From Wenyingzhuangia gilva (GTDB taxonomy: Bacteria; Bacteroidota; Bacteroidia; Flavobacteriales; Flavobacteriaceae), in the NCBI RefSeq assembly GCF_030519655.1, contig NZ_JAUMIT010000001.1, positions 434,001-498,000 on the forward strand: a stretch of 64,000 nt of DNA, in the 5' to 3' direction. Both the position numbers and the translations under genes were made by a program. Of the stretch, positions 1 to 64,000 are shown in pieces. The notes under the pieces are model-generated. The model was given only the letters and a program-made list of their open reading frames with translations, had not been told where the DNA came from and made no database searches. Position 1 is the stretch's first letter, and every line of letters begins with the position of its first letter.

Positions 1-493
1 GTATAATCTTCTCTGTATTATTAAAACCTAACTTATGAATATTATCTCTTTCTAGAGTACAAGTAGCATGAATCGCTTCAGCTAGTTTCAAATCACGTTT
101 TTGATATAAAAACATAGCTATTCTCTTTTTCCAAGGGTTATTATTCATAATCCAAGGCTCTAACATTCCTCTAGGTGTAATTATATATGGGATGCCTTTT
201 ATTCTAGCTATTAATGCCATTACATGAATGTATGGATCCCAAACGTGTTGTAGATGTATTAGGTCTACTTTGTCTTTAGATAAAAACATACCATCTTTAA
301 ACAATTTAAAAATAGTCTTAAAAGATACTTTAAATTTTGCTGTTGTATTAACTTTAACAGGGTTCTTACTAGGTCTGGTATATATTTCTATATCAACCCC
401 TAATTTTGAAAGAGCCTCACAACTTTGTGGCACACTCCTAGAAGGCCCCCCGGCACTAATATCTAAAGAACCTACTACATGAATTACTTTCAT
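1..493 (-). CDS. Glycosyltransferase family 4, N-terminal part (cut by window edge)
   Basis: Reading leftward from the ATG at 491-493 gives an open frame of 164 codons that runs off the left edge without a stop. The N-terminus reads MKVIHVVGSLDISAGGPSRS, the usual opening of GT4 (GT-B fold) transferases: a beta strand, then a Gly-rich donor/acceptor loop, then an alternating Rossmann pattern. A segment near residues 105-115 (YIITPRGMLEPW) is also typical of GT4 enzymes in capsule and O-antigen loci. It probably adds one sugar to a lipid-linked repeat unit at the inner membrane. It follows a GT2 gene with almost no spacer, so it is the distal part of the same operon. Donor sugar cannot be inferred. 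Confidence 0.85.
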   Translation of the reverse strand, partial: MKVIHVVGSLDISAGGPSRSVPQSCEALSKLGVDIEIYTRPSKNPVKVNTTAKFKVSFKTIFKLFKDGMFLSKDKVDLIHLQHVWDPYIHVMALIARIKGIPYIITPRGMLEPWIMNNNPWKKRIAMFLYQKRDLKLAEAIHATCTLERDNIHKLGFNNTEKII

Positions 494-494
494 A

Positions 495-1328
495 TTATGT
501 ATATTTTTGTTTAAATAAAACTGTATTTAATTTATCTGGAATTATATTTAGAAAAATTAAAAATAAATAATATACAGCTGCGTTTAAGATGCCTTTGTGC
601 TGTTTTCTATAATAAAAATTGATATTAGGGTTGGAACCTAATGGTGAATACAATCTCTTAAATCTTTTCAGAAGTGTACTATTATTTAATCTTACTCTAC
701 AGATGTTGTTTACACCACAACTTCCTATGGGCTTAGTAGTACTCATAACTTGTATTCCTTTCTTTATTGCTCTTAAACCATAATCAACATCCCCTAAATC
801 ATGATGAAAAACTTTATCCATAAACCCAATTTTCTCAAAAACAAATCTTGGTATCAAAACAAAATTTCCATTTAAAAAAGTAATCGACTTCATTATACCT
901 TTAGGAATAATGATATTTTTGTTCTCGTCAAACCCTCCATATATTATTTTATTTTTATCATGATTTTCAATGACTCCAGAAACAATTGCTTTATGCTCCT
1001 TTATTTCAGAACATTTTAATATTTCCTCAAAAGCATCTTTATACAAAATGACGTCATCGTTAAGCCATAAAAAGAAATCGTATTTATTTTTTTCACTAGC
1101 ATGTTTCCATGCTATATTCATTCCTCTACACCAAAACAAGTCTCCTTTTCCCTTTATTATATTCACTTGGGGAAAATGTTCTTTAATAGCACTATAAGTA
1201 CCATCACTAGAATTATCATCTACTAAAAAAACATCTATATCATTTCTTAATTGAAAGAAATGATTCAAGCATCTTAAAGTTATTTGCTTTCTATTAAAGC
1301 AAGTTAGTAAAACAGCTATATTATTCAT
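495..1328 (-). CDS. Glycosyltransferase family 2
   Basis: 277 residues. GT-A fold signature: N-terminal strand MNNIAVLLTCFNR, nucleotide-binding DDNSSDGT at 37-44 and the metal-binding LNDD at 89-92. The stretch GDLFWCRGMNIAW (62-74) resembles the acceptor-side motif of WbbL/RfbF-like rhamnosyltransferases, though that does not fix the donor. The C-terminus has a hydrophobic stretch that may sit at the membrane. It lies 6 bp after the polymerase gene and just ahead of the GT4 gene at the left edge, in one leftward operon. Role inferred: sugar transfer onto the lipid-linked repeat unit. Confidence 0.88.
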   Translation of the reverse strand: MNNIAVLLTCFNRKQITLRCLNHFFQLRNDIDVFLVDDNSSDGTYSAIKEHFPQVNIIKGKGDLFWCRGMNIAWKHASEKNKYDFFLWLNDDVILYKDAFEEILKCSEIKEHKAIVSGVIENHDKNKIIYGGFDENKNIIIPKGIMKSITFLNGNFVLIPRFVFEKIGFMDKVFHHDLGDVDYGLRAIKKGIQVMSTTKPIGSCGVNNICRVRLNNSTLLKRFKRLYSPLGSNPNINFYYRKQHKGILNAAVYYLFLIFLNIIPDKLNTVLFKQKYT

Positions 1329-1334
1329 ATTTCA

Positions 1335-2591
1335 CTAGTATTTTATGGTGTAATTACTATTAAACATATTTCTTATATAAAAAAGTATTTCTTTATCATT
1401 TAATTTTCTTAAATCATTATTTAGACACATCGCAATAGGAATAAATAAAAATAAAGAATAGATACTGAAAAACAGTCTATCTTCTATAAAAGAAAACATT
1501 GATTTATATGCGACCCATAAGCCCAAACAAATACATAGCCAATTATTAGATTTATAAACACCTAAATATGATGCTCTAATAAAAAGAACCAAATAACAAA
1601 ACATACCTAAGAAACCACCCCATTGTATGTAGTTTAGCATTCCTGATTCTGTTGCTCTTCTTCCCTCAGCATATATCTTTTTTAAATCTCCCCAACTTAC
1701 TTTGGATAAATATGTTTTGGTTTTCCCATTCGCCCCTAACCCAAATAAAAGTGCATCTTTTTTATTTAATGCAGAAAACACATCTGTATAAATACCCGTT
1801 CTAGAATCTACCGTCACTTCTTGATCACCATAGTCCCCTGTATCTAACTCATAACTCCCAACATACTCTCCAATTTTAAAGATGTTAAACCCACCAGTAA
1901 GTCCTAAAAAGAGTAAAAATACCGGAACATATAATAGTATTCTTCTAAATGTTTTGATGAGTTTATACATAATTTCTAAATTTCTAAAATAGAATGTAAA
2001 AGAAATTAAAAACGCAACCATAATATTTAATAGATTCGCCCTCACAGATAAATCATTAAAAAATGATATGAACGCAACTAGTAATACAATAAGCCTCCAT
2101 TTTTTTTGTAAATAAGGCATAAAAATAATTAACAAATATATAGGTCCAACAGCATGTGCATAATCAAATGTACCTGTAGAACGTTTAAACAATAATATAG
2201 TAGCAAATAACAACACATTTAACATAAATGCTCTAAATGCCATTTTAATTGTTTGTATACCCTCAGAAAAAAGATAAATACTCAGTGGTAAGAAAATCAT
2301 GGTAGGAATGGTTGACGAAAAAATCACCTTTTTATCTTGAAGTGAAGTCATATCAATAATTCCTCTACACATTAAAGTTAAATTTAAGAAAATAAAGATA
2401 TTAAGTATCCATTGTGTTTTACTATCTAAGTTTGTTTTTGGAGATTTAATATTAAATAAAATTAAAAATAACATTAAAGGGTAACTACACAACATAGTAA
2501 CTACCGCCGTTCTTCCATAGAAAAAGAAATTAAAAATAAACGGCACAAAACATAGTAGAACACTGTACTTTGCTATTTTAGATGCATTCAT
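1335..2591 (-). CDS. O-antigen/capsule polymerase-like membrane protein (Wzy type)
   Basis: 418 residues, almost entirely hydrophobic, with roughly ten membrane segments and one long hydrophilic loop at about 235-300 containing Asp, Gly and Arg-rich stretches. That layout is usual for Wzy polymerases and WaaL ligases, which are recognised by topology more than by sequence. The first 14 bp overlap the end of the upstream acetyltransferase gene, implying translational coupling. Because a flippase (9200-10735) and several glycosyltransferases lie in the same run, a polymerase role is the best inference; an O-antigen ligase is the main alternative. This is the first of two polymerase-like genes in the window. 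Confidence 0.75.
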   Translation of the reverse strand: MNASKIAKYSVLLCFVPFIFNFFFYGRTAVVTMLCSYPLMLFLILFNIKSPKTNLDSKTQWILNIFIFLNLTLMCRGIIDMTSLQDKKVIFSSTIPTMIFLPLSIYLFSEGIQTIKMAFRAFMLNVLLFATILLFKRSTGTFDYAHAVGPIYLLIIFMPYLQKKWRLIVLLVAFISFFNDLSVRANLLNIMVAFLISFTFYFRNLEIMYKLIKTFRRILLYVPVFLLFLGLTGGFNIFKIGEYVGSYELDTGDYGDQEVTVDSRTGIYTDVFSALNKKDALLFGLGANGKTKTYLSKVSWGDLKKIYAEGRRATESGMLNYIQWGGFLGMFCYLVLFIRASYLGVYKSNNWLCICLGLWVAYKSMFSFIEDRLFFSIYSLFLFIPIAMCLNNDLRKLNDKEILFYIRNMFNSNYTIKY

Positions 2592-3117
2592 ATATCCTCT
2601 CTTCTTTTAGCAATTCTATATTGTACATTTTATGAATGTTTTGCTTTAACCATTCCTCATCTTTATTCCACCACTCAAACTCTAATAAAAACTTGATAGT
2701 TTCTTCATCATACCTATATTTTAATACTTTGGCAGGACCTCCCCCCACAATTGCGTAAAGAGGAACATCTTTTGTTACCACTCCATGTGTTAAAACCATA
2801 GCTCCATTGCCTATTGTAACACCACCTACAATAAAAAATCCTTGACCTATCCAACAATCGTGACCAATAAACACTACATGTTTGTTGTTAGAATCAGCAT
2901 ATCTAATTTCTTCAAAATATTGTTTGTCCACATAAGTAGATCCATTTTGTTTTCTTAAAGAAACAAAACTGGGTGATGTTGACACATATGGTACCTCAAA
3001 CGGATGCTTTACTAGATTTACCTTAACAAAAGAACCTATTATGTCTGAATCACATTGAATATAACTACCATACCCTAGCTGTCCATTAAACCTCGAGTTT
3101 TTATATAATTTATTCAT
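2578..3117 (-). CDS. Hexapeptide-repeat acetyltransferase (CatB/XAT-like)
   Basis: 179 residues. The middle shows left-handed beta-helix hexapeptide repeats around GHDCWIGQGFFIVGGVTIG, then the VVTKDVPLYAIVGGGPAKV segment typical of xenobiotic and sugar O-acetyltransferases. The C-terminal helix (EEFEWWN-like, here LLEFEWWN) matches the CatB family. It likely transfers acetyl from acetyl-CoA to a sugar hydroxyl or amino group of the repeat unit in the cytoplasm. It overlaps the polymerase gene by 14 bp. The substrate cannot be told from sequence. Confidence 0.85.
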   Translation of the reverse strand: MNKLYKNSRFNGQLGYGSYIQCDSDIIGSFVKVNLVKHPFEVPYVSTSPSFVSLRKQNGSTYVDKQYFEEIRYADSNNKHVVFIGHDCWIGQGFFIVGGVTIGNGAMVLTHGVVTKDVPLYAIVGGGPAKVLKYRYDEETIKFLLEFEWWNKDEEWLKQNIHKMYNIELLKEERIYECI

Positions 3118-3186
3118 TCCTTCAAATTTGGAAGTTAAACTAATTGTAACCGAATAATCAAACTTTAGTTTTAATTTTCATTTATT

Positions 3187-4182
3187 TTACCAATAACAGG
3201 CACCCTCTACATTTTCGGCTCCTTTGGGCTTTTCATTTGCTCCGGGATAAATCCAATGCTCATTAAACAAATCTACGTAATTAACATTTATGGTTTCATC
3301 GGGTCTATAAATACGTATTCTTTCGTATTGTTCTTCCCATCTTTTTCCTTTAATACCAAATAACAGTTGCGTACCACCACCAATATGTACAGCTTTTTTC
3401 CCCATTCTTTTTACATGAGCAGCCAATGGCAATCCGTAGGCACCACAACCCAAAATACAGATATCAAAATCTATCTTAGAGATTTTATTTTCCATATACT
3501 CCAAAGCTTCAAACCAATCTTTAAAAGGGACTTTAGTACCCGCAACTGATTGTATTGCTTGAAAAGTAATCAATTCAAAATCAGGTAAAATTTCAGCATC
3601 TTTAAACAATAATTTTCTTTTTGCGTATTGCTCTCTAATGGATTGATCAAAGGGATGCACCACCAATACTTTTTTCCCTTTTAATAATCTTGTCCAAGGA
3701 TTTTCTACAAAAAAGGGATACAAGGTTTCTAACTGAACTTTTACAACACTCTTTTTAAGCGGCATAAACTTTTCGTGGTACTGAAAAGAGCCTAATAAAT
3801 CTATTAAAGGAATGTCCTTCAAATATCTTTCAGAAAACTTCTCACTTGTTTCTTCAGATGGCGGAAAAATACCAGAATAAATGTTCATATATTTAAAGTG
3901 GTTAGTATTCCACCAAGGTGTATGTGTATAATCTGTAATGTATTCATAAATTTTTCGTGAAAAACTTTTATTACTTGTAATACACAAATAATTGTTAATA
4001 CAATTCATTTCGGTAGTTCCAAACCTAGAAATCATGCATGGTTCTGGTGCATTTAACAGGGTAAAAATAGCATCATTTGCTACTTGTCTATCCATTTCAC
4101 ATTTGGGATTCAAAAAAACTTTACCAGTTAGTTTTCTATATGCCTTTTTCACAACTCTTATTGCGATATCTTTTAATTTCAT
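3187..4182 (-). CDS. Uncharacterised GT-D-like protein in polysaccharide locus
   Basis: 331 residues without an obvious signal peptide or membrane segment. Residues 52-61 (SRFGTTEMNC) resemble the RFGDGE-type motif near the start of GT-D fold glycosyltransferases (formerly DUF1792). The C-terminal part has a second Rossmann-like region with ILGCGAYGLPLAAHVKRMG followed by HIGGGTQLLFGIKGKRW, which is also seen in that family. It sits between an acetyltransferase and a GT2 gene, which supports a glycan-building role. The motif match is partial (Thr-Thr where the family has Asp-Gly), so the assignment is tentative and the reaction unknown. Confidence 0.6.
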   Translation of the reverse strand: MKLKDIAIRVVKKAYRKLTGKVFLNPKCEMDRQVANDAIFTLLNAPEPCMISRFGTTEMNCINNYLCITSNKSFSRKIYEYITDYTHTPWWNTNHFKYMNIYSGIFPPSEETSEKFSERYLKDIPLIDLLGSFQYHEKFMPLKKSVVKVQLETLYPFFVENPWTRLLKGKKVLVVHPFDQSIREQYAKRKLLFKDAEILPDFELITFQAIQSVAGTKVPFKDWFEALEYMENKISKIDFDICILGCGAYGLPLAAHVKRMGKKAVHIGGGTQLLFGIKGKRWEEQYERIRIYRPDETINVNYVDLFNEHWIYPGANEKPKGAENVEGACYW

Positions 4183-4205
4183 AAGTTGTCTTATTATCTT
4201 AATTC

Positions 4206-5171
4206 TTAGTGAATTATAATGTAGTTCAGCTTTTTCCCAAGTAAAACCGCTCTTGTTTTGTACACTAAGGTTTTAAAACTTTTGAACAATTTTGTTCTTA
4301 CTTTGCTATTTAACAGTTTTGTGTATTTATGATTCGCTTTTGCACTATACGCTTTTACTAACTTATAGGTTTTATCATCAAAAACTATTAACGAGTTAAA
4401 AAAAACAGTTATCATTTTGTTTGCATCTACTCGATCTAAAAAAGTTTTCTCTGCAAAGTTAAGCATTGTGTTGTCTATATCATTGATGATGTTATTCCTA
4501 ACACCCATATACCTAACATAGTAGTCCGGATGTATTATTTTAGTATTCATCGCAGACACTTCATTATCTACATATTCATACACAATATGCTTTATATTAC
4601 ACGCTTTATTAATGTATTTACATATATAGAGCTTCATCAATACATCTTCTCCTATTTTAATGCTAGCATCAATATTAAATATTTCTTCTTTTATAACACT
4701 TCTCCTATATAAAGAAGCATATAAATAGCCGTAGGAATTGCTTTTTAGTAAGCTAAACAAATAATCTTTTTTATTTAATATTCCAATATCTTTGTGCTCC
4801 CATATTTTCTTATTTGGAACACCAATTAGACCAGCATTTACAACATCTATTTCGTTAGTAAAGTTATTTAATAGTATTTCTAAGCAGTTGGTTTTTAAGT
4901 TGTCATCCGCATCTAAAAACATAATATATTCTCCTACAGACTCTAAAAAGCCTTTTTTACGAGCAGCAGTAACCCCACTATTTTGTTGTGAAAAAACTTT
5001 AACACAAGAGTGCTCTTCTTCTATTTTTTTTAATTCCTGAATAGAGTTATCTATGCTTCCATCATCCACAATCACTATTTCATAATTTGTTACAGACTGA
5101 TTAAATACGCTTTGAACACATTTCTTAATTGTGTTTTCTGCATTGTATACTGGAATTATAATACTGATCAT
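4206..5171 (-). CDS. Glycosyltransferase family 2
   Basis: 321 residues. Classical GT2 start MISIIIPVYNAENTIKKCV, DDGS at 36-39 and the metal-binding DADD at 87-90, followed by a variable acceptor domain. No membrane segment except a weakly hydrophobic tail. It lies 13 bp after the pyruvyl transferase gene and 23 bp before the GT-D-like gene, so it is probably co-transcribed. It should add one residue to the undecaprenyl-linked repeat unit. Donor and linkage are not predictable. Confidence 0.9.
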   Translation of the reverse strand: MISIIIPVYNAENTIKKCVQSVFNQSVTNYEIVIVDDGSIDNSIQELKKIEEEHSCVKVFSQQNSGVTAARKKGFLESVGEYIMFLDADDNLKTNCLEILLNNFTNEIDVVNAGLIGVPNKKIWEHKDIGILNKKDYLFSLLKSNSYGYLYASLYRRSVIKEEIFNIDASIKIGEDVLMKLYICKYINKACNIKHIVYEYVDNEVSAMNTKIIHPDYYVRYMGVRNNIINDIDNTMLNFAEKTFLDRVDANKMITVFFNSLIVFDDKTYKLVKAYSAKANHKYTKLLNSKVRTKLFKSFKTLVYKTRAVLLGKKLNYIIIH

Positions 5172-5184
5172 GTTAGTAAATAAT

Positions 5185-6315
5185 TTATTTTAAGAGGCTT
5201 TCTTTTAAAAAATCTAAAGATTTTTCCTTTTCTGTTTCTAAAATTTTATTTACAGCTGTATAATCTATTTTAGTTTTTAAAACCTTTTTAATACCATCTA
5301 AATCACTTACCAATCTATCTTGTAAATTAAATATTTTTAAGACAGAATTAAATCTAGACATTCCTCTTACTTCGTTGCCAATAGTTATAAATTGCTTGTT
5401 GAATAGTATTGAAAATATGGTTCCGTGGAAAGAGTCTGTTATAATGAATTCACTCGTTAAAAATCCTTCTATCCAATCTTCTACAGGAGGATATATACAA
5501 TCTTTAATATTTTTTACACTTTCTTCATTCATTGCTTTTGGCATAATTTTAAACAATGGCAAATCAAAATACTCTTTAACACTAGTCTCAATTTCTTTAT
5601 TTGCATATTCAGGATCTAAAACATAAAACATTATCTGTTTTTTTGTTTCTAAATCTTTATCAAAAAAAGCTTTGTAATCGTCTACTTCTAACAATAATGT
5701 AGGATCTAAGACTAGCTTTGATTTTACCCCAAACTTTGTTTCACATAATTTTACTGCTCCTTCTTCTCTTACAGAAACAGCATCGAATTTTTGTAAAAGG
5801 CTAGCACATTTATATAAATCTCTATCTTTAAACTCGTTAAAATCTACACCAAAAGAAGCTGCATAAGAAATACGTTTTGATGTTGAGTTATTTTTTAAAA
5901 AATTTAAAAAATAGGTTTGAATATTTGGAGAATATCTAGGCCTCCAAACTTGGTCACTTCCAACCACATAACCATCATAATTTAATTTTTGTAAGTCTCC
6001 TAAATTCTGTTTGGTATATTTTCCTTGTCCAAGTTTAATATACTCATTTTTAAAGGCATCTGTGTGTGTGGCTATTTTCTTTTTTTGCTCTTCTGTTGGT
6101 TTAAATTGTGGTCTTATTTTTTTTTGGAAAATAAACTTGTCTATGTTCAATTTAACAACACCTTTTAATTTTGAAATAAAAGAAGAACTATAGCCTATGT
6201 CTAAGGTTTCTGATTCAATATTTAGTTTTTTCTTAAGTACTTTTTGTAAAGCAAAAGCTTGAAGAAGCCCCCCATAATTGTTGTGTAATGGTTGTGTTAA
6301 AATTGCTATTTTCAT
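5185..6315 (-). CDS. Polysaccharide pyruvyl transferase family protein
   Basis: 376 residues. The N-terminus MKIAILTQPLHNNYGGLLQA has the N-Y-G-x-x-L-Q pattern of the polysaccharide pyruvyl transferase family (PF04230, CsaB/WcaK-like). Further family marks are GSDQVWRP near 138 and TDSFHGTIFSILFNK near 294-308, which forms the donor site. Family members use phosphoenolpyruvate to place ketal pyruvate on a sugar, giving an acidic substituent. Context next to a thiamine-diphosphate enzyme and glycosyltransferases fits a decoration enzyme. Some members of the family may have other roles, so the exact reaction is inferred. Confidence 0.85.
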   Translation of the reverse strand: MKIAILTQPLHNNYGGLLQAFALQKVLKKKLNIESETLDIGYSSSFISKLKGVVKLNIDKFIFQKKIRPQFKPTEEQKKKIATHTDAFKNEYIKLGQGKYTKQNLGDLQKLNYDGYVVGSDQVWRPRYSPNIQTYFLNFLKNNSTSKRISYAASFGVDFNEFKDRDLYKCASLLQKFDAVSVREEGAVKLCETKFGVKSKLVLDPTLLLEVDDYKAFFDKDLETKKQIMFYVLDPEYANKEIETSVKEYFDLPLFKIMPKAMNEESVKNIKDCIYPPVEDWIEGFLTSEFIITDSFHGTIFSILFNKQFITIGNEVRGMSRFNSVLKIFNLQDRLVSDLDGIKKVLKTKIDYTAVNKILETEKEKSLDFLKESLLK

Positions 6316-6360
6316 TTATTTAAATTTTACTCCAAAAAGGATGTTTTGCTGTTTAGTTAT

Positions 6361-8106
6361 TTATTTCCCAATAATCCCTTTAAGCCCTTTAATTCCTTTT
6401 TTACCAATAAGTTGTGTTGCTACTTTCACCGCTTTTCCTTTAACATTCTCTTCAATATTTAACATTCTCTCAAGCGCATAGCTTTCTTTTTCATTTTCTG
6501 TAAAAACTTCAAAAAACATTGATTTTTCAGTAATATCGCTTTCTAAGAATCTTTTATATACATCTGTGAACTCTTTTTTATTAGAAGCTGTTAAATACTC
6601 AAAACCTAAGTTTTCTGCATAATTTTTAACTAATTTTGGAGATTTTTGTCCATAATGACCTGAAGCTGCTACAAATGCATCTGCGCTATTCCCAAATTCC
6701 GAAGCCCTATGATTGTATTGTCTAAACTCAGTTCCTACACCATTATTTATCATTAAAATTCTGAGATTATTACCAACATGCCTATTTCCTAACACATTCA
6801 TATCATAGAAAAAAGCTAAATCTCCAATAACACTAAAATATAACTTCTCCTTATTTGTTAAAGAAGCACCAATTAACGTAGACATACAACCATCTATTCC
6901 AAATCCACCGACATTAGATGATGATTCTACAGATTTTGGTAACTCAAAGAAATTCCACGAACGTAGACTGTTTAAGATAGCAAAGTGTATCGTTGATTTT
7001 TGGGGAATTAAATGAGCCATCATTGAAGCTATCCAAATATTTGAAAATGGGATTTCTGGTAATTTACTTCTTAACTCCTCTATTTTGTTAGTGCACAAAG
7101 GAAAATATGTGTTTTTAGACATATTTAAACCATTAATGGCATAATAATTAAAGAAACTTGCCTCATCCATTTGAAACACTTTAATTAATTTTTTAAAGGT
7201 ATCTTTTATCTCTCCATCAGGGCTTACTCTCCATACTTTATTTCTTATCAAAGGTGATGAATAATAGTCTCCCGTTACTTCACCAATATGAATTACTAAA
7301 TCTGGACGTTTAAAATTTGACAATCCCATTGATTGCCCACCTAAAATAGACCCTAATATTCTATAATTACCATAGTAACCACTAGTATGATCACAAAAAA
7401 CAACTGCATTATTTTTTTCACAGAATTTTTCTATTGATAAAGTTAGCTCATTAGACATTTTAACATGTGCTCCAATAAATATAGCTATAAGATCATTTTC
7501 TAGTAATCTTGGCATTTTATCTATTAATTCATATCTCTCTATTTTATGAGCTATAGGAAGTTCTTTTGTTTCAAAAGTTCCATAAGTAGTTGGTAAATTA
7601 ATATGTACTGGTCCTCCTCCATTTCTTTTTAATTCCAAGATAGCTTTGTTTACTTTAATTTCACAATCCCATTTTTCTTGTTCATTTTCAACAATAGGTA
7701 AGGTTAAGCTTAAATTAGCTATATCAGTCGGTAAAGAACTTCTATCAATTACTTGTGCTATATTATGTCCTATACTCGATATTGGCTGGGTAGATGTAAT
7801 TGTTAAAACTGGTAGCTTACGATAGTAAGCTTCAGTTAAACCAGGCAAATAGTTCCTTGAAGCTGTAGCTCCTGTACAACTTATAACGACTGGCTCACCA
7901 GACTCGGCAACCAAACCACACGCCATGTATGCTGCAGATCTTTCATCTACAGAAGAATAGACTTCAAAAAAAGGATCAAACTGCATACTAACCACTAACG
8001 CCATATTTGTAGTACCCGGCGAAGCTATAACTTTTTTAATTCCATGCTCTTTTAGTAGAGCGATAATAATTTGAGCATTTTTCTCATCTGTATAAAACTT
8101 TCCCAT
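6361..8106 (-). CDS. MenD-like thiamine-diphosphate enzyme in polysaccharide locus
   Basis: 581 residues with the three-domain layout of ThDP enzymes. Visible marks: SPGTTN (29-34) in the place of the SPGSRS of MenD, DER at 54-56 providing the catalytic Glu at 55, SNVGGFGIDGCMST near 397-410, and the ThDP-binding GDL at 428-430 closed by NN at 454-455. These resemble MenD (SEPHCHC synthase) more than acetolactate synthase. It is not in a menaquinone operon: it sits between an SDR gene and a pyruvyl transferase gene in a capsule/O-antigen locus. I infer that it forms a C-C bond between a decarboxylated 2-keto acid and a sugar or small precursor. The C-terminal tail (about 550-581) is Lys/Gly-rich and beyond the usual domain. 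Confidence 0.8.
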   Translation of the reverse strand: MGKFYTDEKNAQIIIALLKEHGIKKVIASPGTTNMALVVSMQFDPFFEVYSSVDERSAAYMACGLVAESGEPVVISCTGATASRNYLPGLTEAYYRKLPVLTITSTQPISSIGHNIAQVIDRSSLPTDIANLSLTLPIVENEQEKWDCEIKVNKAILELKRNGGGPVHINLPTTYGTFETKELPIAHKIERYELIDKMPRLLENDLIAIFIGAHVKMSNELTLSIEKFCEKNNAVVFCDHTSGYYGNYRILGSILGGQSMGLSNFKRPDLVIHIGEVTGDYYSSPLIRNKVWRVSPDGEIKDTFKKLIKVFQMDEASFFNYYAINGLNMSKNTYFPLCTNKIEELRSKLPEIPFSNIWIASMMAHLIPQKSTIHFAILNSLRSWNFFELPKSVESSSNVGGFGIDGCMSTLIGASLTNKEKLYFSVIGDLAFFYDMNVLGNRHVGNNLRILMINNGVGTEFRQYNHRASEFGNSADAFVAASGHYGQKSPKLVKNYAENLGFEYLTASNKKEFTDVYKRFLESDITEKSMFFEVFTENEKESYALERMLNIEENVKGKAVKVATQLIGKKGIKGLKGIIGK

Positions 8107-8135
8107 AATGTATCATTTATTTTTTGCGAAAAAAA

Positions 8136-9188
8136 TTAAAAAAACCTGTATTTCAAGTATCTCGCAATATCTTTTAATTTCTTTATTTCTAACAAAGAAG
8201 CAAATTCTCCTGTTGCTCTATCTTTCACTGCTTCTTTTCTCCAGTTTATTTTTATATAGTGTGGATTTTTAAAAAATTCTTGCAAACAATTTTGCAACCC
8301 CTTTTCAACCTCTATAAATTCCCTTGTATCAACAAGTTTTGAAATTTTAGAATTATCAAAGCACCTGTTATAAAACCTATCATATAAGGCTTGATATTTT
8401 GCGTCATGATGTTTAAAAAAGCTTTCTTTATTTTGTAATAATATTTTAGTTTTCTTATTTGTGTGATTTTCAATTACTTTTTTATACACATTAAGTACAT
8501 AACGCCATGTTACACTTTGATTGTTAGTGACATGAAATTCATTCCCTAAAGCTTCTTGTTTTCCGATAATCTTAAAAATAGCAAAAGACACGTCTAGCCC
8601 ATATGTTAGTGTTGTCCTTTTATCTATCATATCCTCAGAAAAAACAATTGTTCTTCCTCTTGATGCTCTATAAAGCCAATCTTCTTTTTCTAATACACCT
8701 AATTGTAATCTTCTTTCACTGTAAGTAATATACGGCCTAATAATTGTGTAATTTTTCTCTACTGATATTTTCAGTATATCTTCTTGTCGTGCTTTAGTTA
8801 ATGCATATTCATCTGTAGATAAATATTCTTCATCTTTAGAAACATGTAATAATTTTGGAGAGGACTCTGTTATTACGGGATTTGTTTCAGCATAAACTCT
8901 TGCGGAACTTATAAAAATGTATTGTGATGTAGCTTTTAAAAGTAACTCCACTCTGTTCTTAAAAGACTCTGTTGAATACACCATAAAATCAATAATTGCA
9001 TCCCATTTTTTTTGCATCAATTTAGCTATAAACTCATCTTGATTTGCATTTCCTTGAATATATGTTATATTTTCATAGGAATCCCTCTCACTACGTGATG
9101 TAACAAAAACCTTGTCTTGAGTTTTTGATAATAAATCTACTAAATGAACACCCATAGCACCAGTTCCTCCAAGTATTAAAATTCTCAT
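8136..9188 (-). CDS. Extended SDR, NAD-dependent epimerase/reductase
   Basis: 350 residues. N-terminal nucleotide-binding GGTGAMG (7-13), SSARVYAE at 94-101 and a catalytic Tyr128-x3-Lys132 (YALTK) mark an extended short-chain dehydrogenase. The C-terminal substrate domain is longer and Lys-rich and does not match a sugar epimerase that I recognise. It lies 29 bp upstream of the MenD-like gene and 11 bp downstream of the flippase gene, so the SDR and the ThDP enzyme probably act in sequence, for example reduction of a keto product. Product identity is unknown. Confidence 0.8.
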   Translation of the reverse strand: MRILILGGTGAMGVHLVDLLSKTQDKVFVTSRSERDSYENITYIQGNANQDEFIAKLMQKKWDAIIDFMVYSTESFKNRVELLLKATSQYIFISSARVYAETNPVITESSPKLLHVSKDEEYLSTDEYALTKARQEDILKISVEKNYTIIRPYITYSERRLQLGVLEKEDWLYRASRGRTIVFSEDMIDKRTTLTYGLDVSFAIFKIIGKQEALGNEFHVTNNQSVTWRYVLNVYKKVIENHTNKKTKILLQNKESFFKHHDAKYQALYDRFYNRCFDNSKISKLVDTREFIEVEKGLQNCLQEFFKNPHYIKINWRKEAVKDRATGEFASLLEIKKLKDIARYLKYRFF

Positions 9189-9199
9189 AATGAAGTCAT

Positions 9200-10735
9200 T
9201 TAATTAAACTTTATTTTTTGTACTATCATATTCTTCAGTTTGACTCTCCATTCTTTATCTAAACCAATGAAATATACACTCAGTAAGATACAAATTACAT
9301 ACACCAATATAGCTAGTAGCGATTGAGGAACATCATTAGTCTGACAAATTAAATATTTATATGTACAAGATACTAATGTTGTGACTAGCACCACTAATCC
9401 TACGGGGTAAAATACTTTGCTTAAGAATTCTTGAATAGAAAGATCTACTAAATACTTAACTATTAACAAACGAACAAAAAACATTATTGCATTAGCTACA
9501 ATTGCAACAACAAATATTATATATGCATAATATCCTAAATAAAAGAACAGCCAAGACGCTAAAAAAATTAAAATCTGAATAAAACCTAAAACAAGCTCAT
9601 ATACTTTCATCCTGCCCGGAGCCCTTGCAGCAGTTTGAATTGGAAGACTTATAGAATTAACAAGTACCTCTATTAAAGCCAACCTTGTAAACAGAATTGT
9701 TCCTTCTGGAATAGTTTTAAGCCACAATCCTAATATCACATCCATTTCTAAAAGAAATGGTAAAGCAAAAATCCACATTAAAAAAAAAGTTATTTTTGAT
9801 CCGCTATGAATTAATGCAAACATATTAACCTTGTTATCAGAAGCGTATGATTTTATAATTGGTGGATACAAACTAGAATTAAAATTGTTAGAGAACATTT
9901 GTATTTGAGTAGAAATGTTTCTAGCAACTACCGTGGATGCAACCACTACAGGATTATAAAACTGATTTACCAAAACAACTACAGCCTGATTTCTAGCTGC
10001 GCTAGTAAATTGACCAAACAACGTCCAGCCAGTAAACCCTATAATTTCTGAAAATATCTTCTTATTCCAATAAAATTTTGATATTTGACATTCTTGATAC
10101 CTTCTAGTACATATCCAGCCATATACAACAAATAAAACAACCGAAACAGTAAACAAAAGTTGTGAGTATAGAATTAATTTATCACCCTCAAGAACCACCA
10201 ATAGAAACACCACCCCAAGTTTCATCAGTACGTCAATAATTGATAGGTAAGCATATATATGCATATCTTCATGAGCAATAATTGCCGAAGTAAATGGAGT
10301 CGAAAATATTGTAACAAAAAAGGTGAAAACTGAAAAATGGTATATATTTAAAGCAGCATCAATTCTTATTTCAGGTAGTTTCAAATATTCTTTAACAAAC
10401 CAAAAACCTATTACTTCTAATAAAATTAATGAAAAAACAGCTATTAGGAAGTAAATTAATAAATTAACTGAAAAAATCTGATTTAACTTCAATTCGTCAT
10501 TTTCTCCTATTGCAAAAGAAAAAAAACGTTGTGTTGCTGAAGACATGGATCCTTTTAAAAAAGAAAAAAACATCACAATACCTCCAATAACACTATAAAT
10601 ACCATAGTCTTCAGCGCCTAACACGTCTAAGACAACTCGGACTGTATATAGACTGACACCTAAGCTAAGTATCTGTCTGATATACAACATTAAAGTATTC
10701 TTTAAAATCGTTTTGTTACTTGAAATTTTATTCAT
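9200..10735 (-). CDS. Polysaccharide flippase (Wzx/MATE-like), copy 1
   Basis: 511 residues with 12-14 predicted membrane helices. The opening LKNTLMLYIRQILSLGVSLYTVRVVLDVLGAEDYGIYSV is the common start of PST/Wzx-type flippases of the MOP superfamily. It would move the lipid-linked repeat unit across the inner membrane. It is the first gene of the leftward run that includes the SDR, the ThDP enzyme, the glycosyltransferases and a Wzy-like polymerase, so it likely serves that polymer. A second flippase is at 22915-24300. Confidence 0.88.
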   Translation of the reverse strand: MNKISSNKTILKNTLMLYIRQILSLGVSLYTVRVVLDVLGAEDYGIYSVIGGIVMFFSFLKGSMSSATQRFFSFAIGENDELKLNQIFSVNLLIYFLIAVFSLILLEVIGFWFVKEYLKLPEIRIDAALNIYHFSVFTFFVTIFSTPFTSAIIAHEDMHIYAYLSIIDVLMKLGVVFLLVVLEGDKLILYSQLLFTVSVVLFVVYGWICTRRYQECQISKFYWNKKIFSEIIGFTGWTLFGQFTSAARNQAVVVLVNQFYNPVVVASTVVARNISTQIQMFSNNFNSSLYPPIIKSYASDNKVNMFALIHSGSKITFFLMWIFALPFLLEMDVILGLWLKTIPEGTILFTRLALIEVLVNSISLPIQTAARAPGRMKVYELVLGFIQILIFLASWLFFYLGYYAYIIFVVAIVANAIMFFVRLLIVKYLVDLSIQEFLSKVFYPVGLVVLVTTLVSCTYKYLICQTNDVPQSLLAILVYVICILLSVYFIGLDKEWRVKLKNMIVQKIKFN

Positions 10736-10776
10736 TTATTTTTATAATTTGCACTCTTCAATGACTTAATTATTGC

Positions 10777-11955
10777 TTACTCCACCTGCTTTAAAATCTC
10801 ATGCCCCGCTGCTAACATGTCTTTGTCTTTTTTCATCAACTTTACATCGCTTTGCATCATGTCTTTTACCAAACCTGCTAAGTCATATTCTGGTACCCAT
10901 CCTAGTTTTTCTTTTGCTTTAGTTGGATCTCCTAATAATAAGTCTACTTCTGTTGGACGGAAGTAAGAAGGGTCTACAGATAAGACTTCTTTGCCAATGG
11001 TTGGTCGAAGTTCGCTTTTCGATGTTCGATGGTCGATATTCATTCCTGTAGCTGCCTCGTATTTTTCTTTATCTATGCTTTTGATAAACCCTTTTTCGTC
11101 TACTCCTGTTCCCTTAAATTCTAATTCAATTCCTACTTCGCTAAATGCCATACGAACAAAATCTCTCACTGTTGTAGTTACCCCTGTGGCAATGACCCAG
11201 TCCTCTGCTTTGTCTGCTTGTAAAATCATCCACATCATGCGAACATAATCTTTGGCATGTCCCCAGTCACGTTTTGCCTCTAAATTTCCTAAGTAAATTT
11301 TATCTTGTAAACCTAGAGCAATTTTTGCCACCGCACGGGTAATTTTACGAGTCACAAACGTTTCTCCTCTTCTTGGAGATTCGTGATTGAATAACAATCC
11401 ATTACACGCATACATGTTATAGGCCTCACGGTAGTTCTTTGTGATCCAAAAACCATAAATTTTTGCTACTCCATAAGGAGAACGTGGATATAAAGGTGAG
11501 TTTTCATCATAAAACCCTCTTTCATTTTTATTCTCTGGTAATCCTCCAAACAACTCGGAAGTAGAAGCTTGGTAAATTCTTGTTTTTTCTGTCAGCCCTA
11601 AAAGTCTTACTGCTTCTAAGATTCTTAGGGTTCCTAAACCATCTACATTTCCTACATATTCCGGACAATCAAATGATACTTTTACATGAGACATGGCTCC
11701 TAAGTTGTAAATTTCATCTGGCTGACATTCTTGTATGATACGTGTAAGATTCATAGAGTCTGTTAAATCTCCATAATGTAACTTTAACCTTTGATTTGGA
11801 TCATGTGGGTCTTGGTATAAATGATCTATTCTATCCGTATTAAATAAAGATGATCTTCTTTTGATACCATGTACCATGTATCCTTTTTCTAATAATAATT
11901 CTGCTAAGTAAGATCCATCTTGACCTGTGATTCCTGTGATTAATGCTACTTTCAT
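10777..11955 (-). CDS. gmd: GDP-mannose 4,6-dehydratase with an in-frame extra loop
   Basis: 392 residues. Converts GDP-D-mannose to GDP-4-keto-6-deoxy-D-mannose, the first step to GDP-L-fucose. Marks: GITGQDGS (8-15), STSE at 131-134 (catalytic Thr132/Glu134), Tyr161-x3-Lys165, [10 protein letters not shown] at 191-200 and [14 protein letters not shown] at 327-340. E. coli Gmd is 373 residues; between the GVDEKG and VDP-YFRP motifs this protein has about 16 more residues. Residues 306-319 of that loop ([14 protein letters not shown]) are encoded by a CG-phased heptad repeat like the ones in neighbouring spacers. The four-helix-bundle gene and fcl follow upstream, separated by heptad arrays. 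Confidence 0.96.
10999..11042. repeat. CG-phased 7-bp array inside gmd
   Basis: On the plus strand five consecutive heptads from 11001 to 11035 (TTGGTCG, AAGTTCG, CTTTTCG, ATGTTCG, ATGGTCG) carry CG at the same phase, followed by a degenerate sixth unit (ATATTCA). Six units make 42 nt or 14 codons, so the reading frame of gmd is preserved. The units match those in the two spacers on either side of the four-helix-bundle gene. Confidence 0.8.
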
Positions 11956-11965
11956 ATTTTTTTAG

Positions 11966-12021
11966 TTTTCGTTGTTCGGTTTCCGATGACCGTTGTTCGC
12001 TCTTCGATCGTCGCTTGTCGG
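11966..12021. repeat. CG-phased 7-bp array between gmd and the four-helix gene
   Basis: Eight consecutive heptads, each with CG at positions 5-6: TTTTCGT, TGTTCGG, TTTCCGA, TGACCGT, TGTTCGC, TCTTCGA, TCGTCGC, TTGTCGG. The array fills nearly the whole gap between the four-helix gene stop (12024) and the gmd start (11955). Confidence 0.85.
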
Positions 12022-12023
12022 TG

Positions 12024-12368
12024 TTATTTTAATGATTTTATTAATTTATATAACATCATTTTTACTCGTGTACACATTTCATATAATTCCTCATACTTTT
12101 CACTTGAGATATATTCTAAATCTCTTGCTAGAAATAGTTGATAATTTGTTTCTTCTAAAGAACCTTTGGCGATGTATAAGAACTGTACAAATTCTTTTTT
12201 ATATTGTCGTCCATGTCCTTCTATTATATTTGTTGGAACACTACTTGAACTTCTCCTTATCTGACTCGTTAAACCATATATTTCAGAAGAAGGAAAGTTT
12301 TTAGAAATTTGATATACCTCCAATGTTAATTGATGTGCTAATTTCCAAACTTCAAGATTTGATTCCAT
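12024..12368 (-). CDS. Four-helix bundle protein (S23/bAvd-like family)
   Basis: 114 residues, all helical. The pattern LEVWKLAHQLTLEVYQISKNFP at the start, then LTSQIRRSSSSVPTNIIEG in the centre, is diagnostic of the four-helix bundle family (TIGR02436, PF05635). Members occur as inserts in 23S rRNA genes and as the Avd partner of diversity-generating retroelements. No reverse transcriptase or rRNA gene is nearby here, so the function is unknown. It interrupts the gmd-fcl pair, and both of its flanks are 7-bp repeat arrays (11966-12021 and 12372-12420), which suggests that it arrived together with them or at a repeat-prone site. Confidence 0.9.
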   Translation of the reverse strand: MESNLEVWKLAHQLTLEVYQISKNFPSSEIYGLTSQIRRSSSSVPTNIIEGHGRQYKKEFVQFLYIAKGSLEETNYQLFLARDLEYISSEKYEELYEMCTRVKMMLYKLIKSLK

Positions 12369-12371
12369 TTT

Positions 12372-12420
12372 TTGTTCGTTGTCCGATGTTCGCTACTCGA
12401 TTTTCGATGAGCGGTGGTCG
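12372..12420. repeat. CG-phased 7-bp array between the four-helix gene and fcl
   Basis: Seven consecutive heptads ending in CG: TTGTTCG, TTGTCCG, ATGTTCG, CTACTCG, ATTTTCG, ATGAGCG, GTGGTCG. It occupies almost the whole 60-bp spacer between the four-helix gene start (12368) and the fcl stop (12429). Confidence 0.85.
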
Positions 12421-12428
12421 TTATCCAA

Positions 12429-13376
12429 TTATAATTTTACTTGTTTAAAGCTTTCTATGTTTTCTAGAAACCAATGATAGGTTTTTTGAATTCCCTCTTC
12501 TAGCCCTACTTGATGTTTCCATCCTAACGCATGCATTTTGGAGATATCCATTAACTTTCGAGGGGTTCCGTCAGGTTTTGAGCTGTCCCAAATGATTTCT
12601 CCAGTATGCCCTACTACTTTTTGAATGGTTTCTGCTAATTCTCTGATGGTTAGATCTTCTCCTGTTCCCACATTATATAAATGCTCTGGCAATACATTTT
12701 CTAAGGCAAATACTACTGATTTTGCCATGTCGTCTACAAACAAGAATTCTCTCATTGGCGTTCCACTCCCCCACAGTTCGACAGGCTCACTGTTCAATTT
12801 TGCTTCATGGAATTTGCGAATCATGGCTGGTAGGACATGAGATGTTTGTAAGTCAAAATTATCGTGGGTTCCATATAAATTTGTAGGCATTAAAGACACA
12901 AAGTCTTTTCCAAATTGTTTTCTAATTGCTTGACAAGCTTTGACTCCTGTTATTTTGGCAATGGCATACCACTCATTTGTGGGTTCTAAAGTATCGGTTA
13001 ATAAATATTCTTCTTTTAAAGGTTGAGGAGCAAATTTTGGATAAATACAAGAGCTTCCTAAAAAAATGAATTTTTGAATGTCTTGTTTTAACGCTGCATC
13101 AATCAGGTTGTTCTGAATTTGCATGTTCTCCATCAAGAATTGATAAGGATAATCATTGTTTGCTAAAATCCCTCCTACTCTGGCTGCAGCATCAATTACC
13201 ACCTCTGGTTTTTCGGTTTCAAAGAATTCTTTGACCGCAATTGCATTTCTTAAATCTAATTCTTTACTAGTTTTTCCAATGACATTTGTATAACCTTCTT
13301 GCTCTAACACTCGACATACTGCACTTCCCACCATTCCTCTATGGCCAGCGACATATATCTTTTTGTTTTTATTCAT
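12429..13376 (-). CDS. fcl: GDP-L-fucose synthase
   Basis: 315 residues. Performs epimerisation at C3/C5 and NADPH reduction of GDP-4-keto-6-deoxymannose to GDP-L-fucose. Marks: GHRGMVGSA (11-19), SSC at 108-110, Tyr137-x3-Lys141 (YAIAK) and MPTNLYGTHDNFD. These match the Ser/Cys/Tyr/Lys catalytic set of E. coli Fcl. It is the first gene of the fcl/four-helix/gmd group and has a 315-bp spacer upstream that probably carries its promoter. Confidence 0.96.
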   Translation of the reverse strand: MNKNKKIYVAGHRGMVGSAVCRVLEQEGYTNVIGKTSKELDLRNAIAVKEFFETEKPEVVIDAAARVGGILANNDYPYQFLMENMQIQNNLIDAALKQDIQKFIFLGSSCIYPKFAPQPLKEEYLLTDTLEPTNEWYAIAKITGVKACQAIRKQFGKDFVSLMPTNLYGTHDNFDLQTSHVLPAMIRKFHEAKLNSEPVELWGSGTPMREFLFVDDMAKSVVFALENVLPEHLYNVGTGEDLTIRELAETIQKVVGHTGEIIWDSSKPDGTPRKLMDISKMHALGWKHQVGLEEGIQKTYHWFLENIESFKQVKL

Positions 13377-13691
13377 AGCCTTCTTTTTATCTATACTTCT
13401 AATTATTTACGATATCCCTCAATTATATATTTGAAATTTGTTGACTAAAAAACTCACTTCTGTCAACTTTTCACATTGATTTACCAAAACAATTGTAACT
13501 TTTTCTTTTGACAAATATAAACAACCGAAAATTGTTTTCACATTAAATTTATGATAAACAAGCAATTAATTTTTGTTTGATTATTTGATTTTGAATATTC
13601 TTAATACTTGATGTGGTTTGTTAAAAACAACTACAATTTCAACCTTAAATACTGTGATATCCATAAACATTCGATATTCTACTAAAGCAAC
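13377..13691. other. 315-bp spacer upstream of fcl
   Basis: No open frame of note and no 7-bp array. It contains a candidate -7 element for leftward transcription of fcl at 13512-13519 (reads TATATTTG on the minus strand), without a clear -33 TTTG. A short inverted repeat GTTGAC/GTCAAC lies at about 13439-13467. The break suggests that the fcl-gmd group is transcribed separately from the part-B genes. Confidence 0.4.
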
Positions 13692-14624
13692 TTATTTCTT
13701 AAAAGATTTTATGGTTTTGACGATTCCTTGTTTCGTATTAATTGGTAACTCTTTTTTTATGGCTTTTTTTATTTTTACATTACTCACCAAATAATTCTCG
13801 GTTAATTTATCTAAACGCTCGCTATTTACAGGTAAGGGAATTACATCTCCTAGTTTTGCCATCAATTTTACGATGCTTTTTGGAATCTTTAAAATTTTTG
13901 TTGGCTTGTTAATGGCTTCTCCAATGATGCTTACTAAATTTGTGGTTGACAAAGACTCATCATCTGCAACATTATATACTCCGCTTGGAATATCCTTGTT
14001 TTCTATGATTTCTTTAATGACAAAACATAAATTCTCAACAGCTAAAAAAGATCGCTGATTTTGATACCCTCCAAATGGATATGGAATTCCTTTAGACACA
14101 AAACTATATAATAAGTTTAAATTTCCTTTATTCCCAGGTCCATGAATCATACAAGGTCTTAGTATGTATAATCTTTTCCCTTTAGGTAAAGGCTGGTTCA
14201 ACAAATACTCCTCAGCTTTTTGTTTGGATTGTCCGTAAACTGTTTGCGGATTTGGATGTGTTTCTTCAGTTAAAACTCCTTCCATTTTATCTGCCACTGC
14301 TTTTACAGAGCTCATGTATATAAAAGTTTCACAAGTACTTTGCAAAAACTGGTTGAATAATTGAATTGTTAACTCTGTGTTTACTTGAAAATATTCTTGG
14401 TCTTGAGATGTTTTTTTTAGGTCATGCGCTTTTCCTGCTAAGTGAATAAAAACATGCATATTATTCCATTCCTGAGAAGTTAAATGACTATAAGAAATCA
14501 TTTTTGTTTCTTTTGCACTCCTAGAAATTCCTTTTATTTTATTTGACCTATTTTTTTCTAAATATGGGCTTAAATTTTGCCCAACAAAACCTGTAACTCC
14601 TGTGATTGTTATGTTTTTCTTCAT
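13692..14624 (-). CDS. Extended SDR, WbpV/Gne-like nucleotide-sugar reductase or epimerase
   Basis: 310 residues. GVTGFVGQ (9-16), HLAGKAH at 61-67, SSVK at 105-108 and catalytic Tyr130-x3-Lys134. The HLAGKAH motif and length fit the WbpV group (UDP-QuiNAc synthesis in Pseudomonas O-antigens) and related C4 epimerases. In such clusters this gene is normally last and next to the initiating sugar-phosphate transferase, but none is visible in this window. The start abuts the GT4 gene upstream (1 bp apart). WbpV versus a 4-epimerase cannot be decided by eye. Confidence 0.75.
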   Translation of the reverse strand: MKKNITITGVTGFVGQNLSPYLEKNRSNKIKGISRSAKETKMISYSHLTSQEWNNMHVFIHLAGKAHDLKKTSQDQEYFQVNTELTIQLFNQFLQSTCETFIYMSSVKAVADKMEGVLTEETHPNPQTVYGQSKQKAEEYLLNQPLPKGKRLYILRPCMIHGPGNKGNLNLLYSFVSKGIPYPFGGYQNQRSFLAVENLCFVIKEIIENKDIPSGVYNVADDESLSTTNLVSIIGEAINKPTKILKIPKSIVKLMAKLGDVIPLPVNSERLDKLTENYLVSNVKIKKAIKKELPINTKQGIVKTIKSFKK

Positions 14625-15788
14625 TTATTCTACAATTGAAGTATAAATGTTAAGTAGGGCCGAATAAACCTTGTCTTCTGAGAATTTTTCTTTGTATAAT
14701 TTTTGACTATTCTTTCCTAAAACATCTATGTCACTTTTTAAAACTTCCACAATGGCTTTTTGAATTGCTTCTACATTTCTAGGCTTTATTAAAAAACCAT
14801 TCATATTCTCTTTATCAATTAAATGGTTGCACCCTGGCATATCAGTTGTAATTATTGGTTTTCCAACAGCCATCGATTCTAATAAAAACCGAGGAGTTCC
14901 CTCTCTATAATATGTTGGTAAAATAGACACATCTCCCATTCCTATAACAACCTCAATATCAGATCGCTTTCCTAAAAAATTAATATAATCAAATTCCTTG
15001 GCTAATTCTTCTAAATCTTTAGGATTAACAGCGGAAGGGTTTTGAATATCACTCCAGCCAACAACCACCAAACTTATAGGAGGGGCATAATTTTCATTTA
15101 CTTTGATTACGGCCTTAACCAACTCTAACACTCCTTTTTCTTTTAATAATCTAGAGACAAAAACAATAATTTTACTCTCTTTAGAGATTTTAAGTTGCTC
15201 TCTAAGTTCATTGATTTTTTTTATATTATTTAAATTTGATTGATCATTAAATCTATCTTCATTTACTGCACTTCCTTCAATACAATAGACTCTTTCTTTA
15301 AAACCTAATTCTTGAATATCTTCTTTATTCTGAAAAACAGTATAGGGTTTAAAGCAATAGTTGTTAAGTTTATATAAAAGCTTAATTACTAATTGTAGGA
15401 TCTTACTTTTTGTATTATTACTAGAAAAAACAACCCCTAAACCCGTTATATGATTCACAATTTTAGATGAAGTGTAAAGCCCAGCTATAAAAGTTCCAAT
15501 CAAGTTTGGTTGTAACCTATAAAAGTGAACAATATCAAAATTTTCTTTTTTTAGGATCCCCCTTAGTTCACTTGCGTACTTTATTTTTGATTTTATTCCT
15601 TTATCTCTAATGCTATCTTCAACTTCAATCACATTGATCTTTTCCCTCTTAATCAACATCTTATGTCCATCTTTAGGAATTATTGCATAAACCTCAAAAC
15701 CTTTATTTTTTAAAAACACAGCATATCTCAGCCTAGCTCCCACAAAATCAGCTCCAAAATTCTCAACCAATGCTATCTTCATACTCAT
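14625..15788 (-). CDS. Glycosyltransferase family 4
   Basis: 387 residues. GT-B fold: N-terminal domain with GADFVGARLRYAVFLKNKGFEVYAI, inter-domain IVFVSRLLKEKGVLELVKAV (donor-site start) and the EX7E-type segment YYREGTPRFLLESMAVGKPIITTD near 312-335, where Glu binds the nucleotide sugar. This resembles the PglA/WbnE/CapM group of GT4 enzymes. ATG at 15788 or the second Met two codons later are both possible starts. Next to the WbpV-like gene, so likely acts early in building the part-B repeat unit. Confidence 0.9.
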   Translation of the reverse strand: MSMKIALVENFGADFVGARLRYAVFLKNKGFEVYAIIPKDGHKMLIKREKINVIEVEDSIRDKGIKSKIKYASELRGILKKENFDIVHFYRLQPNLIGTFIAGLYTSSKIVNHITGLGVVFSSNNTKSKILQLVIKLLYKLNNYCFKPYTVFQNKEDIQELGFKERVYCIEGSAVNEDRFNDQSNLNNIKKINELREQLKISKESKIIVFVSRLLKEKGVLELVKAVIKVNENYAPPISLVVVGWSDIQNPSAVNPKDLEELAKEFDYINFLGKRSDIEVVIGMGDVSILPTYYREGTPRFLLESMAVGKPIITTDMPGCNHLIDKENMNGFLIKPRNVEAIQKAIVEVLKSDIDVLGKNSQKLYKEKFSEDKVYSALLNIYTSIVE

Positions 15789-15899
15789 TTATTTTACTTC
15801 ACTTTTAGTGTTGACACTTGTTGTAAAATGACATTTCTTTTTCTCCCCTCATCAACATTCTTGTTTACAACCAACATAAATAAATATTAGAAGTAAACA

Positions 15900-17078
15900 C
15901 TAAATTTCTTTTAAGAATGCTTCAAATATCGAAGTATACTTTCTAAAATCGAACAGTTCCGTTTTGATTGTATTTTTTTTCATCTGATTTAACTTTACTC
16001 TATCTGTAAGCAATGCTTTTCGCAAACTTTCTTTTAAGGAATTTGAATTACTAGTATCTAGCCAGAATCCATTTTGTCCTTCTATTAAAAAGTCCGATAA
16101 ATTAGTGCTTTTATTTGTTAAAACTGGTACTCCTAATGTAATAGCTTCAGCAAACTTTGTTGGAAACCCTGCACGATTTGCTAACGTATCTTCTCTTAAA
16201 AATATTGAAAAATCACATTTTTTCAGCATCTCAACTGCCTCTAAATGAGGTTTTCTTCCATAAAAAACAACTACTTCATCCTCTAAATTATATTGTAAAT
16301 CGGGATAAAATTCCAAAAACATTTCTTTCTCTATACCAACTATATTTAACCTTACTTTTATTTCACTAGACAAGTCTATAAACATCCCTACAAGATTATC
16401 TAGCCGATCTTTTTGTCCTTTGGTTTCAATTGAAAAAGGAGAGCCCACATAAATGACCTCAACCCTGTCTTGTTCTATTCTGACACTTTGTTCTTGGTAT
16501 AACCATTTTAGGGCTTTACTATCTACCAAAGGAGGAATGTTTATCGTTTTTACCCCTTTTTTTTCGTAAAAATTTTGTAAATAATTACTAATGACAATGG
16601 CTCCATCTAATTTAGTATGCATGATGTGCATTCTTGTGTAAATATCAAATGTCTTTATTCGTTTTTTTAAAAAACTTTCTCCTTTAGCAACCTCGTACCA
16701 TTCCGTACAATCTGAAATGATTTTTATTTGATTTTTTTTAGCCCAAATATTTAACCTGTAAAGAGAATAAGATGAAAAGTTGTAAGCTATAATTCCATTT
16801 ACATTTTTGTAAGACTTCACTATTTTTATATAGTCTTTATAGGATACCCAATGCTTAAACCACTCTTTAACTCCTGTTGGATATTTCTTAACATAGACGT
16901 CTGAATTAAAATGTTTCTCTTTTACTATTGCCTCATCAATTGATTTAGACACCCCTATAAAAACTACTTTAAAACCTAGCGAATTAAGCACCTTAGCATT
17001 AGCGACTACTCGTTGTGCTGCAGCATTTTTATCCGGCATCTCAAATCCTCCAATATATATAATTGTTCCTTTACTCAT
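15900..17078 (-). CDS. Glycosyltransferase family 4, WbuB-like position
   Basis: 392 residues with two Rossmann-like halves. N-terminal GGFEMPDKNAAAQRVVANAK and C-terminal TKFAEAITLGVPVLTNKSTN (about 330-349), the latter holding the nucleotide-sugar Glu, indicate GT4. It follows the UDP-L-FucNAc cassette with 2 bp spacing. In E. coli O26 the homologous position (fnlA-fnlB-fnlC-wbuB) is taken by the FucNAc transferase, so transfer of L-FucNAc is an inference from gene order only. Confidence 0.82.
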   Translation of the reverse strand: MSKGTIIYIGGFEMPDKNAAAQRVVANAKVLNSLGFKVVFIGVSKSIDEAIVKEKHFNSDVYVKKYPTGVKEWFKHWVSYKDYIKIVKSYKNVNGIIAYNFSSYSLYRLNIWAKKNQIKIISDCTEWYEVAKGESFLKKRIKTFDIYTRMHIMHTKLDGAIVISNYLQNFYEKKGVKTINIPPLVDSKALKWLYQEQSVRIEQDRVEVIYVGSPFSIETKGQKDRLDNLVGMFIDLSSEIKVRLNIVGIEKEMFLEFYPDLQYNLEDEVVVFYGRKPHLEAVEMLKKCDFSIFLREDTLANRAGFPTKFAEAITLGVPVLTNKSTNLSDFLIEGQNGFWLDTSNSNSLKESLRKALLTDRVKLNQMKKNTIKTELFDFRKYTSIFEAFLKEI

Positions 17079-17080
17079 AC

Positions 17081-18211
17081 CTATTTATTCCAAACTACTC
17101 TGTTAATATAATCTGTGTAGGACAAAATTATTCTTACCACTTTATCAGATACGTTCGGCATGGAGTAATCTGCAACAGGCCTTAACAATCTTTCTTTACC
17201 TATGTTTTGCTTTTCTAAGATGACTAATGCTTGCATTATTCTTTCAGGAGAAAGTCCAACCATCATTACAGAAGCTTCTTCCATGGCTTCTGGTCTTTCA
17301 TGAGCTTCTCGTATATTTAATGCAGAAAAATTCATAATTGAGGATTCTTCAGAAATTGTTCCACTATCAGACAATACCACTTTTGCATTTCTCTGTAAGT
17401 TATTGTAATCGTGAAAACCTAAGGGTTTCATTAAACTCACCAAAGAATTGAACTCAACCTTCATTTCATTAATTTTATTTCTAGTTCTAGGATGTGTAGA
17501 AACAATTACAGGTAACTTATATTTTTCTGCAATTGCATTTAAAGATTCTACTAATTTTAAGAAATTATCTGAATTTATATTTTCTTCTCTGTGGGCTGAT
17601 ACTAAAAAATATAATCCTTTTTTTAACTCTAGTCTAGACAATACTTCAGATTCTTCTATTTGTTTATTATACGCGGTGACTACTTCAAAAATAGGGGAAC
17701 CCGTTTTAATGACTCTATCTGCAGGTAGTCCCTCCCTTAATAAATACTCTCTTGCAATATCACTATAGGTTAGATTTATATCACTAATATGATCTACAAT
17801 TTTTCTATTTGTTTCTTCTGGAACACGTTGATCAAAACAACGATTACCAGCTTCCATATGAAAAATTGGGATTTTTCTTTTTTTGGCTGCAATTGCACAC
17901 AAACATGAATTTGTATCTCCTAACACTAAAAAAGCATCTGGTTTTACCTCCTCTAGTACAGGATCTATGTTAATTAAAATTTGTCCTGCCGTAGTCGTTG
18001 CATTTCCACCCGCCGCATTCAAAAAATAATCAGGTTTTCTTAAGCCTAGATCGTTAAAAAACACTTCATTTAACTCATAATCATAATTCTGTCCTGTATG
18101 TACCAAAACGTGATCAATACTTTCAGTATCATCTAATTTTAATAACACTCTAGAAAGTCTAATAATTTCTGGCCTTGTACCTACTACTGTAAGAACTTTT
18201 AACTTTTTCAT
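17081..18211 (-). CDS. capG: UDP-N-acetylglucosamine 2-epimerase family, CapG/FnlC-like
   Basis: 376 residues. Opening VVGTRPEIIRLSRVLLKLDD and the central HMEAGNRCFDQRVPEETNRK (about 119-138) are signatures of the WecB/CapG epimerase family; LSDSGTISEES carries further active-site residues. Together with the CapE- and CapF-like genes just upstream it should perform the last C2 epimerisation to UDP-N-acetyl-L-fucosamine. Gene order CapE, cupin, CapF, CapG is the argument for CapG over a housekeeping WecB. Spacing to CapF is 11 bp. Confidence 0.9.
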   Translation of the reverse strand: MKKLKVLTVVGTRPEIIRLSRVLLKLDDTESIDHVLVHTGQNYDYELNEVFFNDLGLRKPDYFLNAAGGNATTTAGQILINIDPVLEEVKPDAFLVLGDTNSCLCAIAAKKRKIPIFHMEAGNRCFDQRVPEETNRKIVDHISDINLTYSDIAREYLLREGLPADRVIKTGSPIFEVVTAYNKQIEESEVLSRLELKKGLYFLVSAHREENINSDNFLKLVESLNAIAEKYKLPVIVSTHPRTRNKINEMKVEFNSLVSLMKPLGFHDYNNLQRNAKVVLSDSGTISEESSIMNFSALNIREAHERPEAMEEASVMMVGLSPERIMQALVILEKQNIGKERLLRPVADYSMPNVSDKVVRIILSYTDYINRVVWNK

Positions 18212-18222
18212 TTTTCATTTTT

Positions 18223-19341
18223 TTAAACTTCTACAAAATACGTATCTGCATCTTCTGGATTGTATGGTTCATTTATCCAAAAGTTTGTATATAAGGTTTC
18301 TTCTCCTATATTTTTTATATTATGTGTATACCATATTGGCATATCAACATAGGAAGGCTGCTCACCATCTAAATAAAAATCAAGAACTTCATCGGTCCCT
18401 ATACGTCTTAATTGAATCAATGCTTTTCCTTTGATGACGGCAAAACGTTCTATTTTTCTTGTGTGAAAATGATTTCCTCTAGTAATTCCTGGTACAGTTG
18501 TAGAAAATGATACCTGACCTCCTATTCCTAAACGAATCACTTCTACAAAGGATCCTCTTGGATCTGTATGTTTAGTAAACTTTACAGGAAAATAAGTTTT
18601 GATAGGCATCGCACATCTGAAAGTGTTGAATAAATTCAACTCAAACGAATTATTTAATAAGGGTATTTCTCCATTATTCTGGTATTGATTCTTAAATTTC
18701 TTAAGTAATACTAATAATTCCGAAACCTTTGCTTCCTTAGAATGAGGAACTACATAAATATTTTCTTCAATCTTATTTTTTATAAAATTGATTATTTTAT
18801 CTATCAACTCACCCACATAAATTAATTTTAATTCTCCATCAACTTGTATCGTTGGAGTTTCTCCATTGGCTAATTGATGCGAAAATGTGGCCACTACTGA
18901 ATTATAGAAAGGTTTTCCAAACGGGCCAAACACATTAGGGATTATTAAACCTGTAAATACTGCTCCAACTTTGTTTGCCCAATTTATTAGAAGTTCTCTA
19001 CCCTCTTTCTTAGATTTTCCGTATAAATTATTTTTCTCTTCTTGAGAAGAAGATGATAATAAAATATGTGGCTTACTCCCTGTTCTTTCTAAGGAAGAAA
19101 CTAGTTTTTTTACCAAGCTGATATTTGTTTCGTAAATAACTGCTGGATTTTCATGTCGATTCATTGCTGCTAAATGGACTATTACATCGCATTTAGAAAC
19201 AAATTCATCTAATAAAATCTCATTAGAAAAAAACTTCCTTTCATAATCAATTAATACAAAATCGTGTGGACTTAAACTAATTGTATTATATAAATGGGTT
19301 CCTACAAAACCTTGTTGTCCCGTTATCCCTATTTTTAACAT
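18223..19341 (-). CDS. capF: CapF-like bifunctional SDR-cupin
   Basis: 372 residues. An N-terminal SDR domain (GITGQQGFVGTHL; Tyr-x3-Lys in YGKSK) is followed from about residue 250 by a cupin: TDPRGSFVEVIRLGIGGQ, GNHFHTRKIERFAV with metal-ligand His, and YTHNIKNIGEE. This fusion is specific to CapF/WbjC/FnlB, which epimerises at C3 in the cupin and reduces C4 in the SDR, giving UDP-N-acetyl-L-talosamine in the FucNAc pathway. It is between the cupin gene and CapG in one operon. Confidence 0.92.
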   Translation of the reverse strand: MLKIGITGQQGFVGTHLYNTISLSPHDFVLIDYERKFFSNEILLDEFVSKCDVIVHLAAMNRHENPAVIYETNISLVKKLVSSLERTGSKPHILLSSSSQEEKNNLYGKSKKEGRELLINWANKVGAVFTGLIIPNVFGPFGKPFYNSVVATFSHQLANGETPTIQVDGELKLIYVGELIDKIINFIKNKIEENIYVVPHSKEAKVSELLVLLKKFKNQYQNNGEIPLLNNSFELNLFNTFRCAMPIKTYFPVKFTKHTDPRGSFVEVIRLGIGGQVSFSTTVPGITRGNHFHTRKIERFAVIKGKALIQLRRIGTDEVLDFYLDGEQPSYVDMPIWYTHNIKNIGEETLYTNFWINEPYNPEDADTYFVEV

Positions 19342-19347
19342 TTTTAT

Positions 19348-19773
19348 TTAATTTATATCCTCAAAATATTTAATATCGTACCTATACTCATCTTTTATAC
19401 TACCTAACAAATAGTCTGACATTACTAATAATTTAGCATTCTCTTTGGTTGACTGAATACTACTTATATAGCCTGCAGGCACATGCAATACACTCATATT
19501 ACTTGCAGAAATTTGAAATTCCATCACTTCTAAATCCTTAGAGGGACTTTCCCAGTTATCAACTGCCAATAATTTAATCAAAAATTCTCCACATATAACA
19601 GAAAACCAGCGTTGTTCTATTTTATGCCCTTGCCACCCTCTTATTAACTCTGGACTTTTATTTTTTATTATATACATACGTTTGATTTCTGTTGCATCAA
19701 AATCGTTGTTATACAACAACAAACCTCTTTCGTCAGAAAAACTTCCTCCTTTAATTAAAATAGGTTTTGGCAT
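19348..19773 (-). CDS. Cupin sugar isomerase/epimerase-like protein (WxcM/RmlC-like)
   Basis: 141 residues forming one small cupin barrel: GGSFSDERGLLLYNNDFDATEIKRMY, GWQGHKIEQRWFSVICGEF and VLHVPAGYISSIQS. The layout resembles FdtA/QdtA/WxcM and WbuC-type cupins of nucleotide-sugar clusters. It sits between CapE- and CapF-like genes (10 and 6 bp spacers), so it is an extra member of the FucNAc cassette. The usual catalytic His-Asp pair of RmlC is not evident, and the reaction is unknown. Confidence 0.75.
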   Translation of the reverse strand: MPKPILIKGGSFSDERGLLLYNNDFDATEIKRMYIIKNKSPELIRGWQGHKIEQRWFSVICGEFLIKLLAVDNWESPSKDLEVMEFQISASNMSVLHVPAGYISSIQSTKENAKLLVMSDYLLGSIKDEYRYDIKYFEDIN

Positions 19774-19783
19774 TTTTTAAAAT

Positions 19784-20794
19784 TTATTTTAACAGTTCGT
19801 TTTTGATAATTTCTAAATTCAACAACATCTTTTTCACCTCCTCAACATTTTGTTGCTTGGTGTTGTGTGAATGATAATCTTCTATAAGTGCAATATTTTG
19901 TTCTCCTTCCGAAAAATAACGTGCATAATTTAAATCTCTATTGTCGGCTGGAATTCGATAAAAATCTCCCATATCCTCTGCTTTGATCATCTCTTCACGT
20001 GTACACAAAGTTTCATATAATTTCTCTCCATGACGAGTCCCTATTATTTTTACATCATTCTTGGCCTTGAAGATTTCTTTGATCGCTTTTGCCAGGTCTC
20101 CAATAGTACTTGCTGGGGCTTTGTTTACAAACAAATCTCCAGAATTACCATGTTCAAAAGCGAATAAAACCAATTCTACAGCCTCTTCTAAAGACATTAA
20201 AAAACGGGTCATATTAGGATCTGTTATCGTTATATCATTTCCTTCTTTTATTTGTTTTAAAAACAAAGGAATTACAGAACCTCTTGAAGCCATTACATTC
20301 CCATATCTAGTTAAACAAACCGTTGTGTCTCTTAAATTTCGTGAAGCAGCAATGGCTACTTTTTCCATTAAAGCCTTTGATATTCCCATAGCATTAATTG
20401 GATAAGCTGCTTTGTCTGTGCTTAAACAAATTACTTTATTTACTTTATTGGCTCCAGCTGCATCAATTACATTCTGTGTTCCCATCACGTTTGTTTTGGT
20501 TGCCTCTAAAGGAAAGAATTCACATGATGGCACTTGCTTTAAAGCAGCTGCATGAAAGACATAATCAACACCTCTCATTGCTTTTTCAACAGCATTATAA
20601 TCACGAACATCACCTATATAGAATTTTAATTTTTCATTTCTAAGTTGATTACGCATATCATCTTGTTTTTTTTCATCACGAGAAAAAATTCGAATCTCAC
20701 TAAAATGATCTGTTGCTAAAAAACGATTTAAAACTGCATTCCCAAACGAACCAGTTCCTCCTGTAATTAAAAGTGTTTTATTTTGTATTTTCAT
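19784..20794 (-). CDS. capE: UDP-GlcNAc 4,6-dehydratase/5-epimerase, CapE/FnlA-like
   Basis: 336 residues. GGTGSFGN (12-19), DVRDY (62-66) and HAAALKQVPSCEFFP (81-95) mark the FlaA1/CapE SDR group. The catalytic Tyr of ordinary SDRs is replaced: Met136-x3-Lys140 in AMGISK, as in CapE/FnlA. This is the first step toward UDP-L-FucNAc and acts on UDP-GlcNAc in the cytoplasm. It begins 20 bp after the GT8 gene and heads the CapE-cupin-CapF-CapG cassette. Confidence 0.93.
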   Translation of the reverse strand: MKIQNKTLLITGGTGSFGNAVLNRFLATDHFSEIRIFSRDEKKQDDMRNQLRNEKLKFYIGDVRDYNAVEKAMRGVDYVFHAAALKQVPSCEFFPLEATKTNVMGTQNVIDAAGANKVNKVICLSTDKAAYPINAMGISKALMEKVAIAASRNLRDTTVCLTRYGNVMASRGSVIPLFLKQIKEGNDITITDPNMTRFLMSLEEAVELVLFAFEHGNSGDLFVNKAPASTIGDLAKAIKEIFKAKNDVKIIGTRHGEKLYETLCTREEMIKAEDMGDFYRIPADNRDLNYARYFSEGEQNIALIEDYHSHNTKQQNVEEVKKMLLNLEIIKNELLK

Positions 20795-20813
20795 ATTCTT
20801 CGTTTTAACAGTT

Positions 20814-21749
20814 TTATCTCATTTTCTTTATTAAGAACCTGATATATTCCAAGGATATGTTTGGAATATATTGATAAAGAAACTTGATTGTACGCAATCT
20901 TAGATTCATTTTTTTATTCTGCAAAGGAATGTCTTTCCAGTATGATATTGATTTATAATACAGGTATTTTTCTTTCATTGGATGTGTACAATTTACATCC
21001 CAAGGTCTATTGTAGAATCCCGACAAATAATGAATAATAACAGGTTTCTTTATAGCCTCATTTATACATTTTTTTGTATAAAATTTATCTAAGTCTAAAA
21101 ACGGGTTGTGTTTGTATGTAATTAAACCACTCATTAAATTGTATTTGGGATGAATTACCTTTATCCTATTTTTACATACTTTATTTATAACTCCTTCACT
21201 AAGTACAGGAGGATTTCCATGATAACTATTTATACAATTTATAAACTTCTGTTTTATATTTTGTTTTCTAAATTCCTTTAGGTTAATCAAAACAATCCCA
21301 TCATTTATAAATCTATCTTTTTTATTTAAATTTAGCTTTGGTTTTGCCTCTACACTGTAAGTTTCTACTCCTGCAACCAAATTTTCTTCTAAGTCGATGT
21401 TCCAAAAATCAATTAATGAATCATTAATTATTGTGTCACTATCAATGTATAAAATTTTATCAATATTGGGAATTCCAGAAAAAAACAATTTTGAATACAC
21501 TGTTTCAATATGACGTCCCAAGGCATTTATTTTCAGTTCCGAACACAATTCATGAAACGGTATACAAATTAAACTCCTTTGATAAGAATGAATTAATTTT
21601 TCTATGGAAGCTATTGATTTTTTTGAGACATTCTTTTCAATAAAATAAATATTAATTTCTTTAAACTCCTTATTGTTTTCTAGTAAAGATAGTATTGAAA
21701 TACCTGTATGATGTATATACGCTTCATCACAAGAATAGGCTATATTCAT
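20814..21749 (-). CDS. Glycosyltransferase family 8
   Basis: 311 residues. MNIAYSCDEAYIHHTGISILSLLENN is the GT8 N-terminus; YIDSDTII (about 98-105) carries the metal-binding DxD, and HYLSGFYNRPW near 252-262 corresponds to the C-terminal His-x-x-Gly-KPW-like motif. The N-terminal and metal sites are intact. GT8 enzymes of LPS or capsule loci transfer galactose or glucose with retention. It lies 2 bp downstream of the EpsG-like polymerase gene. Confidence 0.9.
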   Translation of the reverse strand: MNIAYSCDEAYIHHTGISILSLLENNKEFKEINIYFIEKNVSKKSIASIEKLIHSYQRSLICIPFHELCSELKINALGRHIETVYSKLFFSGIPNIDKILYIDSDTIINDSLIDFWNIDLEENLVAGVETYSVEAKPKLNLNKKDRFINDGIVLINLKEFRKQNIKQKFINCINSYHGNPPVLSEGVINKVCKNRIKVIHPKYNLMSGLITYKHNPFLDLDKFYTKKCINEAIKKPVIIHYLSGFYNRPWDVNCTHPMKEKYLYYKSISYWKDIPLQNKKMNLRLRTIKFLYQYIPNISLEYIRFLIKKMR

Positions 21750-21751
21750 TA

Positions 21752-22918
21752 TTATTTCTTTTTAAGTTGAAATTTATTTTGCTCAATTACTAACTTCTCT
21801 CTAGTCTCATCTATTTCCTTATCAAAAATTGAATAGTAAGGGTACCACCTACTATACCATCTCGATGATTCTACAAATTGTGAGGTATCTGAAAAATAAG
21901 CATTCATATGAATTACTGAGAAAATTATAAAAGTTAGTATACCACTTGTCAATCCAACTTGTTTAAGCTTACCTTTTCTGTAAACCCCATGTATAATTTC
22001 AGCTATAAAAAGAAACAAAATAGGTGTTAGGTAATTTAAGAATCTAAAAAAAATAAAGAAAAAAGACGTTGAAGCCCCAATCAGGATGTAAACATTCAAA
22101 AAATTATTTAAGTTAGATTCAATTTTCAAATAATAATTAGATATTTTATAAATCACCCATGGGTATAAAATATATAGAACTAAAATTGATATTAACCCGT
22201 AAAATGTAGGTTTGTAATCAAGATATAATTTTATACTTTCTACGAGACCTCCTCCAACATTTAATGAAAATAAAATTTTAATAAAAAAAACACCAAAAAT
22301 TACTCCTAAAATAAAAATTATTAAAGCTCTTGATAAATTAAATTTTAATTTTAACAGTAAAGGAATTACAAATAGTACTATGGCAGAAAAGTGGACGGAT
22401 AAAGCTAGTAATGAAATTATATAATAAGCAACCCATTTTTTATTTTTTATGAATTTAATTGAATATAAAAAAATAGCAACAGCGATTGACTCTCTTAATA
22501 TTTCAAAATTAAAATACCCATAATATCCAATATAATAAAGCAATATTGCTGTAAATATATATTTGGTATTTGATTTTATAAAATTAAAAATCAACGTATT
22601 AATTATTATTGCATGAAGTAATTGGATCATGTAAAATTCTTCTGTAATAGACTTTGAAACTGCAACAAAAAATATCCAAAGCGGTTGAAGCTTTTCATTA
22701 ATAGCATGATTACTCCCTAATTCAGATAACGAAGGTAATCTTGGATGAACAATCATATACATTAAAGTATCCCCCCCAACTCTGTATCTAAATCCTGACA
22801 GACAAATCAATCCAATCAAAACTATGTAATACACCATTTTTTTTCCTGATTTGACCTTTAAAAAATCATATATCAAAGTAAAAAATAGAAGTAAAAATAA
22901 GATAATAAAATAAATCAT
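21752..22918 (-). CDS. EpsG-like polysaccharide polymerase, second Wzy
   Basis: 388 residues, about ten membrane helices. The segment CLSGFRYRVGGDTLMYM near 40-56 is the hallmark of the EpsG family (PF14897), which acts as Wzy-type polymerase. The gene start overlaps the stop of the flippase gene by 4 bp (ATGA type), showing tight coupling to the second Wzx. It presumably polymerises the part-B repeat units in the periplasm. Confidence 0.85.
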   Translation of the reverse strand: MIYFIILFLLLFFTLIYDFLKVKSGKKMVYYIVLIGLICLSGFRYRVGGDTLMYMIVHPRLPSLSELGSNHAINEKLQPLWIFFVAVSKSITEEFYMIQLLHAIIINTLIFNFIKSNTKYIFTAILLYYIGYYGYFNFEILRESIAVAIFLYSIKFIKNKKWVAYYIISLLALSVHFSAIVLFVIPLLLKLKFNLSRALIIFILGVIFGVFFIKILFSLNVGGGLVESIKLYLDYKPTFYGLISILVLYILYPWVIYKISNYYLKIESNLNNFLNVYILIGASTSFFFIFFRFLNYLTPILFLFIAEIIHGVYRKGKLKQVGLTSGILTFIIFSVIHMNAYFSDTSQFVESSRWYSRWYPYYSIFDKEIDETREKLVIEQNKFQLKKK

Positions 22919-24300
22919 ACTTTTATATTCAGAATATTAAATATCAGTTTTTTAAAAAATATTATGTTAATAAATAACATTGAAATTGTTAAAACAGTTA
23001 TTTTTATGAAAAGGGTATGGTGAATCATATAAACAAACCAAAAAAGGCTAAGAATACTAATTAGATATAAGACCTCTTTTGAGACTTCTTCCTTTTTAAT
23101 TTTAAAACAACTTATAGGAAATATTGTCCAAATATAAATTGAAATTACCGAGGCTATTGCAATACTTATTAAAGATTCCAAATAAAAATAGAGAATGATA
23201 TTTAATAACACTGCAAACATTAAATAGATTAAAGTATCATACAAAAACTTCTTTTCTTTTTTCTGAACTTTGTATAGATTGATATATATAGATTTGATGA
23301 TCATCATCCCTGGAATTGAGGTCATCAGGACAGCCGTAATAGGTAATGAATCTATATATTTTGGTAGAAATGTTTTGATTATTATTTGAAGAAAAAAAAA
23401 ACCTGCTAAAGAAAAACTACTAATTATATATAAAATGTTTTTATACTTAAGAATCTGTTCTACTTTATTATTTCTGGATATATAAGGGTAAAATGTTTTA
23501 TTAATAGCCCCTATAAATATCATTACAAAACCAATTAATGATATTCCTAACGAATATTTAGCAAAACCTTCATTGTTTGTTAAAAACTTAGCTCCCCATT
23601 TACCAATGTCAAAAAACATTGTAAATAGAACATTCCCCAACATTATGAAAAAGCCAGACATAAAGATTGCTTTATATAATTTAAAACTACCTTTTAATGC
23701 AAGTGACTTCTTATCTATAACGAAGGAAAAATTAGAATATATTCTATAATTTCTTTCTAAAAACAAGATTGAAATTAAGTAACTAATTATTGTTGAAATA
23801 ATGTAAACTCTATAATCAACTACTTCTATAAAAACTAAAATAAGTGTTAAAACTAGATTGATCAGAGGAACAAGTATTGTTGTTTTTGAATACTCTTTAA
23901 ACTCTCCTATCGCCTGAAAATAATACAGAAAAAAAGACTGAAGGTTGATTGGAAGAATTGCTAAACCAAGTAATAAAATGATGTTATTATTGATGATTAG
24001 CCCAATCCCAACAAACAATGACAATATGATTAATTGAAAGGTTATAAAAAAATTATGAAAACTATTAAATTCTACTTTATCAATATCTTCACGAGTTTTC
24101 CCACCATATTTGATATTTAAACCATCCACAAAACCTAAATGTAAAAAACCAATAAAGCTAGCATATAAAGTATATGTTTTAAGTTCAGAAAAGCTACCAA
24201 TTGACAACACATATGGTAAGACAATACCATTTACAATACTTGAAAGCATCACTACTAAATTAGCCCCCGATACTCTTAACAAATCTTTCTTTAACCCCAT
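22915..24300 (-). CDS. Polysaccharide flippase-like membrane protein, copy 2
   Basis: 461 residues with 12-14 membrane helices. The N-terminus LKKDLLRVSGANLVVMLSSIVNGIVLPYVLS and helix spacing fit Wzx-type MOP exporters, though sequence similarity to copy 1 is low. It is the first gene of part B; 171 bp without a gene separate it from manA. Coupled by a 4-bp overlap to the EpsG-like polymerase. Confidence 0.82.
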   Translation of the reverse strand: MGLKKDLLRVSGANLVVMLSSIVNGIVLPYVLSIGSFSELKTYTLYASFIGFLHLGFVDGLNIKYGGKTREDIDKVEFNSFHNFFITFQLIILSLFVGIGLIINNNIILLLGLAILPINLQSFFLYYFQAIGEFKEYSKTTILVPLINLVLTLILVFIEVVDYRVYIISTIISYLISILFLERNYRIYSNFSFVIDKKSLALKGSFKLYKAIFMSGFFIMLGNVLFTMFFDIGKWGAKFLTNNEGFAKYSLGISLIGFVMIFIGAINKTFYPYISRNNKVEQILKYKNILYIISSFSLAGFFFLQIIIKTFLPKYIDSLPITAVLMTSIPGMMIIKSIYINLYKVQKKEKKFLYDTLIYLMFAVLLNIILYFYLESLISIAIASVISIYIWTIFPISCFKIKKEEVSKEVLYLISILSLFWFVYMIHHTLFIKITVLTISMLFINIIFFKKLIFNILNIKV

Positions 24301-24471
24301 ACTACCTAAACCACACTTTTGTTGAGTTTATTATTTATTTTAACATCATTAAGAATGAAACTTCAATCATTAGTATTTTTGATTTAATTAGGATTATTGA
24401 CTTCAACATCTATTCTTAAATTATCTTTAAAAATATACATATTTCATCGAAAAACGATCAATTATTCTTCA

Positions 24472-25443
24472 TTATTTAACATACACCTCAAGTAATTCTA
24501 TTTCTTGTGACTTGACAACAATTTCCTTTGTATTTGCAGGAATTAAAACGGTTTCACCTCTTTTGATTTCTTCTTTTTCAGCTCCTAATGAAATGGTTCC
24601 TGCTCCTCCCACACAAATATAGACTGTAAATGATGTTACACTAGATAAGTCTCTCGTAAACAAATCATTAACTTTGATATAATTTGTCGTAAAATATTCA
24701 CAAGATGCTATGTTTGAAGGTTGATTGACTTCTTTTTGATATTTACATTTGTTTGCACCCACCGCATTATAATCCAATGCTTCTAATGCTAAGTCTGTAT
24801 GTAATTCTCTCTCATTTCCCTGGTCATCTACCCTGTCCCAATCGTAAATACGATAAGTTATGTCTGAAGTTTGTTGAATTTCTGCTATTAAACAACCTGC
24901 TCCAATGGCATGTACCAACCCTTCTTTGATGAAAAAAGAATCTCCTTTGGTTACTTTTTCAAAGTTTAGTTTTTCTAAAATATTTTTATTTTCAATGGCT
25001 TGCTTGTATTTTACAGGCGTCATTGCCTCTGAAAAACCGATATTTAGTTCAGAACTCTGATCCGCATCCATCACATACCACATCTCTGTTTTCCCGAAAG
25101 AATTGTGTAACTTTTTGGCTATTTCATCGTTGGGATGTAGTTGGATTGATAAATTTTCTTTGGCGTCGATGAATTTAAATAGTAGCGGAAATTTGTTTCC
25201 GAATTGCTCATATATTTTATCACCAACCAAGTCTCCTTTATATTTTTCGATTAACTCCGTTAATAACAACCCTTTTAATGCTCCGTTAGACACTTGAGAA
25301 ATATCTCCATCCACAGAAGACAACTCCCAACTTTCTCCAATGTTGTTTAAAGAGGTTTTTTTATTTAGTACTGTTTTTAATTTTTCACCTCCCCAAATTT
25401 TATCTTTTAGAATTGGGGTAAATTTTATTGGATAGTTTATCAT
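24472..25443 (-). CDS. manA: Mannose-6-phosphate isomerase, class I
   Basis: 323 residues. Interconverts fructose-6-phosphate and mannose-6-phosphate, feeding GDP-mannose and then GDP-fucose. Marks: WGGEKL near the start, the Zn-binding QLHPND at about 101-106, then EGLVHAIGAGCLIAEIQQTSD in which His and Glu complete the site. The length is the short bacterial (Bacillus-like) form. With manC (30563-31585), gmd and fcl it completes a GDP-L-fucose route in this window. Confidence 0.95.
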   Translation of the reverse strand: MINYPIKFTPILKDKIWGGEKLKTVLNKKTSLNNIGESWELSSVDGDISQVSNGALKGLLLTELIEKYKGDLVGDKIYEQFGNKFPLLFKFIDAKENLSIQLHPNDEIAKKLHNSFGKTEMWYVMDADQSSELNIGFSEAMTPVKYKQAIENKNILEKLNFEKVTKGDSFFIKEGLVHAIGAGCLIAEIQQTSDITYRIYDWDRVDDQGNERELHTDLALEALDYNAVGANKCKYQKEVNQPSNIASCEYFTTNYIKVNDLFTRDLSSVTSFTVYICVGGAGTISLGAEKEEIKRGETVLIPANTKEIVVKSQEIELLEVYVK

Positions 25444-25487
25444 TTTCGGTTATCAGTTGTTGGTTTTTATTATTTATTTTACTTAAT

Positions 25488-25541
25488 CTGTTCTCGATAC
25501 TAATTTCTTCACTGCGTTACGAAATTCACTCGAACTGACAT
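25488..25541 (+). repeat. Hairpin-type interspersed repeat, copy 1
   Basis: Left arm GTTCTCGATACTAATTTC and right arm GAAATTCACTCGAAC are imperfect inverted copies, followed by TGACAT. The same 50-55 bp unit, in the same orientation, recurs at 25805, 27462, 30010 and 37011, with a truncated form near 37251. Confidence 0.8.
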
Positions 25542-25609
25542 TGTTTTATTTAACTTTTATCACAACTATTTTCTTTATCATAAAACAACATTCCTTTTAG
25601 ATTTCTTCT

Positions 25610-25760
25610 TCTATTACTTTTTCTTGATAAAAAGTAACCAAAAATCAAGACTTCACAAACATTGCTAAATCTCGAAGATCATTTGCTAAAATAAAAGAAC
25701 TCCCCGATGGAACATCGGACTCAAACAACTTTTATTTTTACGCAAATTTCTCTTGTGATT
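25610..25760. repeat. Long interspersed repeat, copy 1
   Basis: Begins with a TTTTTCTTGAT...ATCAAGA inverted pair and continues through AAAAGAACTC and CAAACAACTTTT to TTTTTACG. The whole block is recognisably related to 33070-33215, and its first part also to 33369-33410. Confidence 0.65.
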
Positions 25761-25804
25761 ATTACGCAATAACTGTGTATGTCGGAGTTTCATTTAAATT
25801 ATTT

Positions 25805-25860
25805 CTGTTCTCGATACAATTTTATTTCGTTTTACTTCATAAAATCACTCGAACTGACAT
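25805..25860 (+). repeat. Hairpin-type interspersed repeat, copy 2 (diverged)
   Basis: Starts CTGTTCTCGATAC and ends TCACTCGAACTGACAT like copy 1; the central part has diverged. Confidence 0.7.
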
Positions 25861-25901
25861 TGTTTGTTCGAAGATTTACTTGTTTTTCTATATTTCCTCT
25901 G

Positions 25902-26056
25902 CATCTCGACTTACTGCGACAAGCTCAGTACAGGCCGCTCGATGACCTATTTTAGACTTACGTAGACTAGACTCAGCTAACTTTATTCAATAATGACATC
26001 TCGACTACGCTCGATGACCATAGTTCGACAAGCTCAGCACAAGCTACTCGATGACC
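25902..26056. repeat. GCTCGATGACC-type repeat cluster
   Basis: Three related elements in 155 bp: CATCTCGACT...GACAAGCTCAG...CGCTCGATGACC (25902-25947), CATCTCGACTACGCTCGATGACC compressed into 24 bp (25997-26020), and TTCGACAAGCTCAGCAC...CTCGATGACC (26024-26056). Similar units lie at 33573-33610, 33798-33820, 34069-34090, 34232-34278, 36907-36950 and 37381-37425. Confidence 0.75.
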
Positions 26057-26067
26057 GACCTATTAAA

Positions 26068-27393
26068 TTAGGCTTTTCCGATTTGGTAATATTCAAATCC
26101 TTCTTTTTCTATTTCAAATACTCCGTATTGATTTCTACCATCAAATACTACCGGAGATTTTAATAAGGCCTTGATTTCCATGAAATCTGGAGATCTAAAC
26201 TCTTTCCATTCCGTTAATAAAATCATGGCATCTGCACTCTCTAACGCTTGGTATTTAGAAGAAACATACTCTAAACTCTCTACTCCTTTTAAATAAAACT
26301 CTTGTGCTTCGTGCATGGCTTTTGGATCGTAAGCTTTTATTTTTGCTCCACGTTTTACCAATTCTTTGATTACATAAATTGCTGGTGCTTCTCTCATATC
26401 ATCCGTTCCCGGCTTGAAAGACAATCCCCAAACACCAAAAGTAAATCCAGATAAATCCTCGCCAAATCTTGCAATTACTTTGTTAGAAATCACAAATTTT
26501 TGTGTATCATTTACCTCTTCTACCGAAGTAATTAACTTTGCTTTGTATCCGTTTTCTTCTGCAATTTTCTTTAAAGCTTTTACATCTTTAGGAAAACATG
26601 ATCCTCCGTAACCCGCTCCTGGATAAATAAAACTATATCCTATTCTATTGTCTGAACCTATTCCAATTCTTACTTTGTTGGCATCTGCTCCTACTTTTTC
26701 ACAAATGTTGGCAATTTCATTCATGAATGAAATCTTTGTCGCAAGCATGGCATTGGCAGCATATTTTGTCATTTCAGCAGAACGAACATCCATTTCAATC
26801 AAACGATCATGGTTGTGAGTAAACGTTGCGTATAACTTTCTCATGACTTTAAAAGCAGCTTCTGTTTCCGCCCCTACCACTACACGATCTGGCTTCATAA
26901 AGTCATTTACTGCCGCTCCTTCTTTTAAAAACTCTGGATTAGACACCACATGAAATTCAATATCTACCCCTCTTTTGTCTAAAGCCTCTTTTATGGTGGC
27001 TTTTACTTTGTCTGCTGTTCCAATAGGCACTGTAGATTTGTCTATTACTACTAATGGCTTGGTCATTTCTTCTCCAATTTGCTTGGCTACTGCCAACACA
27101 TATTGTAAGTCTGCAGACCCATCATCTCCCATAGGCGTTCCTACCGCAATAAAAGCAACTTCGGAATTCTCTAAGCCTTCTTTGATGGCAGTGCTAAAGC
27201 TTAGGTTTCCTAATTCTACATTCTTTTTTACCAAAGGCTCTAACCCTGGTTCGTAAATTGGAATGATCCCGTTTTTTAGGGCGTCTACCTTTTTTTGATC
27301 AATATCTATACAAGTTACCTTGTTTCCCATTTCAGAAAAACAAGTTCCCGTAACCAGCCCTACATATCCTGTTCCTACTACTGTAATGTTCAT
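26068..27393 (-). CDS. ugd: UDP-glucose 6-dehydrogenase
   Basis: 441 residues. Oxidises UDP-glucose to UDP-glucuronate with two NAD. Marks: GTGYVGLVTGTCFSEMGN (7-24), EFLKEGAAVNDFMKPDRVV, and GGSCFPKDVKAL with the catalytic Cys (about 262-273). The product is the substrate for the CapI-like 4-epimerase at 31591-32631. It is preceded (27403-27538) by heptads and a hairpin repeat, so it may be transcribed alone or read through from the WbpA-like gene. Confidence 0.95.
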   Translation of the reverse strand: MNITVVGTGYVGLVTGTCFSEMGNKVTCIDIDQKKVDALKNGIIPIYEPGLEPLVKKNVELGNLSFSTAIKEGLENSEVAFIAVGTPMGDDGSADLQYVLAVAKQIGEEMTKPLVVIDKSTVPIGTADKVKATIKEALDKRGVDIEFHVVSNPEFLKEGAAVNDFMKPDRVVVGAETEAAFKVMRKLYATFTHNHDRLIEMDVRSAEMTKYAANAMLATKISFMNEIANICEKVGADANKVRIGIGSDNRIGYSFIYPGAGYGGSCFPKDVKALKKIAEENGYKAKLITSVEEVNDTQKFVISNKVIARFGEDLSGFTFGVWGLSFKPGTDDMREAPAIYVIKELVKRGAKIKAYDPKAMHEAQEFYLKGVESLEYVSSKYQALESADAMILLTEWKEFRSPDFMEIKALLKSPVVFDGRNQYGVFEIEKEGFEYYQIGKA

Positions 27394-27402
27394 ATATTTT
27401 AG

Positions 27403-27430
27403 TTTTTCGATGACCGATGGTCGATTTTCG
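27403..27430. repeat. CG-phased 7-bp array upstream of ugd
   Basis: Four heptads ending in CG: TTTTTCG, ATGACCG, ATGGTCG, ATTTTCG, ten bases upstream of the ugd start. Three more (TCATTCG, ATTTTCG, ATGGTCG) lie at 27518-27538, beyond the hairpin repeat at 27462-27515. Confidence 0.75.
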
Positions 27431-27461
27431 GTTGTCTATTTATATTTTTTTATTTCTGTAC

Positions 27462-27515
27462 CTGTTCTCGATACTAATTCCTCCACTTTGTTTCGAAATT
27501 CACTCGAACTGACAT
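27462..27515 (+). repeat. Hairpin-type interspersed repeat, copy 3
   Basis: CTGTTCTCGATACTAATTC, then CGAAATTCACTCGAACTGACAT, in the spacer between ugd and the WbpA-like gene. Flanked on both sides by CG-phased heptads. Confidence 0.8.
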
Positions 27516-27547
27516 AATCATTCGATTTTCGATGGTCGTTTTTAATT

Positions 27548-28831
27548 TTATAATTTTCCGTGACTCATTTCTTTTTTTAACACTCCTTTTACATCGTAAA
27601 TCACCCCGTCTTTTATCAAAAATTCATTAAAATTTAAAGACAAAAGTTCTTGATGAGCAACTGTTAAAACAATGGCTTCATATTTTTGAGTCGGAATTTT
27701 TTCTACTGTTTTTAATTGATATTCTTTTTCTACCTCTCTTCCGTTTGCTAAAGGATCATAAATATCAACATGCATTCCGTAATCTTGTAATTCTCTAACC
27801 ACATCTACTACTTTGGTATTTCTAACGTCTGGGCAATTTTCTTTGAATGTAATTCCTAAAACCAAAACTTTGGCTCCTTTGATTTTTAGGTCATTATGAA
27901 TCATCAATTTTGCCACTTGAGAGGCTACGTAAGCTCCCATACTGTCATTCATTCTTCTTCCTGCCAAAATAATTTCAGGATGATATCCAAATTCTTGGGC
28001 TTTTTGAGCCAAGTAATATGGATCTACCCCGATACAATGTCCGCCAACCAACCCCGGCTTGAATGGTAAAAAATTCCACTTGGTACTCGCAGCAGCTAAC
28101 ACATCATTCGTGTCAATATTCATTAAATTGAATATTTTAGACAATTCGTTCACAAAGGCAATATTGATATCTCTTTGAGAATTCTCTATTACTTTTGCCG
28201 CTTCGGCTACTTTTATGGTGGGTGCTAAATGGGTTCCTGCTGAAATTACTGACTTGTAAACTTCATCAATTTTCTTTCCTACTTCAGGGGTAGAACCCGA
28301 AGTTACTTTTAATATTTTATCAACTGTATGAAGTTTGTCTCCTGGATTGATTCTCTCAGGCGAATACCCTGCAAAAAAATCATGATTAAATTTTAAACCT
28401 GAAACTCTTTCTAAAACTGGAATACAATCTTCTTCTGTTGCTCCTGGATATACAGTAGATTCATACACCACAATATCTCCTTTTTCTAAGACAGTTCCAA
28501 TGGCTTCACTCGCTTTGATTAAGGGGGTTAATACAGGTCTGTTATTTTTATCTACAGGCGTAGGTACTGTAATTATGTAAAAGTTACATCTGGCTAAGTC
28601 TTCTAAATTTGAAGTACAAAAGAGGCCTTTTTGGCTCTCTGAACTGACAACAGTATTTGTTAAAACTTTTTGTAAGATTTCTTTACTTACTTCTAAAGTA
28701 GTGTCTATTCCTTGGTTCAACTCAACTACTCTCTGTTGGTTGATATCAAAACCAATAGTGGCATATTTGGTCGAAAAAAGTCTTGCTAAAGGCAAGCCTA
28801 CATACCCTAAACCAACCACTCCTATTTTCAT
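27548..28831 (-). CDS. UDP-HexNAc 6-dehydrogenase, WbpA/WbpO/TviB-like
   Basis: About 427 residues from ATG 28831 (MKIGVVGLGYVGLPLARLFS). An earlier in-frame ATG at 28858 would lie inside the promoter -7 element at 28856-28863, so 28831 is preferred. Marks: GLGYVGLPLA, YSPERINPGDK, and GGHCIGVDPYYLA with the catalytic Cys. This is the UDP-GlcNAc or UDP-GalNAc dehydrogenase group. The next upstream gene is a WbpB-like oxidoreductase, favouring UDP-GlcNAc to UDP-GlcNAcA as the reaction. Confidence 0.9.
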   Translation of the reverse strand: MKIGVVGLGYVGLPLARLFSTKYATIGFDINQQRVVELNQGIDTTLEVSKEILQKVLTNTVVSSESQKGLFCTSNLEDLARCNFYIITVPTPVDKNNRPVLTPLIKASEAIGTVLEKGDIVVYESTVYPGATEEDCIPVLERVSGLKFNHDFFAGYSPERINPGDKLHTVDKILKVTSGSTPEVGKKIDEVYKSVISAGTHLAPTIKVAEAAKVIENSQRDINIAFVNELSKIFNLMNIDTNDVLAAASTKWNFLPFKPGLVGGHCIGVDPYYLAQKAQEFGYHPEIILAGRRMNDSMGAYVASQVAKLMIHNDLKIKGAKVLVLGITFKENCPDVRNTKVVDVVRELQDYGMHVDIYDPLANGREVEKEYQLKTVEKIPTQKYEAIVLTVAHQELLSLNFNEFLIKDGVIYDVKGVLKKEMSHGKL

Positions 28832-28855
28832 TCTTTTTCTTTCTTTTTTCAAAGT

Positions 28856-28883
28856 CAAATATAAATTAAAACTTTATAACAAA
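28856..28883 (-). promoter_or_regulatory. Promoter of the WbpA-like gene
   Basis: On the minus strand TTTG (28883-28880), 16 bp, then TATATTTG (28863-28856). This fits the Bacteroidota -33/-7 consensus, with a slightly short spacer. Transcription would start near 28850, supporting the ATG at 28831. Confidence 0.55.
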
Positions 28884-28935
28884 TGTCATAAGAAATAAGT
28901 ATTCTCCACTAAACTGTTAAAAAACATATGTATCC

Positions 28936-29907
28936 CTACGCAAATGGATGCTTGGTTTTGGGTTTATAAAATAAGTCATGTACTTTTCCTTCCTCAGGTG
29001 TTTTCATTTCTGCATTTCTTATCTCATGTACAATCTCAATAGATTTTCTGGCATCCTCTAACCCAAAGCCCGTTCCTTTTATAATATGTTTATAACTTTC
29101 CGTGTGTAATTCCGTAAACCCTCCACTAAACTCAACCTCCTCACCATCAACCGTAATAGATCTATAAGTTCTTTGCCCCTTCTCTTTGATTTCTTCAGGA
29201 ATTAAATCATAATTGATTGACAAAAACCATTTAACTCTGGCTTTATCAAACACCAAATATCCAGATGCCCTGTCATGTGAATGTTCATAGACTAAGTTTT
29301 CTTTTAACTCCCCAAACACCCAGCCTAACATGTCAAAAAAATGCACTCCAATATTAGAAGCAATTCCTCCAGACTTTGACTGTTCTCCTTTCCAAGAAGC
29401 ATAATACCACTTCCCTCTTGAGGTTAAATAAGTTAAATCCACCTCAAACACCTTGTCTTTAGGAGCTTCTTCTACTTTCTTTTTTAACTCTAAAATTGCT
29501 TGGTGATGTCTTAATTGAAGGATGGTAAATATCTTTTTCCCCGTTTCTTTTTCAATGGTTTGGAGCGCATCTATATTCCATGGATTTAACACCAAAGGCT
29601 TTTCACAAATGGCGTTTGCTCCAGATCTTAAGGCCATTCTGATATGTGCATCGTGTAAATAATTTGGCGTACAAATACTTACATAATCTAGCTGTAAACC
29701 TTGCTCTCTTTTTAGTTTTTCGATATGCCTATCAAACCTTTCAAACTCAACAAAGAAAGAAGCCTCCGGAAAAAAGGAATCAATTACCCCTACACTATCA
29801 TTTTTATCTAAAGCTGCCAACAAAACATTCTCCGTATCCTTTATTGCTTTTAAATGTCTTGGAGCAATGTATCCTGCAGCTCCAATTAAGGCAAAGTTTT
29901 TTTTCAT
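28936..29907 (-). CDS. Gfo/Idh/MocA oxidoreductase, WbpB-like
   Basis: 323 residues. N-terminal Rossmann fold (NFALIGAAGYIAPRHLKAI), CTPNYLHDAHIRMALRSGANAICEKPLVL with the family EKP motif (Lys catalytic), and a C-terminal alpha/beta domain. It matches WbpB/WlbA, which oxidises C3 of UDP-GlcNAcA before transamination by WbpE and acetylation by WbpD. Neither an aminotransferase nor a WbpD-type acetyltransferase is adjacent; the partners must be elsewhere or the pathway differs. Same direction as the WbpA-like gene, 104 bp upstream of its start. Confidence 0.88.
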   Translation of the reverse strand: MKKNFALIGAAGYIAPRHLKAIKDTENVLLAALDKNDSVGVIDSFFPEASFFVEFERFDRHIEKLKREQGLQLDYVSICTPNYLHDAHIRMALRSGANAICEKPLVLNPWNIDALQTIEKETGKKIFTILQLRHHQAILELKKKVEEAPKDKVFEVDLTYLTSRGKWYYASWKGEQSKSGGIASNIGVHFFDMLGWVFGELKENLVYEHSHDRASGYLVFDKARVKWFLSINYDLIPEEIKEKGQRTYRSITVDGEEVEFSGGFTELHTESYKHIIKGTGFGLEDARKSIEIVHEIRNAEMKTPEEGKVHDLFYKPKTKHPFA

Positions 29908-29965
29908 AATTTATTACCCTGTTCTATGAGTGTTTATTTTTTTATATATCCTACAATCTCGACTC

Positions 29966-29993
29966 TACTTCGATGACCGATGTTCGGGGTTCG
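29966..29993. repeat. CG-phased 7-bp array
   Basis: Four heptads with terminal CG: TACTTCG, ATGACCG, ATGTTCG, GGGTTCG. Two of these units are shared with the array upstream of ugd or inside gmd. Confidence 0.75.
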
Positions 29994-30009
29994 GTTTAAT
30001 TTCAACAAA

Positions 30010-30063
30010 CTGTTCTCGATACTAATTTCTACACTACGTTGCGAAATTCACTCGAACTGACAT
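30010..30063 (+). repeat. Hairpin-type interspersed repeat, copy 4
   Basis: CTGTTCTCGATACTAATTTC, a 12-bp loop region, then GAAATTCACTCGAACTGACAT. Nearly identical to the copy at 25488-25541. Confidence 0.8.
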
Positions 30064-30282
30064 GGCTCTTGTTTAGCACAATCCTACCACGAACTTTCAA
30101 ATATAGAAAAAGAGAATTAAGAGATAAAACTATTATAAAGAAATATGTTGATTACGAATTGTAAGTGAGTAGTGAAAAATAAAGAACTACTGGTCAACAG
30201 ACTAAATAATGAATGTTTATTTAGGATCAAAAATCTAGCATTCTTTCTGGATCAAGCTCAAAAGTTGTATAAACTAACTATA

Positions 30283-30316
30283 AAACAAAAAACCCATCCG
30301 ATAAGGGATAGGTTTT
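30283..30316 (-). terminator. Terminator of the tRNA-Val pair
   Basis: On the minus strand an 11-bp stem AAAACCTATCC / GGATGGGTTTT with one mismatch and a 5-6 nt loop, followed by a T-rich tail, directly after the second tRNA-Val. Confidence 0.6.
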
Positions 30317-30319
30317 GTA

Positions 30320-30397
30320 TGGTGGGCAATGAGGGATTCGAACCCCCGACCCCCTCGGTGTAAACGAGGTGCTCTGAACCAACTGAGCTAATTGCCC
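30320..30397 (-). tRNA. tRNA-Val (TAC)
   Basis: Full cloverleaf on the minus strand: acceptor GGGCAAT/ATTGCCC, anticodon stem CCTCG/CGAGG around loop TTTACAC (anticodon TAC), T-arm GGGGGTTCGAATCCC, and an encoded CCA at 30322-30320. Identical to the copy at 30428-30505, 30 bp upstream, and co-transcribed with it. Confidence 0.97.
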
Positions 30398-30427
30398 TAA
30401 TTTTTTTGAAGGTATTAAGGAAACCTT

Positions 30428-30505
30428 TGGTGGGCAATGAGGGATTCGAACCCCCGACCCCCTCGGTGTAAACGAGGTGCTCTGAACCAACTGAGCTAAT
30501 TGCCC
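30428..30505 (-). tRNA. tRNA-Val (TAC), second identical copy
   Basis: Same 78 bases as the neighbouring tRNA, including anticodon TAC and encoded CCA. It is the first of the pair behind the promoter at 30516-30545. Confidence 0.97.
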
Positions 30506-30515
30506 TTAGCGGGTG

Positions 30516-30545
30516 CAAATATAAAACTTTATTTCATTTGTCAAA
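30516..30545 (-). promoter_or_regulatory. Promoter of the tRNA-Val pair
   Basis: On the minus strand TTTG (30545-30542), 18 bp, TATATTTG (30523-30516), then CACCCGCTAAG. The downstream GC-rich stretch is almost the same as that of the tRNA-Glu promoter at 41682-41712. Confidence 0.75.
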
Positions 30546-30562
30546 CACTTATTTATGAAAAA

Positions 30563-31585
30563 TTACAATAAATTTTTATCCGCACAACCAGCAAACTCAC
30601 GTATTTGCTTTACCTCTTCACTTTTATCTTTGGTAATCAACAAAATACAGTCTTCAGCCTCTATCAAAACAATATGATCAATTCCTCTTGTTGCATATAC
30701 AGGTTTTGAACACATGGCATAAGAATTCACTATATTCTCCCCTTTCATCATCTGAAATAACTCATCGTTTTGAAAATCTTTGGCATATGAAATTAAGGAA
30801 TCAAAAGAACCTAAATCTGACCAGATAAAATGTGACTTTACCATTTTGATGATTTTAGACTTTTCTAAGACTGCAAAATCAATACTGTCTTCAGGAATTT
30901 TCTCCATGTCTTCTTTCTCCACAAAACCATCTTTGCTATTTGCATAAGCAGCTACAGAAGCTTCATAGATATCGGGTTGATATTCTTTAATTTCCTCTAA
31001 AAACACAGAGGCCTTGAAACAAAACATTCCACTGTTCCAACAAAAATTTCCTGAACGAATGTACTTAATTGCCAAATCTTGATTCGGTTTCTCTCTAAAC
31101 GATTTTACATCTTCCGCATCATATTCTATATACCCATACCCCGTTTCTGGCTTTAAAGGCTGGATTCCAAAAGTCACAATATTTCCCTCTTTGGCTAATC
31201 TAATCGCATTTTTAACCGCTAGCTTATATTCTTTTTCATCTCCTATCATATGATCAGAAGGCGTAATAAACATAATGTCGTCAGGAGCCAAACTCAAAGC
31301 TGCTAATGTGATTGCCGGAGCCGTGTTTCTACCAACAGATTCAATGATTTTTTTATCAATTTTAACCCCTAATTCTTTAGATTGACTCACCGCCATGGTT
31401 AACTGACTTTCGTTGGTTACCAACATATAGTCATCTACTAATTTTTTATTTCTCAAGACCGTGTACTGAAACAAAGATTTTCCTTCGAAAATTTGTAAAA
31501 ATTGTTTCGGACTTTTTTTTCTTGAAATTGGCCACAATCTAGACCCTACTCCTCCACTTAATACGATATTGATAATTTTCCCCAT
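30563..31585 (-). CDS. manC: Mannose-1-phosphate guanylyltransferase
   Basis: 340 residues, the single-domain form without a fused isomerase (that role is filled by manA at 24472-25443). N-terminal LSGGVGSRLWPISRKKSPKQF is the nucleotidyltransferase signature; ITPSDHMI and FREKP further mark the family. Makes GDP-mannose from GTP and mannose-1-phosphate for gmd/fcl. It follows the CapI-like gene with 5 bp spacing, so the two form an operon. A phosphomannomutase is not in the window. Confidence 0.94.
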   Translation of the reverse strand: MGKIINIVLSGGVGSRLWPISRKKSPKQFLQIFEGKSLFQYTVLRNKKLVDDYMLVTNESQLTMAVSQSKELGVKIDKKIIESVGRNTAPAITLAALSLAPDDIMFITPSDHMIGDEKEYKLAVKNAIRLAKEGNIVTFGIQPLKPETGYGYIEYDAEDVKSFREKPNQDLAIKYIRSGNFCWNSGMFCFKASVFLEEIKEYQPDIYEASVAAYANSKDGFVEKEDMEKIPEDSIDFAVLEKSKIIKMVKSHFIWSDLGSFDSLISYAKDFQNDELFQMMKGENIVNSYAMCSKPVYATRGIDHIVLIEAEDCILLITKDKSEEVKQIREFAGCADKNLL

Positions 31586-31590
31586 AGCTA

Positions 31591-32625
31591 TTATTTTATA
31601 TTTAAGTTGTTATAATCTTTATACCAATCAATAAATTTTTTCACTCCTTCTTCCACAGAAGTGTTTGGACTGTATTGGTAATCTTGAATTAAAGCCGATA
31701 CATCTGCCCATGTTTTAGCCACATCTCCTGGCTGCATGTCCATCATGATTTTCTCTGCTTCTCTCCCTAAGTTTTTCTCTATATTCTCTATGTAATCCGT
31801 CAACTTAACTGAATTATTGTTTCCTATATTATATACTTTATATAGTCCTCCTTTTTGCGTTCTAGTCTCAACCTCTCCTTCAATAATCCTCATCACTCCT
31901 TCTACAATATCTCCTACATAAGTAAAATCACGTTCCATATTTCCGTGATTAAAAACTTTTATCGGTTGCTTGTTTCTGATACCTTCTGCAAACAAATAAG
32001 CAGCCATATCTGGTCTTCCCCATGGCCCATAGACCGTAAAAAATCTTAATCCAGTAGTTGCAAAACCATATAAATGAGAATAGGTATGTGCCATTAACTC
32101 ATTGCTCTTTTTTGACGCAGCATACAAACTAATTGGAGTATCTACCGTATCCTCTGTTGAAAACGGAATTTTTGCATTTAACCCATACACGCTAGAACTG
32201 CTTGCGTAAACCAAATGCTTTACATTGTTATTTCTACAGGCTTCTAGCAAATTGACATACCCTACAATGTTACTTTCCACATAAGCATGTGGATTTTCAA
32301 TACTATAACGTACTCCCGCTTGCGCAGCCAAGTTACAAACCACTTCGAATTGTTCCTTCTCAAAAAGATGATTGATTGCCTCTCTATCTTCTAAATTAAT
32401 TCTGATGAATTTGAAATTATCCGTTTTTTGGGAAATCACTTCACTTGAAAAATCTGAAGCTAATTTTCTATCAATTCCTAGTTGGTTTAATCTAGCATAT
32501 TTTAGGTTGACATCATAATAATCATTGATATTATCAATTCCCACTACCTGATATCCTCTACTTAATAACAACTCCGTTAAGTGATATCCTATGAATCCTG
32601 CTGCCCCCGTAACTAATATTTTCAT
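31591..32625 (-). CDS. UDP-glucuronate 4-epimerase, CapI-like
   Basis: About 344 residues from ATG 32625 (MKILVTGAAGFIGYHLTELL); an ATG two codons earlier (32631) is also possible. GAAGFIG nucleotide loop, SSSSVYG with catalytic Ser, Tyr-x3-Lys in YAASKKSNELMAH, and FFTVYGPWGRPDMA, a marker of the CapI/UDP-GlcA epimerase group. Converts UDP-GlcA to UDP-GalA. It depends on ugd for substrate and heads the manC operon. A candidate -7 (TATATTTG) lies at 32652-32645 on the minus strand. Confidence 0.9.
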   Translation of the reverse strand: MKILVTGAAGFIGYHLTELLLSRGYQVVGIDNINDYYDVNLKYARLNQLGIDRKLASDFSSEVISQKTDNFKFIRINLEDREAINHLFEKEQFEVVCNLAAQAGVRYSIENPHAYVESNIVGYVNLLEACRNNNVKHLVYASSSSVYGLNAKIPFSTEDTVDTPISLYAASKKSNELMAHTYSHLYGFATTGLRFFTVYGPWGRPDMAAYLFAEGIRNKQPIKVFNHGNMERDFTYVGDIVEGVMRIIEGEVETRTQKGGLYKVYNIGNNNSVKLTDYIENIEKNLGREAEKIMMDMQPGDVAKTWADVSALIQDYQYSPNTSVEEGVKKFIDWYKDYNNLNIK

Positions 32626-32644
32626 ATACAAATTAATTGTAAAA

Positions 32645-32652
32645 CAAATATA
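32645..32652 (-). promoter_or_regulatory. Candidate -7 element upstream of the CapI-like gene
   Basis: TATATTTG on the minus strand, 20 bp ahead of the ATG at 32625. No clear -33 TTTG at the usual distance, so support is partial. Confidence 0.35.
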
Positions 32653-32985
32653 TGATATTGTTTTTTAGGTTTCCTGCTTTGATATTAGGTTTTGGTTAAA
32701 TTGTTTATTGAGTGGTGAAGGGTTTTAGAAGTTTTGGTCGATAATACAAAATCTCATATTTAAAGCATAATATCTCAATTCAACTTGATTTGTTCATTTT
32801 TTCTATCGATGAAAAAACGAACCAAAAAAATCTAGACTGCATAAATACTTCCTATATTTTTGTTCCTCTCTTAAATTTTAGGGATGTATTTATGATGCCA
32901 AATAAACATCTACTATTTTTAACAACGAAGTTAACCTTTAATATCAATCAACTCTATTTAGGGAAGTTCATAATGAAAGGGAATA

Positions 32986-33027
32986 GTGAGTAGAGGAGTG
33001 AGTGGTGAGTAGTGAAAAATAAAGAAC
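32986..33027. repeat. GTGAG-type 7-bp array
   Basis: GTGAGTA at 32986, a 5-bp break, then GTGAGTG, GTGAGTA and GTGAAAA in register from 32998 to 33018. The last 23 bp (33005-33027) recur at 30164-30186. Confidence 0.7.
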
Positions 33028-33069
33028 CGCCTGCTAAATAAACTAACCATCACGATGCTTTTTTAATTC

Positions 33070-33215
33070 TCATACTTTGTCTTGAAACAAAGTACGCAAA
33101 AGTCAAGACTCTAAAAGAACATCGCTAAAATTCTAATCTCATAACCGAAAACAAAAGAACTCTCTGCGTTCAAACAGCTTTTGTTTTTACGGCCATTTCA
33201 ATTGAATTTTTTACA
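33070..33215. repeat. Long interspersed repeat, copy 2
   Basis: Starts with ACTTTGTCTTGA...TCAAGACT and continues through ACAAAAGAACTCTC and CAAACAGCTTTTG to TTTTTACGG. Co-linear with 25610-25760 but clearly diverged. Confidence 0.65.
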
Positions 33216-33650
33216 CAACACCCTTTTATGCCAATTAAATTCTCCATTAATACTTCCATAAGCTCAGCACAAGTGCAAAACGAACGAAAAAATCTAGGCT
33301 GCATAAATTCATCCTATGTTTTAAATTTTCTCTAACTTCAAACTTTTACATTTTCTTTTAACTTCTTATGTTCATTTTTGCTTGATCAAAAACGAACCAA
33401 AAAATCAAGATAAATCTTATGAAATTACTACGTAACAGTCATTCCATCATTCCATGCTCTTTAGCTATGCTACGCAATTCCATGACTCCATGACTTATTT
33501 CTTAGATTTATCAATAAATTCCATTCTTCTATTAATTGTTATCAATACTAGCTTCTTATGTTCATTTTGTCTTGATACTTCCACAAGCTCAGAACAGGCC
33601 GCTCGATGACCGATGGCGAGGATTAGTGAAAAATGAGAAGTGAGAAGTTC

Positions 33651-33734
33651 TTCTATGTTCGATGTTTGCTACTCAAGGGGCGGGGTTGATGTTTAAAGTT
33701 CAAAGTTTAAGATTCAACGATGGAGAATTTCATG
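33651..33734. repeat. T-phased 7-bp array in copy 1 of the duplication
   Basis: Twelve heptads in one register: TTCTATG, TTCGATG, TTTGCTA, CTCAAGG, GGCGGGG, TTGATGT, TTAAAGT, TCAAAGT, TTAAGAT, TCAACGA, TGGAGAA, TTTCATG. Most begin with T and many with TT or TC. Confidence 0.75.
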
Positions 33735-33834
33735 AGTACATGATTTATTCCTTGGATTTATCGGTTTAAGAACTGTTTCTTATTGGTATAGAGAGTGCAT
33801 CTCGACTGCGCTCGATGACCGATGGCGAGGATTA

Positions 33835-33897
33835 GTGAAGAGTGAGAAGTGAGTGGTGAGAAGTGAGAAGTTCTCAGTTATAAGTTGTCTGTTTTTG
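33835..33897. repeat. GT-phased 7-bp array in copy 2 of the duplication
   Basis: Nine heptads, all beginning with GT: GTGAAGA, GTGAGAA, GTGAGTG, GTGAGAA, GTGAGAA, GTTCTCA, GTTATAA, GTTGTCT, GTTTTTG. Confidence 0.8.
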
Positions 33898-33907
33898 AGA
33901 GAAGTTC

Positions 33908-34005
33908 TTCGATGTTCGATGTTCGCTACTCAAGGGGCGGGGTTGATGTTTAAAGTTCAAAGTTTAAGATTCAACTTTTAAAATTCAACGATGAAGAATT
34001 TCATG
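33908..34005. repeat. T-phased 7-bp array in copy 2 of the duplication
   Basis: Fourteen heptads in one register: TTCGATG, TTCGATG, TTCGCTA, CTCAAGG, GGCGGGG, TTGATGT, TTAAAGT, TCAAAGT, TTAAGAT, TCAACTT, TTAAAAT, TCAACGA, TGAAGAA, TTTCATG. Compared with 33651-33734 it has exactly two more units (TCAACTT, TTAAAAT). Confidence 0.8.
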
Positions 34006-34278
34006 ACTACATGATTTTTTCCTTAGATTTATCGGTTTAAGAACTGTTTCTTATTGGTATAGACAGTGCATCTCGACTGCGCTCGATGACCATACACAAA
34101 CATATTTATTTAATAACGAATTGAGAAATTTCAACTATGAATTGATTAAGGACATACGCTCTCTTAAAAAAGACTAAACACACAAACATTCAACACTTTA
34201 TAATTCAACCTCATAGTATTCTATTCATTTTGCATCTCAACCTACTTCTACTAAGCTCAGCAACCACCCATCGATGAC

Positions 34279-35517
34279 CTATGATTTATTGTTTATTGAA
34301 CTCAAATAATCTGCCACCACAAAAGTACTTCCTCCTACGTATATCAAATCATTTGGATTTGCATTCAGCAACACTCTCTCAACTGCTTGCTCGACTGTGG
34401 TATAACTTTCACCTGTCAATTGATATTCCTGTGCAAATGCTTTTAATTTTTCTTCTGACAACCCTCTTGCAATAGATGGTTTGGTAAAATAATATATTGC
34501 TTCTTTTGGCAATAGCGGTAAGACTCCACTTAAATCTTTATCATCAACCACACCAAAGACGATATGTAATGTTTCAAACTCTTCCTCTAACAATTGTGAG
34601 ATGACTAGTGAAATCCCTTCTTTGTTATGTCCTGTATCACAAATCAACTTAGGGAATTCTTGTACTACTTGGTACCTCCCTAACAAACCTGTGTTCTGAA
34701 TCACTTTAGACAATCCCATCTCAATGGACTTGTCTGCAATATTCACTCCTAAAGTTTTTAAAACATTTATGGTCTGAATGACGGTTTTTAAATTGTGTTT
34801 TTGATAAACTCCTTTTAGTTCACATTCATAAATAACAGCTTCCAAATCAAAAGCTTTGTATAATGGAGCATTTTTATGATTGGCTATTTCTTGAAATACA
34901 TGAAAAGTTTCTTCATGATATTCACCAATTACCACTGGTCTGGTCTGTTTGATGATTCCTCCTTTTTCTGCAGCGATGGCAGGTAAAGTGGTTCCTAAAA
35001 ACTGGGTATGATCTAGCCCTATGTTGGTGATTACCGATACTAAAGGTGTTACAACGTTGGTAGAATCTAATCTTCCGCCTAAACCTGTTTCTAATACTAC
35101 GTAGTCTACTTTTGAATCTTTAAAATATTCAAAAGACAAACCCACCGTCATTTCAAAAAAAGACAAGGCATTTTGTTCAAAAAAGCTTTTGTGTTTTGCT
35201 ACAAAATCAACAATATATTCCTCTGCTATTTCTTTACCATTGATTTTAATACGTTCTCTAAAATCAATTAAATGAGGAGAAGTATACAACCCTACTTGAT
35301 ATCCTTGTTCTTGTAACACTGAAGCCAACATATGACTGGTTGAACCTTTTCCATTGGTTCCCGCAACATGAATGGCTTTGATGTGTTGTTCTGGATCCCC
35401 TAAGTAATCCATCAACAAAAGTGTGTTTGATAAATCTTTTTTATAAGCCTTTGCACCGTCTTTTTGGTACATGGGCAATTGGTTAAACAACCAATCTAAT
35501 GTTTCTTGATAATTCAT
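34279..35517 (-). CDS. folC: Folylpolyglutamate synthase/dihydrofolate synthase
   Basis: 412 residues. Adds glutamate to dihydropteroate or folates using ATP. Marks: P-loop GTNGKGSTSHMLASVLQEQG (54-73), SPHLIDFRERIKING, LGGRLDSTNVV and the C-terminal CDTGHNKEG. Full length for the family. It follows the TonB gene; the spacer (35522-35556) is a heptad array. The stop codon abuts the repeat island. Confidence 0.95.
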   Translation of the reverse strand: MNYQETLDWLFNQLPMYQKDGAKAYKKDLSNTLLLMDYLGDPEQHIKAIHVAGTNGKGSTSHMLASVLQEQGYQVGLYTSPHLIDFRERIKINGKEIAEEYIVDFVAKHKSFFEQNALSFFEMTVGLSFEYFKDSKVDYVVLETGLGGRLDSTNVVTPLVSVITNIGLDHTQFLGTTLPAIAAEKGGIIKQTRPVVIGEYHEETFHVFQEIANHKNAPLYKAFDLEAVIYECELKGVYQKHNLKTVIQTINVLKTLGVNIADKSIEMGLSKVIQNTGLLGRYQVVQEFPKLICDTGHNKEGISLVISQLLEEEFETLHIVFGVVDDKDLSGVLPLLPKEAIYYFTKPSIARGLSEEKLKAFAQEYQLTGESYTTVEQAVERVLLNANPNDLIYVGGSTFVVADYLSSINNKS

Positions 35518-35521
35518 AAAT

Positions 35522-35556
35522 AGTACCGAGTATTGAGTACTGAGTATTAAGTTTTT
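35522..35556. repeat. AGTA-type 7-bp array between folC and the TonB gene
   Basis: Five heptads beginning AGT: AGTACCG, AGTATTG, AGTACTG, AGTATTA, AGTTTTT. Reverse-complement relatives (TACTCAA, TACTCAG) form the array between ilvD and ilvB at 57003-57037. Confidence 0.8.
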
Positions 35557-35585
35557 TTTGTAGCTATTACCTATTTTGTAGTTCC

Positions 35586-36416
35586 TTATTCAGAAAGAAT
35601 AAATTTATATCTGATTAATCCTACTTGCTTGTTCGGAGCATTTCCATCTGGATTCCATTGAGTTGCCATGGCCGCTTTTTTTGCTGGCTCTAATAAACAA
35701 GGACTATTGTTGGTCGTTCCTTTTACCCCAGGTACTGCACTAATTACTTTCCCATTGGTATCTACTTCAATTCTTACCACTACAATTCCCTCTTCATTGC
35801 AATCGGGTTTTCTTATAGGTTTAGATAAAGCTCGTCTTCCTTTTAATAAATAGTTTCCATCTCCTCCTAAACCATCATTTCCGTAATATTTATCACTCTT
35901 TGGATCTCCCGAAGTACTTCCTTTCACCCCTTGTCCCGAATCATCTCCTTCTCCTTGAACCACTTCTCCTTTTGATGGATTTCCAAACAAACTATTCATT
36001 ATACTCTGAGTTTCCTTTGTTGGTGTCGGAGCTTTTTTTTCTACCGGTTTCTCGACCTTTTTTTCTTCTACTTTTTTCTCAGGAGCTTTGACTGTTTTCT
36101 CTATTGTTTTCTCTTTGGGTTTTATCACCGGAGCTTCTGCATCCGCCTGAGTAATGACTTTTTCTGCTACTGTGTTATTTTCAACTTTCTCCGTTACAGG
36201 TTCCGCTTGACTTGGTGTTGGATTGGACTGAATGCTTTCATTCAATTTCGGAGGTCCTGAACCAGTGTCAGATGTTCCAAAATTGATTGCTACTCCATAT
36301 TCTTCTGGTGGATCTAAATATCTTAATCCACAGAAAAACATCAAAAACACCACCAAAACCATGATGACGGCAGTGATGATTGCTGATTGCTTTTGATATG
36401 TGGTTGTAAACATCAT
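35586..36416 (-). CDS. TonB-like energy transducer
   Basis: 276 residues. One membrane helix at about 12-32, a Glu/Pro/Lys-rich spacer at about 85-140 (repeats of EKK/VEKP type) that can span the periplasm, a Gly-rich stretch at about 150-190, and a C-terminal TonB-type domain (IVVVRIEVDTNGKVISAVPG, then KQVGLIRYKFILSE). Works with ExbB/ExbD to power outer-membrane transport. It lies 3 bp after exbD. Two Cys (PDCNEEG and SPCLL) lie in the C-terminal domain. A TolA role in a Tol-Pal system is less likely but open. Confidence 0.88.
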   Translation of the reverse strand: MMFTTTYQKQSAIITAVIMVLVVFLMFFCGLRYLDPPEEYGVAINFGTSDTGSGPPKLNESIQSNPTPSQAEPVTEKVENNTVAEKVITQADAEAPVIKPKEKTIEKTVKAPEKKVEEKKVEKPVEKKAPTPTKETQSIMNSLFGNPSKGEVVQGEGDDSGQGVKGSTSGDPKSDKYYGNDGLGGDGNYLLKGRRALSKPIRKPDCNEEGIVVVRIEVDTNGKVISAVPGVKGTTNNSPCLLEPAKKAAMATQWNPDGNAPNKQVGLIRYKFILSE

Positions 36417-36419
36417 AAA

Positions 36420-36812
36420 TTATTGACCTTTTACCGCTAAAATCATTTTGATTTTGTTTCTATTTGCAATATCTATGACTTGCATGATATTTTTATAAGG
36501 TGATTCTTGATCTCCTCTAATGACTAAAGATCCCTCTTTGGTTGATGACATTTTTGTTAACAAAGAATTCTCTAATTGATTGAATTCTATCTTATCGGCA
36601 TCTATAAAATAATTACCGTCTTTGGTAATAGAAACGGATACAATTCCTTTGTTTTCTGTTTTGCCTCCTGCTTTTGGCAATAAAACATCAATGGCGTTTA
36701 CTGTGACCAAGGTAGATGCTAGCATGAAGAATATTAACAGCAAAAACACGATGTCTGTCATAGACGACATGTTAAAATCTGCACTTACTTTATTTCTACT
36801 TCTGATGTTCAT
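36420..36812 (-). CDS. exbD: ExbD/TolR biopolymer transport protein
   Basis: 130 residues: short cytoplasmic N-terminus, one membrane helix (MTDIVFLLLIFFMLASTLVTV, about 17-37) with the conserved Asp of the proton path at the start, and a periplasmic domain. Immediately followed by the TonB gene. Its usual neighbour exbB is 677 bp upstream, separated by a repeat island. Confidence 0.92.
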   Translation of the reverse strand: MNIRSRNKVSADFNMSSMTDIVFLLLIFFMLASTLVTVNAIDVLLPKAGGKTENKGIVSVSITKDGNYFIDADKIEFNQLENSLLTKMSSTKEGSLVIRGDQESPYKNIMQVIDIANRNKIKMILAVKGQ

Positions 36813-37489
36813 ATTTCTATGTTGATTTTTTAATCTGTTTAATTGTTGAATACTAATAAATCTTCATCATTGTGTCACAGTTTTCTTCTTGATGTTTTTT
36901 ATTTTGTCTTGATACTTCGACTACGCTCAACACAAGTCGCTCAATGACCAATTTTGTTCAGTGGTCGATGCTCGACTAGCTATGAGCTTTTGTTTTTATT
37001 CCCTAACTACTTCTCGATACTAATTTCTTCCATTTCTTTTCAGAAATTAACTCGAAGTGACATTGTTTGATTACTCTATTTTTTAATTATTCCTCCTCTC
37101 TTAAATTTTAGGAACTCGTGGTTGCATTATTTTCACTATAACAATTTTATCAACATTCAAACAGCCTAAAATTTTCAAGAGAGCTCTCTGCAAATATTAC
37201 GGATTTATTAATTATGCCAAGGTTCTCCTCTTTATTCATTTATTTAATTTTCGTTCTGTATACTAGTTTCAAAAATTCAATCGAAGTGACATTGTTTGTT
37301 TAAGGTTTCACTTGCTTTTCCCTATGTTTTTTCCTCATCTCGACTGACTTCGATAAGCGGTGTTTGGTGTTCGAGAATCGCATCTCGCCTTACTTCGACA
37401 AGCTCAGCAACCGCCGCTCGGTGACCATTATTGATTCAACGACTCCGCTCGATGCCCCCGCTTAATAACCAAATATAAAACCTTAATAC
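36813..37489. repeat. Repeat island between exbB and exbD
   Basis: 677 bp with no credible gene. It contains GCTCGATGACC-type elements (36907-36950, 37335-37370, 37381-37425, 37435-37455), a hairpin repeat at 37011-37063, a truncated one at 37251-37291 and the 18-bp element at 37095-37112 shared with 32865-32882. Confidence 0.8.
37011..37063 (+). repeat. Hairpin-type interspersed repeat, copy 5
   Basis: TTCTCGATACTAATTTC, a diverged middle, then GAAATTAACTCGAAGTGACAT followed by TGTTTG. A shortened form (GTATACTAGTTTC, AAATTCAATCGAAGTGACAT) is at 37251-37291. Confidence 0.75.
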
Positions 37490-38173
37490 TTACACGGGTT
37501 CGTTTAGTAAATCTAAAAACTCTACTGAAGTAGCTTCCATATGATAAATAACCTTATCTGTTCTTACTACTAAATGGTTATAGGCGATGTAAGAAATAAT
37601 CCCGACAATTAGTCCACCTACGGTAGTTGTCATCGCTGTATATAAACCATCAGACAACATTTTAATATCTATTTGTCCACCAGCATTGGCTATTTCATGA
37701 ATAGAAACAATCATCCCAATTACGGTTCCTAAGAACCCAATCATAGGTGCTGCTCCAGAAATGGTTGCCAAAACACTTACGTTTTTTTCTAATTTATAAA
37801 TCTCTAGTTTTCCTGCATTTTCAATAGCTGTATTGATATCTTCTAAGGGCTTCCCTATTCTAGAAATTCCTTTTTGCACCAAATTCGCCACTGGTAAATC
37901 AACCTTCGTACATAACATTTTGGCAGCCTCTATATTTCCAGCGCTAATTTGCTCCCTAATTTGGTTCATAAAGTTTTTATCTACCTTATTGGCTGCTTTA
38001 ATGGCTAAAAATCTTTCAATGTATATGTAAACCGCTACTACTAGTAAAACAAATAAAATTCCCATAATAATTTGCCCACCAGTACCTCCATCCATGATTA
38101 ACTGAACGATTGATATGGTTTTTTCTTGACTTGCCTCTACTAGTGGCAAAACTTCTTCTTGATTCTGAATCAT
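37490..38173 (-). CDS. exbB: ExbB/TolQ/MotA-family proton channel protein
   Basis: 227 residues. An N-terminal extension with one membrane helix at about 35-55, then the conserved MotA/TolQ/ExbB domain with two long helices (LATISGAAPMIGFLGTVIGM and TAMTTTVGGLIVGIISYIAY). Forms the inner-membrane proton channel with ExbD. Full length; the start is well placed. It normally lies directly before exbD but here a repeat island intervenes, though both are on the minus strand and could still be co-transcribed. Confidence 0.92.
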   Translation of the reverse strand: MIQNQEEVLPLVEASQEKTISIVQLIMDGGTGGQIIMGILFVLLVVAVYIYIERFLAIKAANKVDKNFMNQIREQISAGNIEAAKMLCTKVDLPVANLVQKGISRIGKPLEDINTAIENAGKLEIYKLEKNVSVLATISGAAPMIGFLGTVIGMIVSIHEIANAGGQIDIKMLSDGLYTAMTTTVGGLIVGIISYIAYNHLVVRTDKVIYHMEATSVEFLDLLNEPV

Positions 38174-38231
38174 AATTATAAATGCTTATTTATGTAACGA
38201 AAATACAATTTATTATTGCATCTCCATAAAC

Positions 38232-38263
38232 AAAAAAAGGAACCTTATTCCTAAGGTTCCTTT
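38232..38263 (-). terminator. Terminator of nhaB
   Basis: A 12-bp stem AAAGGAACCTTA / TAAGGTTCCTTT with loop of four, followed on the minus strand by seven T. Could also serve the plus strand. Lies between nhaB and exbB. Confidence 0.85.
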
Positions 38264-38283
38264 TTGATATTTTGACTTATTGA

Positions 38284-39747
38284 TTACAATACAATTCTCA
38301 CCATTATGTACCCAACTCCTCCTAATACAATGGTATATGGCAAAGCCATTTTTACCATCGTACCGTATGATAGATTGATTAATGGTGCCAATGCAGAAGT
38401 TAGTAAAAACAAAAACGCTGCTTGTCCGTTTGGCGTTGCTACACTCGGTAAATTTGTTCCTGTGTTAATGGCAATTGCTAAATGTTCAAAATGCTCTCTA
38501 GAAATCGCTCCAGATTTAAACGCTTGTTCTACTTCACTAATGTAAACAGTTGCTACAAATACGTTATCACTAATTGCAGACAACACCCCGTTAGCTATAT
38601 AAAACAATCCTGGTTGAGATTCAGGACTTTGTTGTAATGCCCAATGTACAATTGGAGAAAATAAATGTTGATCGTGAATCATAGCTACCACCACAAAGAA
38701 AACCACTAATAGACCCGTAAAAGGTAAAGCTTCTTCAAAAGCATGTCCAATTTGGTGCTCATCAATAATTCCCATGAACGCTGTTTGTAAAATAATTAAA
38801 GCCAATCCAATAAGACCTACTGGAGCAATGTGTAAAGCCAAACCAGCAATTAATAATATTGCAGCAGTTCCTTGTACTATTAAAGCATATTTCTCTTTTG
38901 ATGTTCTCTTTGCATCTTCTTCTTTAGCGTATCCCTGAATAATTTGATCTGCAATTCTTGGTAATTTTGCTCCAAACCCAAATGTACCAGTTACTTCTAA
39001 AAGCACGGTAGTTAATAAACCACAAACCAATACAGGCATCGTAATAGGTGCCATGTGTACAAAAAATTCAACAAAATTAGACCCTAATCTTTCTCCAATC
39101 AATAAGTTTTGAGGCTCTCCTACCAAAGTACAAACTCCTCCTAAGGCAGTACCAACTACCCCGTGCATGATTAAACTTCTTAAGAAACTTCTAAATTGTT
39201 CTAAAGTCTCTCCGCTTAATTCATTTTTATCTAAAATACCATCACCATTATAATCACTAAAATTTGAGTGAATCTTGTGATAAATCCCATAAAATCCAAC
39301 TGCTACACTAATTAATACCGCTGTTACCGTTAAAGCATCTAAGAAAGCAGATAATAAAGCTGCTAAAAAAACAAACAGTAAAGACAATACTATTTTTGAT
39401 TTTATTTTAGTAAAAATTTTACTAAAAATATACATTAATAAAGGTTTCATAAAATAGATTCCCGCTACCATGAACACCAATAATAATAAGACTTCTAAAT
39501 TTTGATCTACTTCATGATATGCCTTCTCTGGTGAAGTTAACCCTAAAACAATGATCTCTATTGCTAACAATCCTCCAGATTGAAGAGGATAACATTTTAA
39601 AGCCATTGCCAAGGTAAAAATAAACTCTCCAATAAATAACCACGCACCTACATGAGGAGCAAAGATTGAAATTGGAATATTTATCAATAAGAAAAATATC
39701 ATTACAAGCTTGAACCACTTAGGGCTAGACCCTAGAAAATATTTCAT
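38284..39747 (-). CDS. nhaB: Na+/H+ antiporter NhaB with an EF-hand-like loop
   Basis: 487 residues, many membrane helices. Segments such as [23 protein letters not shown] (43-65), [19 protein letters not shown] (83-101), [23 protein letters not shown] (135-157), [15 protein letters not shown] and [26 protein letters not shown] match NhaB. It exchanges cytoplasmic Na+ for H+, fitting a marine lifestyle. Between helices, residues 165-176 ([12 protein letters not shown]) form a canonical EF-hand loop; E. coli NhaB has an unrelated hydrophilic stretch there. Single gene with its own terminator. Confidence 0.93.
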
Positions 39748-39974
39748 TTTATTTTGTATTTTAAAAATTCGAAAGCTAAAATAACATTTTAATAGTTTTA
39801 CTAGGTATTTATACTTGTTAAAAATTCAGTAATTCCTTTAAAACAACAATTATTTAACAAAGCTGAATTAATTTTACAAATATTTAACAAGGATTCTAAC
39901 ATATGTTTGATTTATCAGTATTAAAACTTCCTTTGACCTATTTAAATCAATATCATTTTTAAAGAAAACCGCTA
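39748..39974. other. Spacer upstream of nhaB
   Basis: 227 bp, very AT-rich, no open frame and no 7-bp array. It must hold the nhaB promoter, but I see no clean TTTG/TAnnTTTG pair. Confidence 0.4.
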
Positions 39975-41024
39975 CTAATTACAAATCACTCCCGAAGCAT
40001 GATCTTTTTTTGCTCCAGTAACACTTGCCAAACAATTTATCGATCCTTCATTTTTTAACAAACCTAACAATCCAAACACCAAAGCCTCTTTGTACTCCAC
40101 TATTTCCTTAGAGGGAATGACCAAGGTTAAACTAGGGTTCAACTGTTGGATTCTTGATATTAAAAAAGAGTGATACGCTCCACCCCCTGTAATCAATACA
40201 GTTCCTTTTTTTAGTTTATTGGTTAACTGATATGCGATATGCTCTACAAAAGTTCTCAGGATATCTCTCTCAGAAATTTTATATTTCTCCAATATAGGAT
40301 ACACCTCATTTTGCAAAAATTCTATTCCAAGAGATTTAGGAGTTGTTGCTTGGTAAAAAGTCAATTGATTCAACTCAGAAAAAAGAGTTTCATTCATTTT
40401 TCCCTTTATAGAAAGTGCTCCATTTTTATCATATTCAAAACCTAATTGATTGGCATAAAAATTTAACACTGTATTAACTGGGCAAATATCAAATGCTTTT
40501 CTCACACCATTTTCATCATAAGATACATTTGAAAATCCTCCTAGATTTAAACAATAATCATATTCTGAAAACAACAATTGGTCTCCTATTGGAACCAAAG
40601 GAGCCCCTTGTCCTCCTAATAAAACATCTTGTTCTCTAAAATTATATATCGTTTTGATATTTGTCTTGCTAAAAATCTCCTCTCCAGAACCAATTTGCAA
40701 AGTATACCCTATTTCAGGCTGATGATGTACTGTATGACCATGAGAAGCAATCAAGTCTACTTTTTTGATTTTATGACGATTGATAAAGCTCAACAATAAT
40801 TCTCCAAAATATCTACCCAATTCCACATCTAAGGATTTTAACTCTTTATGCCCTCTTGGATAAGAAGCAATGTTTTTTAACCGCAACCTCCAATACTCCG
40901 AATAAGGAATGGTCTCTGCCTCTAAGATCTTAAACTTTTTTACTCCCGAAAACTCGGCATACACCAAATCCACTCCATCTAAAGAAGTTCCAGACATGAG
41001 TCCTATTATAAAAGTATTTTCCAC
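39975..41024 (-). CDS. anmK: Anhydro-N-acetylmuramic acid kinase
   Basis: 349 residues. IGLMSGTSLDGVDLVYAEF (8-26) is the AnmK signature; GHTVHHQP and QLGFEYDKNGALSIKG further match, and VLITGGGAYHSFLI holds the C-terminal nucleotide loop. Phosphorylates and opens 1,6-anhydro-MurNAc for cell-wall recycling. Stands alone; a heptad array lies upstream at 41065-41106. Confidence 0.93.
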   Translation of the reverse strand: MENTFIIGLMSGTSLDGVDLVYAEFSGVKKFKILEAETIPYSEYWRLRLKNIASYPRGHKELKSLDVELGRYFGELLLSFINRHKIKKVDLIASHGHTVHHQPEIGYTLQIGSGEEIFSKTNIKTIYNFREQDVLLGGQGAPLVPIGDQLLFSEYDYCLNLGGFSNVSYDENGVRKAFDICPVNTVLNFYANQLGFEYDKNGALSIKGKMNETLFSELNQLTFYQATTPKSLGIEFLQNEVYPILEKYKISERDILRTFVEHIAYQLTNKLKKGTVLITGGGAYHSFLISRIQQLNPSLTLVIPSKEIVEYKEALVFGLLGLLKNEGSINCLASVTGAKKDHASGVICN

Positions 41025-41064
41025 TGTCTATTTTTTGAGATAGAACAATATTAAGGAATAAATT

Positions 41065-41106
41065 GTGAAGTGAGAAGTTAGTAGTTAGGAGTTAGGAGTT
41101 AGGAAA
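41065..41106. repeat. TAGGAGT-type 7-bp array upstream of anmK
   Basis: Six heptads in register: GTGAAGT, GAGAAGT, TAGTAGT, TAGGAGT, TAGGAGT, TAGGAAA. Confidence 0.8.
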
Positions 41107-41163
41107 GTAGTTGTTTTTTACTAAAACTCCAGTACTGACTTTGCTTATATATAGAAAACGGCA

Positions 41164-41193
41164 AAAGCCTTACTGATATATCAGTAAGGCTTT
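41164..41193 (-). terminator. Terminator of the tRNA-Glu/rpsT unit
   Basis: Perfect 15-bp palindrome AAAGCCTTACTGATA / TATCAGTAAGGCTTT, just downstream of the last tRNA-Glu on the minus strand, followed by T-rich sequence. Confidence 0.8.
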
Positions 41194-41195
41194 AG

Positions 41196-41267
41196 TAGTC
41201 CGTAGGGGAATCGAACCCCTGTTACATGGATGAAAACCATGCGTCCTAACCCCTAGACGAACGGACC
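41196..41267 (-). tRNA. tRNA-Glu (TTC)
   Basis: Minus-strand cloverleaf: acceptor GGTCCGT/ACGGACT, anticodon stem CATGG/CCATG around TTTTCAT (anticodon TTC), T-arm AGGGGTTCGATTCCCCT. CCA is not encoded (CTA follows). Identical to the copy at 41566-41637, with rpsT in between. Confidence 0.96.
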
Positions 41268-41279
41268 ATTATATTGTTC

Positions 41280-41531
41280 TTATAAAGAAGCTACGTGCTT
41301 AGTCAATTTAGACTGTAAGTTAGCTGCTTTATTCTTGTGAATAATATTATTCTTAGCTAACTTTTGTAACATCCCTACAACTTTAGACAATTGCCCTTCA
41401 GCTTCTGTCTTGTCTGTCATGTTACGTAAAGCTCTAACAGCGTTTCTAGTTGTCTTGTGCTGGTATTTGTTTCTTACCTGCTTAGCGCTGTTACTTCTTA
41501 TTCTCTTTAATGCTGACTTATGATTTGCCAT
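41280..41531 (-). CDS. rpsT: 30S ribosomal protein S20
   Basis: 83 residues. MANHKSALKRIRSNSAKQVRNK is the S20 N-terminus; the protein is helical and Lys-rich with the C-terminal NKAANLQSKLTKHVASL. Binds 16S rRNA during early small-subunit assembly. It sits between two identical tRNA-Glu genes, 12 and 34 bp away, and is probably part of one transcript from the promoter at 41682-41712 with processing at the tRNA ends. Confidence 0.96.
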   Translation of the reverse strand: MANHKSALKRIRSNSAKQVRNKYQHKTTRNAVRALRNMTDKTEAEGQLSKVVGMLQKLAKNNIIHKNKAANLQSKLTKHVASL

Positions 41532-41565
41532 CTTATTAATGTGTTATCTTATTCAAAAAAAATTG

Positions 41566-41637
41566 TAGTCCGTAGGGGAATCGAACCCCTGTTACATGGA
41601 TGAAAACCATGCGTCCTAACCCCTAGACGAACGGACC
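41566..41637 (-). tRNA. tRNA-Glu (TTC), first copy in the transcript
   Basis: Same 72 bases as 41196-41267 with anticodon TTC and no encoded CCA. Preceded by a strong promoter at 41682-41712. Confidence 0.96.
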
Positions 41638-41681
41638 ATTGCTTTAAGTCTAAAAGCTATTGCTTTTTGCTTTAGCGGTTG

Positions 41682-41712
41682 CAAATATACACACGTTTTG
41701 CAATATCACAAA
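41682..41712 (-). promoter_or_regulatory. Promoter of the tRNA-Glu/rpsT unit
   Basis: On the minus strand TTTG (41712-41709), 19 bp, TATATTTG (41689-41682), then CAACCGCTAA. Very similar downstream sequence to the tRNA-Val promoter at 30516-30545. Confidence 0.75.
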
Positions 41713-41743
41713 GTTTTTGTAAAACTTTTTTAAACTTTTTTTA

Positions 41744-43222
41744 CTAGTAGGCTTTTGCAAACAAAACTCGCTTGTTAGAAGACTTCCCAGTAAACACACA
41801 AAGCCCCTCTTCCTCCTTGAATTCCAAAGGAATACAACGAATAGTTGCTTTTGTTAATTCTTTTATTTTTTCTTCAGTTGCTTCTGTACCATCCCAATGC
41901 GCAGCCACAAAACCACCTTTATTTTCAATTACTTCCTTAAACTCTTCAAAGGTTTCTACATAGGTAATATGATCATCTCTATACTCCAATGCTCTCTTCC
42001 ATAAGTTTTCTTGAATGTCTTTTAACAACTGCTCAATTAACTCAACTGCATCAGACTGTTGAATACTTTGTTTCTCTAAAGTATCTCTTCTCGCCACCTC
42101 TAAGGTACCGTTTTCTAGATCTCTAGCCCCTATTGCAATTCTCACCGGCACTCCTTTTAGCTCATACTCCGCAAACTTCCATCCTGGTTTATGAGTATCC
42201 CTATTGTCAAACTTTACAGATATTCCTTTTGCTTTTAATTCATCTGCAATTACATTTACCTTCTCCGTAATTGCTTGTAATTGCTCTTCCGTTTTATAAA
42301 TAGGCACAATAGCTACTTGAATTGGTGCTAATTTTGGGGGCAACACCAATCCTAAATCATCAGAATGCGTCATAATTAATCCTCCCATCAAACGAGTAGA
42401 CACTCCCCATGAGGTAGACCATACATATTCTTGCTTTCCTTCTTTAGAAGTATACTTTACATCAAAAGCTTTGGCAAAATTCTGCCCTAAAAAATGAGAA
42501 GTCCCAGCTTGTAATGCTTTTCCATCTTGCATCAATGCTTCAATGGTATATGTATCATCTGCTCCTGCAAACCTTTCACTTTCTGATTTTACGCCTTTGA
42601 TAACAGGCATTGCCATAAAGTTTTGAGCAAAATCTGCATACACCTGTTGCATCAATTCAGATTCCTCAATAGCTTCTTGTTTGGTTGCATGTGCCGTATG
42701 TCCCTCTTGCCATAAAAACTCGGCAGTTCTTAAAAACAACCTTGTTCTCATTTCCCAACGCACCACATTCGCCCATTGGTTTATTTTAATAGGTAAATCC
42801 CTATAAGATTCTACCCATCCTTTATAGGTATTCCATATAATTGCCTCACTAGTAGGACGAACTACTAGCTCTTCTTCTAATTTCGCATTTGGATCTACTA
42901 TTAACTTACCAGGGTTTTCGGGATCAGTTTTTAAACGATAATGAGTGACCACAGCACATTCTTTCGCAAAACCTTCTGCATTTTTTTCTTCCGCTTCAAA
43001 TAAACTTTTGGGAACAAACAAAGGAAAATATGCATTTTCATGACCCGTTTCCTTAAACATTCTATCCAACTCCTTCTGCATCATTTCCCATATGGCATAT
43101 CCATAAGGTTTAATCACCATACATCCTCTAACCGCTGAATTCTCAGCCAAATCAGCTTTCACAACCAACTCGTTATACCACTTTGAGTAATCCGTACTCC
43201 TACTTGTTAATTTTGACCCCAT
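41744..43222 (-). CDS. proS: Prolyl-tRNA synthetase (archaeal/eukaryotic type)
   Basis: 492 residues. Class II synthetase with [29 protein letters not shown] (motif 2 region), [16 protein letters not shown] (here [16 protein letters not shown]) and [19 protein letters not shown] (motif 3), followed by the anticodon domain ([12 protein letters not shown]) and a C-terminal domain ending in KAY. It lacks the editing insertion of the bacterial type, as usual for Bacteroidota. Single gene, divergent from the lipoprotein gene at 43335. Confidence 0.95.
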
Positions 43223-43334
43223 ATATATTTTTTTGGCACAAAAATTGTAATTTTATTAAAATATAAGGCACTAATACCTACAAGGAGCAAAACTACTATT
43301 TTTTGCATTGTTCAACAATAAAAACGCAAGTATT

Positions 43335-44228
43335 ATGAATACCCTAAAAGTTCTATATAATGGTTGGATAAAATACCTATTACTAGGTTGTGTTGCATTT
43401 ATATACACTTCTTGTAGTAGTAATCAATACTATACTTATTACGATGGTATTTATGAAGAACCTGTACATGTACCCAACACTGTTTTTTCCGAAGAGATGA
43501 ATCGTGTGAACGGATTGAATAATATTGAAATTATAGATCCAAGTAATTACCAAATCGTTCCTCAAAATAATGATATCAATCCAAATGCTAACTATCAAAA
43601 CTATACTAATCAAGGTTCATCAGCTTCCCATAATAATTCAAACCCAAATGTAAACATATACATTGACAACAATATGAATCCCTACTGGAACAATGGTTGG
43701 AATGATCCTTACTGGGGAATAAACAATAGATGGAACAGGTACGGATGGAACTCTTTTGGTTGGAATAATTTTTACTGGGGATCAAATTTTTATGATCCTT
43801 TTTACAACTGGGGATGGAACTATCCTTATTATGGCTATGCAACTCCCTATAATAATTGGTATGGTTACGGCTACAACAATTGGAACTGGGGAAGACCTAT
43901 TTATTATGTAGGAACTCAAAGAAACCAGACCTATAGAAACAATAGTAATTCTTACAGAACAAACAGTTCTAACAACAAATACTACAACAACACCAATAAT
44001 AACTCAAATAACAGTAACAGCAAATATTATAATAATAGTAATAGTACTCATAAAACATATAAAAGAGCTGCACCACAAAACACTAACCAGACTCAAACCA
44101 ACAGAACTTACAGCCCACAAACAAATAATACTCCTAGCTATAATAGTTCAAGATCAACAAGAAGCAACAGCTCAAATAGCTCAAGCGGCTCATACAGAAG
44201 TAATAGCAATACCTATAGAAGACGTTAA
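43335..44228 (+). CDS. Asn/Tyr/Trp-rich putative lipoprotein
   Basis: About 297 residues from the ATG at 43335 (MNTLKVLYNGWIKYLLLGCV). An earlier ATG at 43308 lies only 3 bp after a -7-like stretch (TATTTTTTG at 43297-43305), so I prefer 43335. The N-terminus is a signal sequence ending in FIYTSC, a likely lipoprotein Cys. The centre (about 110-190 from this start) is a run of short units with Trp, Tyr, Gly and Asn (NNGW, DPYWG, YGYGYNNW), and the C-terminal 100 residues are Asn/Ser/Tyr/Arg-rich with no domain I know. It lies 12 bp before the porin gene, suggesting a cell-surface role. Confidence 0.8.
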   Translation: MNTLKVLYNGWIKYLLLGCVAFIYTSCSSNQYYTYYDGIYEEPVHVPNTVFSEEMNRVNGLNNIEIIDPSNYQIVPQNNDINPNANYQNYTNQGSSASHNNSNPNVNIYIDNNMNPYWNNGWNDPYWGINNRWNRYGWNSFGWNNFYWGSNFYDPFYNWGWNYPYYGYATPYNNWYGYGYNNWNWGRPIYYVGTQRNQTYRNNSNSYRTNSSNNKYYNNTNNNSNNSNSKYYNNSNSTHKTYKRAAPQNTNQTQTNRTYSPQTNNTPSYNSSRSTRSNSSNSSSGSYRSNSNTYRRR

Positions 44229-44239
44229 AAACAAATCTT

Positions 44240-45649
44240 ATGAAAAAATTAATCTATATCATATCTCTTTTTGGTCTTGTTTCACAAGCACAAGATGCTC
44301 CGCCAAACTTTCAAGTTTACAACTACACAGACATGGGAATTCTATTCTCTAGTGAGGATGTTTCTGGTACAGCAAGATTTGCTGGTTTAAACGGATCTAT
44401 GGGAGCTGTAGGAGGGGATTTGAGCAGTATCAACATCAACCCCGCAGGAATTGCTATTTACAATAATAACGAGGTTAATTTAACCTTAGGATCTTATAAC
44501 TACAACAATAGTACAGATTATTACAATTCAAGCATGAATAATAAATCTACGACTTTTAACACTGATCAAGTGGGGGCTGTATTTGTTTTTAGAGATGCGA
44601 TCACCACCAATGATTGGTCTAAAGTTAGCTTTGCAGTCAACTACCAAAAAATGAATAACTTCCACTCAAGGGATTTATTTTCAGGAAACGGTGGCCAATC
44701 TAGTTTTAACTACCATCCTGATGACGAAAACTATGAGTATAATGATGCTCAAAATCAAGTTTTTTACAACTACACCGACGGTAAAACCTCTAAAATTAAC
44801 TTAGCCTTGGCAGGACAATATGGACATAATTTTTATGCTGGTTTTAGCTTGAATTTACATAACTTGAATTTCTCACAATCTACAAGACTAAATGAGTTCA
44901 ATAATGATAATAGCGGTAACACACTAAATGCATCATCAGTGCAAAACAACTCTCAAACAGCTGATGGTATTTCTATCAATCTTGGATTTATTTACAAACC
45001 CATAAATGAAGTTCGTTTAGGATTATCGTATGAATCTCCTAACTGGTACTATAATGTAACAGAAGATTTTAATTCTAAAATAATTATTGACGGAGGAGTT
45101 CCTTCTAAAAATCTTGATCGTATTACGATTATTGAAGATCCATCTTATGCAGAATACAAATTAAGAACCCCAAGTAAAATAACTGCAAGTGGGGCAATTG
45201 TTATTGGTAAATCAGGCTTTATAAATATTGATTATATGTATAAAACCTATAATTCATTAAATTTAAAAGGTAGCTCTCAAAACAATATTATTGAATTTCA
45301 AAACAATAATCAATACTTCACTGATGTATTACATAATACTCAAAACATTAATTTAGGAGGGGAATTTCGTTTACAAAACGTAAGTTTAAGAGGAGGATTT
45401 GGCTACGAACAAAGTCCTTTCAAATCAAAATTAGACCCAAGAAACATAGACGTGCTTAAACTAGGTAACAGATATAGTGCCTCTTTAGGGGCTGGAATTC
45501 GTTTTGGAGCTTCAAGATTAGATATTGCTTACAGAAGAACACAGCAAGAAACAGCTTACGATTTTTATGACCCATACCAAAATGTAAACACATCTACTAT
45601 TAATAACAATAACTCAAGAATTGTTGCTACTTATACTTATTCCTTTTAA
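44240..45649 (+). CDS. OmpP1/FadL-family outer-membrane protein
   Basis: 469 residues with signal peptide (1-17, ending SQAQ). The mature start has GTARFAGLNGSMGAVGGDLSSININPAGIAIYNNNEV, the conserved N-terminal hatch of the OmpP1/FadL/TodX family, then many amphipathic beta strands ending in an aromatic residue (TYTYSF). Likely a transporter for hydrophobic compounds. Co-transcribed with the preceding lipoprotein gene (12 bp). Confidence 0.9.
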   Translation: MKKLIYIISLFGLVSQAQDAPPNFQVYNYTDMGILFSSEDVSGTARFAGLNGSMGAVGGDLSSININPAGIAIYNNNEVNLTLGSYNYNNSTDYYNSSMNNKSTTFNTDQVGAVFVFRDAITTNDWSKVSFAVNYQKMNNFHSRDLFSGNGGQSSFNYHPDDENYEYNDAQNQVFYNYTDGKTSKINLALAGQYGHNFYAGFSLNLHNLNFSQSTRLNEFNNDNSGNTLNASSVQNNSQTADGISINLGFIYKPINEVRLGLSYESPNWYYNVTEDFNSKIIIDGGVPSKNLDRITIIEDPSYAEYKLRTPSKITASGAIVIGKSGFINIDYMYKTYNSLNLKGSSQNNIIEFQNNNQYFTDVLHNTQNINLGGEFRLQNVSLRGGFGYEQSPFKSKLDPRNIDVLKLGNRYSASLGAGIRFGASRLDIAYRRTQQETAYDFYDPYQNVNTSTINNNNSRIVATYTYSF

Positions 45650-45714
45650 AGAAAAACACCAAAATTTGATTACATCCTCGTGCTAAATTAAGAGTCAATT
45701 AAATTTAAATAAAC

Positions 45715-45722
45715 TACTTTTG
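45715..45722 (+). promoter_or_regulatory. Candidate -7 element upstream of nfu
   Basis: TACTTTTG (TAnnTTTG), 18 bp before the ATG at 45741. No clear -33 TTTG. Confidence 0.35.
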
Positions 45723-45740
45723 TATAAATTTTTTTGAGGA

Positions 45741-46634
45741 ATGAATACACATCGTATAAGTATAGAAGGAACAAACAATGCATCTATTGTTAAGTTTGTT
45801 AGTAATGAGCAAGTAACTAAAGGAGGAAGCTATCAATTTAACAATATTGATGAAGCCAAAGAATCTCCTATTTCTCAGCAATTATTCAAACTTCCGTTTG
45901 TTAGCAAAGTGTTTATTAGTGCTAATTTTATCGCCATAGAAAAATACGACATCGTTGAGTGGAGTGATATTCAGAACGACATTAGAGAGTTGATAGAAAT
46001 CTACTTGAACGAAGGTAACACGATTGTAACTGACAAAGCAGAAACAAGAAAAGTTGCCATAGAAATTTATGCAGAAAGTACTCCAAACCCAATGGTAATG
46101 AAGTTTGGTTGTAACAAAATGCTTACGCCAGATGATCATGAATATAAATCTGCCGAAGAAACAAAAAACTCACCGTTGGCTCAAGTCTTATTTGAATTTC
46201 CTTTTGTAAAAGAAGTCTATATTTCAGAAAACTACGTGTCTATTACTAAAAACGAAATGATTGAATGGGGAGAAATCAACGTACAATTAAGAACTTTTTT
46301 AAAGGAATACATTCAATCTGGAAAAACCATTATTGATACTTCTATCGCAAAGCCAACAGTAGAAATTCCTACGACTCCTATTCAAGATTTAGCTGGAGTT
46401 CCCTTAGAAATTGCTAATATTTTAGAAGAATACGTAAAACCTGCCGTTGCCAATGATGGTGGGAACATCGTTTTTCAATCTTATGATGAAGAAAAACAAG
46501 ATGTGTATGTTATTTTACAAGGTGCTTGTAGCGGATGTCCATCTTCTACCATTACTTTAAAAAATGGTATTGAAACCATGTTAAAAGAAATGTTACCTAA
46601 CAAAGTAAATAACGTTATTGCTGTTAACGGATAA
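45741..46634 (+). CDS. NifU-family Fe-S scaffold with two N-terminal Nfu domains
   Basis: 297 residues. Two tandem Nfu_N-like domains (about 5-95 and 108-200) that share PLxxxLFxxPFVxxVxISxNxxxI; the second has the usual STPNPMVMKF opening while in the first TPNP is replaced (TNNASIVKF). A C-terminal NifU domain (about 220-297) has the cluster ligands Cys263-x2-Cys266 in GACSGCPSST. Acts in Fe-S cluster delivery. ubiE starts 7 bp after its stop. Confidence 0.9.
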   Translation: MNTHRISIEGTNNASIVKFVSNEQVTKGGSYQFNNIDEAKESPISQQLFKLPFVSKVFISANFIAIEKYDIVEWSDIQNDIRELIEIYLNEGNTIVTDKAETRKVAIEIYAESTPNPMVMKFGCNKMLTPDDHEYKSAEETKNSPLAQVLFEFPFVKEVYISENYVSITKNEMIEWGEINVQLRTFLKEYIQSGKTIIDTSIAKPTVEIPTTPIQDLAGVPLEIANILEEYVKPAVANDGGNIVFQSYDEEKQDVYVILQGACSGCPSSTITLKNGIETMLKEMLPNKVNNVIAVNG

Positions 46635-46641
46635 TCTTGCC

Positions 46642-47373
46642 ATGTCAAAAATCATCAAACCTTACAAAGATTCAGACGCTACTAAAAAGACACAAGTAGC
46701 CGATATGTTTAACAATATTTCCGGAAATTATGATGGCTTAAACAGGATCATGACTTTTGGAATAGACATCAAATGGCGAAAAAAAGTAGTTGCGCTTGTA
46801 AAAGCTAGTCAACCTAAAAATATTCTAGACATTGCTACAGGAACTGGAGATTTGGCTATTATGCACAGTCAACAAATGCCTGCTGCCAAAATAATTGGTT
46901 TGGATATTTCTTCTGGTATGCTTCAAGTAGGTAAAGAAAAAATTAAAGCTTTAGGATTACAGTCTAACATAGAAATGGTTTTAGGAGATTCTGAAAACAT
47001 TCCTTATGAAGATAACTTTTTTGATGCTATTACTGTTTCTTATGGGGTTCGTAATTTTGAAGACTTAAACAAAGGTTTAAGAGAAATTAACAGGGTTTTA
47101 AAACCAGGAGGAATTTTTGTGGTTTTGGAAACTTCTGTACCTACTAAATTTCCTTTTAAACAAGGATATCAATTTCACAGTAAAGTTCTTTTACCTTTGA
47201 TTGGAGGCTTGTTTTCTAAGGATAAAACCGCTTATTCTTATTTGTCAGAATCTGCTAATTCCTTTCCTTATGGAGAAAAATTCAATACTATTTTAAAAGA
47301 AAATAACTTTATTAACGTTATAGATATTCCAGTCACTTTTGGTGTCTCAACTATTTATAAAGCCACAAAATAA
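46642..47373 (+). CDS. ubiE: Demethylmenaquinone methyltransferase
   Basis: 243 residues from MSKIIKPYKDSDATKKTQ; an upstream in-frame ATG at 46618 would overlap nfu and adds nothing conserved. FNNISGNYDGLNRIMTFGIDIKWRKK is the UbiE/MenG signature; ILDIATGTGDLAI binds SAM, and VSYGVRNFEDLNKGLREINRVLKPGG completes the class I fold. Makes menaquinone from demethylmenaquinone. Followed by porT with 2 bp spacing, the order known from Flavobacterium. Confidence 0.94.
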   Translation: MSKIIKPYKDSDATKKTQVADMFNNISGNYDGLNRIMTFGIDIKWRKKVVALVKASQPKNILDIATGTGDLAIMHSQQMPAAKIIGLDISSGMLQVGKEKIKALGLQSNIEMVLGDSENIPYEDNFFDAITVSYGVRNFEDLNKGLREINRVLKPGGIFVVLETSVPTKFPFKQGYQFHSKVLLPLIGGLFSKDKTAYSYLSESANSFPYGEKFNTILKENNFINVIDIPVTFGVSTIYKATK

Positions 47374-47375
47374 AA

Positions 47376-48026
47376 ATGAAACAGTTCGTTGTATATCTAT
47401 TCTTTTGTCTTTGCTCCATCTCCTATGGGCAAACTGAAAAAATATCACGACTACAAAGCTTTGACAATAGACCCATCCGTTATGGGTTTTATTTGGGTTT
47501 ACACACGAAAGGATACGCAATAGAATCTTCTCCTGATGTAATATTGTCTAGTGGAGCAGGATTTCATCTAGGGGTTTTAGCCGATTTGAAAGCCTCTGAT
47601 TTTGTTAGCTTTTTAACAGAGCCTGGAATTATTAGTAGCACCAATAGTCTTACTTTTGATGGAGAAAAAACGGAAGTTCCTGCTACTTATTTTCACCTTC
47701 CAGTATCCATAAAACTCAGCACCAGAAGACTTAATAACGTTAGAGGTTTTGTTATAGGAGGCGTTTCTTATAACTACAATTTTACTGCTAACAAAAACAA
47801 CAATGATAATGGTGCAAACCCTAGAGATTTTGAATTAAAACAACATACTTTGATGGGAGAAATAGGGATCGGAGCTAGTTTTTACTTCCCTTATTTTAAA
47901 TTTTCGCCATCTATTAGAGGCATTTACGGATTTCAAAACGAATTTATTGGTCTAGGAACTATTGCAAAAGCCAATATTAGTGAATTAAGAACCAGAGGCG
48001 TTTTTCTTACTTTAACTTTCCAGTAG
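47376..48026 (+). CDS. porT: PorT/SprT-like type IX secretion outer-membrane protein
   Basis: 216 residues with signal peptide (about 1-19, ending YGQ). The mature start SFDNRPIRYGFYLGLHTKGYAIE and the small beta-barrel pattern fit PorT (SprT in gliding flavobacteria), part of the type IX secretion system. Position directly after ubiE supports this. Generic beta-barrel family members look similar, so some doubt remains. The end overlaps the convergent methyltransferase gene by 20 bp. Confidence 0.85.
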   Translation: MKQFVVYLFFCLCSISYGQTEKISRLQSFDNRPIRYGFYLGLHTKGYAIESSPDVILSSGAGFHLGVLADLKASDFVSFLTEPGIISSTNSLTFDGEKTEVPATYFHLPVSIKLSTRRLNNVRGFVIGGVSYNYNFTANKNNNDNGANPRDFELKQHTLMGEIGIGASFYFPYFKFSPSIRGIYGFQNEFIGLGTIAKANISELRTRGVFLTLTFQ

Positions 48027-48750
48027 CACGTCTAAACTCATTTAACAAAATTGCTGTTGCCGTAGCTACATTTAAACTTTCAGTTGCTTGAAGCTCACCA
48101 AATCTCGGAATGGTTAATTTTTTATTTATTATTTGTTTGATTTCATCACTCACTCCATTGGCCTCATTCCCCATAATAATAATTCCATTTTCAGGTAAAG
48201 AAGCGGTGTATACATTCTCCCCTTCCATATCTGTTACATACACAGGCTGCTGAGTTTCATTTAAATAAGGAATTAAATCTACATATTTTACCACTACTCT
48301 AGTTAAAGAACCCATGGTAGACTGTACCACTTTTGTATTGTAACAATCCACTGTTTCTTTACTACAAATCAATTCTTTTACTCCAAACCAATCACACAAC
48401 CTTATAATAGTTCCTAAATTCCCTGGATCATTAATTGTATCTAACACTACTTTTAACCCATTGTCTTGAGAAGTTTTTTCTGATGGAATTTTAAAAAGCC
48501 CTAATACTTTGTTAGGTGATTTTAATACACTTACTTTTTTTAATTCACTTTCTGTGATGACTTCGTAGTGATGATTTTTATAATCCTCAACTACATCCTC
48601 TACACAAAACAAAGAATGCAACACGATTTCAGAATTTAAAAACTCATTCACTACTTTTTTTCCCTCTGCAACAAAAAGCCCTTCTTTTACACGGTACTTT
48701 TTTTGTTGTAAACTCGTTATCAATTTAATTTGATTCTTAGATATTGGCAT
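48007..48750 (-). CDS. TrmH/SpoU-family RNA methyltransferase
   Basis: About 247 residues from MPISKNQIKLITSLQQKKYR; ATG 48792 in the same frame is possible but adds 14 unconserved residues. N-terminal substrate-binding domain, then the knotted SPOUT domain with NDPGNLGTIIRLCDWFG (motif 1), GNEANGVSDEI (motif 2) and RFGELQATESLNVATATAILLNEF (motif 3). Methylates a ribose 2'-OH in rRNA or tRNA; the exact target is not clear. Convergent with porT, divergent from tamL. Confidence 0.9.
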   Translation of the reverse strand: MPISKNQIKLITSLQQKKYRVKEGLFVAEGKKVVNEFLNSEIVLHSLFCVEDVVEDYKNHHYEVITESELKKVSVLKSPNKVLGLFKIPSEKTSQDNGLKVVLDTINDPGNLGTIIRLCDWFGVKELICSKETVDCYNTKVVQSTMGSLTRVVVKYVDLIPYLNETQQPVYVTDMEGENVYTASLPENGIIIMGNEANGVSDEIKQIINKKLTIPRFGELQATESLNVATATAILLNEFRRATGKLK

Positions 48751-48824
48751 GCTGTGGCATTTTGGATTCAAATTTAAACTAAAAATCAACAAGCATTACT
48801 TCTAAACATATTTAATGCTTATTT

Positions 48825-51341
48825 TTGAATCACCAATACATTAGTTTCTTGAGAATAACATCACATTTTTTTCTATTTTACCTCCTACTCAGTTTTCTAT
48901 TAACTGCCTGTAGTATGACTAAGTATGTAAAAGAAAACGAACATTTACTAACAAAAAACACCATTAGGATTGATGATAAAAAAACATCAGACTATACGAT
49001 TACAGACTACTTAATCCAAAGACCCAACAACAGAGCTTTAACTATGCCTGTAGGTTTGTTGATTTATAATTTGGGAAATTTAAATTATGATTCTATCCAT
49101 CAACAAAAACTTAAAGCTTTTGAGGATAGAAATAATTTTTGGGATCGATTACTTTCAAAAAAGCAAACCCTTAAAAGCATTTATCGAAAAAAGAAGTTTA
49201 ACGACTGGCTTTTAACCAAAGGAGAGGCTCCTGTAATTGTAGACGCTAAAAAAACAGCCAACACCGCAGAAAATTTAAGAACACATTTTTTTAACAACGG
49301 CTATTTTGATGCTACCGTTAAAACTGAAATGATCACAAATCTTAAAAAAGCAGACATTTACTATAACATAGTTAAGAGAGATCCTTACTATATTGGAGAC
49401 ATCCATTATTTTATCAAAAATAAAGAGATTGATTCTATTGTTCAGCAAAACAAAGATCAAGTTTTAATTAAAAAAGGAGATCAATATCATCAGGAAAAAT
49501 TTCAAGAAACTGTAAGTGCCATCACCCAACTGTTAAGGAACAATGGTTTTTATCACTTTACAGAAAGTTTGATTAGTTTTAGAAACATAGACACACTTGC
49601 TCAAAATCATATTACTCCTGTTGATTTTCACATCGATCACAGAAAAATTAAAAAAGGAAATGTGATTGAAGAAATTCCAACAAATGTTCAAACCATCAAA
49701 AAAATAAGCGTTTTTACAGATTATAGTTTCGAGACTAGAAACAACGTGTATGACACAAAGAAAAACTACAATGATGTTGAGTTTTACGCACATGAAAAAT
49801 TAAAATATCGAGTAAAAACTTTAGCCAACTCTATTTTTATAGAGCCCAATCAAATATATAATGATGATGCTATAGAGGCTACCAGAAGACACTTAAAGTC
49901 CTTAAATAACTTTAGAGTGGTAAAAATTAGCCAAAAAGAACTCCCAAACAACGAATTAGCCACAACTATTATTTTAACTCCTTTAAAGAAATTTGGAGTT
50001 GGAATTAACTCCGAAATTATACACTCCAACATCAAACAAGTTGGTTTGTCTGGAGGATTTAGCTTTATCAACAGAAATCTTTTTAGAGGTGCCGAAATTT
50101 TTCAACTTTCTTTACAAGGAAGTATTTTTGACACCGCCACCAAAAGTAGGAGCTCTAATACGGGGACTTTTGATGCATACGAATTAGGAATTGATGCTTC
50201 TTTAGAATTCCCTAAGTTTATTTTTCCTTTGCTAGGTAATTTAATCCCTAGAACCATGACTCCTAGAACCAAAATAACCCTTGGTACTAGTTTTCAGAAA
50301 AACATAGGATTAGACAAACAAAAAGTGACTGGAGTAATTGATTACACTTGGAAATCTTCATTAAAAAACAAACATACAGTTGAGTTGTTAAACGCACAAT
50401 ATATTAAAAACTTAAATGTTAATTCTTATTTTAATATTTATAGCTCAGAATACAATCAAATCAAAAGTATTCAAGAATCAGAATTTCCTTCTTACAACTT
50501 AACCAAAGATAATGCCTCTGATTTTATACAAAGTATTCCTTCTGGCTTCCAAAACAGCAATCCAACAGATTATAAAACACTAAAAAACATCCAAAAAAGA
50601 AGGAGTATTATTACAAGCAACAACATTATTCCATCCGCCTCTTATGCTTTTGAACACAATAGCAAAAGAGGACTTTCAGACACTCGATATAATTATTTTA
50701 AAGCTAAAATTACTTCCGCTGGAAATGTCAATTCTTTTTTGTTTGAAACTCAAAATGATCAAAAGGTTTTTGAAAACATTCCAGTTTCACAATTTGTGAA
50801 GTTTGATGTTGATTTTAGAAAATTCTGGAGCAAGTCTACTAACAACTCATTAGCTTTTAGAGCCTTTGTAGGCGTTGCCATCCCTACTGGAAAAAATAAA
50901 GATATTCCTTTTATCAGCAGTTATTTTGCAGGAGGATCTAATGATATTAGGGCTTGGAAAACCTATGAATTAGGACCTGGTAGCTCCAATTCCGGTTTAG
51001 AATTTAACATTGGTAACTTTAAAATTCTTTCTAGTTTAGAATATCGATTTAAAATTTTTAACAGTATTCACGGTGCTATTTTTATGGATGCAGGTAATAT
51101 TTGGAACTTACCAAATGCCTCCTCTACCGCTTCCGAAGAAGAACTTTTTTCAGGATTTAAATCCTTGGAAAATATTGCTATAGGAACAGGAACCGGTATC
51201 CGATATGACTTTAACTTTTTAGTACTTCGTTTGGACTTGGCTTTTAAAACATATGAACCCTATTTAACTGAAAATAAATGGTTCAGCAATTACTCTTTAG
51301 ATCAGTCCGTATTAAACATCGGTATCAACTATCCTTTTTAG
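48825..51341 (+). CDS. tamL: BamA/TamA-family lipoprotein (TamL-like)
   Basis: 838 residues from a TTG start at 48825 (in-frame stop at 48813; no in-frame ATG before the signal sequence). The hydrophobic N-terminus ends in LLTACS, a lipobox, as in TamL of Bacteroidota. Next come POTRA-like domains (about 80-390), then a 16-strand barrel beginning near FGVGINSEIIHSNIKQVGLSGG, with FAGGSNDIRAWKTYELGPG and a C-terminal strand ending in YPF. Likely inserts or exports proteins or lipids at the outer membrane. Confidence 0.85.
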   Translation: MNHQYISFLRITSHFFLFYLLLSFLLTACSMTKYVKENEHLLTKNTIRIDDKKTSDYTITDYLIQRPNNRALTMPVGLLIYNLGNLNYDSIHQQKLKAFEDRNNFWDRLLSKKQTLKSIYRKKKFNDWLLTKGEAPVIVDAKKTANTAENLRTHFFNNGYFDATVKTEMITNLKKADIYYNIVKRDPYYIGDIHYFIKNKEIDSIVQQNKDQVLIKKGDQYHQEKFQETVSAITQLLRNNGFYHFTESLISFRNIDTLAQNHITPVDFHIDHRKIKKGNVIEEIPTNVQTIKKISVFTDYSFETRNNVYDTKKNYNDVEFYAHEKLKYRVKTLANSIFIEPNQIYNDDAIEATRRHLKSLNNFRVVKISQKELPNNELATTIILTPLKKFGVGINSEIIHSNIKQVGLSGGFSFINRNLFRGAEIFQLSLQGSIFDTATKSRSSNTGTFDAYELGIDASLEFPKFIFPLLGNLIPRTMTPRTKITLGTSFQKNIGLDKQKVTGVIDYTWKSSLKNKHTVELLNAQYIKNLNVNSYFNIYSSEYNQIKSIQESEFPSYNLTKDNASDFIQSIPSGFQNSNPTDYKTLKNIQKRRSIITSNNIIPSASYAFEHNSKRGLSDTRYNYFKAKITSAGNVNSFLFETQNDQKVFENIPVSQFVKFDVDFRKFWSKSTNNSLAFRAFVGVAIPTGKNKDIPFISSYFAGGSNDIRAWKTYELGPGSSNSGLEFNIGNFKILSSLEYRFKIFNSIHGAIFMDAGNIWNLPNASSTASEEELFSGFKSLENIAIGTGTGIRYDFNFLVLRLDLAFKTYEPYLTENKWFSNYSLDQSVLNIGINYPF

Positions 51342-51401
51342 TACGATATCGTTTTCGTATAAACTAGTTGACTTGCCCCCCATTCATTACATAAAAATGA
51401 C

Positions 51402-51409
51402 TATTTTTG
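51402..51409 (+). promoter_or_regulatory. Candidate -7 element upstream of fbaA
   Basis: TATTTTTG (TAnnTTTG), 30 bp before the ATG at 51440. No -33 at the usual distance. Confidence 0.35.
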
Positions 51410-51439
51410 TTGTGATTAATTCAATAAACTAATTATAAA

Positions 51440-52507
51440 ATGAGTTACAATATCAAACCAGGAGTTGCTACAGGAGATGCAGTTCAAGAAATTTTCAAAC
51501 TAGCAAAAGAAAAACAATTTGCATTACCGGCTGTTAACGTAACAGGTAGTAACACAATTAACACAGTTTTAGAAACTGCTAAAGAATTAAACTCACCAGT
51601 AATTATTCAATTTTCTAACGGTGGAGCTATTTTTAATGCAGGAAAAGGATTGTCTAACGACGGACAAGCTGCTGCTATTGCTGGAGCTATTGCTGGAGCA
51701 AAACATGTACACGAATTATCTTTAGCTTATGGTGTGCCTGTAATTTTACATACAGACCACGCTGCAAAAAACTTATTACCTTGGATTGATGGTTTGTTAG
51801 ATGCTTCTGAAAAACACTTTGCAGAAACAGGAGCTCCATTATTCTCTTCTCATATGATTGATTTATCTGAAGAGCCTATTGAAGAAAACATCGCTATTTG
51901 TAAAGAATACTTAAAGCGTATGGACAAAATGGGTATGACTTTAGAAATTGAATTAGGAATTACAGGAGGTGAAGAAGATGGTGTTGACAACTCTAACGTT
52001 GACGAATCTAAATTGTACACCCAACCTGAAGAGGTAAACTACTGCTACGAAGAACTATCTCAAGTATCTTCTAGATTTACTGTAGCTGCTGCTTTTGGAA
52101 ATGTGCACGGTGTTTATAAACCAGGAAACGTAAAACTAACTCCAAAAATCTTAGATAACTCACAAAAATTTATCGAAGAGAAACATGGATTAGAACATAA
52201 CCCAATTGATTTCGTATTCCACGGAGGATCTGGTTCTTCTGTAGAAGAAATTAGAGAAGCTATTGGATATGGTGCTATTAAAATGAACATTGATACTGAC
52301 TTGCAGTATGCTTTTATGGAGGGAATTAGAGACTATATGGCTGCTAATGCAGACTTTTTACAATCTCAAATCGGAAACCCTACTGGAGCTGACGCCCCTA
52401 ACAAGAAATACTACGACCCAAGAGTTTGGTTACGTAAAGGAGAAGAGACATTAAAAACTCGTTTGAAACAAGCTTTTGCTGACTTAAACAACGTAAACAC
52501 TTTATAA
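51440..52507 (+). CDS. fbaA: Fructose-bisphosphate aldolase, class II
   Basis: 355 residues. Cleaves fructose-1,6-bisphosphate in glycolysis with Zn2+. HTDHAAKNLLPW (Zn His and catalytic Asp), ELGITGGEEDGVDN, FGNVHGVYKPGNVKL and FVFHGGSGSSVEEI with the second and third Zn His are all present. Length as for the E. coli-like class IIA enzymes. Own terminator at 52542-52578. Confidence 0.97.
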   Translation: MSYNIKPGVATGDAVQEIFKLAKEKQFALPAVNVTGSNTINTVLETAKELNSPVIIQFSNGGAIFNAGKGLSNDGQAAAIAGAIAGAKHVHELSLAYGVPVILHTDHAAKNLLPWIDGLLDASEKHFAETGAPLFSSHMIDLSEEPIEENIAICKEYLKRMDKMGMTLEIELGITGGEEDGVDNSNVDESKLYTQPEEVNYCYEELSQVSSRFTVAAAFGNVHGVYKPGNVKLTPKILDNSQKFIEEKHGLEHNPIDFVFHGGSGSSVEEIREAIGYGAIKMNIDTDLQYAFMEGIRDYMAANADFLQSQIGNPTGADAPNKKYYDPRVWLRKGEETLKTRLKQAFADLNNVNTL

Positions 52508-52541
52508 TCAACAAGATTATATTTGTTTTATCATACAGAAT

Positions 52542-52578
52542 AGAGAAACTGATTTTATGCAGTTTCTCTATTTTTTTT
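52542..52578 (+). terminator. Terminator of fbaA
   Basis: Perfect 10-bp stem AGAGAAACTG / CAGTTTCTCT with an 8-nt loop, then A and eight T. Confidence 0.9.
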
Positions 52579-52610
52579 AGTAAATTGCCCCTCTATTTAA
52601 ATGAATAATT

Positions 52611-53483
52611 ATGACAGCTTGGTTTAAAAGAAGTGATAAAGGAATTCAAACCCCTACAGAAGCTAAGAAAGATGTGCCTAAAGGATTGTGGTACAAAACT
52701 CCTAGCGGAAAAATCATCGATACAGATGAATTAAAAGGAAACCTATATGTAAGTCCTGAAGACGGATATCATGTAAGAATCGGTAGTAATGAATATTTTG
52801 AAATATTATTCGATAATAACAAATATACTGAGTTAGACAAAAACCTAACATCTGTAGATTCTTTAAATTTTGAAGACACCAAACCTTATCCAGAAAGAAT
52901 TAAAGAAGCACAAAGTAAAACCAATTTAAAAGATGCAGTAAGAACGGCTGTTGGGAACTCTTATGGAAAACCAATAGTTATTGCTGCTATGGACTTTGCT
53001 TTTATTGGAGGTTCTATGGGATCTGTGGTTGGAGAAAAAATAGCAAGAGCAATTGACTATGCTAGAGAAAACAAAACTCCATTTTTAATGATTTCTAAAT
53101 CTGGTGGTGCTCGTATGCAAGAAGCACCTTTGTCTTTAATGCAGTTGGTAAAAACCTCTGCTAAATTAACACAATTGGCAGAAGCTAAAATACCTTACAT
53201 TTCATTATGCACAGACCCTACAACTGGAGGAACTACTGCTTCATACGCCATGTTAGGAGACATCAATATTGCAGAGCCTAACGCCTTGGTTGCTTTTGCT
53301 GGTCCACGTGTGGTAAGAGATACCACAGGACAAGATTTACCAGAAGGTTTCCAACGCTCTGAATTTTTATTAGAACATGGTTTCTTAGATGCTATTTACG
53401 AACGTAAAAACCTAAAAAAACAAATCAATTTATATATTGACTTGATTCAAAACAACAAGATTAGAACAAAAGCTGCGATATAA
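52611..53483 (+). CDS. accD: Acetyl-CoA carboxylase carboxyltransferase beta subunit, lacking zinc-ribbon Cys
   Basis: 290 residues. Carboxyltransferase core with [39 protein letters not shown] and [30 protein letters not shown]. The N-terminal zinc ribbon of E. coli AccD (Cys-x2-Cys ... Cys-x2-Cys) is present in outline ([32 protein letters not shown]) but all four Cys are replaced by Thr, Gly/Ser, Ser and Asp-type residues. I believe this is common to flavobacteria. Function in malonyl-CoA synthesis should be kept. Own terminator follows. Confidence 0.95.
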
Positions 53484-53500
53484 ATCTTTTACAATATCTA

Positions 53501-53537
53501 AAAAAGCCCTTTTTAAAATTAAAAAGGGCTTTTTTTA
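53501..53537 (+). terminator. Terminator of accD
   Basis: Stem AAAAGCCCTTTTTA / TAAAAAGGGCTTTT with a small loop, then a T tract. Confidence 0.85.
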
Positions 53538-53563
53538 TACACATAAGAAAAAAATTATGCCAT

Positions 53564-53602
53564 TAAAAAAACCTCCAAGACTAAATTAGTTTTGGAGGTT
53601 TT
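53564..53602 (-). terminator. Terminator of gltA
   Basis: Stem AAAACCTCCAA / TTGGAGGTTTT around a loop of about 13; on the minus strand it is followed by seven T. Lies between convergent accD and gltA. Confidence 0.8.
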
Positions 53603-53629
53603 ATGTATATCAATATATCTTCTCAGATA

Positions 53630-54916
53630 TTATCTTTTTTCAATATCTACATACGACCTTAATGTTTCCCCAACATATAATTGACGAGGACGACCAATAG
53701 GCTCTTTATTCTCTCTCATTTCTTTCCATTGAGCAATCCATCCTGGTAAACGTCCCATTGCGAATAACACTGTAAACATTTCTACAGGAATTCCTAATGC
53801 ACGATATATAATTCCAGAGTAAAAATCTACGTTAGGATATAAATTTCTAGACTTAAAGTATTCATCATTTAACGCCGCCTCAGACAAACCTCTCGCAATG
53901 TCTAATACAGGATCTTGAATATCTAAATCTTTTAAAATATCTTCTGCAGCTACCTTAATAATTTTTGCACGTGGATCGAAGTTCTTATATACTCTGTGCC
54001 CGAATCCCATCAAACGGAAAGGATCATTCTTATCTTTAGCCTTATCTAAATATTTTTCAAAACCACCACCATCGGCTTTAATTTCTTCTAACATTTCAAT
54101 TACAGCTTGGTTTGCACCACCATGTAACGGTCCCCATAAAGCAGAAATACCAGCAGAAATTGAAGCAAATAATCCAGCATGAGAAGACCCTACAATTCTT
54201 ACTGTAGATGTTGAACAGTTTTGCTCATGATCTGCATGTAAGATTAATAACTTATCAAGAGCATCAATAACAATTTTATTTATTTGATATTCTTTATTAG
54301 CCTTTTTGAACATCATTTTTGCAAAATTCTCTTCATAGCTCAAATCAACATCTCCATAATCTAAAGGCTCACCTTTCATCTTACGCATGCACCAAGATAC
54401 CAACACTGGGAATTTCCCCATAAGAATTACAATGGCATTGTACATATCCTGTTCAGAAGTAATGTCAACTGCTTTTGGATTAAATGCAGTCAAAGCACTA
54501 GTTAAAGATGACAACACTCCCATTGGGTGTGCATTCTTTGGAAAAGCATCTAAAATTTTGTGAATATCTTCATCCACCATTGAATTATTTTTGATGTCTT
54601 GATCAAATTTATCCAATTGTTCTGTGGTTGGTAATTCTCCAAAAATAAGCAAATATGAAACTTCTAAAAAAGAAGCTTTTTCTGCTAATTCTTCAATTGC
54701 ATATCCTCTATATCTTAAAATTCCTTTCTCACCATCTAAAAAGGTAATAGCACTTTTACATGAACCTGTATTTTTAAACCCTGGATCAATCGTCGTAACA
54801 CCTTCAGTTGCTGCCCTAAGCTGTTTGATATCAATTGCTACTTCGTTCTCTGAACCACGCTCTAATGGAAGCTCGTACTTTTTTCCTTCTATTTCTAGTA
54901 TTGCTGTGTTTGACAT
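53630..54916 (-). CDS. gltA: Citrate synthase
   Basis: 428 residues, type II hexameric length. Condenses acetyl-CoA and oxaloacetate. Marks: GILRYRGYAIEELAEKA, HADHEQNCSTSTVRIVGSSHAG (catalytic His), GPLHGGANQAVIEML and FGHRVYKNFDPRAKI (second His), with catalytic Asp in NVDFYSG. Single gene with a clear promoter at 54958-54987 and its own terminator. Confidence 0.97.
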   Translation of the reverse strand: MSNTAILEIEGKKYELPLERGSENEVAIDIKQLRAATEGVTTIDPGFKNTGSCKSAITFLDGEKGILRYRGYAIEELAEKASFLEVSYLLIFGELPTTEQLDKFDQDIKNNSMVDEDIHKILDAFPKNAHPMGVLSSLTSALTAFNPKAVDITSEQDMYNAIVILMGKFPVLVSWCMRKMKGEPLDYGDVDLSYEENFAKMMFKKANKEYQINKIVIDALDKLLILHADHEQNCSTSTVRIVGSSHAGLFASISAGISALWGPLHGGANQAVIEMLEEIKADGGGFEKYLDKAKDKNDPFRLMGFGHRVYKNFDPRAKIIKVAAEDILKDLDIQDPVLDIARGLSEAALNDEYFKSRNLYPNVDFYSGIIYRALGIPVEMFTVLFAMGRLPGWIAQWKEMRENKEPIGRPRQLYVGETLRSYVDIEKR

Positions 54917-54957
54917 ATAAAATTTAATATTTCCTTAATATTTTTACTTGAGATTCA

Positions 54958-54987
54958 CAAATCTACAAATAAATCCCTTTTTTCAAA
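54958..54987 (-). promoter_or_regulatory. Promoter of gltA
   Basis: On the minus strand TTTG (54987-54984), 18 bp, TAGATTTG (54965-54958): a full match to the Bacteroidota -33/-7 consensus, about 42 bp before the start codon. Confidence 0.7.
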
Positions 54988-55271
54988 AGATAAAATTACT
55001 TAATTACACTACGTAAACATACGTAGTTTAACAAAACTCCTCTTTTCTTTACAATATATAACAACTATTTCATTTTATAATAAATTAAATAAAGAGATTA
55101 TAAACGTCTTAACATCATTTCTTAAAACATTTAATGTTCTGATTTATAATTATTTATAAAAAATAACAATCACTGAACAACGTAAGTTTTTTAGGATTTT
55201 TTTTTTATCCTTAATTACTATTCTAATTTTGTGTGTTCATTGAGAAAATTTTGAAATAAAGACCTTTAAGA
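54988..55271. other. Divergent spacer between gltA and ilvD
   Basis: AT-rich with no open frame. It carries a candidate -7 for ilvD, TAATTTTG at 55224-55231, 41 bp before the ilvD ATG; the expected -33 position holds only T. I looked for a leader peptide rich in Ile, Leu or Val and saw none. Confidence 0.4.
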
Positions 55272-56951
55272 ATGGCATTAAATAAACACAGTAAAAGACT
55301 TACTCAAGATCCATCACAACCTGCTTCACAAGCAATGTTGTATGCAGTAGGATTAACAGATGAAGACATGAACAAACCTCAAATTGGTATCGCAAGTACT
55401 GGTTATGATGGAAATCCATGTAACATGCATTTGAACAACTTAGCTCAAGAAATTAAGAAATATACAAACCTTAACGAACAAGTTGGATTGACTTTTAACA
55501 CCATTGGTGTGAGTGATGGTATTTCCATGGGAACTTCTGGAATGAATTACTCATTGGCTTCAAGAGATATTATTGCAGATTCTATGGAAACTGTAGTAAA
55601 CGCTCAAAGCTATGATGGTTTGGTGGGTGTTGTTGGTTGTGATAAAAATATGCCAGGAGCTATTATTGCTATGTTGCGTTTAAATCGTCCATCGTTAATG
55701 GTGTACGGAGGAAGTATCGCTTCAGGAAAATACAAAGGACGTAAATTGAACATTGTTTCTGCGTTTGAAGCTTTAGGACAAAAAGTTGCAGGAGAAATTG
55801 ACGAAACTGAATATAGAGAAATTATTAAATCTGCTATTCCAGGAGCTGGAGCTTGTGGAGGAATGTACACTGCAAACACCATGGCATCTTCTATAGAATG
55901 TATGGGAATGGCTTTGCCGTATAACTCCTCAATTCCTGCAGAAAACCCTAATAAATTATCAGAAGCTGAGCGAACTGCTAAAGCCATGAAAAATTTATTA
56001 GAACTAGACTTAAAACCCAAAGATATTGTCACCAAAAAATCAATAGAAAACGCCGTTGCTTTGGTCAATGCTTTAGGTGGATCAACCAATGCTGTTTTAC
56101 ACTATTTGGCCATTGCCTATGCAGCTGATATTGAATTTACTCTAGAAGATTTTCAGAGAGTAAGTGATAACACTCCGTTGATTGCAGATTTAAAACCTTC
56201 TGGTAAATATTTAATGGAAGATGTGCATAGTATTGGTGGTACACCAGCCATTATGAAATATTTATTAGAAAAAGGATATTTACACGGTGACTGTATGACT
56301 GTTACAGGAAAGACTTTGGCAGAAAACTTAGCTGATGTAGAAGCTATGGAATTTGAAGATCAAGATGTTGTTCATCCAACTGATAAAGCCTTAAAATCAT
56401 CAGGTAACTTACAAATCTTATATGGTAACCTTGCTGAGAAAGGAGCAGTTGCAAAGATATCTGGAAACGAAGGATTAAAATTTGAAGGAAGAGCGGTTGT
56501 TTACGATGGTGAACAAGCTGCCAATACCGGAATTTCTAATGGAGAAGTAAACAGAGGAGACGTCGTCGTTATTCGTTATGTTGGACCTAAAGGTGGCCCT
56601 GGAATGCCAGAGATGCTAAAACCAACATCATTAATTATGGGAGCTGGTTTAGGTAAATCAGTTGCTTTGATTACTGACGGACGTTTTTCTGGTGGAACAC
56701 ACGGGTTTGTGGTAGGTCACATAACGCCCGAAGCACAAGACGGTGGATTGATTGGATTGGTAGAAACGGGAGATACCATTACCATTAGTGCAGAGGACAA
56801 CTCAATTACTTTACAAGTTTCAGAGGAAGAAATCGCCACTCGTAAAGCTAAGTGGATCCAACCACCTTTAAAACACAATAAAGGTATTCTGTTTAAATAC
56901 GCCAGATCAGTAGCTTCGGCTTCTGAAGGATGTGTAACAGATAAATATTAA
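55272..56951 (+). CDS. ilvD: Dihydroxy-acid dehydratase
   Basis: 559 residues. Dehydrates dihydroxy acids in valine, leucine and isoleucine synthesis; contains an Fe-S cluster. Cluster Cys are visible in [18 protein letters not shown] and [27 protein letters not shown] and PGGPGMPEM (here KGGPGMPEM) are also family marks. First gene of the ilv group. The 94-bp spacer to ilvB is a heptad array. Confidence 0.96.
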
Positions 56952-56953
56952 TC

Positions 56954-57044
56954 AAAGTACCAAGTAAAAAGTATCAAGTACAAAGTTTAAATCAACAACC
57001 TATACTCAATACTCAGTACTCAGTACTCAATACTACATACGAAG
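56954..57044. repeat. 7-bp array filling the ilvD-ilvB spacer
   Basis: Thirteen heptads in one register: AAAGTAC, CAAGTAA, AAAGTAT, CAAGTAC, AAAGTTT, AAATCAA, CAACCTA, TACTCAA, TACTCAG, TACTCAG, TACTCAA, TACTACA, TACGAAG. The array begins 3 bp after the ilvD stop and ends 1 bp before the ilvB ATG, so the ilvB translation start region itself consists of repeats. Confidence 0.85.
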
Positions 57045-57045
57045 T

Positions 57046-58746
57046 ATGAAAAACACAGAAAGAATCATAGGAGCCGAAGCTGTAGTAAGATGTCTTATTG
57101 CAGAAGGAGTTGATGTTGCCTACGGATATCCCGGAGGAGCCATTATGCCTATCTACGATGAATTGTATAAATACCAAGACCAACTACATCATGTATTAAC
57201 TAGACATGAACAAGGTGCTGCACATGCAGCGCAAGGATATGCTAGAACTTCAGGTAGAGTTGGTGTTGCCTTGGCTACTTCAGGACCTGGTGCAACGAAC
57301 TTAATCACTGGAATTGCAGATGCTCAAATAGACTCTACTCCAGTGGTATGTATTACCGGGCAGGTAGCTTCTCACCTTTTAGGAACAGATGCCTTTCAGG
57401 AAACAGATGTGATAAGTATCTCCTCTCCTATTACTAAATGGAATTGCCAAGTAACCAAAGCAGAAGACATTCCTGCTGCCATTGCCAAAGCATTTTATAT
57501 TGCCAAGTCTGGTAGACCAGGACCTGTATTGATTGACATTACTAAAGATGCGCAACAAGGTGAACTTGATTACAACAGTTATGAAAAATGTTCACAAGTA
57601 AGGAGCTATAAACCAATTCCTGAAACCGATATCGAAAAGGTTAAACAAGCTGCTGAAATTATCAATGGTGCTAAAAAACCAATGATTATTTTTGGTCAAG
57701 GAGTTATTTTAGGAAGTGCTGAAGCAGAATTAAAAGCTTTTATTGAAAAATCTGGAATTCCATCAGCTTGGACTGTTTTAGGATTGTCGGCACTGGCAAC
57801 CAATCATCCTTTAAATGTAGGTATGGTTGGAATGCATGGAAACTACGGGCCTAATAAATTAACCAATGAATGTGATGTCTTAATTGCTATTGGAATGCGT
57901 TTTGACGACCGTGTTACTGGAAAATTAGATGTATATGCAAAACAAGCCAAGGTTATTCATTTTGATATAGATCCTGCTGAAATAGATAAAAACGTAAAGT
58001 CAGACGTTGCTGTTTTAGGTGACGCAAAAGACACTTTAGGGAAAATCTTAGAATATGTAGATCAAAAAGAATATACTTCTTGGTTAAATGAATTTAGAGC
58101 TTTTGACCAAATAGAATTTGAAAAAGTTATTGATGGTCAGTTAAATCCAACCAAAGAAGGATTGACCATGGGTGAAGTATTACAAGGTATTAACAAAGCA
58201 ACTAAAGACAACGCTGTGATAGTGTCTGATGTAGGTCAACACCAAATGATGGCGGTTCGTTATGCTAACTTTACCAATACAAGAAGTAATGTAACTTCAG
58301 GTGGTTTAGGAACTATGGGATTTGCTTTACCAGCAGCCATCGGTGCTAAAATGGGAGCCCCTTCAAGAGATGTTGTGGCTATTATTGGTGATGGAGGTTT
58401 TCAAATGACTTGTCAAGAACTAGGAACTATTTTGCAAACAGGAACTGCTGTTAAAATTGTGGTTTTGAATAATGAATTTCTAGGAATGGTACGTCAATGG
58501 CAACAATTATTTTTTGATAGACGTTATGCTTCTACAGAGATGATTAATCCTGACTTTATAAAATTAGCAGAAGCTTACAGCATTCCTGCTAAAAAAGTAA
58601 CCCAACGCGAAAACTTACAAGCTGCTATTGATGAAATGATTGCTAGTGAAAGCTCTTACTTTTTAGAAGTGATGGTTGAAAAAGAAGACAATGTATTCCC
58701 AATGGTTCCTACAGGTGCAAGTGTATCAGATGTAAGATTAAGCTAG
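57046..58746 (+). CDS. ilvB: Acetolactate synthase, large subunit
   Basis: 566 residues. ThDP enzyme: GYPGGAIMPIYDELY, then ThDP Glu in RHEQGAAHAAQGYAR, GLGTMGFALPAAIGAKMG, and the ThDP motif GDGGFQMTCQEL closing with NNEFLGMVRQWQQLFF. Makes acetolactate or acetohydroxybutyrate with ilvN as regulatory subunit (starts 12 bp later). Its ribosome-binding region lies in the heptad array. Confidence 0.96.
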   Translation: MKNTERIIGAEAVVRCLIAEGVDVAYGYPGGAIMPIYDELYKYQDQLHHVLTRHEQGAAHAAQGYARTSGRVGVALATSGPGATNLITGIADAQIDSTPVVCITGQVASHLLGTDAFQETDVISISSPITKWNCQVTKAEDIPAAIAKAFYIAKSGRPGPVLIDITKDAQQGELDYNSYEKCSQVRSYKPIPETDIEKVKQAAEIINGAKKPMIIFGQGVILGSAEAELKAFIEKSGIPSAWTVLGLSALATNHPLNVGMVGMHGNYGPNKLTNECDVLIAIGMRFDDRVTGKLDVYAKQAKVIHFDIDPAEIDKNVKSDVAVLGDAKDTLGKILEYVDQKEYTSWLNEFRAFDQIEFEKVIDGQLNPTKEGLTMGEVLQGINKATKDNAVIVSDVGQHQMMAVRYANFTNTRSNVTSGGLGTMGFALPAAIGAKMGAPSRDVVAIIGDGGFQMTCQELGTILQTGTAVKIVVLNNEFLGMVRQWQQLFFDRRYASTEMINPDFIKLAEAYSIPAKKVTQRENLQAAIDEMIASESSYFLEVMVEKEDNVFPMVPTGASVSDVRLS

Positions 58747-58758
58747 AAAACTAAAGAC

Positions 58759-59283
58759 ATGGAAAAAAAATCATATACCATATCCGTTTATTCTGAAAAC
58801 AACTTAGGGTTGTTAAACAGAATCTCTACCATTTTTGTTAAAAGACACATCAACATAGAAAGTTTAACTGTTTCTCACTCTGAAATAGAAAATGTTTCTA
58901 GGTTTATCTTGGTTGTAAACATGACTGAAGATGCTGTTAAAAAGATTATTGGTCAGTTAGAAAAACAAGTAGAAGTCATTCAAGCTTATTATCATACAGA
59001 AGATGAAATTATTTTTACTGAAACAGCTATGTTTAAGTTTAAATCAGATTTGTTGTTTGAAAATCCACAAATTCAAAATATCATCAAAGAACACAGTATG
59101 AATATTGTGACTGTAAACAGAACTTTTTTTGTAGTAGAAAAAGCGGGAAGAAGACACGAAATAGATGCTATATACGAATCTTTTAAACCTTTTGGGATTG
59201 CTCAATTTGTACGCTCAGGTAGAGTAGCCATTTCAAAAGAAGCGATGAATATTCGTAAAATTTTAGGAGAGATAGTTCAATAG
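58759..59283 (+). CDS. ilvN: Acetolactate synthase, small regulatory subunit
   Basis: 174 residues. An N-terminal ACT domain (ISVYSENNLGLLNRISTIFVKRHINIESL, about 8-75) that binds the feedback inhibitor valine, and a C-terminal domain typical of IlvN/IlvH. Directly after ilvB. Followed by a hairpin at 59319-59358 before ilvC. Confidence 0.95.
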   Translation: MEKKSYTISVYSENNLGLLNRISTIFVKRHINIESLTVSHSEIENVSRFILVVNMTEDAVKKIIGQLEKQVEVIQAYYHTEDEIIFTETAMFKFKSDLLFENPQIQNIIKEHSMNIVTVNRTFFVVEKAGRRHEIDAIYESFKPFGIAQFVRSGRVAISKEAMNIRKILGEIVQ

Positions 59284-59318
59284 AATTCCCTAAATTTGGC
59301 AACGCAATAAAAATATGT

Positions 59319-59358
59319 TGAGCTTGGTGAGAAATTTAATCTCATCAAGCTCATTTTT
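59319..59358 (+). terminator. Hairpin with T tract between ilvN and ilvC
   Basis: 14-bp stem TGAGCTTGGTGAGA / TCTCATCAAGCTCA with one G-T pair and a 7-nt loop, then five T. It looks like an intrinsic terminator or attenuator inside the ilv run, 43 bp before ilvC. The arm CAAGCTCA is also part of the GCTCGATGACC-type repeats. Confidence 0.6.
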
Positions 59359-59401
59359 AGCGAAATAACAAGTAACAATTTAGAATAAAAATAAAAGCAA
59401 A

Positions 59402-60877
59402 ATGGCAAATTATTTTAACACACTTTCTTTAAGAGAGCAATTAGAGCAATTAGGACAGTGTGAATTTATGGACAGAAGCGAATTCAACAACGGTGTTGAA
59501 GCTTTAAAAGGTAAAAAAATCGTTATCATCGGATGTGGTGCACAAGGGTTAAACCAAGGATTAAACATGCGTGATTCTGGATTAGATGTATCTTACACTT
59601 TAAGAGGAGCTGCTATTGAAGAAAAAAGACAATCTTACCTTAACGCTACTGAAAATAACTTTGCTGTAGGAACTTATGAAGAAATGATTCCTACTGCTGA
59701 CTTATTAATCAACTTGACTCCAGACAAACAACACACTGCTGTTGTAACTGCTGTGATGCCATTGATGAAAAAAGGAGCTACATTATCTTACTCTCACGGT
59801 TTTAACATCGTAGAAGAAGGAATGCAAATCCGTAAAGATATTACTGTAATTATGGTGGCACCTAAGTCTCCAGGATCTGAAGTTCGTGAAGAATTTAAGA
59901 GAGGATTTGGAGTCCCTACTTTAATTGCTGTACACCCTGAAAACGATCCAGAAGGAAAAGGATGGGATTATGCTAAAGCTTATGCTGTGGGTACAGGAGG
60001 GCACACTGCAGGTGTATTAAAGTCTTCTTTTGTTGCTGAAGTGAAATCTGATTTAATGGGAGAACAAACTATTTTATGTGGATTGTTACAAACTGGATCT
60101 ATCTTATGCTTTGACAAAATGGTAGCTGAAGGAATTGACCCAGGATATGCTTCTAAATTAATCCAATACGGATGGGAAACAATTACTGAAGGTTTAAAAT
60201 ACGGAGGTATTACCAACATGATGGATAGATTGTCTAACCCAGCTAAAATTGAAGCTTTTAAAGTTTCTGAAGAGTTGAAAGACATTATGAGACCATTATT
60301 CCAAAAGCATATGGATGATATCATCTCTGGTCACTTTTCTAAAACAATGATGGAAGACTGGGCAAATGATGATGTAAACTTATTAACTTGGAGAGCTGCT
60401 ACAGGAGAAACTAACTTTGAAAAAACTCCAGCTGGAGATTTCCAGATTTCTGAACAAGAATACTACGACAACGGTACTTTAATGGTTGCGATGGTTAAAG
60501 CTGGTGTTGAATTGGCTTTTGAAGCAATGGTTGACTCTGGAATTGTTGAAGAATCTGCTTACTACGAATCTTTACACGAAACTCCATTAATTGCAAACAC
60601 AATTGCTCGTAAAAAATTATTTGAAATGAACCGTGTCATTTCTGATACTGCAGAGTACGGATGTTACTTATTTGACCACGCTTGTAAGCCTTTAATTGCT
60701 GAGTACGTTAAAAACGCACCTAGCAACTTAATTGGTAAGCCATTCTCTACAGGAAGTAATGGTGTTGACAACGCTGAATTAATTGCTGTAAACAAAGCTA
60801 TTCGTGAACACGAAGTTGAGTATATTGGTGAGGAATTACGTGAGTCTATGACGGCAATGAAAAAAATCGTATCATAA
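59402..60877 (+). CDS. ilvC: Ketol-acid reductoisomerase, class II (long form)
   Basis: 491 residues, as in E. coli. Rossmann domain [22 protein letters not shown], then [11 protein letters not shown] and [14 protein letters not shown] with Mg/NADPH ligands, and a duplicated C-terminal knotted domain (two EQTILCG/ADSG-like halves, e.g. [13 protein letters not shown]). Isomerises and reduces acetolactate. Strong terminator at 60901-60929. Confidence 0.97.
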
Positions 60878-60900
60878 TTACGATCTTTTAATATTACAGA

Positions 60901-60929
60901 AAGCCGTTGCAAATGCAACGGCTTTTTTT
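60901..60929 (+). terminator. Terminator of ilvC
   Basis: Perfect 10-bp stem AAGCCGTTGC / GCAACGGCTT with a 4-nt loop and a run of T. Confidence 0.92.
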
Positions 60930-60960
60930 ATTTTTATCAAAGTAAACAATTCAACTATAT

Positions 60961-62200
60961 GGTTAACTTAGAATCCATCATCAAAGCACAAATGAACATC
61001 AAGGGAGTTGTACAAAACACTCCTTTATCTTACATGGATAACTTTTCAAAAAAGTTTGATGCTAACATTTATTTTAAAAGAGAAGACCTACAATTGGTGA
61101 GGTCTTATAAAATTCGTGGAGCCTATAATAGAATTAAAAACCTCAACAAAAAAGAATTGGCAAACGGTGTGGTTTGTGCCAGTGCAGGAAACCACGCTCA
61201 GGGAGTTGCTTATGCTTGTAATACGTTAGAGGTACATGGAGTTATTTTTATGCCTGTTACTACTCCAAAGCAAAAAATATCTCAAGTTAAAATGTTTGGT
61301 GGAGAATTTACTACAGTTAAATTGGTCGGAGATACTTTTGACGAGAGTTCTAAGGCTGCTGAAATCTATCAAACAGAAACCAATGCTACTTATGTACATC
61401 CCTTTAATGATTGGGATGTGATGTCGGGACAAGGAACTGTGGCATTGGAAATATTAGATGCTATCAGCCAGCCTATAGACTATTTATTCCTTCCAATTGG
61501 TGGTGGTGGATTGGCTTCTGGAATGATTACTGTTTTTAAAAATTTGAGTCCTAACACCAAAATTATTGGTTTAGAACCCAAAGGAGCTCCGTCACTTAAA
61601 ACCTCTTTAGAAAAGGGAGAAAATACCAAAATCTACAATATAGATAAATTTGTAGATGGGGCTGCCGTACAAAAAATGGGAGACAATACTTTTCCTATCT
61701 GTAAAGACTATTTAGAAGATGTTTCTTTAATTGATGAAGGACATATCTGTAAAACCATTTTAAAATTATACAACGAAAATGCCATTGTTGCAGAACCTGC
61801 TGGGGCACTTTCTATTGCTGCTTTAGACAATTATGCAAAAGAAATTAAAGGGAAAACCGTTGTTTGTGTGTTAAGTGGTGGTAATAACGACATCACACGA
61901 ATGGAAGAAATGAAAGAGCGTGCTTTGTTATACGATGGTTTAAAACATTATTTTATTGTGAGTTTTCCACAAAGAGCAGGTGCTTTAAAAGAATTTGTGG
62001 GTGATGTGCTATCGGAAACAGATGATATTGTTCATTTTGAGTACACCAAAAAAAATAGTAGGAGTACCGCTTCAGCTATTGTAGGAATTGAATTGAGTCA
62101 TAAAGAAGACTTTGAACCTTTGCTTTTTAGAATGAAAGAAAAAGGATTTTATGGGGAATATTTAAACGAAAAACCAGAATTGTTCAGTCAAATTGTATAA
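60961..62200 (+). CDS. ilvA: Threonine dehydratase (biosynthetic)
   Basis: About 413 residues beginning near 60959-60961 (MVNLESIIKAQMNIKGV). PLP enzyme: VRSYKIRGAYN with the Schiff-base Lys, SAGNHAQGVAYAC and the phosphate loop GGGGLASG. C-terminal regulatory (ACT-like) domain from about 325 (YFIVSFPQRAGALKEFVGDVL), shorter than the double domain of E. coli IlvA (514 residues). Makes 2-oxobutyrate for isoleucine. Lies after the ilvC terminator, so it likely has its own promoter or read-through. Confidence 0.95.
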
Positions 62201-62201
62201 C

Positions 62202-62233
62202 AAAAAAACGCTCCAAATTTGGAGCGTTTTTTT
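62202..62233. terminator. Bidirectional terminator of ilvA and the DUF4286 gene
   Basis: Perfect palindrome with 11-bp arms AACGCTCCAAA / TTTGGAGCGTT, A run on one side and T run on the other, between convergent genes. Confidence 0.88.
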
Positions 62234-62252
62234 GTTATTATCAATATATAAT

Positions 62253-62570
62253 TTAATAAAAGTCTTCAATTACTTCTAATTCTGTTTGAAAAGAAACAAC
62301 TTGTCCATCTTCATATTTAGCTTGCATTTTTGCGTTCATCTTAGAAGCATCTTCCATATAAAATGCTTTAAATGTATTTTTATCTTTTACTGCGTATTGT
62401 ACAGAATAGGTTTTCCCTCCCATTTCTTCTTGAATCATAACCCTAGTCATTTTAGCCCCTGAAAATTTACCTGTAGCTAACATTTGAGGAATATAAAACT
62501 CTCTCATCCATACCAACCAATCTTCATGAATACCATCTGCTACATTTGTAGTTACATTATATATGTACAT
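62253..62570 (-). CDS. DUF4286 family protein
   Basis: 105 residues. MYIYNVTTNVADGIHEDWLVWMREFYIPQMLATG is typical of the DUF4286 family, a small ferredoxin-like alpha/beta fold found across Bacteroidota. No known catalytic residues, no signal peptide. Convergent with ilvA; followed downstream by no partner. Function unknown. Confidence 0.85.
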   Translation of the reverse strand: MYIYNVTTNVADGIHEDWLVWMREFYIPQMLATGKFSGAKMTRVMIQEEMGGKTYSVQYAVKDKNTFKAFYMEDASKMNAKMQAKYEDGQVVSFQTELEVIEDFY

Positions 62571-62673
62571 CTTTTATTTTTTTTGCAAAAATACAGGTTT
62601 GACTTTCAAAGTACAATTAACCTTGAATAATTTTTCTAATAGTCAAAGAATTAAGTCAACCTAAAATAGCTTT

Positions 62674-63441
62674 CTAAAAATTAGGTTTTCTCTTTTCTAA
62701 AAAAGCAGTAACTCCTTCCTGAAATTCTTCGGTTCCAAAACAAGATCCAAATAACTCTATCTCTTTTAACAATCCAATATTCCCATAAGTAGCGTTTATG
62801 GCTTGTATACTTTTCCTTACTGCTCTAGGAGAATTCTGTACTATTTTATTGGCTATTTCAATGGCTTTTAACAACAAATCCTCTTGTGACACCACGTAGT
62901 TCACCATTCCTATTTTTAATGCCTCCTGCGCTGAAATCATCTCTCCTGTTAAAATCAATTCCATCGCTTTTCCTTTTCCTACCAACTGAGTCAATCTTTG
63001 AGTTCCTCCATAACCAGGAATCACCCCTAAAGTCACTTCTGGTTGTCCCATTTTCGCGTTGTCAGAAGCAATTCTTATTTGTGCAGCCAAAGCCAATTCT
63101 AATCCCCCACCCAAAGCATAACCATTGATAGCCGCGATGACAGGTTTTGTATACGTTGCTATTTTATCAAACAATAGTTCGTGTCCAAAACGCGATAATT
63201 CCGTTCCTTCTCTTCTATTAAAATTGGCAAATTCTTTAATATCTGCTCCGGCAACAAAAGCTTTATCACCTGCTCCAGTCATAATTAATACTCTTATTGT
63301 ATCGTCTGATTCACATAAACAAAGTATATGATTTAACTCTAAAATTGTTTTTTTATTTATTGCATTGAGCTGCTTTTCACGATTGATGGTGATATACATA
63401 ATAGCTCCTTCTTGCTCAAACTGAATATTTTCTATTTGCAT
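62674..63441 (-). CDS. Enoyl-CoA hydratase/isomerase family protein (crotonase)
   Basis: 255 residues. AFVAGADIKEFANF (oxyanion hole), NGYALGGGLELALA with the second oxyanion Gly, PEVTLGVIPGYGGTQRL with the catalytic Glu, and GMVNYVVS. Both crotonase Glu are conserved, so hydration of trans-2-enoyl-CoA is likely. Substrate chain length is not evident. Stands alone. Confidence 0.93.
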   Translation of the reverse strand: MQIENIQFEQEGAIMYITINREKQLNAINKKTILELNHILCLCESDDTIRVLIMTGAGDKAFVAGADIKEFANFNRREGTELSRFGHELLFDKIATYTKPVIAAINGYALGGGLELALAAQIRIASDNAKMGQPEVTLGVIPGYGGTQRLTQLVGKGKAMELILTGEMISAQEALKIGMVNYVVSQEDLLLKAIEIANKIVQNSPRAVRKSIQAINATYGNIGLLKEIELFGSCFGTEEFQEGVTAFLEKRKPNF

Positions 63442-63557
63442 TATAAACTTAATTTAGAGAGTTCAGAATCAATACCTTTTTACTTTTGTAAAACATCATT
63501 AAGATAAAAAAAGTAATTAACAAGCCATTGCTATTCAATTGTAAATTTTGATAAAAT

Positions 63558-64000
63558 TCATTTTACATCTTCTGACTCTTCTTTTCCTGAAGTCCAAATA
63601 ATAGCATTTTTTAATTGATTTAAAAAACGAATGTCTGAAAAAGACTCTTTTGTATGTCCCAGACCTGTATAGAAAACTCTAGCACCTTGAAAGATTTGAT
63701 ACCATATAATGGGATGACTCACCCCCATTTGTTCTCCTGTATAACTACTTTCATCTAAAGTTGCCAACACCTCTATTTTTTCACTTATAGGCAGATGAAA
63801 ATTATACCATTCATCTAAAAAAACTTCTTGTTCTTTTAAGTGAGCTATTGTTATATGATCATGATTTTTACTTAGTTTTACTGTGGCTTTTTGAATTTTT
63901 GGATGATTTTTAAAAACAGCTCCTGTCATTTCTCCGTACCATTCCCATTCCATTTCTGTATCTGTTGCCGCATGAATTCCAACAAAACCGTTTCCTTTTT
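63558..64000 (-). CDS. ThuA-domain protein, C-terminal part (cut by window edge)
   Basis: The frame is open from the right edge to a stop at 63558, giving at least 147 residues. Before the Met at 63953 the frame continues as KGNGFVGIHAATDTE, the conserved ThuA/glutamine-amidotransferase-like motif, so this Met is internal. Later: HPIIWYQIFQGARVFYTGLGHTKESF, another ThuA mark (R-V-FYTGLGH). Members occur in sugar-catabolic clusters of Bacteroidota. Signal peptide and start lie outside the window. Confidence 0.85.
   Translation of the reverse strand, partial: KGNGFVGIHAATDTEMEWEWYGEMTGAVFKNHPKIQKATVKLSKNHDHITIAHLKEQEVFLDEWYNFHLPISEKIEVLATLDESSYTGEQMGVSHPIIWYQIFQGARVFYTGLGHTKESFSDIRFLNQLKNAIIWTSGKEESEDVK

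Follow-up and report, generated by a model that had tools for sequence, protein, structure and literature searches.

The question raised by this locus is why so many spacers in a single stretch of DNA should consist of seven-base units in strict register when the sequence of the units differs from place to place. The stretch (the window) comprises 64,000 nucleotides of Wenyingzhuangia gilva (contig NZ_JAUMIT010000001.1, positions 434,001 to 498,000), and a sequence-only reading of it had attributed the arrays to some process of copying 7-bp units, not to the spread of one element. The results below point to a different answer, which we consider probable, namely that heptad arrays are mostly the ends, or the remains lacking an open reading frame (ORF), of small mobile-like elements carrying a gene for a protein of the IVP (S23) family, and that this protein recognises its own arrays.

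Heptad arrays in and around the window

All eleven arrays listed by the sequence-only reading were present at their given positions, and the excess of lag 7 over neighbouring lags is real both in the window and in 400 kb of the same contig. With coding DNA included and at least 19 matches in 28 required, the window contained 14 arrays at lag 7, compared with 0, 1, 0 and 2 at lags 5, 6, 8 and 9, and 7, 6 and 5 at lags 12, 14 and 21, while 60-base block shuffles gave 1.1 lag-7 arrays. There were 44 lag-7 arrays in the 400 kb, 36 of them intergenic; intergenic arrays numbered 0-3 per lag at lags 5, 6, 8-13 and 15, with 20 at the harmonic lag 14. A four-fold CG-N5 pattern in the same 400 kb matched 16 times at period 7 and 3 times at period 14, with no match at any of periods 4-6 and 8-13. 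The features of the window are as follows.

11967-12422, minus strand: whole element, two CG-class heptad arms and an IVP gene; congener G203 has the stretch alone elsewhere, and G201 and G202 lack it at this site
12024-12368, minus strand: gene for an IVP/four-helix-bundle protein of 114 aa, from PF05635, TIGR02436, predicted structure and dN/dS
12372-12420, minus strand: arm upstream of the IVP start, CG-phased heptads; lag-7 z 5.2, with no other lag from 4 to 11 above 1.0
11966-12021, minus strand: arm downstream of the IVP stop, CG-phased heptads; lag-7 z 5.2, with no other lag from 4 to 11 above 1.5
56952-57045, no strand assigned: unit without an ORF that occupies the ilvD-ilvB spacer, its arms at 56954-56988 and, inverted, at 57003-57037; lag 7 strongest in 8 of 8 genomes
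35522-35556, no strand assigned: single-arm array upstream of a Mur-ligase-like gene; lag-7 z 5.5, unit matrix score 5.08
41065-41106, no strand assigned: single-arm array upstream of an AnmK-like gene; lag-7 z 7.2, unit matrix score 4.38
27403-27430, no strand assigned: short array upstream of a UDPG/MGDP dehydrogenase gene, in the CG class of the local IVP; lag-7 z 3.5
29966-29993, no strand assigned: short CG-class array upstream of a GFO/IDH/MocA gene; lag-7 z 3.0
33835-33897, no strand assigned: array of the GTGAGAA class within a non-coding mosaic repeat that belongs to a dispersed repeat; lag-7 z 6.3, unit matrix score 3.63
33651-34005, no strand assigned: mosaic repeat with T-phased heptads (33651-33734, 33908-34005); lag-7 z 4.7 and 5.2

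The heptad period is common to many sequence classes, extends far past one locus and lies mostly in spacers, as had been proposed; unit copying in place of element spread is not supported, the factor shared by the arrays being, on the reading preferred here, an element family around the IVP gene, of which they form the inverted arms. The two CG arrays at 11966-12021 and 12372-12420, first listed separately, are the two ends of one element, and those at 56954-56988 and 57003-57037 are read as inverted arms of one ORF-less unit. The T-phased and GT-phased arrays lie within a longer dispersed repeat, most of whose length has a 91% copy at C1:412211-412614, and are therefore not independent; the T-phased mosaic repeat is the weakest member, with a poor unit-matrix fit (-0.19 and 0.27). 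Change in unit number between close relatives, expected of a copying process, was largely absent, with one 7-nt gap in 16 flanks from 8 pairs of close species (species rather than strains), and unit copying must have built the arrays at some past time. Some runs are perfect, among them one of 12 ATGGTTG units at C1:689263-689397.

The IVP gene and its flanking arms

The element at 11967-12422 sits between a GDP-mannose dehydratase gene and a 315-aa ORF and, judged by these neighbours, not inside a 23S rRNA gene. Its protein matched PF05635 (E 7e-43, 145.6 bits against a cut-off of 33.8) and TIGR02436 (141.3 bits against 24), whose family name is '23S rRNA intervening sequence protein'. The predicted model (pLDDT 96.7) is a four-helix bundle with a TM score of 0.93-0.94 to 2GSC chain D and 0.79-0.87 to the 4DWL and 8UB7 chains of Avd, and the DGR Avd models scored below cut-off for this protein (NF033474 30.3 against 80, PF22296 26.2 against 40). 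There was no reverse transcriptase among the 10 window proteins scanned with Pfam. IVP ORFs are under purifying selection, with dN/dS of 0.04-0.16 across pairs that include the window's, and the Xanthomonas relative XCC0516 is described as a homopentamer in PMC4990558.

The linkage of arrays to IVP genes was apparent across 115 loci from many phyla, of which 2 were dropped as having no clear IVP ORF and a further 2 upstream and 1 downstream for short flanks, leaving 111 and 112 flanks; one set of 80 loci represents the best 80 of 585 among the matches listed. Lag 7 was best in 83 of 111 upstream flanks, compared with 74 of 429 for other genes of the same loci (Fisher 4e-30), and in 80 of 112 downstream flanks, compared with 86 of 429 (5e-24), kinship being uncorrected in both tests. 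Lag 8 reached a z of at least 4.4 in 14 of 111 upstream and 15 of 112 downstream flanks (14 and 11 of 429 for control genes), an enrichment seen only above this threshold and by pairing, since raw counts of lag 8 as best lag showed none (16/111 against 47/429, p 0.32). The two sides agreed in period, with 69 of 110 loci at 7 and 7, 12 at 8 and 8, and 3 mixed between 7 and 8, such that the period-8 minority nearly always had period 8 on both sides; the period is accordingly not always 7.

The same pattern was observed in cyanobacteria (27 of 29 loci used, 2 dropped and a few short or doubtful ORF assignments retained), with 13 loci at 7 and 7, 6 at 8 and 8, and none mixed, and in Gammaproteobacteria (29 of 29 loci), with 24 at 7 and 7 and lag 7 best upstream in 27 and downstream in 26. 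Congeners and one family member (n=23) gave 12 at 7 and 7, with some congeneric loci lacking clear arms; 22 of 60 loci were dropped from this and a small other-phyla check, 16 as sequence duplicates and 6 for want of a clear ORF. The inverted score of the arms exceeded the direct score in 88 of 110 loci and fell below it in 17 (the median inverted score was 25, and 15 when arms were set against those of other loci), with corresponding counts of 20:5 in cyanobacteria, 22:6 in Gammaproteobacteria and 14 against 7 in congeners, and 5 inverted against 8 direct in the other-phyla check (n=13). The 5' arm was the G-rich one at 58:1 in the main set, 17:1 in cyanobacteria and 18:1 in Gammaproteobacteria.

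The repeat period follows IVP protein type in many bacterial groups, requiring 5 changes on the protein tree compared with 17.5 when shuffled, with 0 of 500 shuffles giving as few. Among the residues that differ between period-7 and period-8 proteins, F79, K103 and M104 of the window protein rank first, in a tentative comparison confounded by descent. The units share a core around T-n-A-G-T, with CG in the window's lineage, and their consensus exceeded column-permuted controls at period 7 (2.22 against 1.62±0.03) and period 8 (3.39 against 2.17±0.11), as it did in held-out Gammaproteobacteria (2.59 against 2.04±0.07) and cyanobacteria at period 7 (2.49 against 1.91±0.10); the cyanobacterial period-8 consensus (n=7) was not above the maximum of its controls. 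Array sequence class likewise appears to go with the protein: overlapping four-fold CG-N5 matches (reversed-pattern control in brackets) numbered 21 (21), 53 (4), 142 (46) and 131 (4) in 4 genomes with an IVP at least 72% identical to the window's, and 13 (31), 2 (19), 2 (1), 3 (74) and 5 (16) in 5 genomes with no such IVP, the window genome itself showing matches equal to its control, 21 and 21.

At a threshold of at least 20 in 28, there were no lag-7 arrays in 580 kb of 14 IVP-free genomes, which were not GC-matched to the IVP-rich set, and one in the 180 kb counted at the looser threshold of 19. IVP-rich genomes contained 14 in 592 kb of 15, compared with 9 at lag 6, and two genomes with many IVPs (G191, G103) had none in 80 kb each. 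A genome with an armless relative, G652, had ten near-identical full-length PF05635-like matches and an eleventh partial one. The gene is a bAvd (PF22296, 60.5 bits, above cut-off) and the preceding ORF ends in a Fib_succ_major domain, so it is taken to be a retroelement-type Avd; among the three loci examined, the lag-7 z was 2.5 and 1.6, with no arms, so that the gene provides a negative control. A reading of these matches as rRNA intervening sequences was rejected, Rfam having found no rRNA in the two loci tested, and a suspected reverse transcriptase after the gene was not confirmed, a 60-aa piece having no Pfam match.

Distribution of the unit and possible explanations

The arm-IVP-arm unit is present at the window site and missing from it in congeners G201 and G202, a difference that may reflect either insertion or deletion. 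The same stretch alone recurs at another place in G203 (query 979-1434 of window:10800-13400:-); gene rearrangement could explain the relocation there and in G199, since in both the copy is no more than about 12 kb away from the window site. No target-site duplication was visible among empty spacers too divergent to reveal one.

Arm-only copies fill other spacers, such as that between ilvD and ilvB, in which lag 7 was the strongest of lags 5-11 in the window genome G000 and in G198-G204 (8/8), with another unit class in G200 and G204 and only a 40-bp spacer in G205. The self-inverted score of this spacer had p≤0.025 in 6 of 9 spacers and 5 of 6 congeners, the exceptions being G000 (0.09), G200 (0.205) and G205. 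Once IVP-flanking arrays and three mosaic blocks were left out, 13 of 18 ORF-less arrays matched the IVP arms of the genus above size-matched AT-rich others, a modest difference (medians 37 and 28.5). Of the 18, two border another four-helix-bundle gene.

The most probable explanation for these observations is an element of about 450 bp, in which four to six or more units of 7 or 8 nt precede the IVP gene and the same units, inverted, follow it. The protein, presumably pentameric like XCC0516, would most likely bind the array with one unit per subunit, such that its geometry would set the period (mostly 7, but 8 in a few clades) and its surface the unit sequence. The whole unit would be gained, lost and actively moved as a block among short spacers, mostly of co-directional genes, and arm-only copies may spread or persist beside it, as REPINs and MITEs do beside their source genes. 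Since the 114-aa ORF encodes no known nuclease, recombinase or reverse transcriptase, cutting and joining would be left to other components of the cell, putatively a host enzyme.

Rather unlikely, in our assessment, is that the arrays are operators, with the IVP a TRAP-like RNA/DNA-binding regulator whose arms control its own operon and whose arm-only copies form its regulon, with no active movement. Such a regulator would account for purifying selection on the ORF, for the median distance of 9.5 nt between the end of period-7 arms and the start codon, for the excess of co-directional neighbours (56/71, compared with 329/526), for the tracking of protein by unit class and for the place of Avd relatives in the DGR ribonucleoprotein (8UB7), but not for arms that are two-sided and mostly inverted, for empty sites with copies elsewhere, or for the unrelated enzymes encoded by the genes scanned beside arm-only arrays. 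The inverted arms could also be an RNA stem, the mRNA counterpart of the 23S rRNA intervening sequence, tolerated because RNase III excises it; this is improbable, as arm mismatches lacked a G-U bias (67 G-U against 91 A-C), leaving selection for a stem unsupported, the arms of 47 of 110 loci scored below 28 against each other, and a stem leaves the period of 7 or 8 unexplained. Polymerase slippage of the ordinary kind, biased to 7-nt units and without a gene link, the view given for prokaryotic repeats in PMC4679880 and consistent with perfect runs such as that of ATGGTTG and with differing unit numbers among the Coxiella strains described in PMC4990558, is hardly credible and is refuted as a full account by the linkage of arrays to IVP genes, and it is further opposed by the pairing of period 8 with its protein clade, the common unit consensus and polarity, the stable unit number in close species pairs and the absence of lag-7 arrays, at the stricter threshold, from 580 kb of IVP-free genomes. 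A G-quadruplex reading was likewise rejected as a full account.

In its widest form the element reading is more tentative, though it is possible that minimal mobile elements of this kind make up a class found throughout bacteria, in which the S23/IVP protein forms a ring and reads the arrays at the ends of its own gene in steps of 7 or 8 nt per subunit, and in which the arrays are copied and moved with the help of host enzymes while the arms stay matched. An RNA route of copying may be involved, because the IVP is kin to the DGR protein Avd. Such a class would be the source of much unexplained heptanucleotide repeat DNA, with rRNA intervening sequences as one insertion niche.

Relation to known systems

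The link would give S23/IVP proteins, annotated so far without function, a candidate ligand, and would provide a candidate owner for over-represented heptanucleotide repeats, until now ascribed to slippage or G-quadruplexes, and a candidate origin for 23S rRNA intervening sequences; since the period tracks protein clade, the way in which nucleic acid is read by a ring protein can be tested stringently. Searches of the open-access PMC literature brought up no description of a general IVP-heptad link.

REPIN/RAYT systems and MITEs pair a rarer source that carries a gene with short palindromic copies in spacers, and the elements described here resemble them in their short palindromic spacer copies, terminal inverted repeats and non-coding copies, but have no transposase, and each of their ends is a tandem array with a period set in step with the protein. 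TRAP is a ring protein that binds evenly spaced RNA triplets, one repeat per subunit, and the likeness would lie only in this proposed working mode, with no homology claimed. The DGR accessory protein Avd shares the fold, but the window protein falls below the Avd cut-offs.

The TAACTGA repeats of Beggiatoaceae, cyanobacteria and Bacteroidetes lie just upstream of start codons (PMC4679880), a position shared with IVP arms, and the unit ranks at percentile 99.3 against the unit matrix, near GTGATTA (98.7) and above GACAGAT (75); they were described as one sequence with no linked gene, and S23 and four-helix bundles are absent from the main text of that paper. The GGGAATC repeats of Xanthomonas and GGGGA(C/T)T repeats of Nostoc are 7-nt units with a preference for four, located between aligned ORFs, with 70 and 75 convergent pairs in two Xanthomonas genomes (PMC4692102). 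Xanthomonas campestris also has the S23p of 2GSC, but the account in PMC4692102 ascribes these repeats to G-quadruplexes with S23 unmentioned, and the units fall outside the IVP unit matrix (GGGAATC 49, GGGGATT 39 and GGGGACT 17 percentile).

The closest resemblance is to 23S rRNA intervening sequences with an S23p ORF, such as that described for Coxiella burnetii in PMC4990558, which share the protein family, complementary ends and heptamers upstream of the ORF. Those sequences lie in rRNA genes, whereas the window element lies between protein genes, bears arrays as both arms, and has arm-only copies and period-8 relatives. If rRNA intervening sequences count as the same kind, the present finding would widen that kind considerably.

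Heptad arrays in the window and its contig

All of the arrays listed by the sequence-only reading were found at their positions, and lag 7 (lag being the autocorrelation period) is in excess: at a threshold of at least 19 matches in 28, coding DNA counted too, the window contains 14 arrays at lag 7 versus 0-2 at lags 5, 6, 8 and 9, and versus 1.1 lag-7 arrays after block shuffling; lag 12 gives seven arrays under the same rule. Across 400 kb of the contig that holds the window, 44 lag-7 arrays were counted, 36 of them intergenic, while intergenic arrays numbered 0-3 at each of lags 5, 6, 8-13 and 15, and 20 at lag 14, a harmonic of 7. CG every seven bases, four times over, was matched 16 times in the 400 kb, and the equivalent patterns with any other spacing between 4 and 13 had no match. 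Many of the array ends in the 400 kb lie 0-30 nt from a start or stop codon, and most such arrays are set between the members of co-directional gene pairs. The longest intergenic array listed there is an error-free ATGGTTG x12 (G000:C1:689263-689397, in the window's own genome, G000), between ORFs of 445 and 149 aa.

Two further stretches of the window were observed. Positions 32960-34090 form a non-coding mosaic of several heptad classes (a class being the unit sequence type of an array) that also contains a GC-rich motif, GGGGCGGGG, and an ending that is repeated, with near copies at C1:412211, 414712, 425325 and 426121. A CG-class run at 11002-11041 lies inside a GDP-mannose dehydratase-like ORF (10777-11955, minus strand; about codons 305-318) and looks as if an arm were translated in frame; the matching stretch of the related genome G203 also has CG matches (C9:150653-150724).

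Arrays flanking IVP genes

Two of the CG-class arrays flank a gene for an IVP, the S23/PF05635 four-helix-bundle protein ('23S rRNA intervening sequence protein'):

12024-12368, minus strand: IVP gene, 114 aa, 23S_rRNA_IVP; NCBIfam 'four helix bundle protein'
11966-12021 and 12372-12420, minus strand: CG-class arms of the IVP gene, heptad arrays flanking the ORF

The W. gilva genome has nine PF05635 matches, several with arrays on both sides. The window IVP model (pLDDT 96.7) matched the S23-family structures 2GSC and 2RLD first, followed by Avd, the accessory protein of diversity-generating retroelements (DGR), at E 0.009 and worse. Since dN/dS of IVP ORFs was 0.04-0.16 (11 pairs with finite dS, 13 tried), purifying selection shows that the protein is functional. 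A second, divergent four-helix-bundle gene (L035, G000:C1:684811-685101) was seen between AATTA-class and inverted TAATT-class heptads.

A PF05635-type match is present in 157 of 198 Bacteroidota genomes. The best lag among 4-13 was determined for 130 nt on each side of IVP ORFs in a main set using 113 of 115 ORFs (29 Bacteroidota, 6 loci of the W. gilva genome, plus a further 80 spread over more than 15 phyla as judged from record titles, these being the best 80 of 585 loci). Lag 7 was best in 83/111 upstream and 80/112 downstream flanks, and lag 8 in 16 and 17, respectively, versus lag 7 in 74/429 upstream and 86/429 downstream flanks of control genes at the same loci. The two flanks agreed in most of 110 loci (69 with lag 7 on both sides, 12 with lag 8 on both, 3 mixed 7/8). 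Lag 7 was likewise found in 27/29 upstream and 26/29 downstream flanks in Gammaproteobacteria, 15/27 and 16/27 in cyanobacteria (lag 8 in 6 and 7, none mixed 7/8), 16/23 and 12/23 in congeners plus one family member, whose loci are partly orthologous to one another, and 9/13 and 6/15 in a small leftover set from other phyla. At a threshold of at least 20/28, 14 IVP-free genomes yielded no lag-7 array over 580 kb, and 15 IVP-rich genomes, to which the former were not GC-matched, yielded 14 over 592 kb, along with 9 at lag 6.

The downstream arm is mostly an inverted copy of the upstream arm, with median local scores of 25 inverted, 16 direct and 15 against other loci. The inverted score exceeded the direct in 88/110 main-set loci and fell below it in 17; the ratio was 20:5 in cyanobacteria and 22:6 in Gammaproteobacteria, weaker in congeners (14:7) and reversed in the small other-phyla set (5:8). 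The G-rich arm was the 5' arm in 58/59 skewed cases in the main set, 17/18 in cyanobacteria and 18/19 in Gammaproteobacteria. For both periods an arm has a median of 5-6 units and a mode of 4-5, with tails shaped by the 130-nt window and the score floor. A core common to the units of separate loci stands far above column-permuted controls (nAGTnnT for period 7, CnnAGTnA for period 8); held-out sets had GTSAGnn-like units with a common T-n-A core, and in the window's lineage CG replaces the AG of the core.

Relation of arrays to the protein and to their sites

Array period and unit class follow the IVP protein. A tree of 110 IVPs (80 period 7, 19 period 8, 11 uncalled or other) required 5 period changes versus 17.5 when shuffled, on an alignment of few columns and with many open forks; one period-8 clade of 11 rows spans several families and two phyla (support 99). 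The positions aligned to F79, K103 and M104 of the window IVP differ most between period-7 and period-8 proteins and are candidates for setting ring geometry. Arm similarity was at background below 60% amino-acid identity of the IVPs and higher above it, partly through shared descent at the same site. Among genomes with an IVP at least 72% identical to the window's, CG pattern matches (reversed-pattern control in brackets) numbered 21 (21) in G000, 53 (4) in G199, 142 (46) in G200 and 131 (4) in G203, versus 13 (31) in G198, 2 (19) in G201, 2 (1) in G202, 3 (74) in G204 and 5 (16) in G205, which have no such IVP; as the G000 count by itself does no better than its control, the contrast comes from G199, G200 and G203. 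Among the CG arrays listed for G203 and G200, all are found no more than about 32 kb from the window-type gene except for one perfect run of CGTGAGT units, which is located on a different G203 contig.

The window site spans 485 bp between anchors in G000 and only 68 bp and 44 bp in the congeners G201 and G202, respectively, with neither arms nor ORF. In G199 the site is occupied by 225 bp of CG heptads, without an ORF; G198 (562 bp) and G203 (1226 bp) have other material containing heptads, and CG heptads persist there in G198, which lacks the window-type gene. The IVPs nearest to the window's lie about 3 kb (G203) and 12 kb (G199) off the site, and in G203 the arms (query 979-1434) mark the limits of the match. 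A different site, L030, carries IVP sequence with arms in seven genus members and in G204, with the frame broken in G199 and the ORF missing in G205; read by eye, both arms change class together from species to species. In the ilvD-ilvB spacer, an ORF-less period-7 unit occurs in eight genomes, its class replaced in two, and the spacer is 40 bp in G205. Slippage as the main present-day force making arrays is argued against by unit number, which is stable between close pairs of relatives.

Possible mechanism and known systems

The IVP protein probably recognises the arms, one unit per subunit, as suggested by a pentameric relative (the pentamer being stated for XCC0516; PMC4990558), a retroelement-RNP-like fold, about five equal steps, and period and class following the protein. 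The matching inverted ends, the absence as a block and the arm-only copies suggest that the arm-IVP-arm element would move or be copied by host enzymes. The CG controls in G000 make the overall reading slightly less secure.

A general link between heptads and IVP genes was not found in the portions covered of PMC4990558, PMC4679880, PMC4692102, PMC10053308 and PMC10910872, the last naming IVP once in its portion, in a figure legend. TAACTGA repeats (PMC4679880) and GGGAATC repeats including convergent pairs (PMC4692102) are described in those portions without any mention of S23. PF05635 has been recorded as Avd-like in a DGR context (PMC10053308). In the gammaproteobacterial sample, the 1.5-Mb genome G652 (L356, L357, L358) has ten near-identical full-length genes for bAvd, a fold relative, as a retroelement-like unit in many copies; for the single copy that was scanned, a Fib_succ_major domain forms the end of the ORF preceding bAvd. 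In the rRNA intervening sequence of Coxiella, heptamers have been described upstream of the S23 ORF, the unit number being two or three depending on the strain (PMC4990558).
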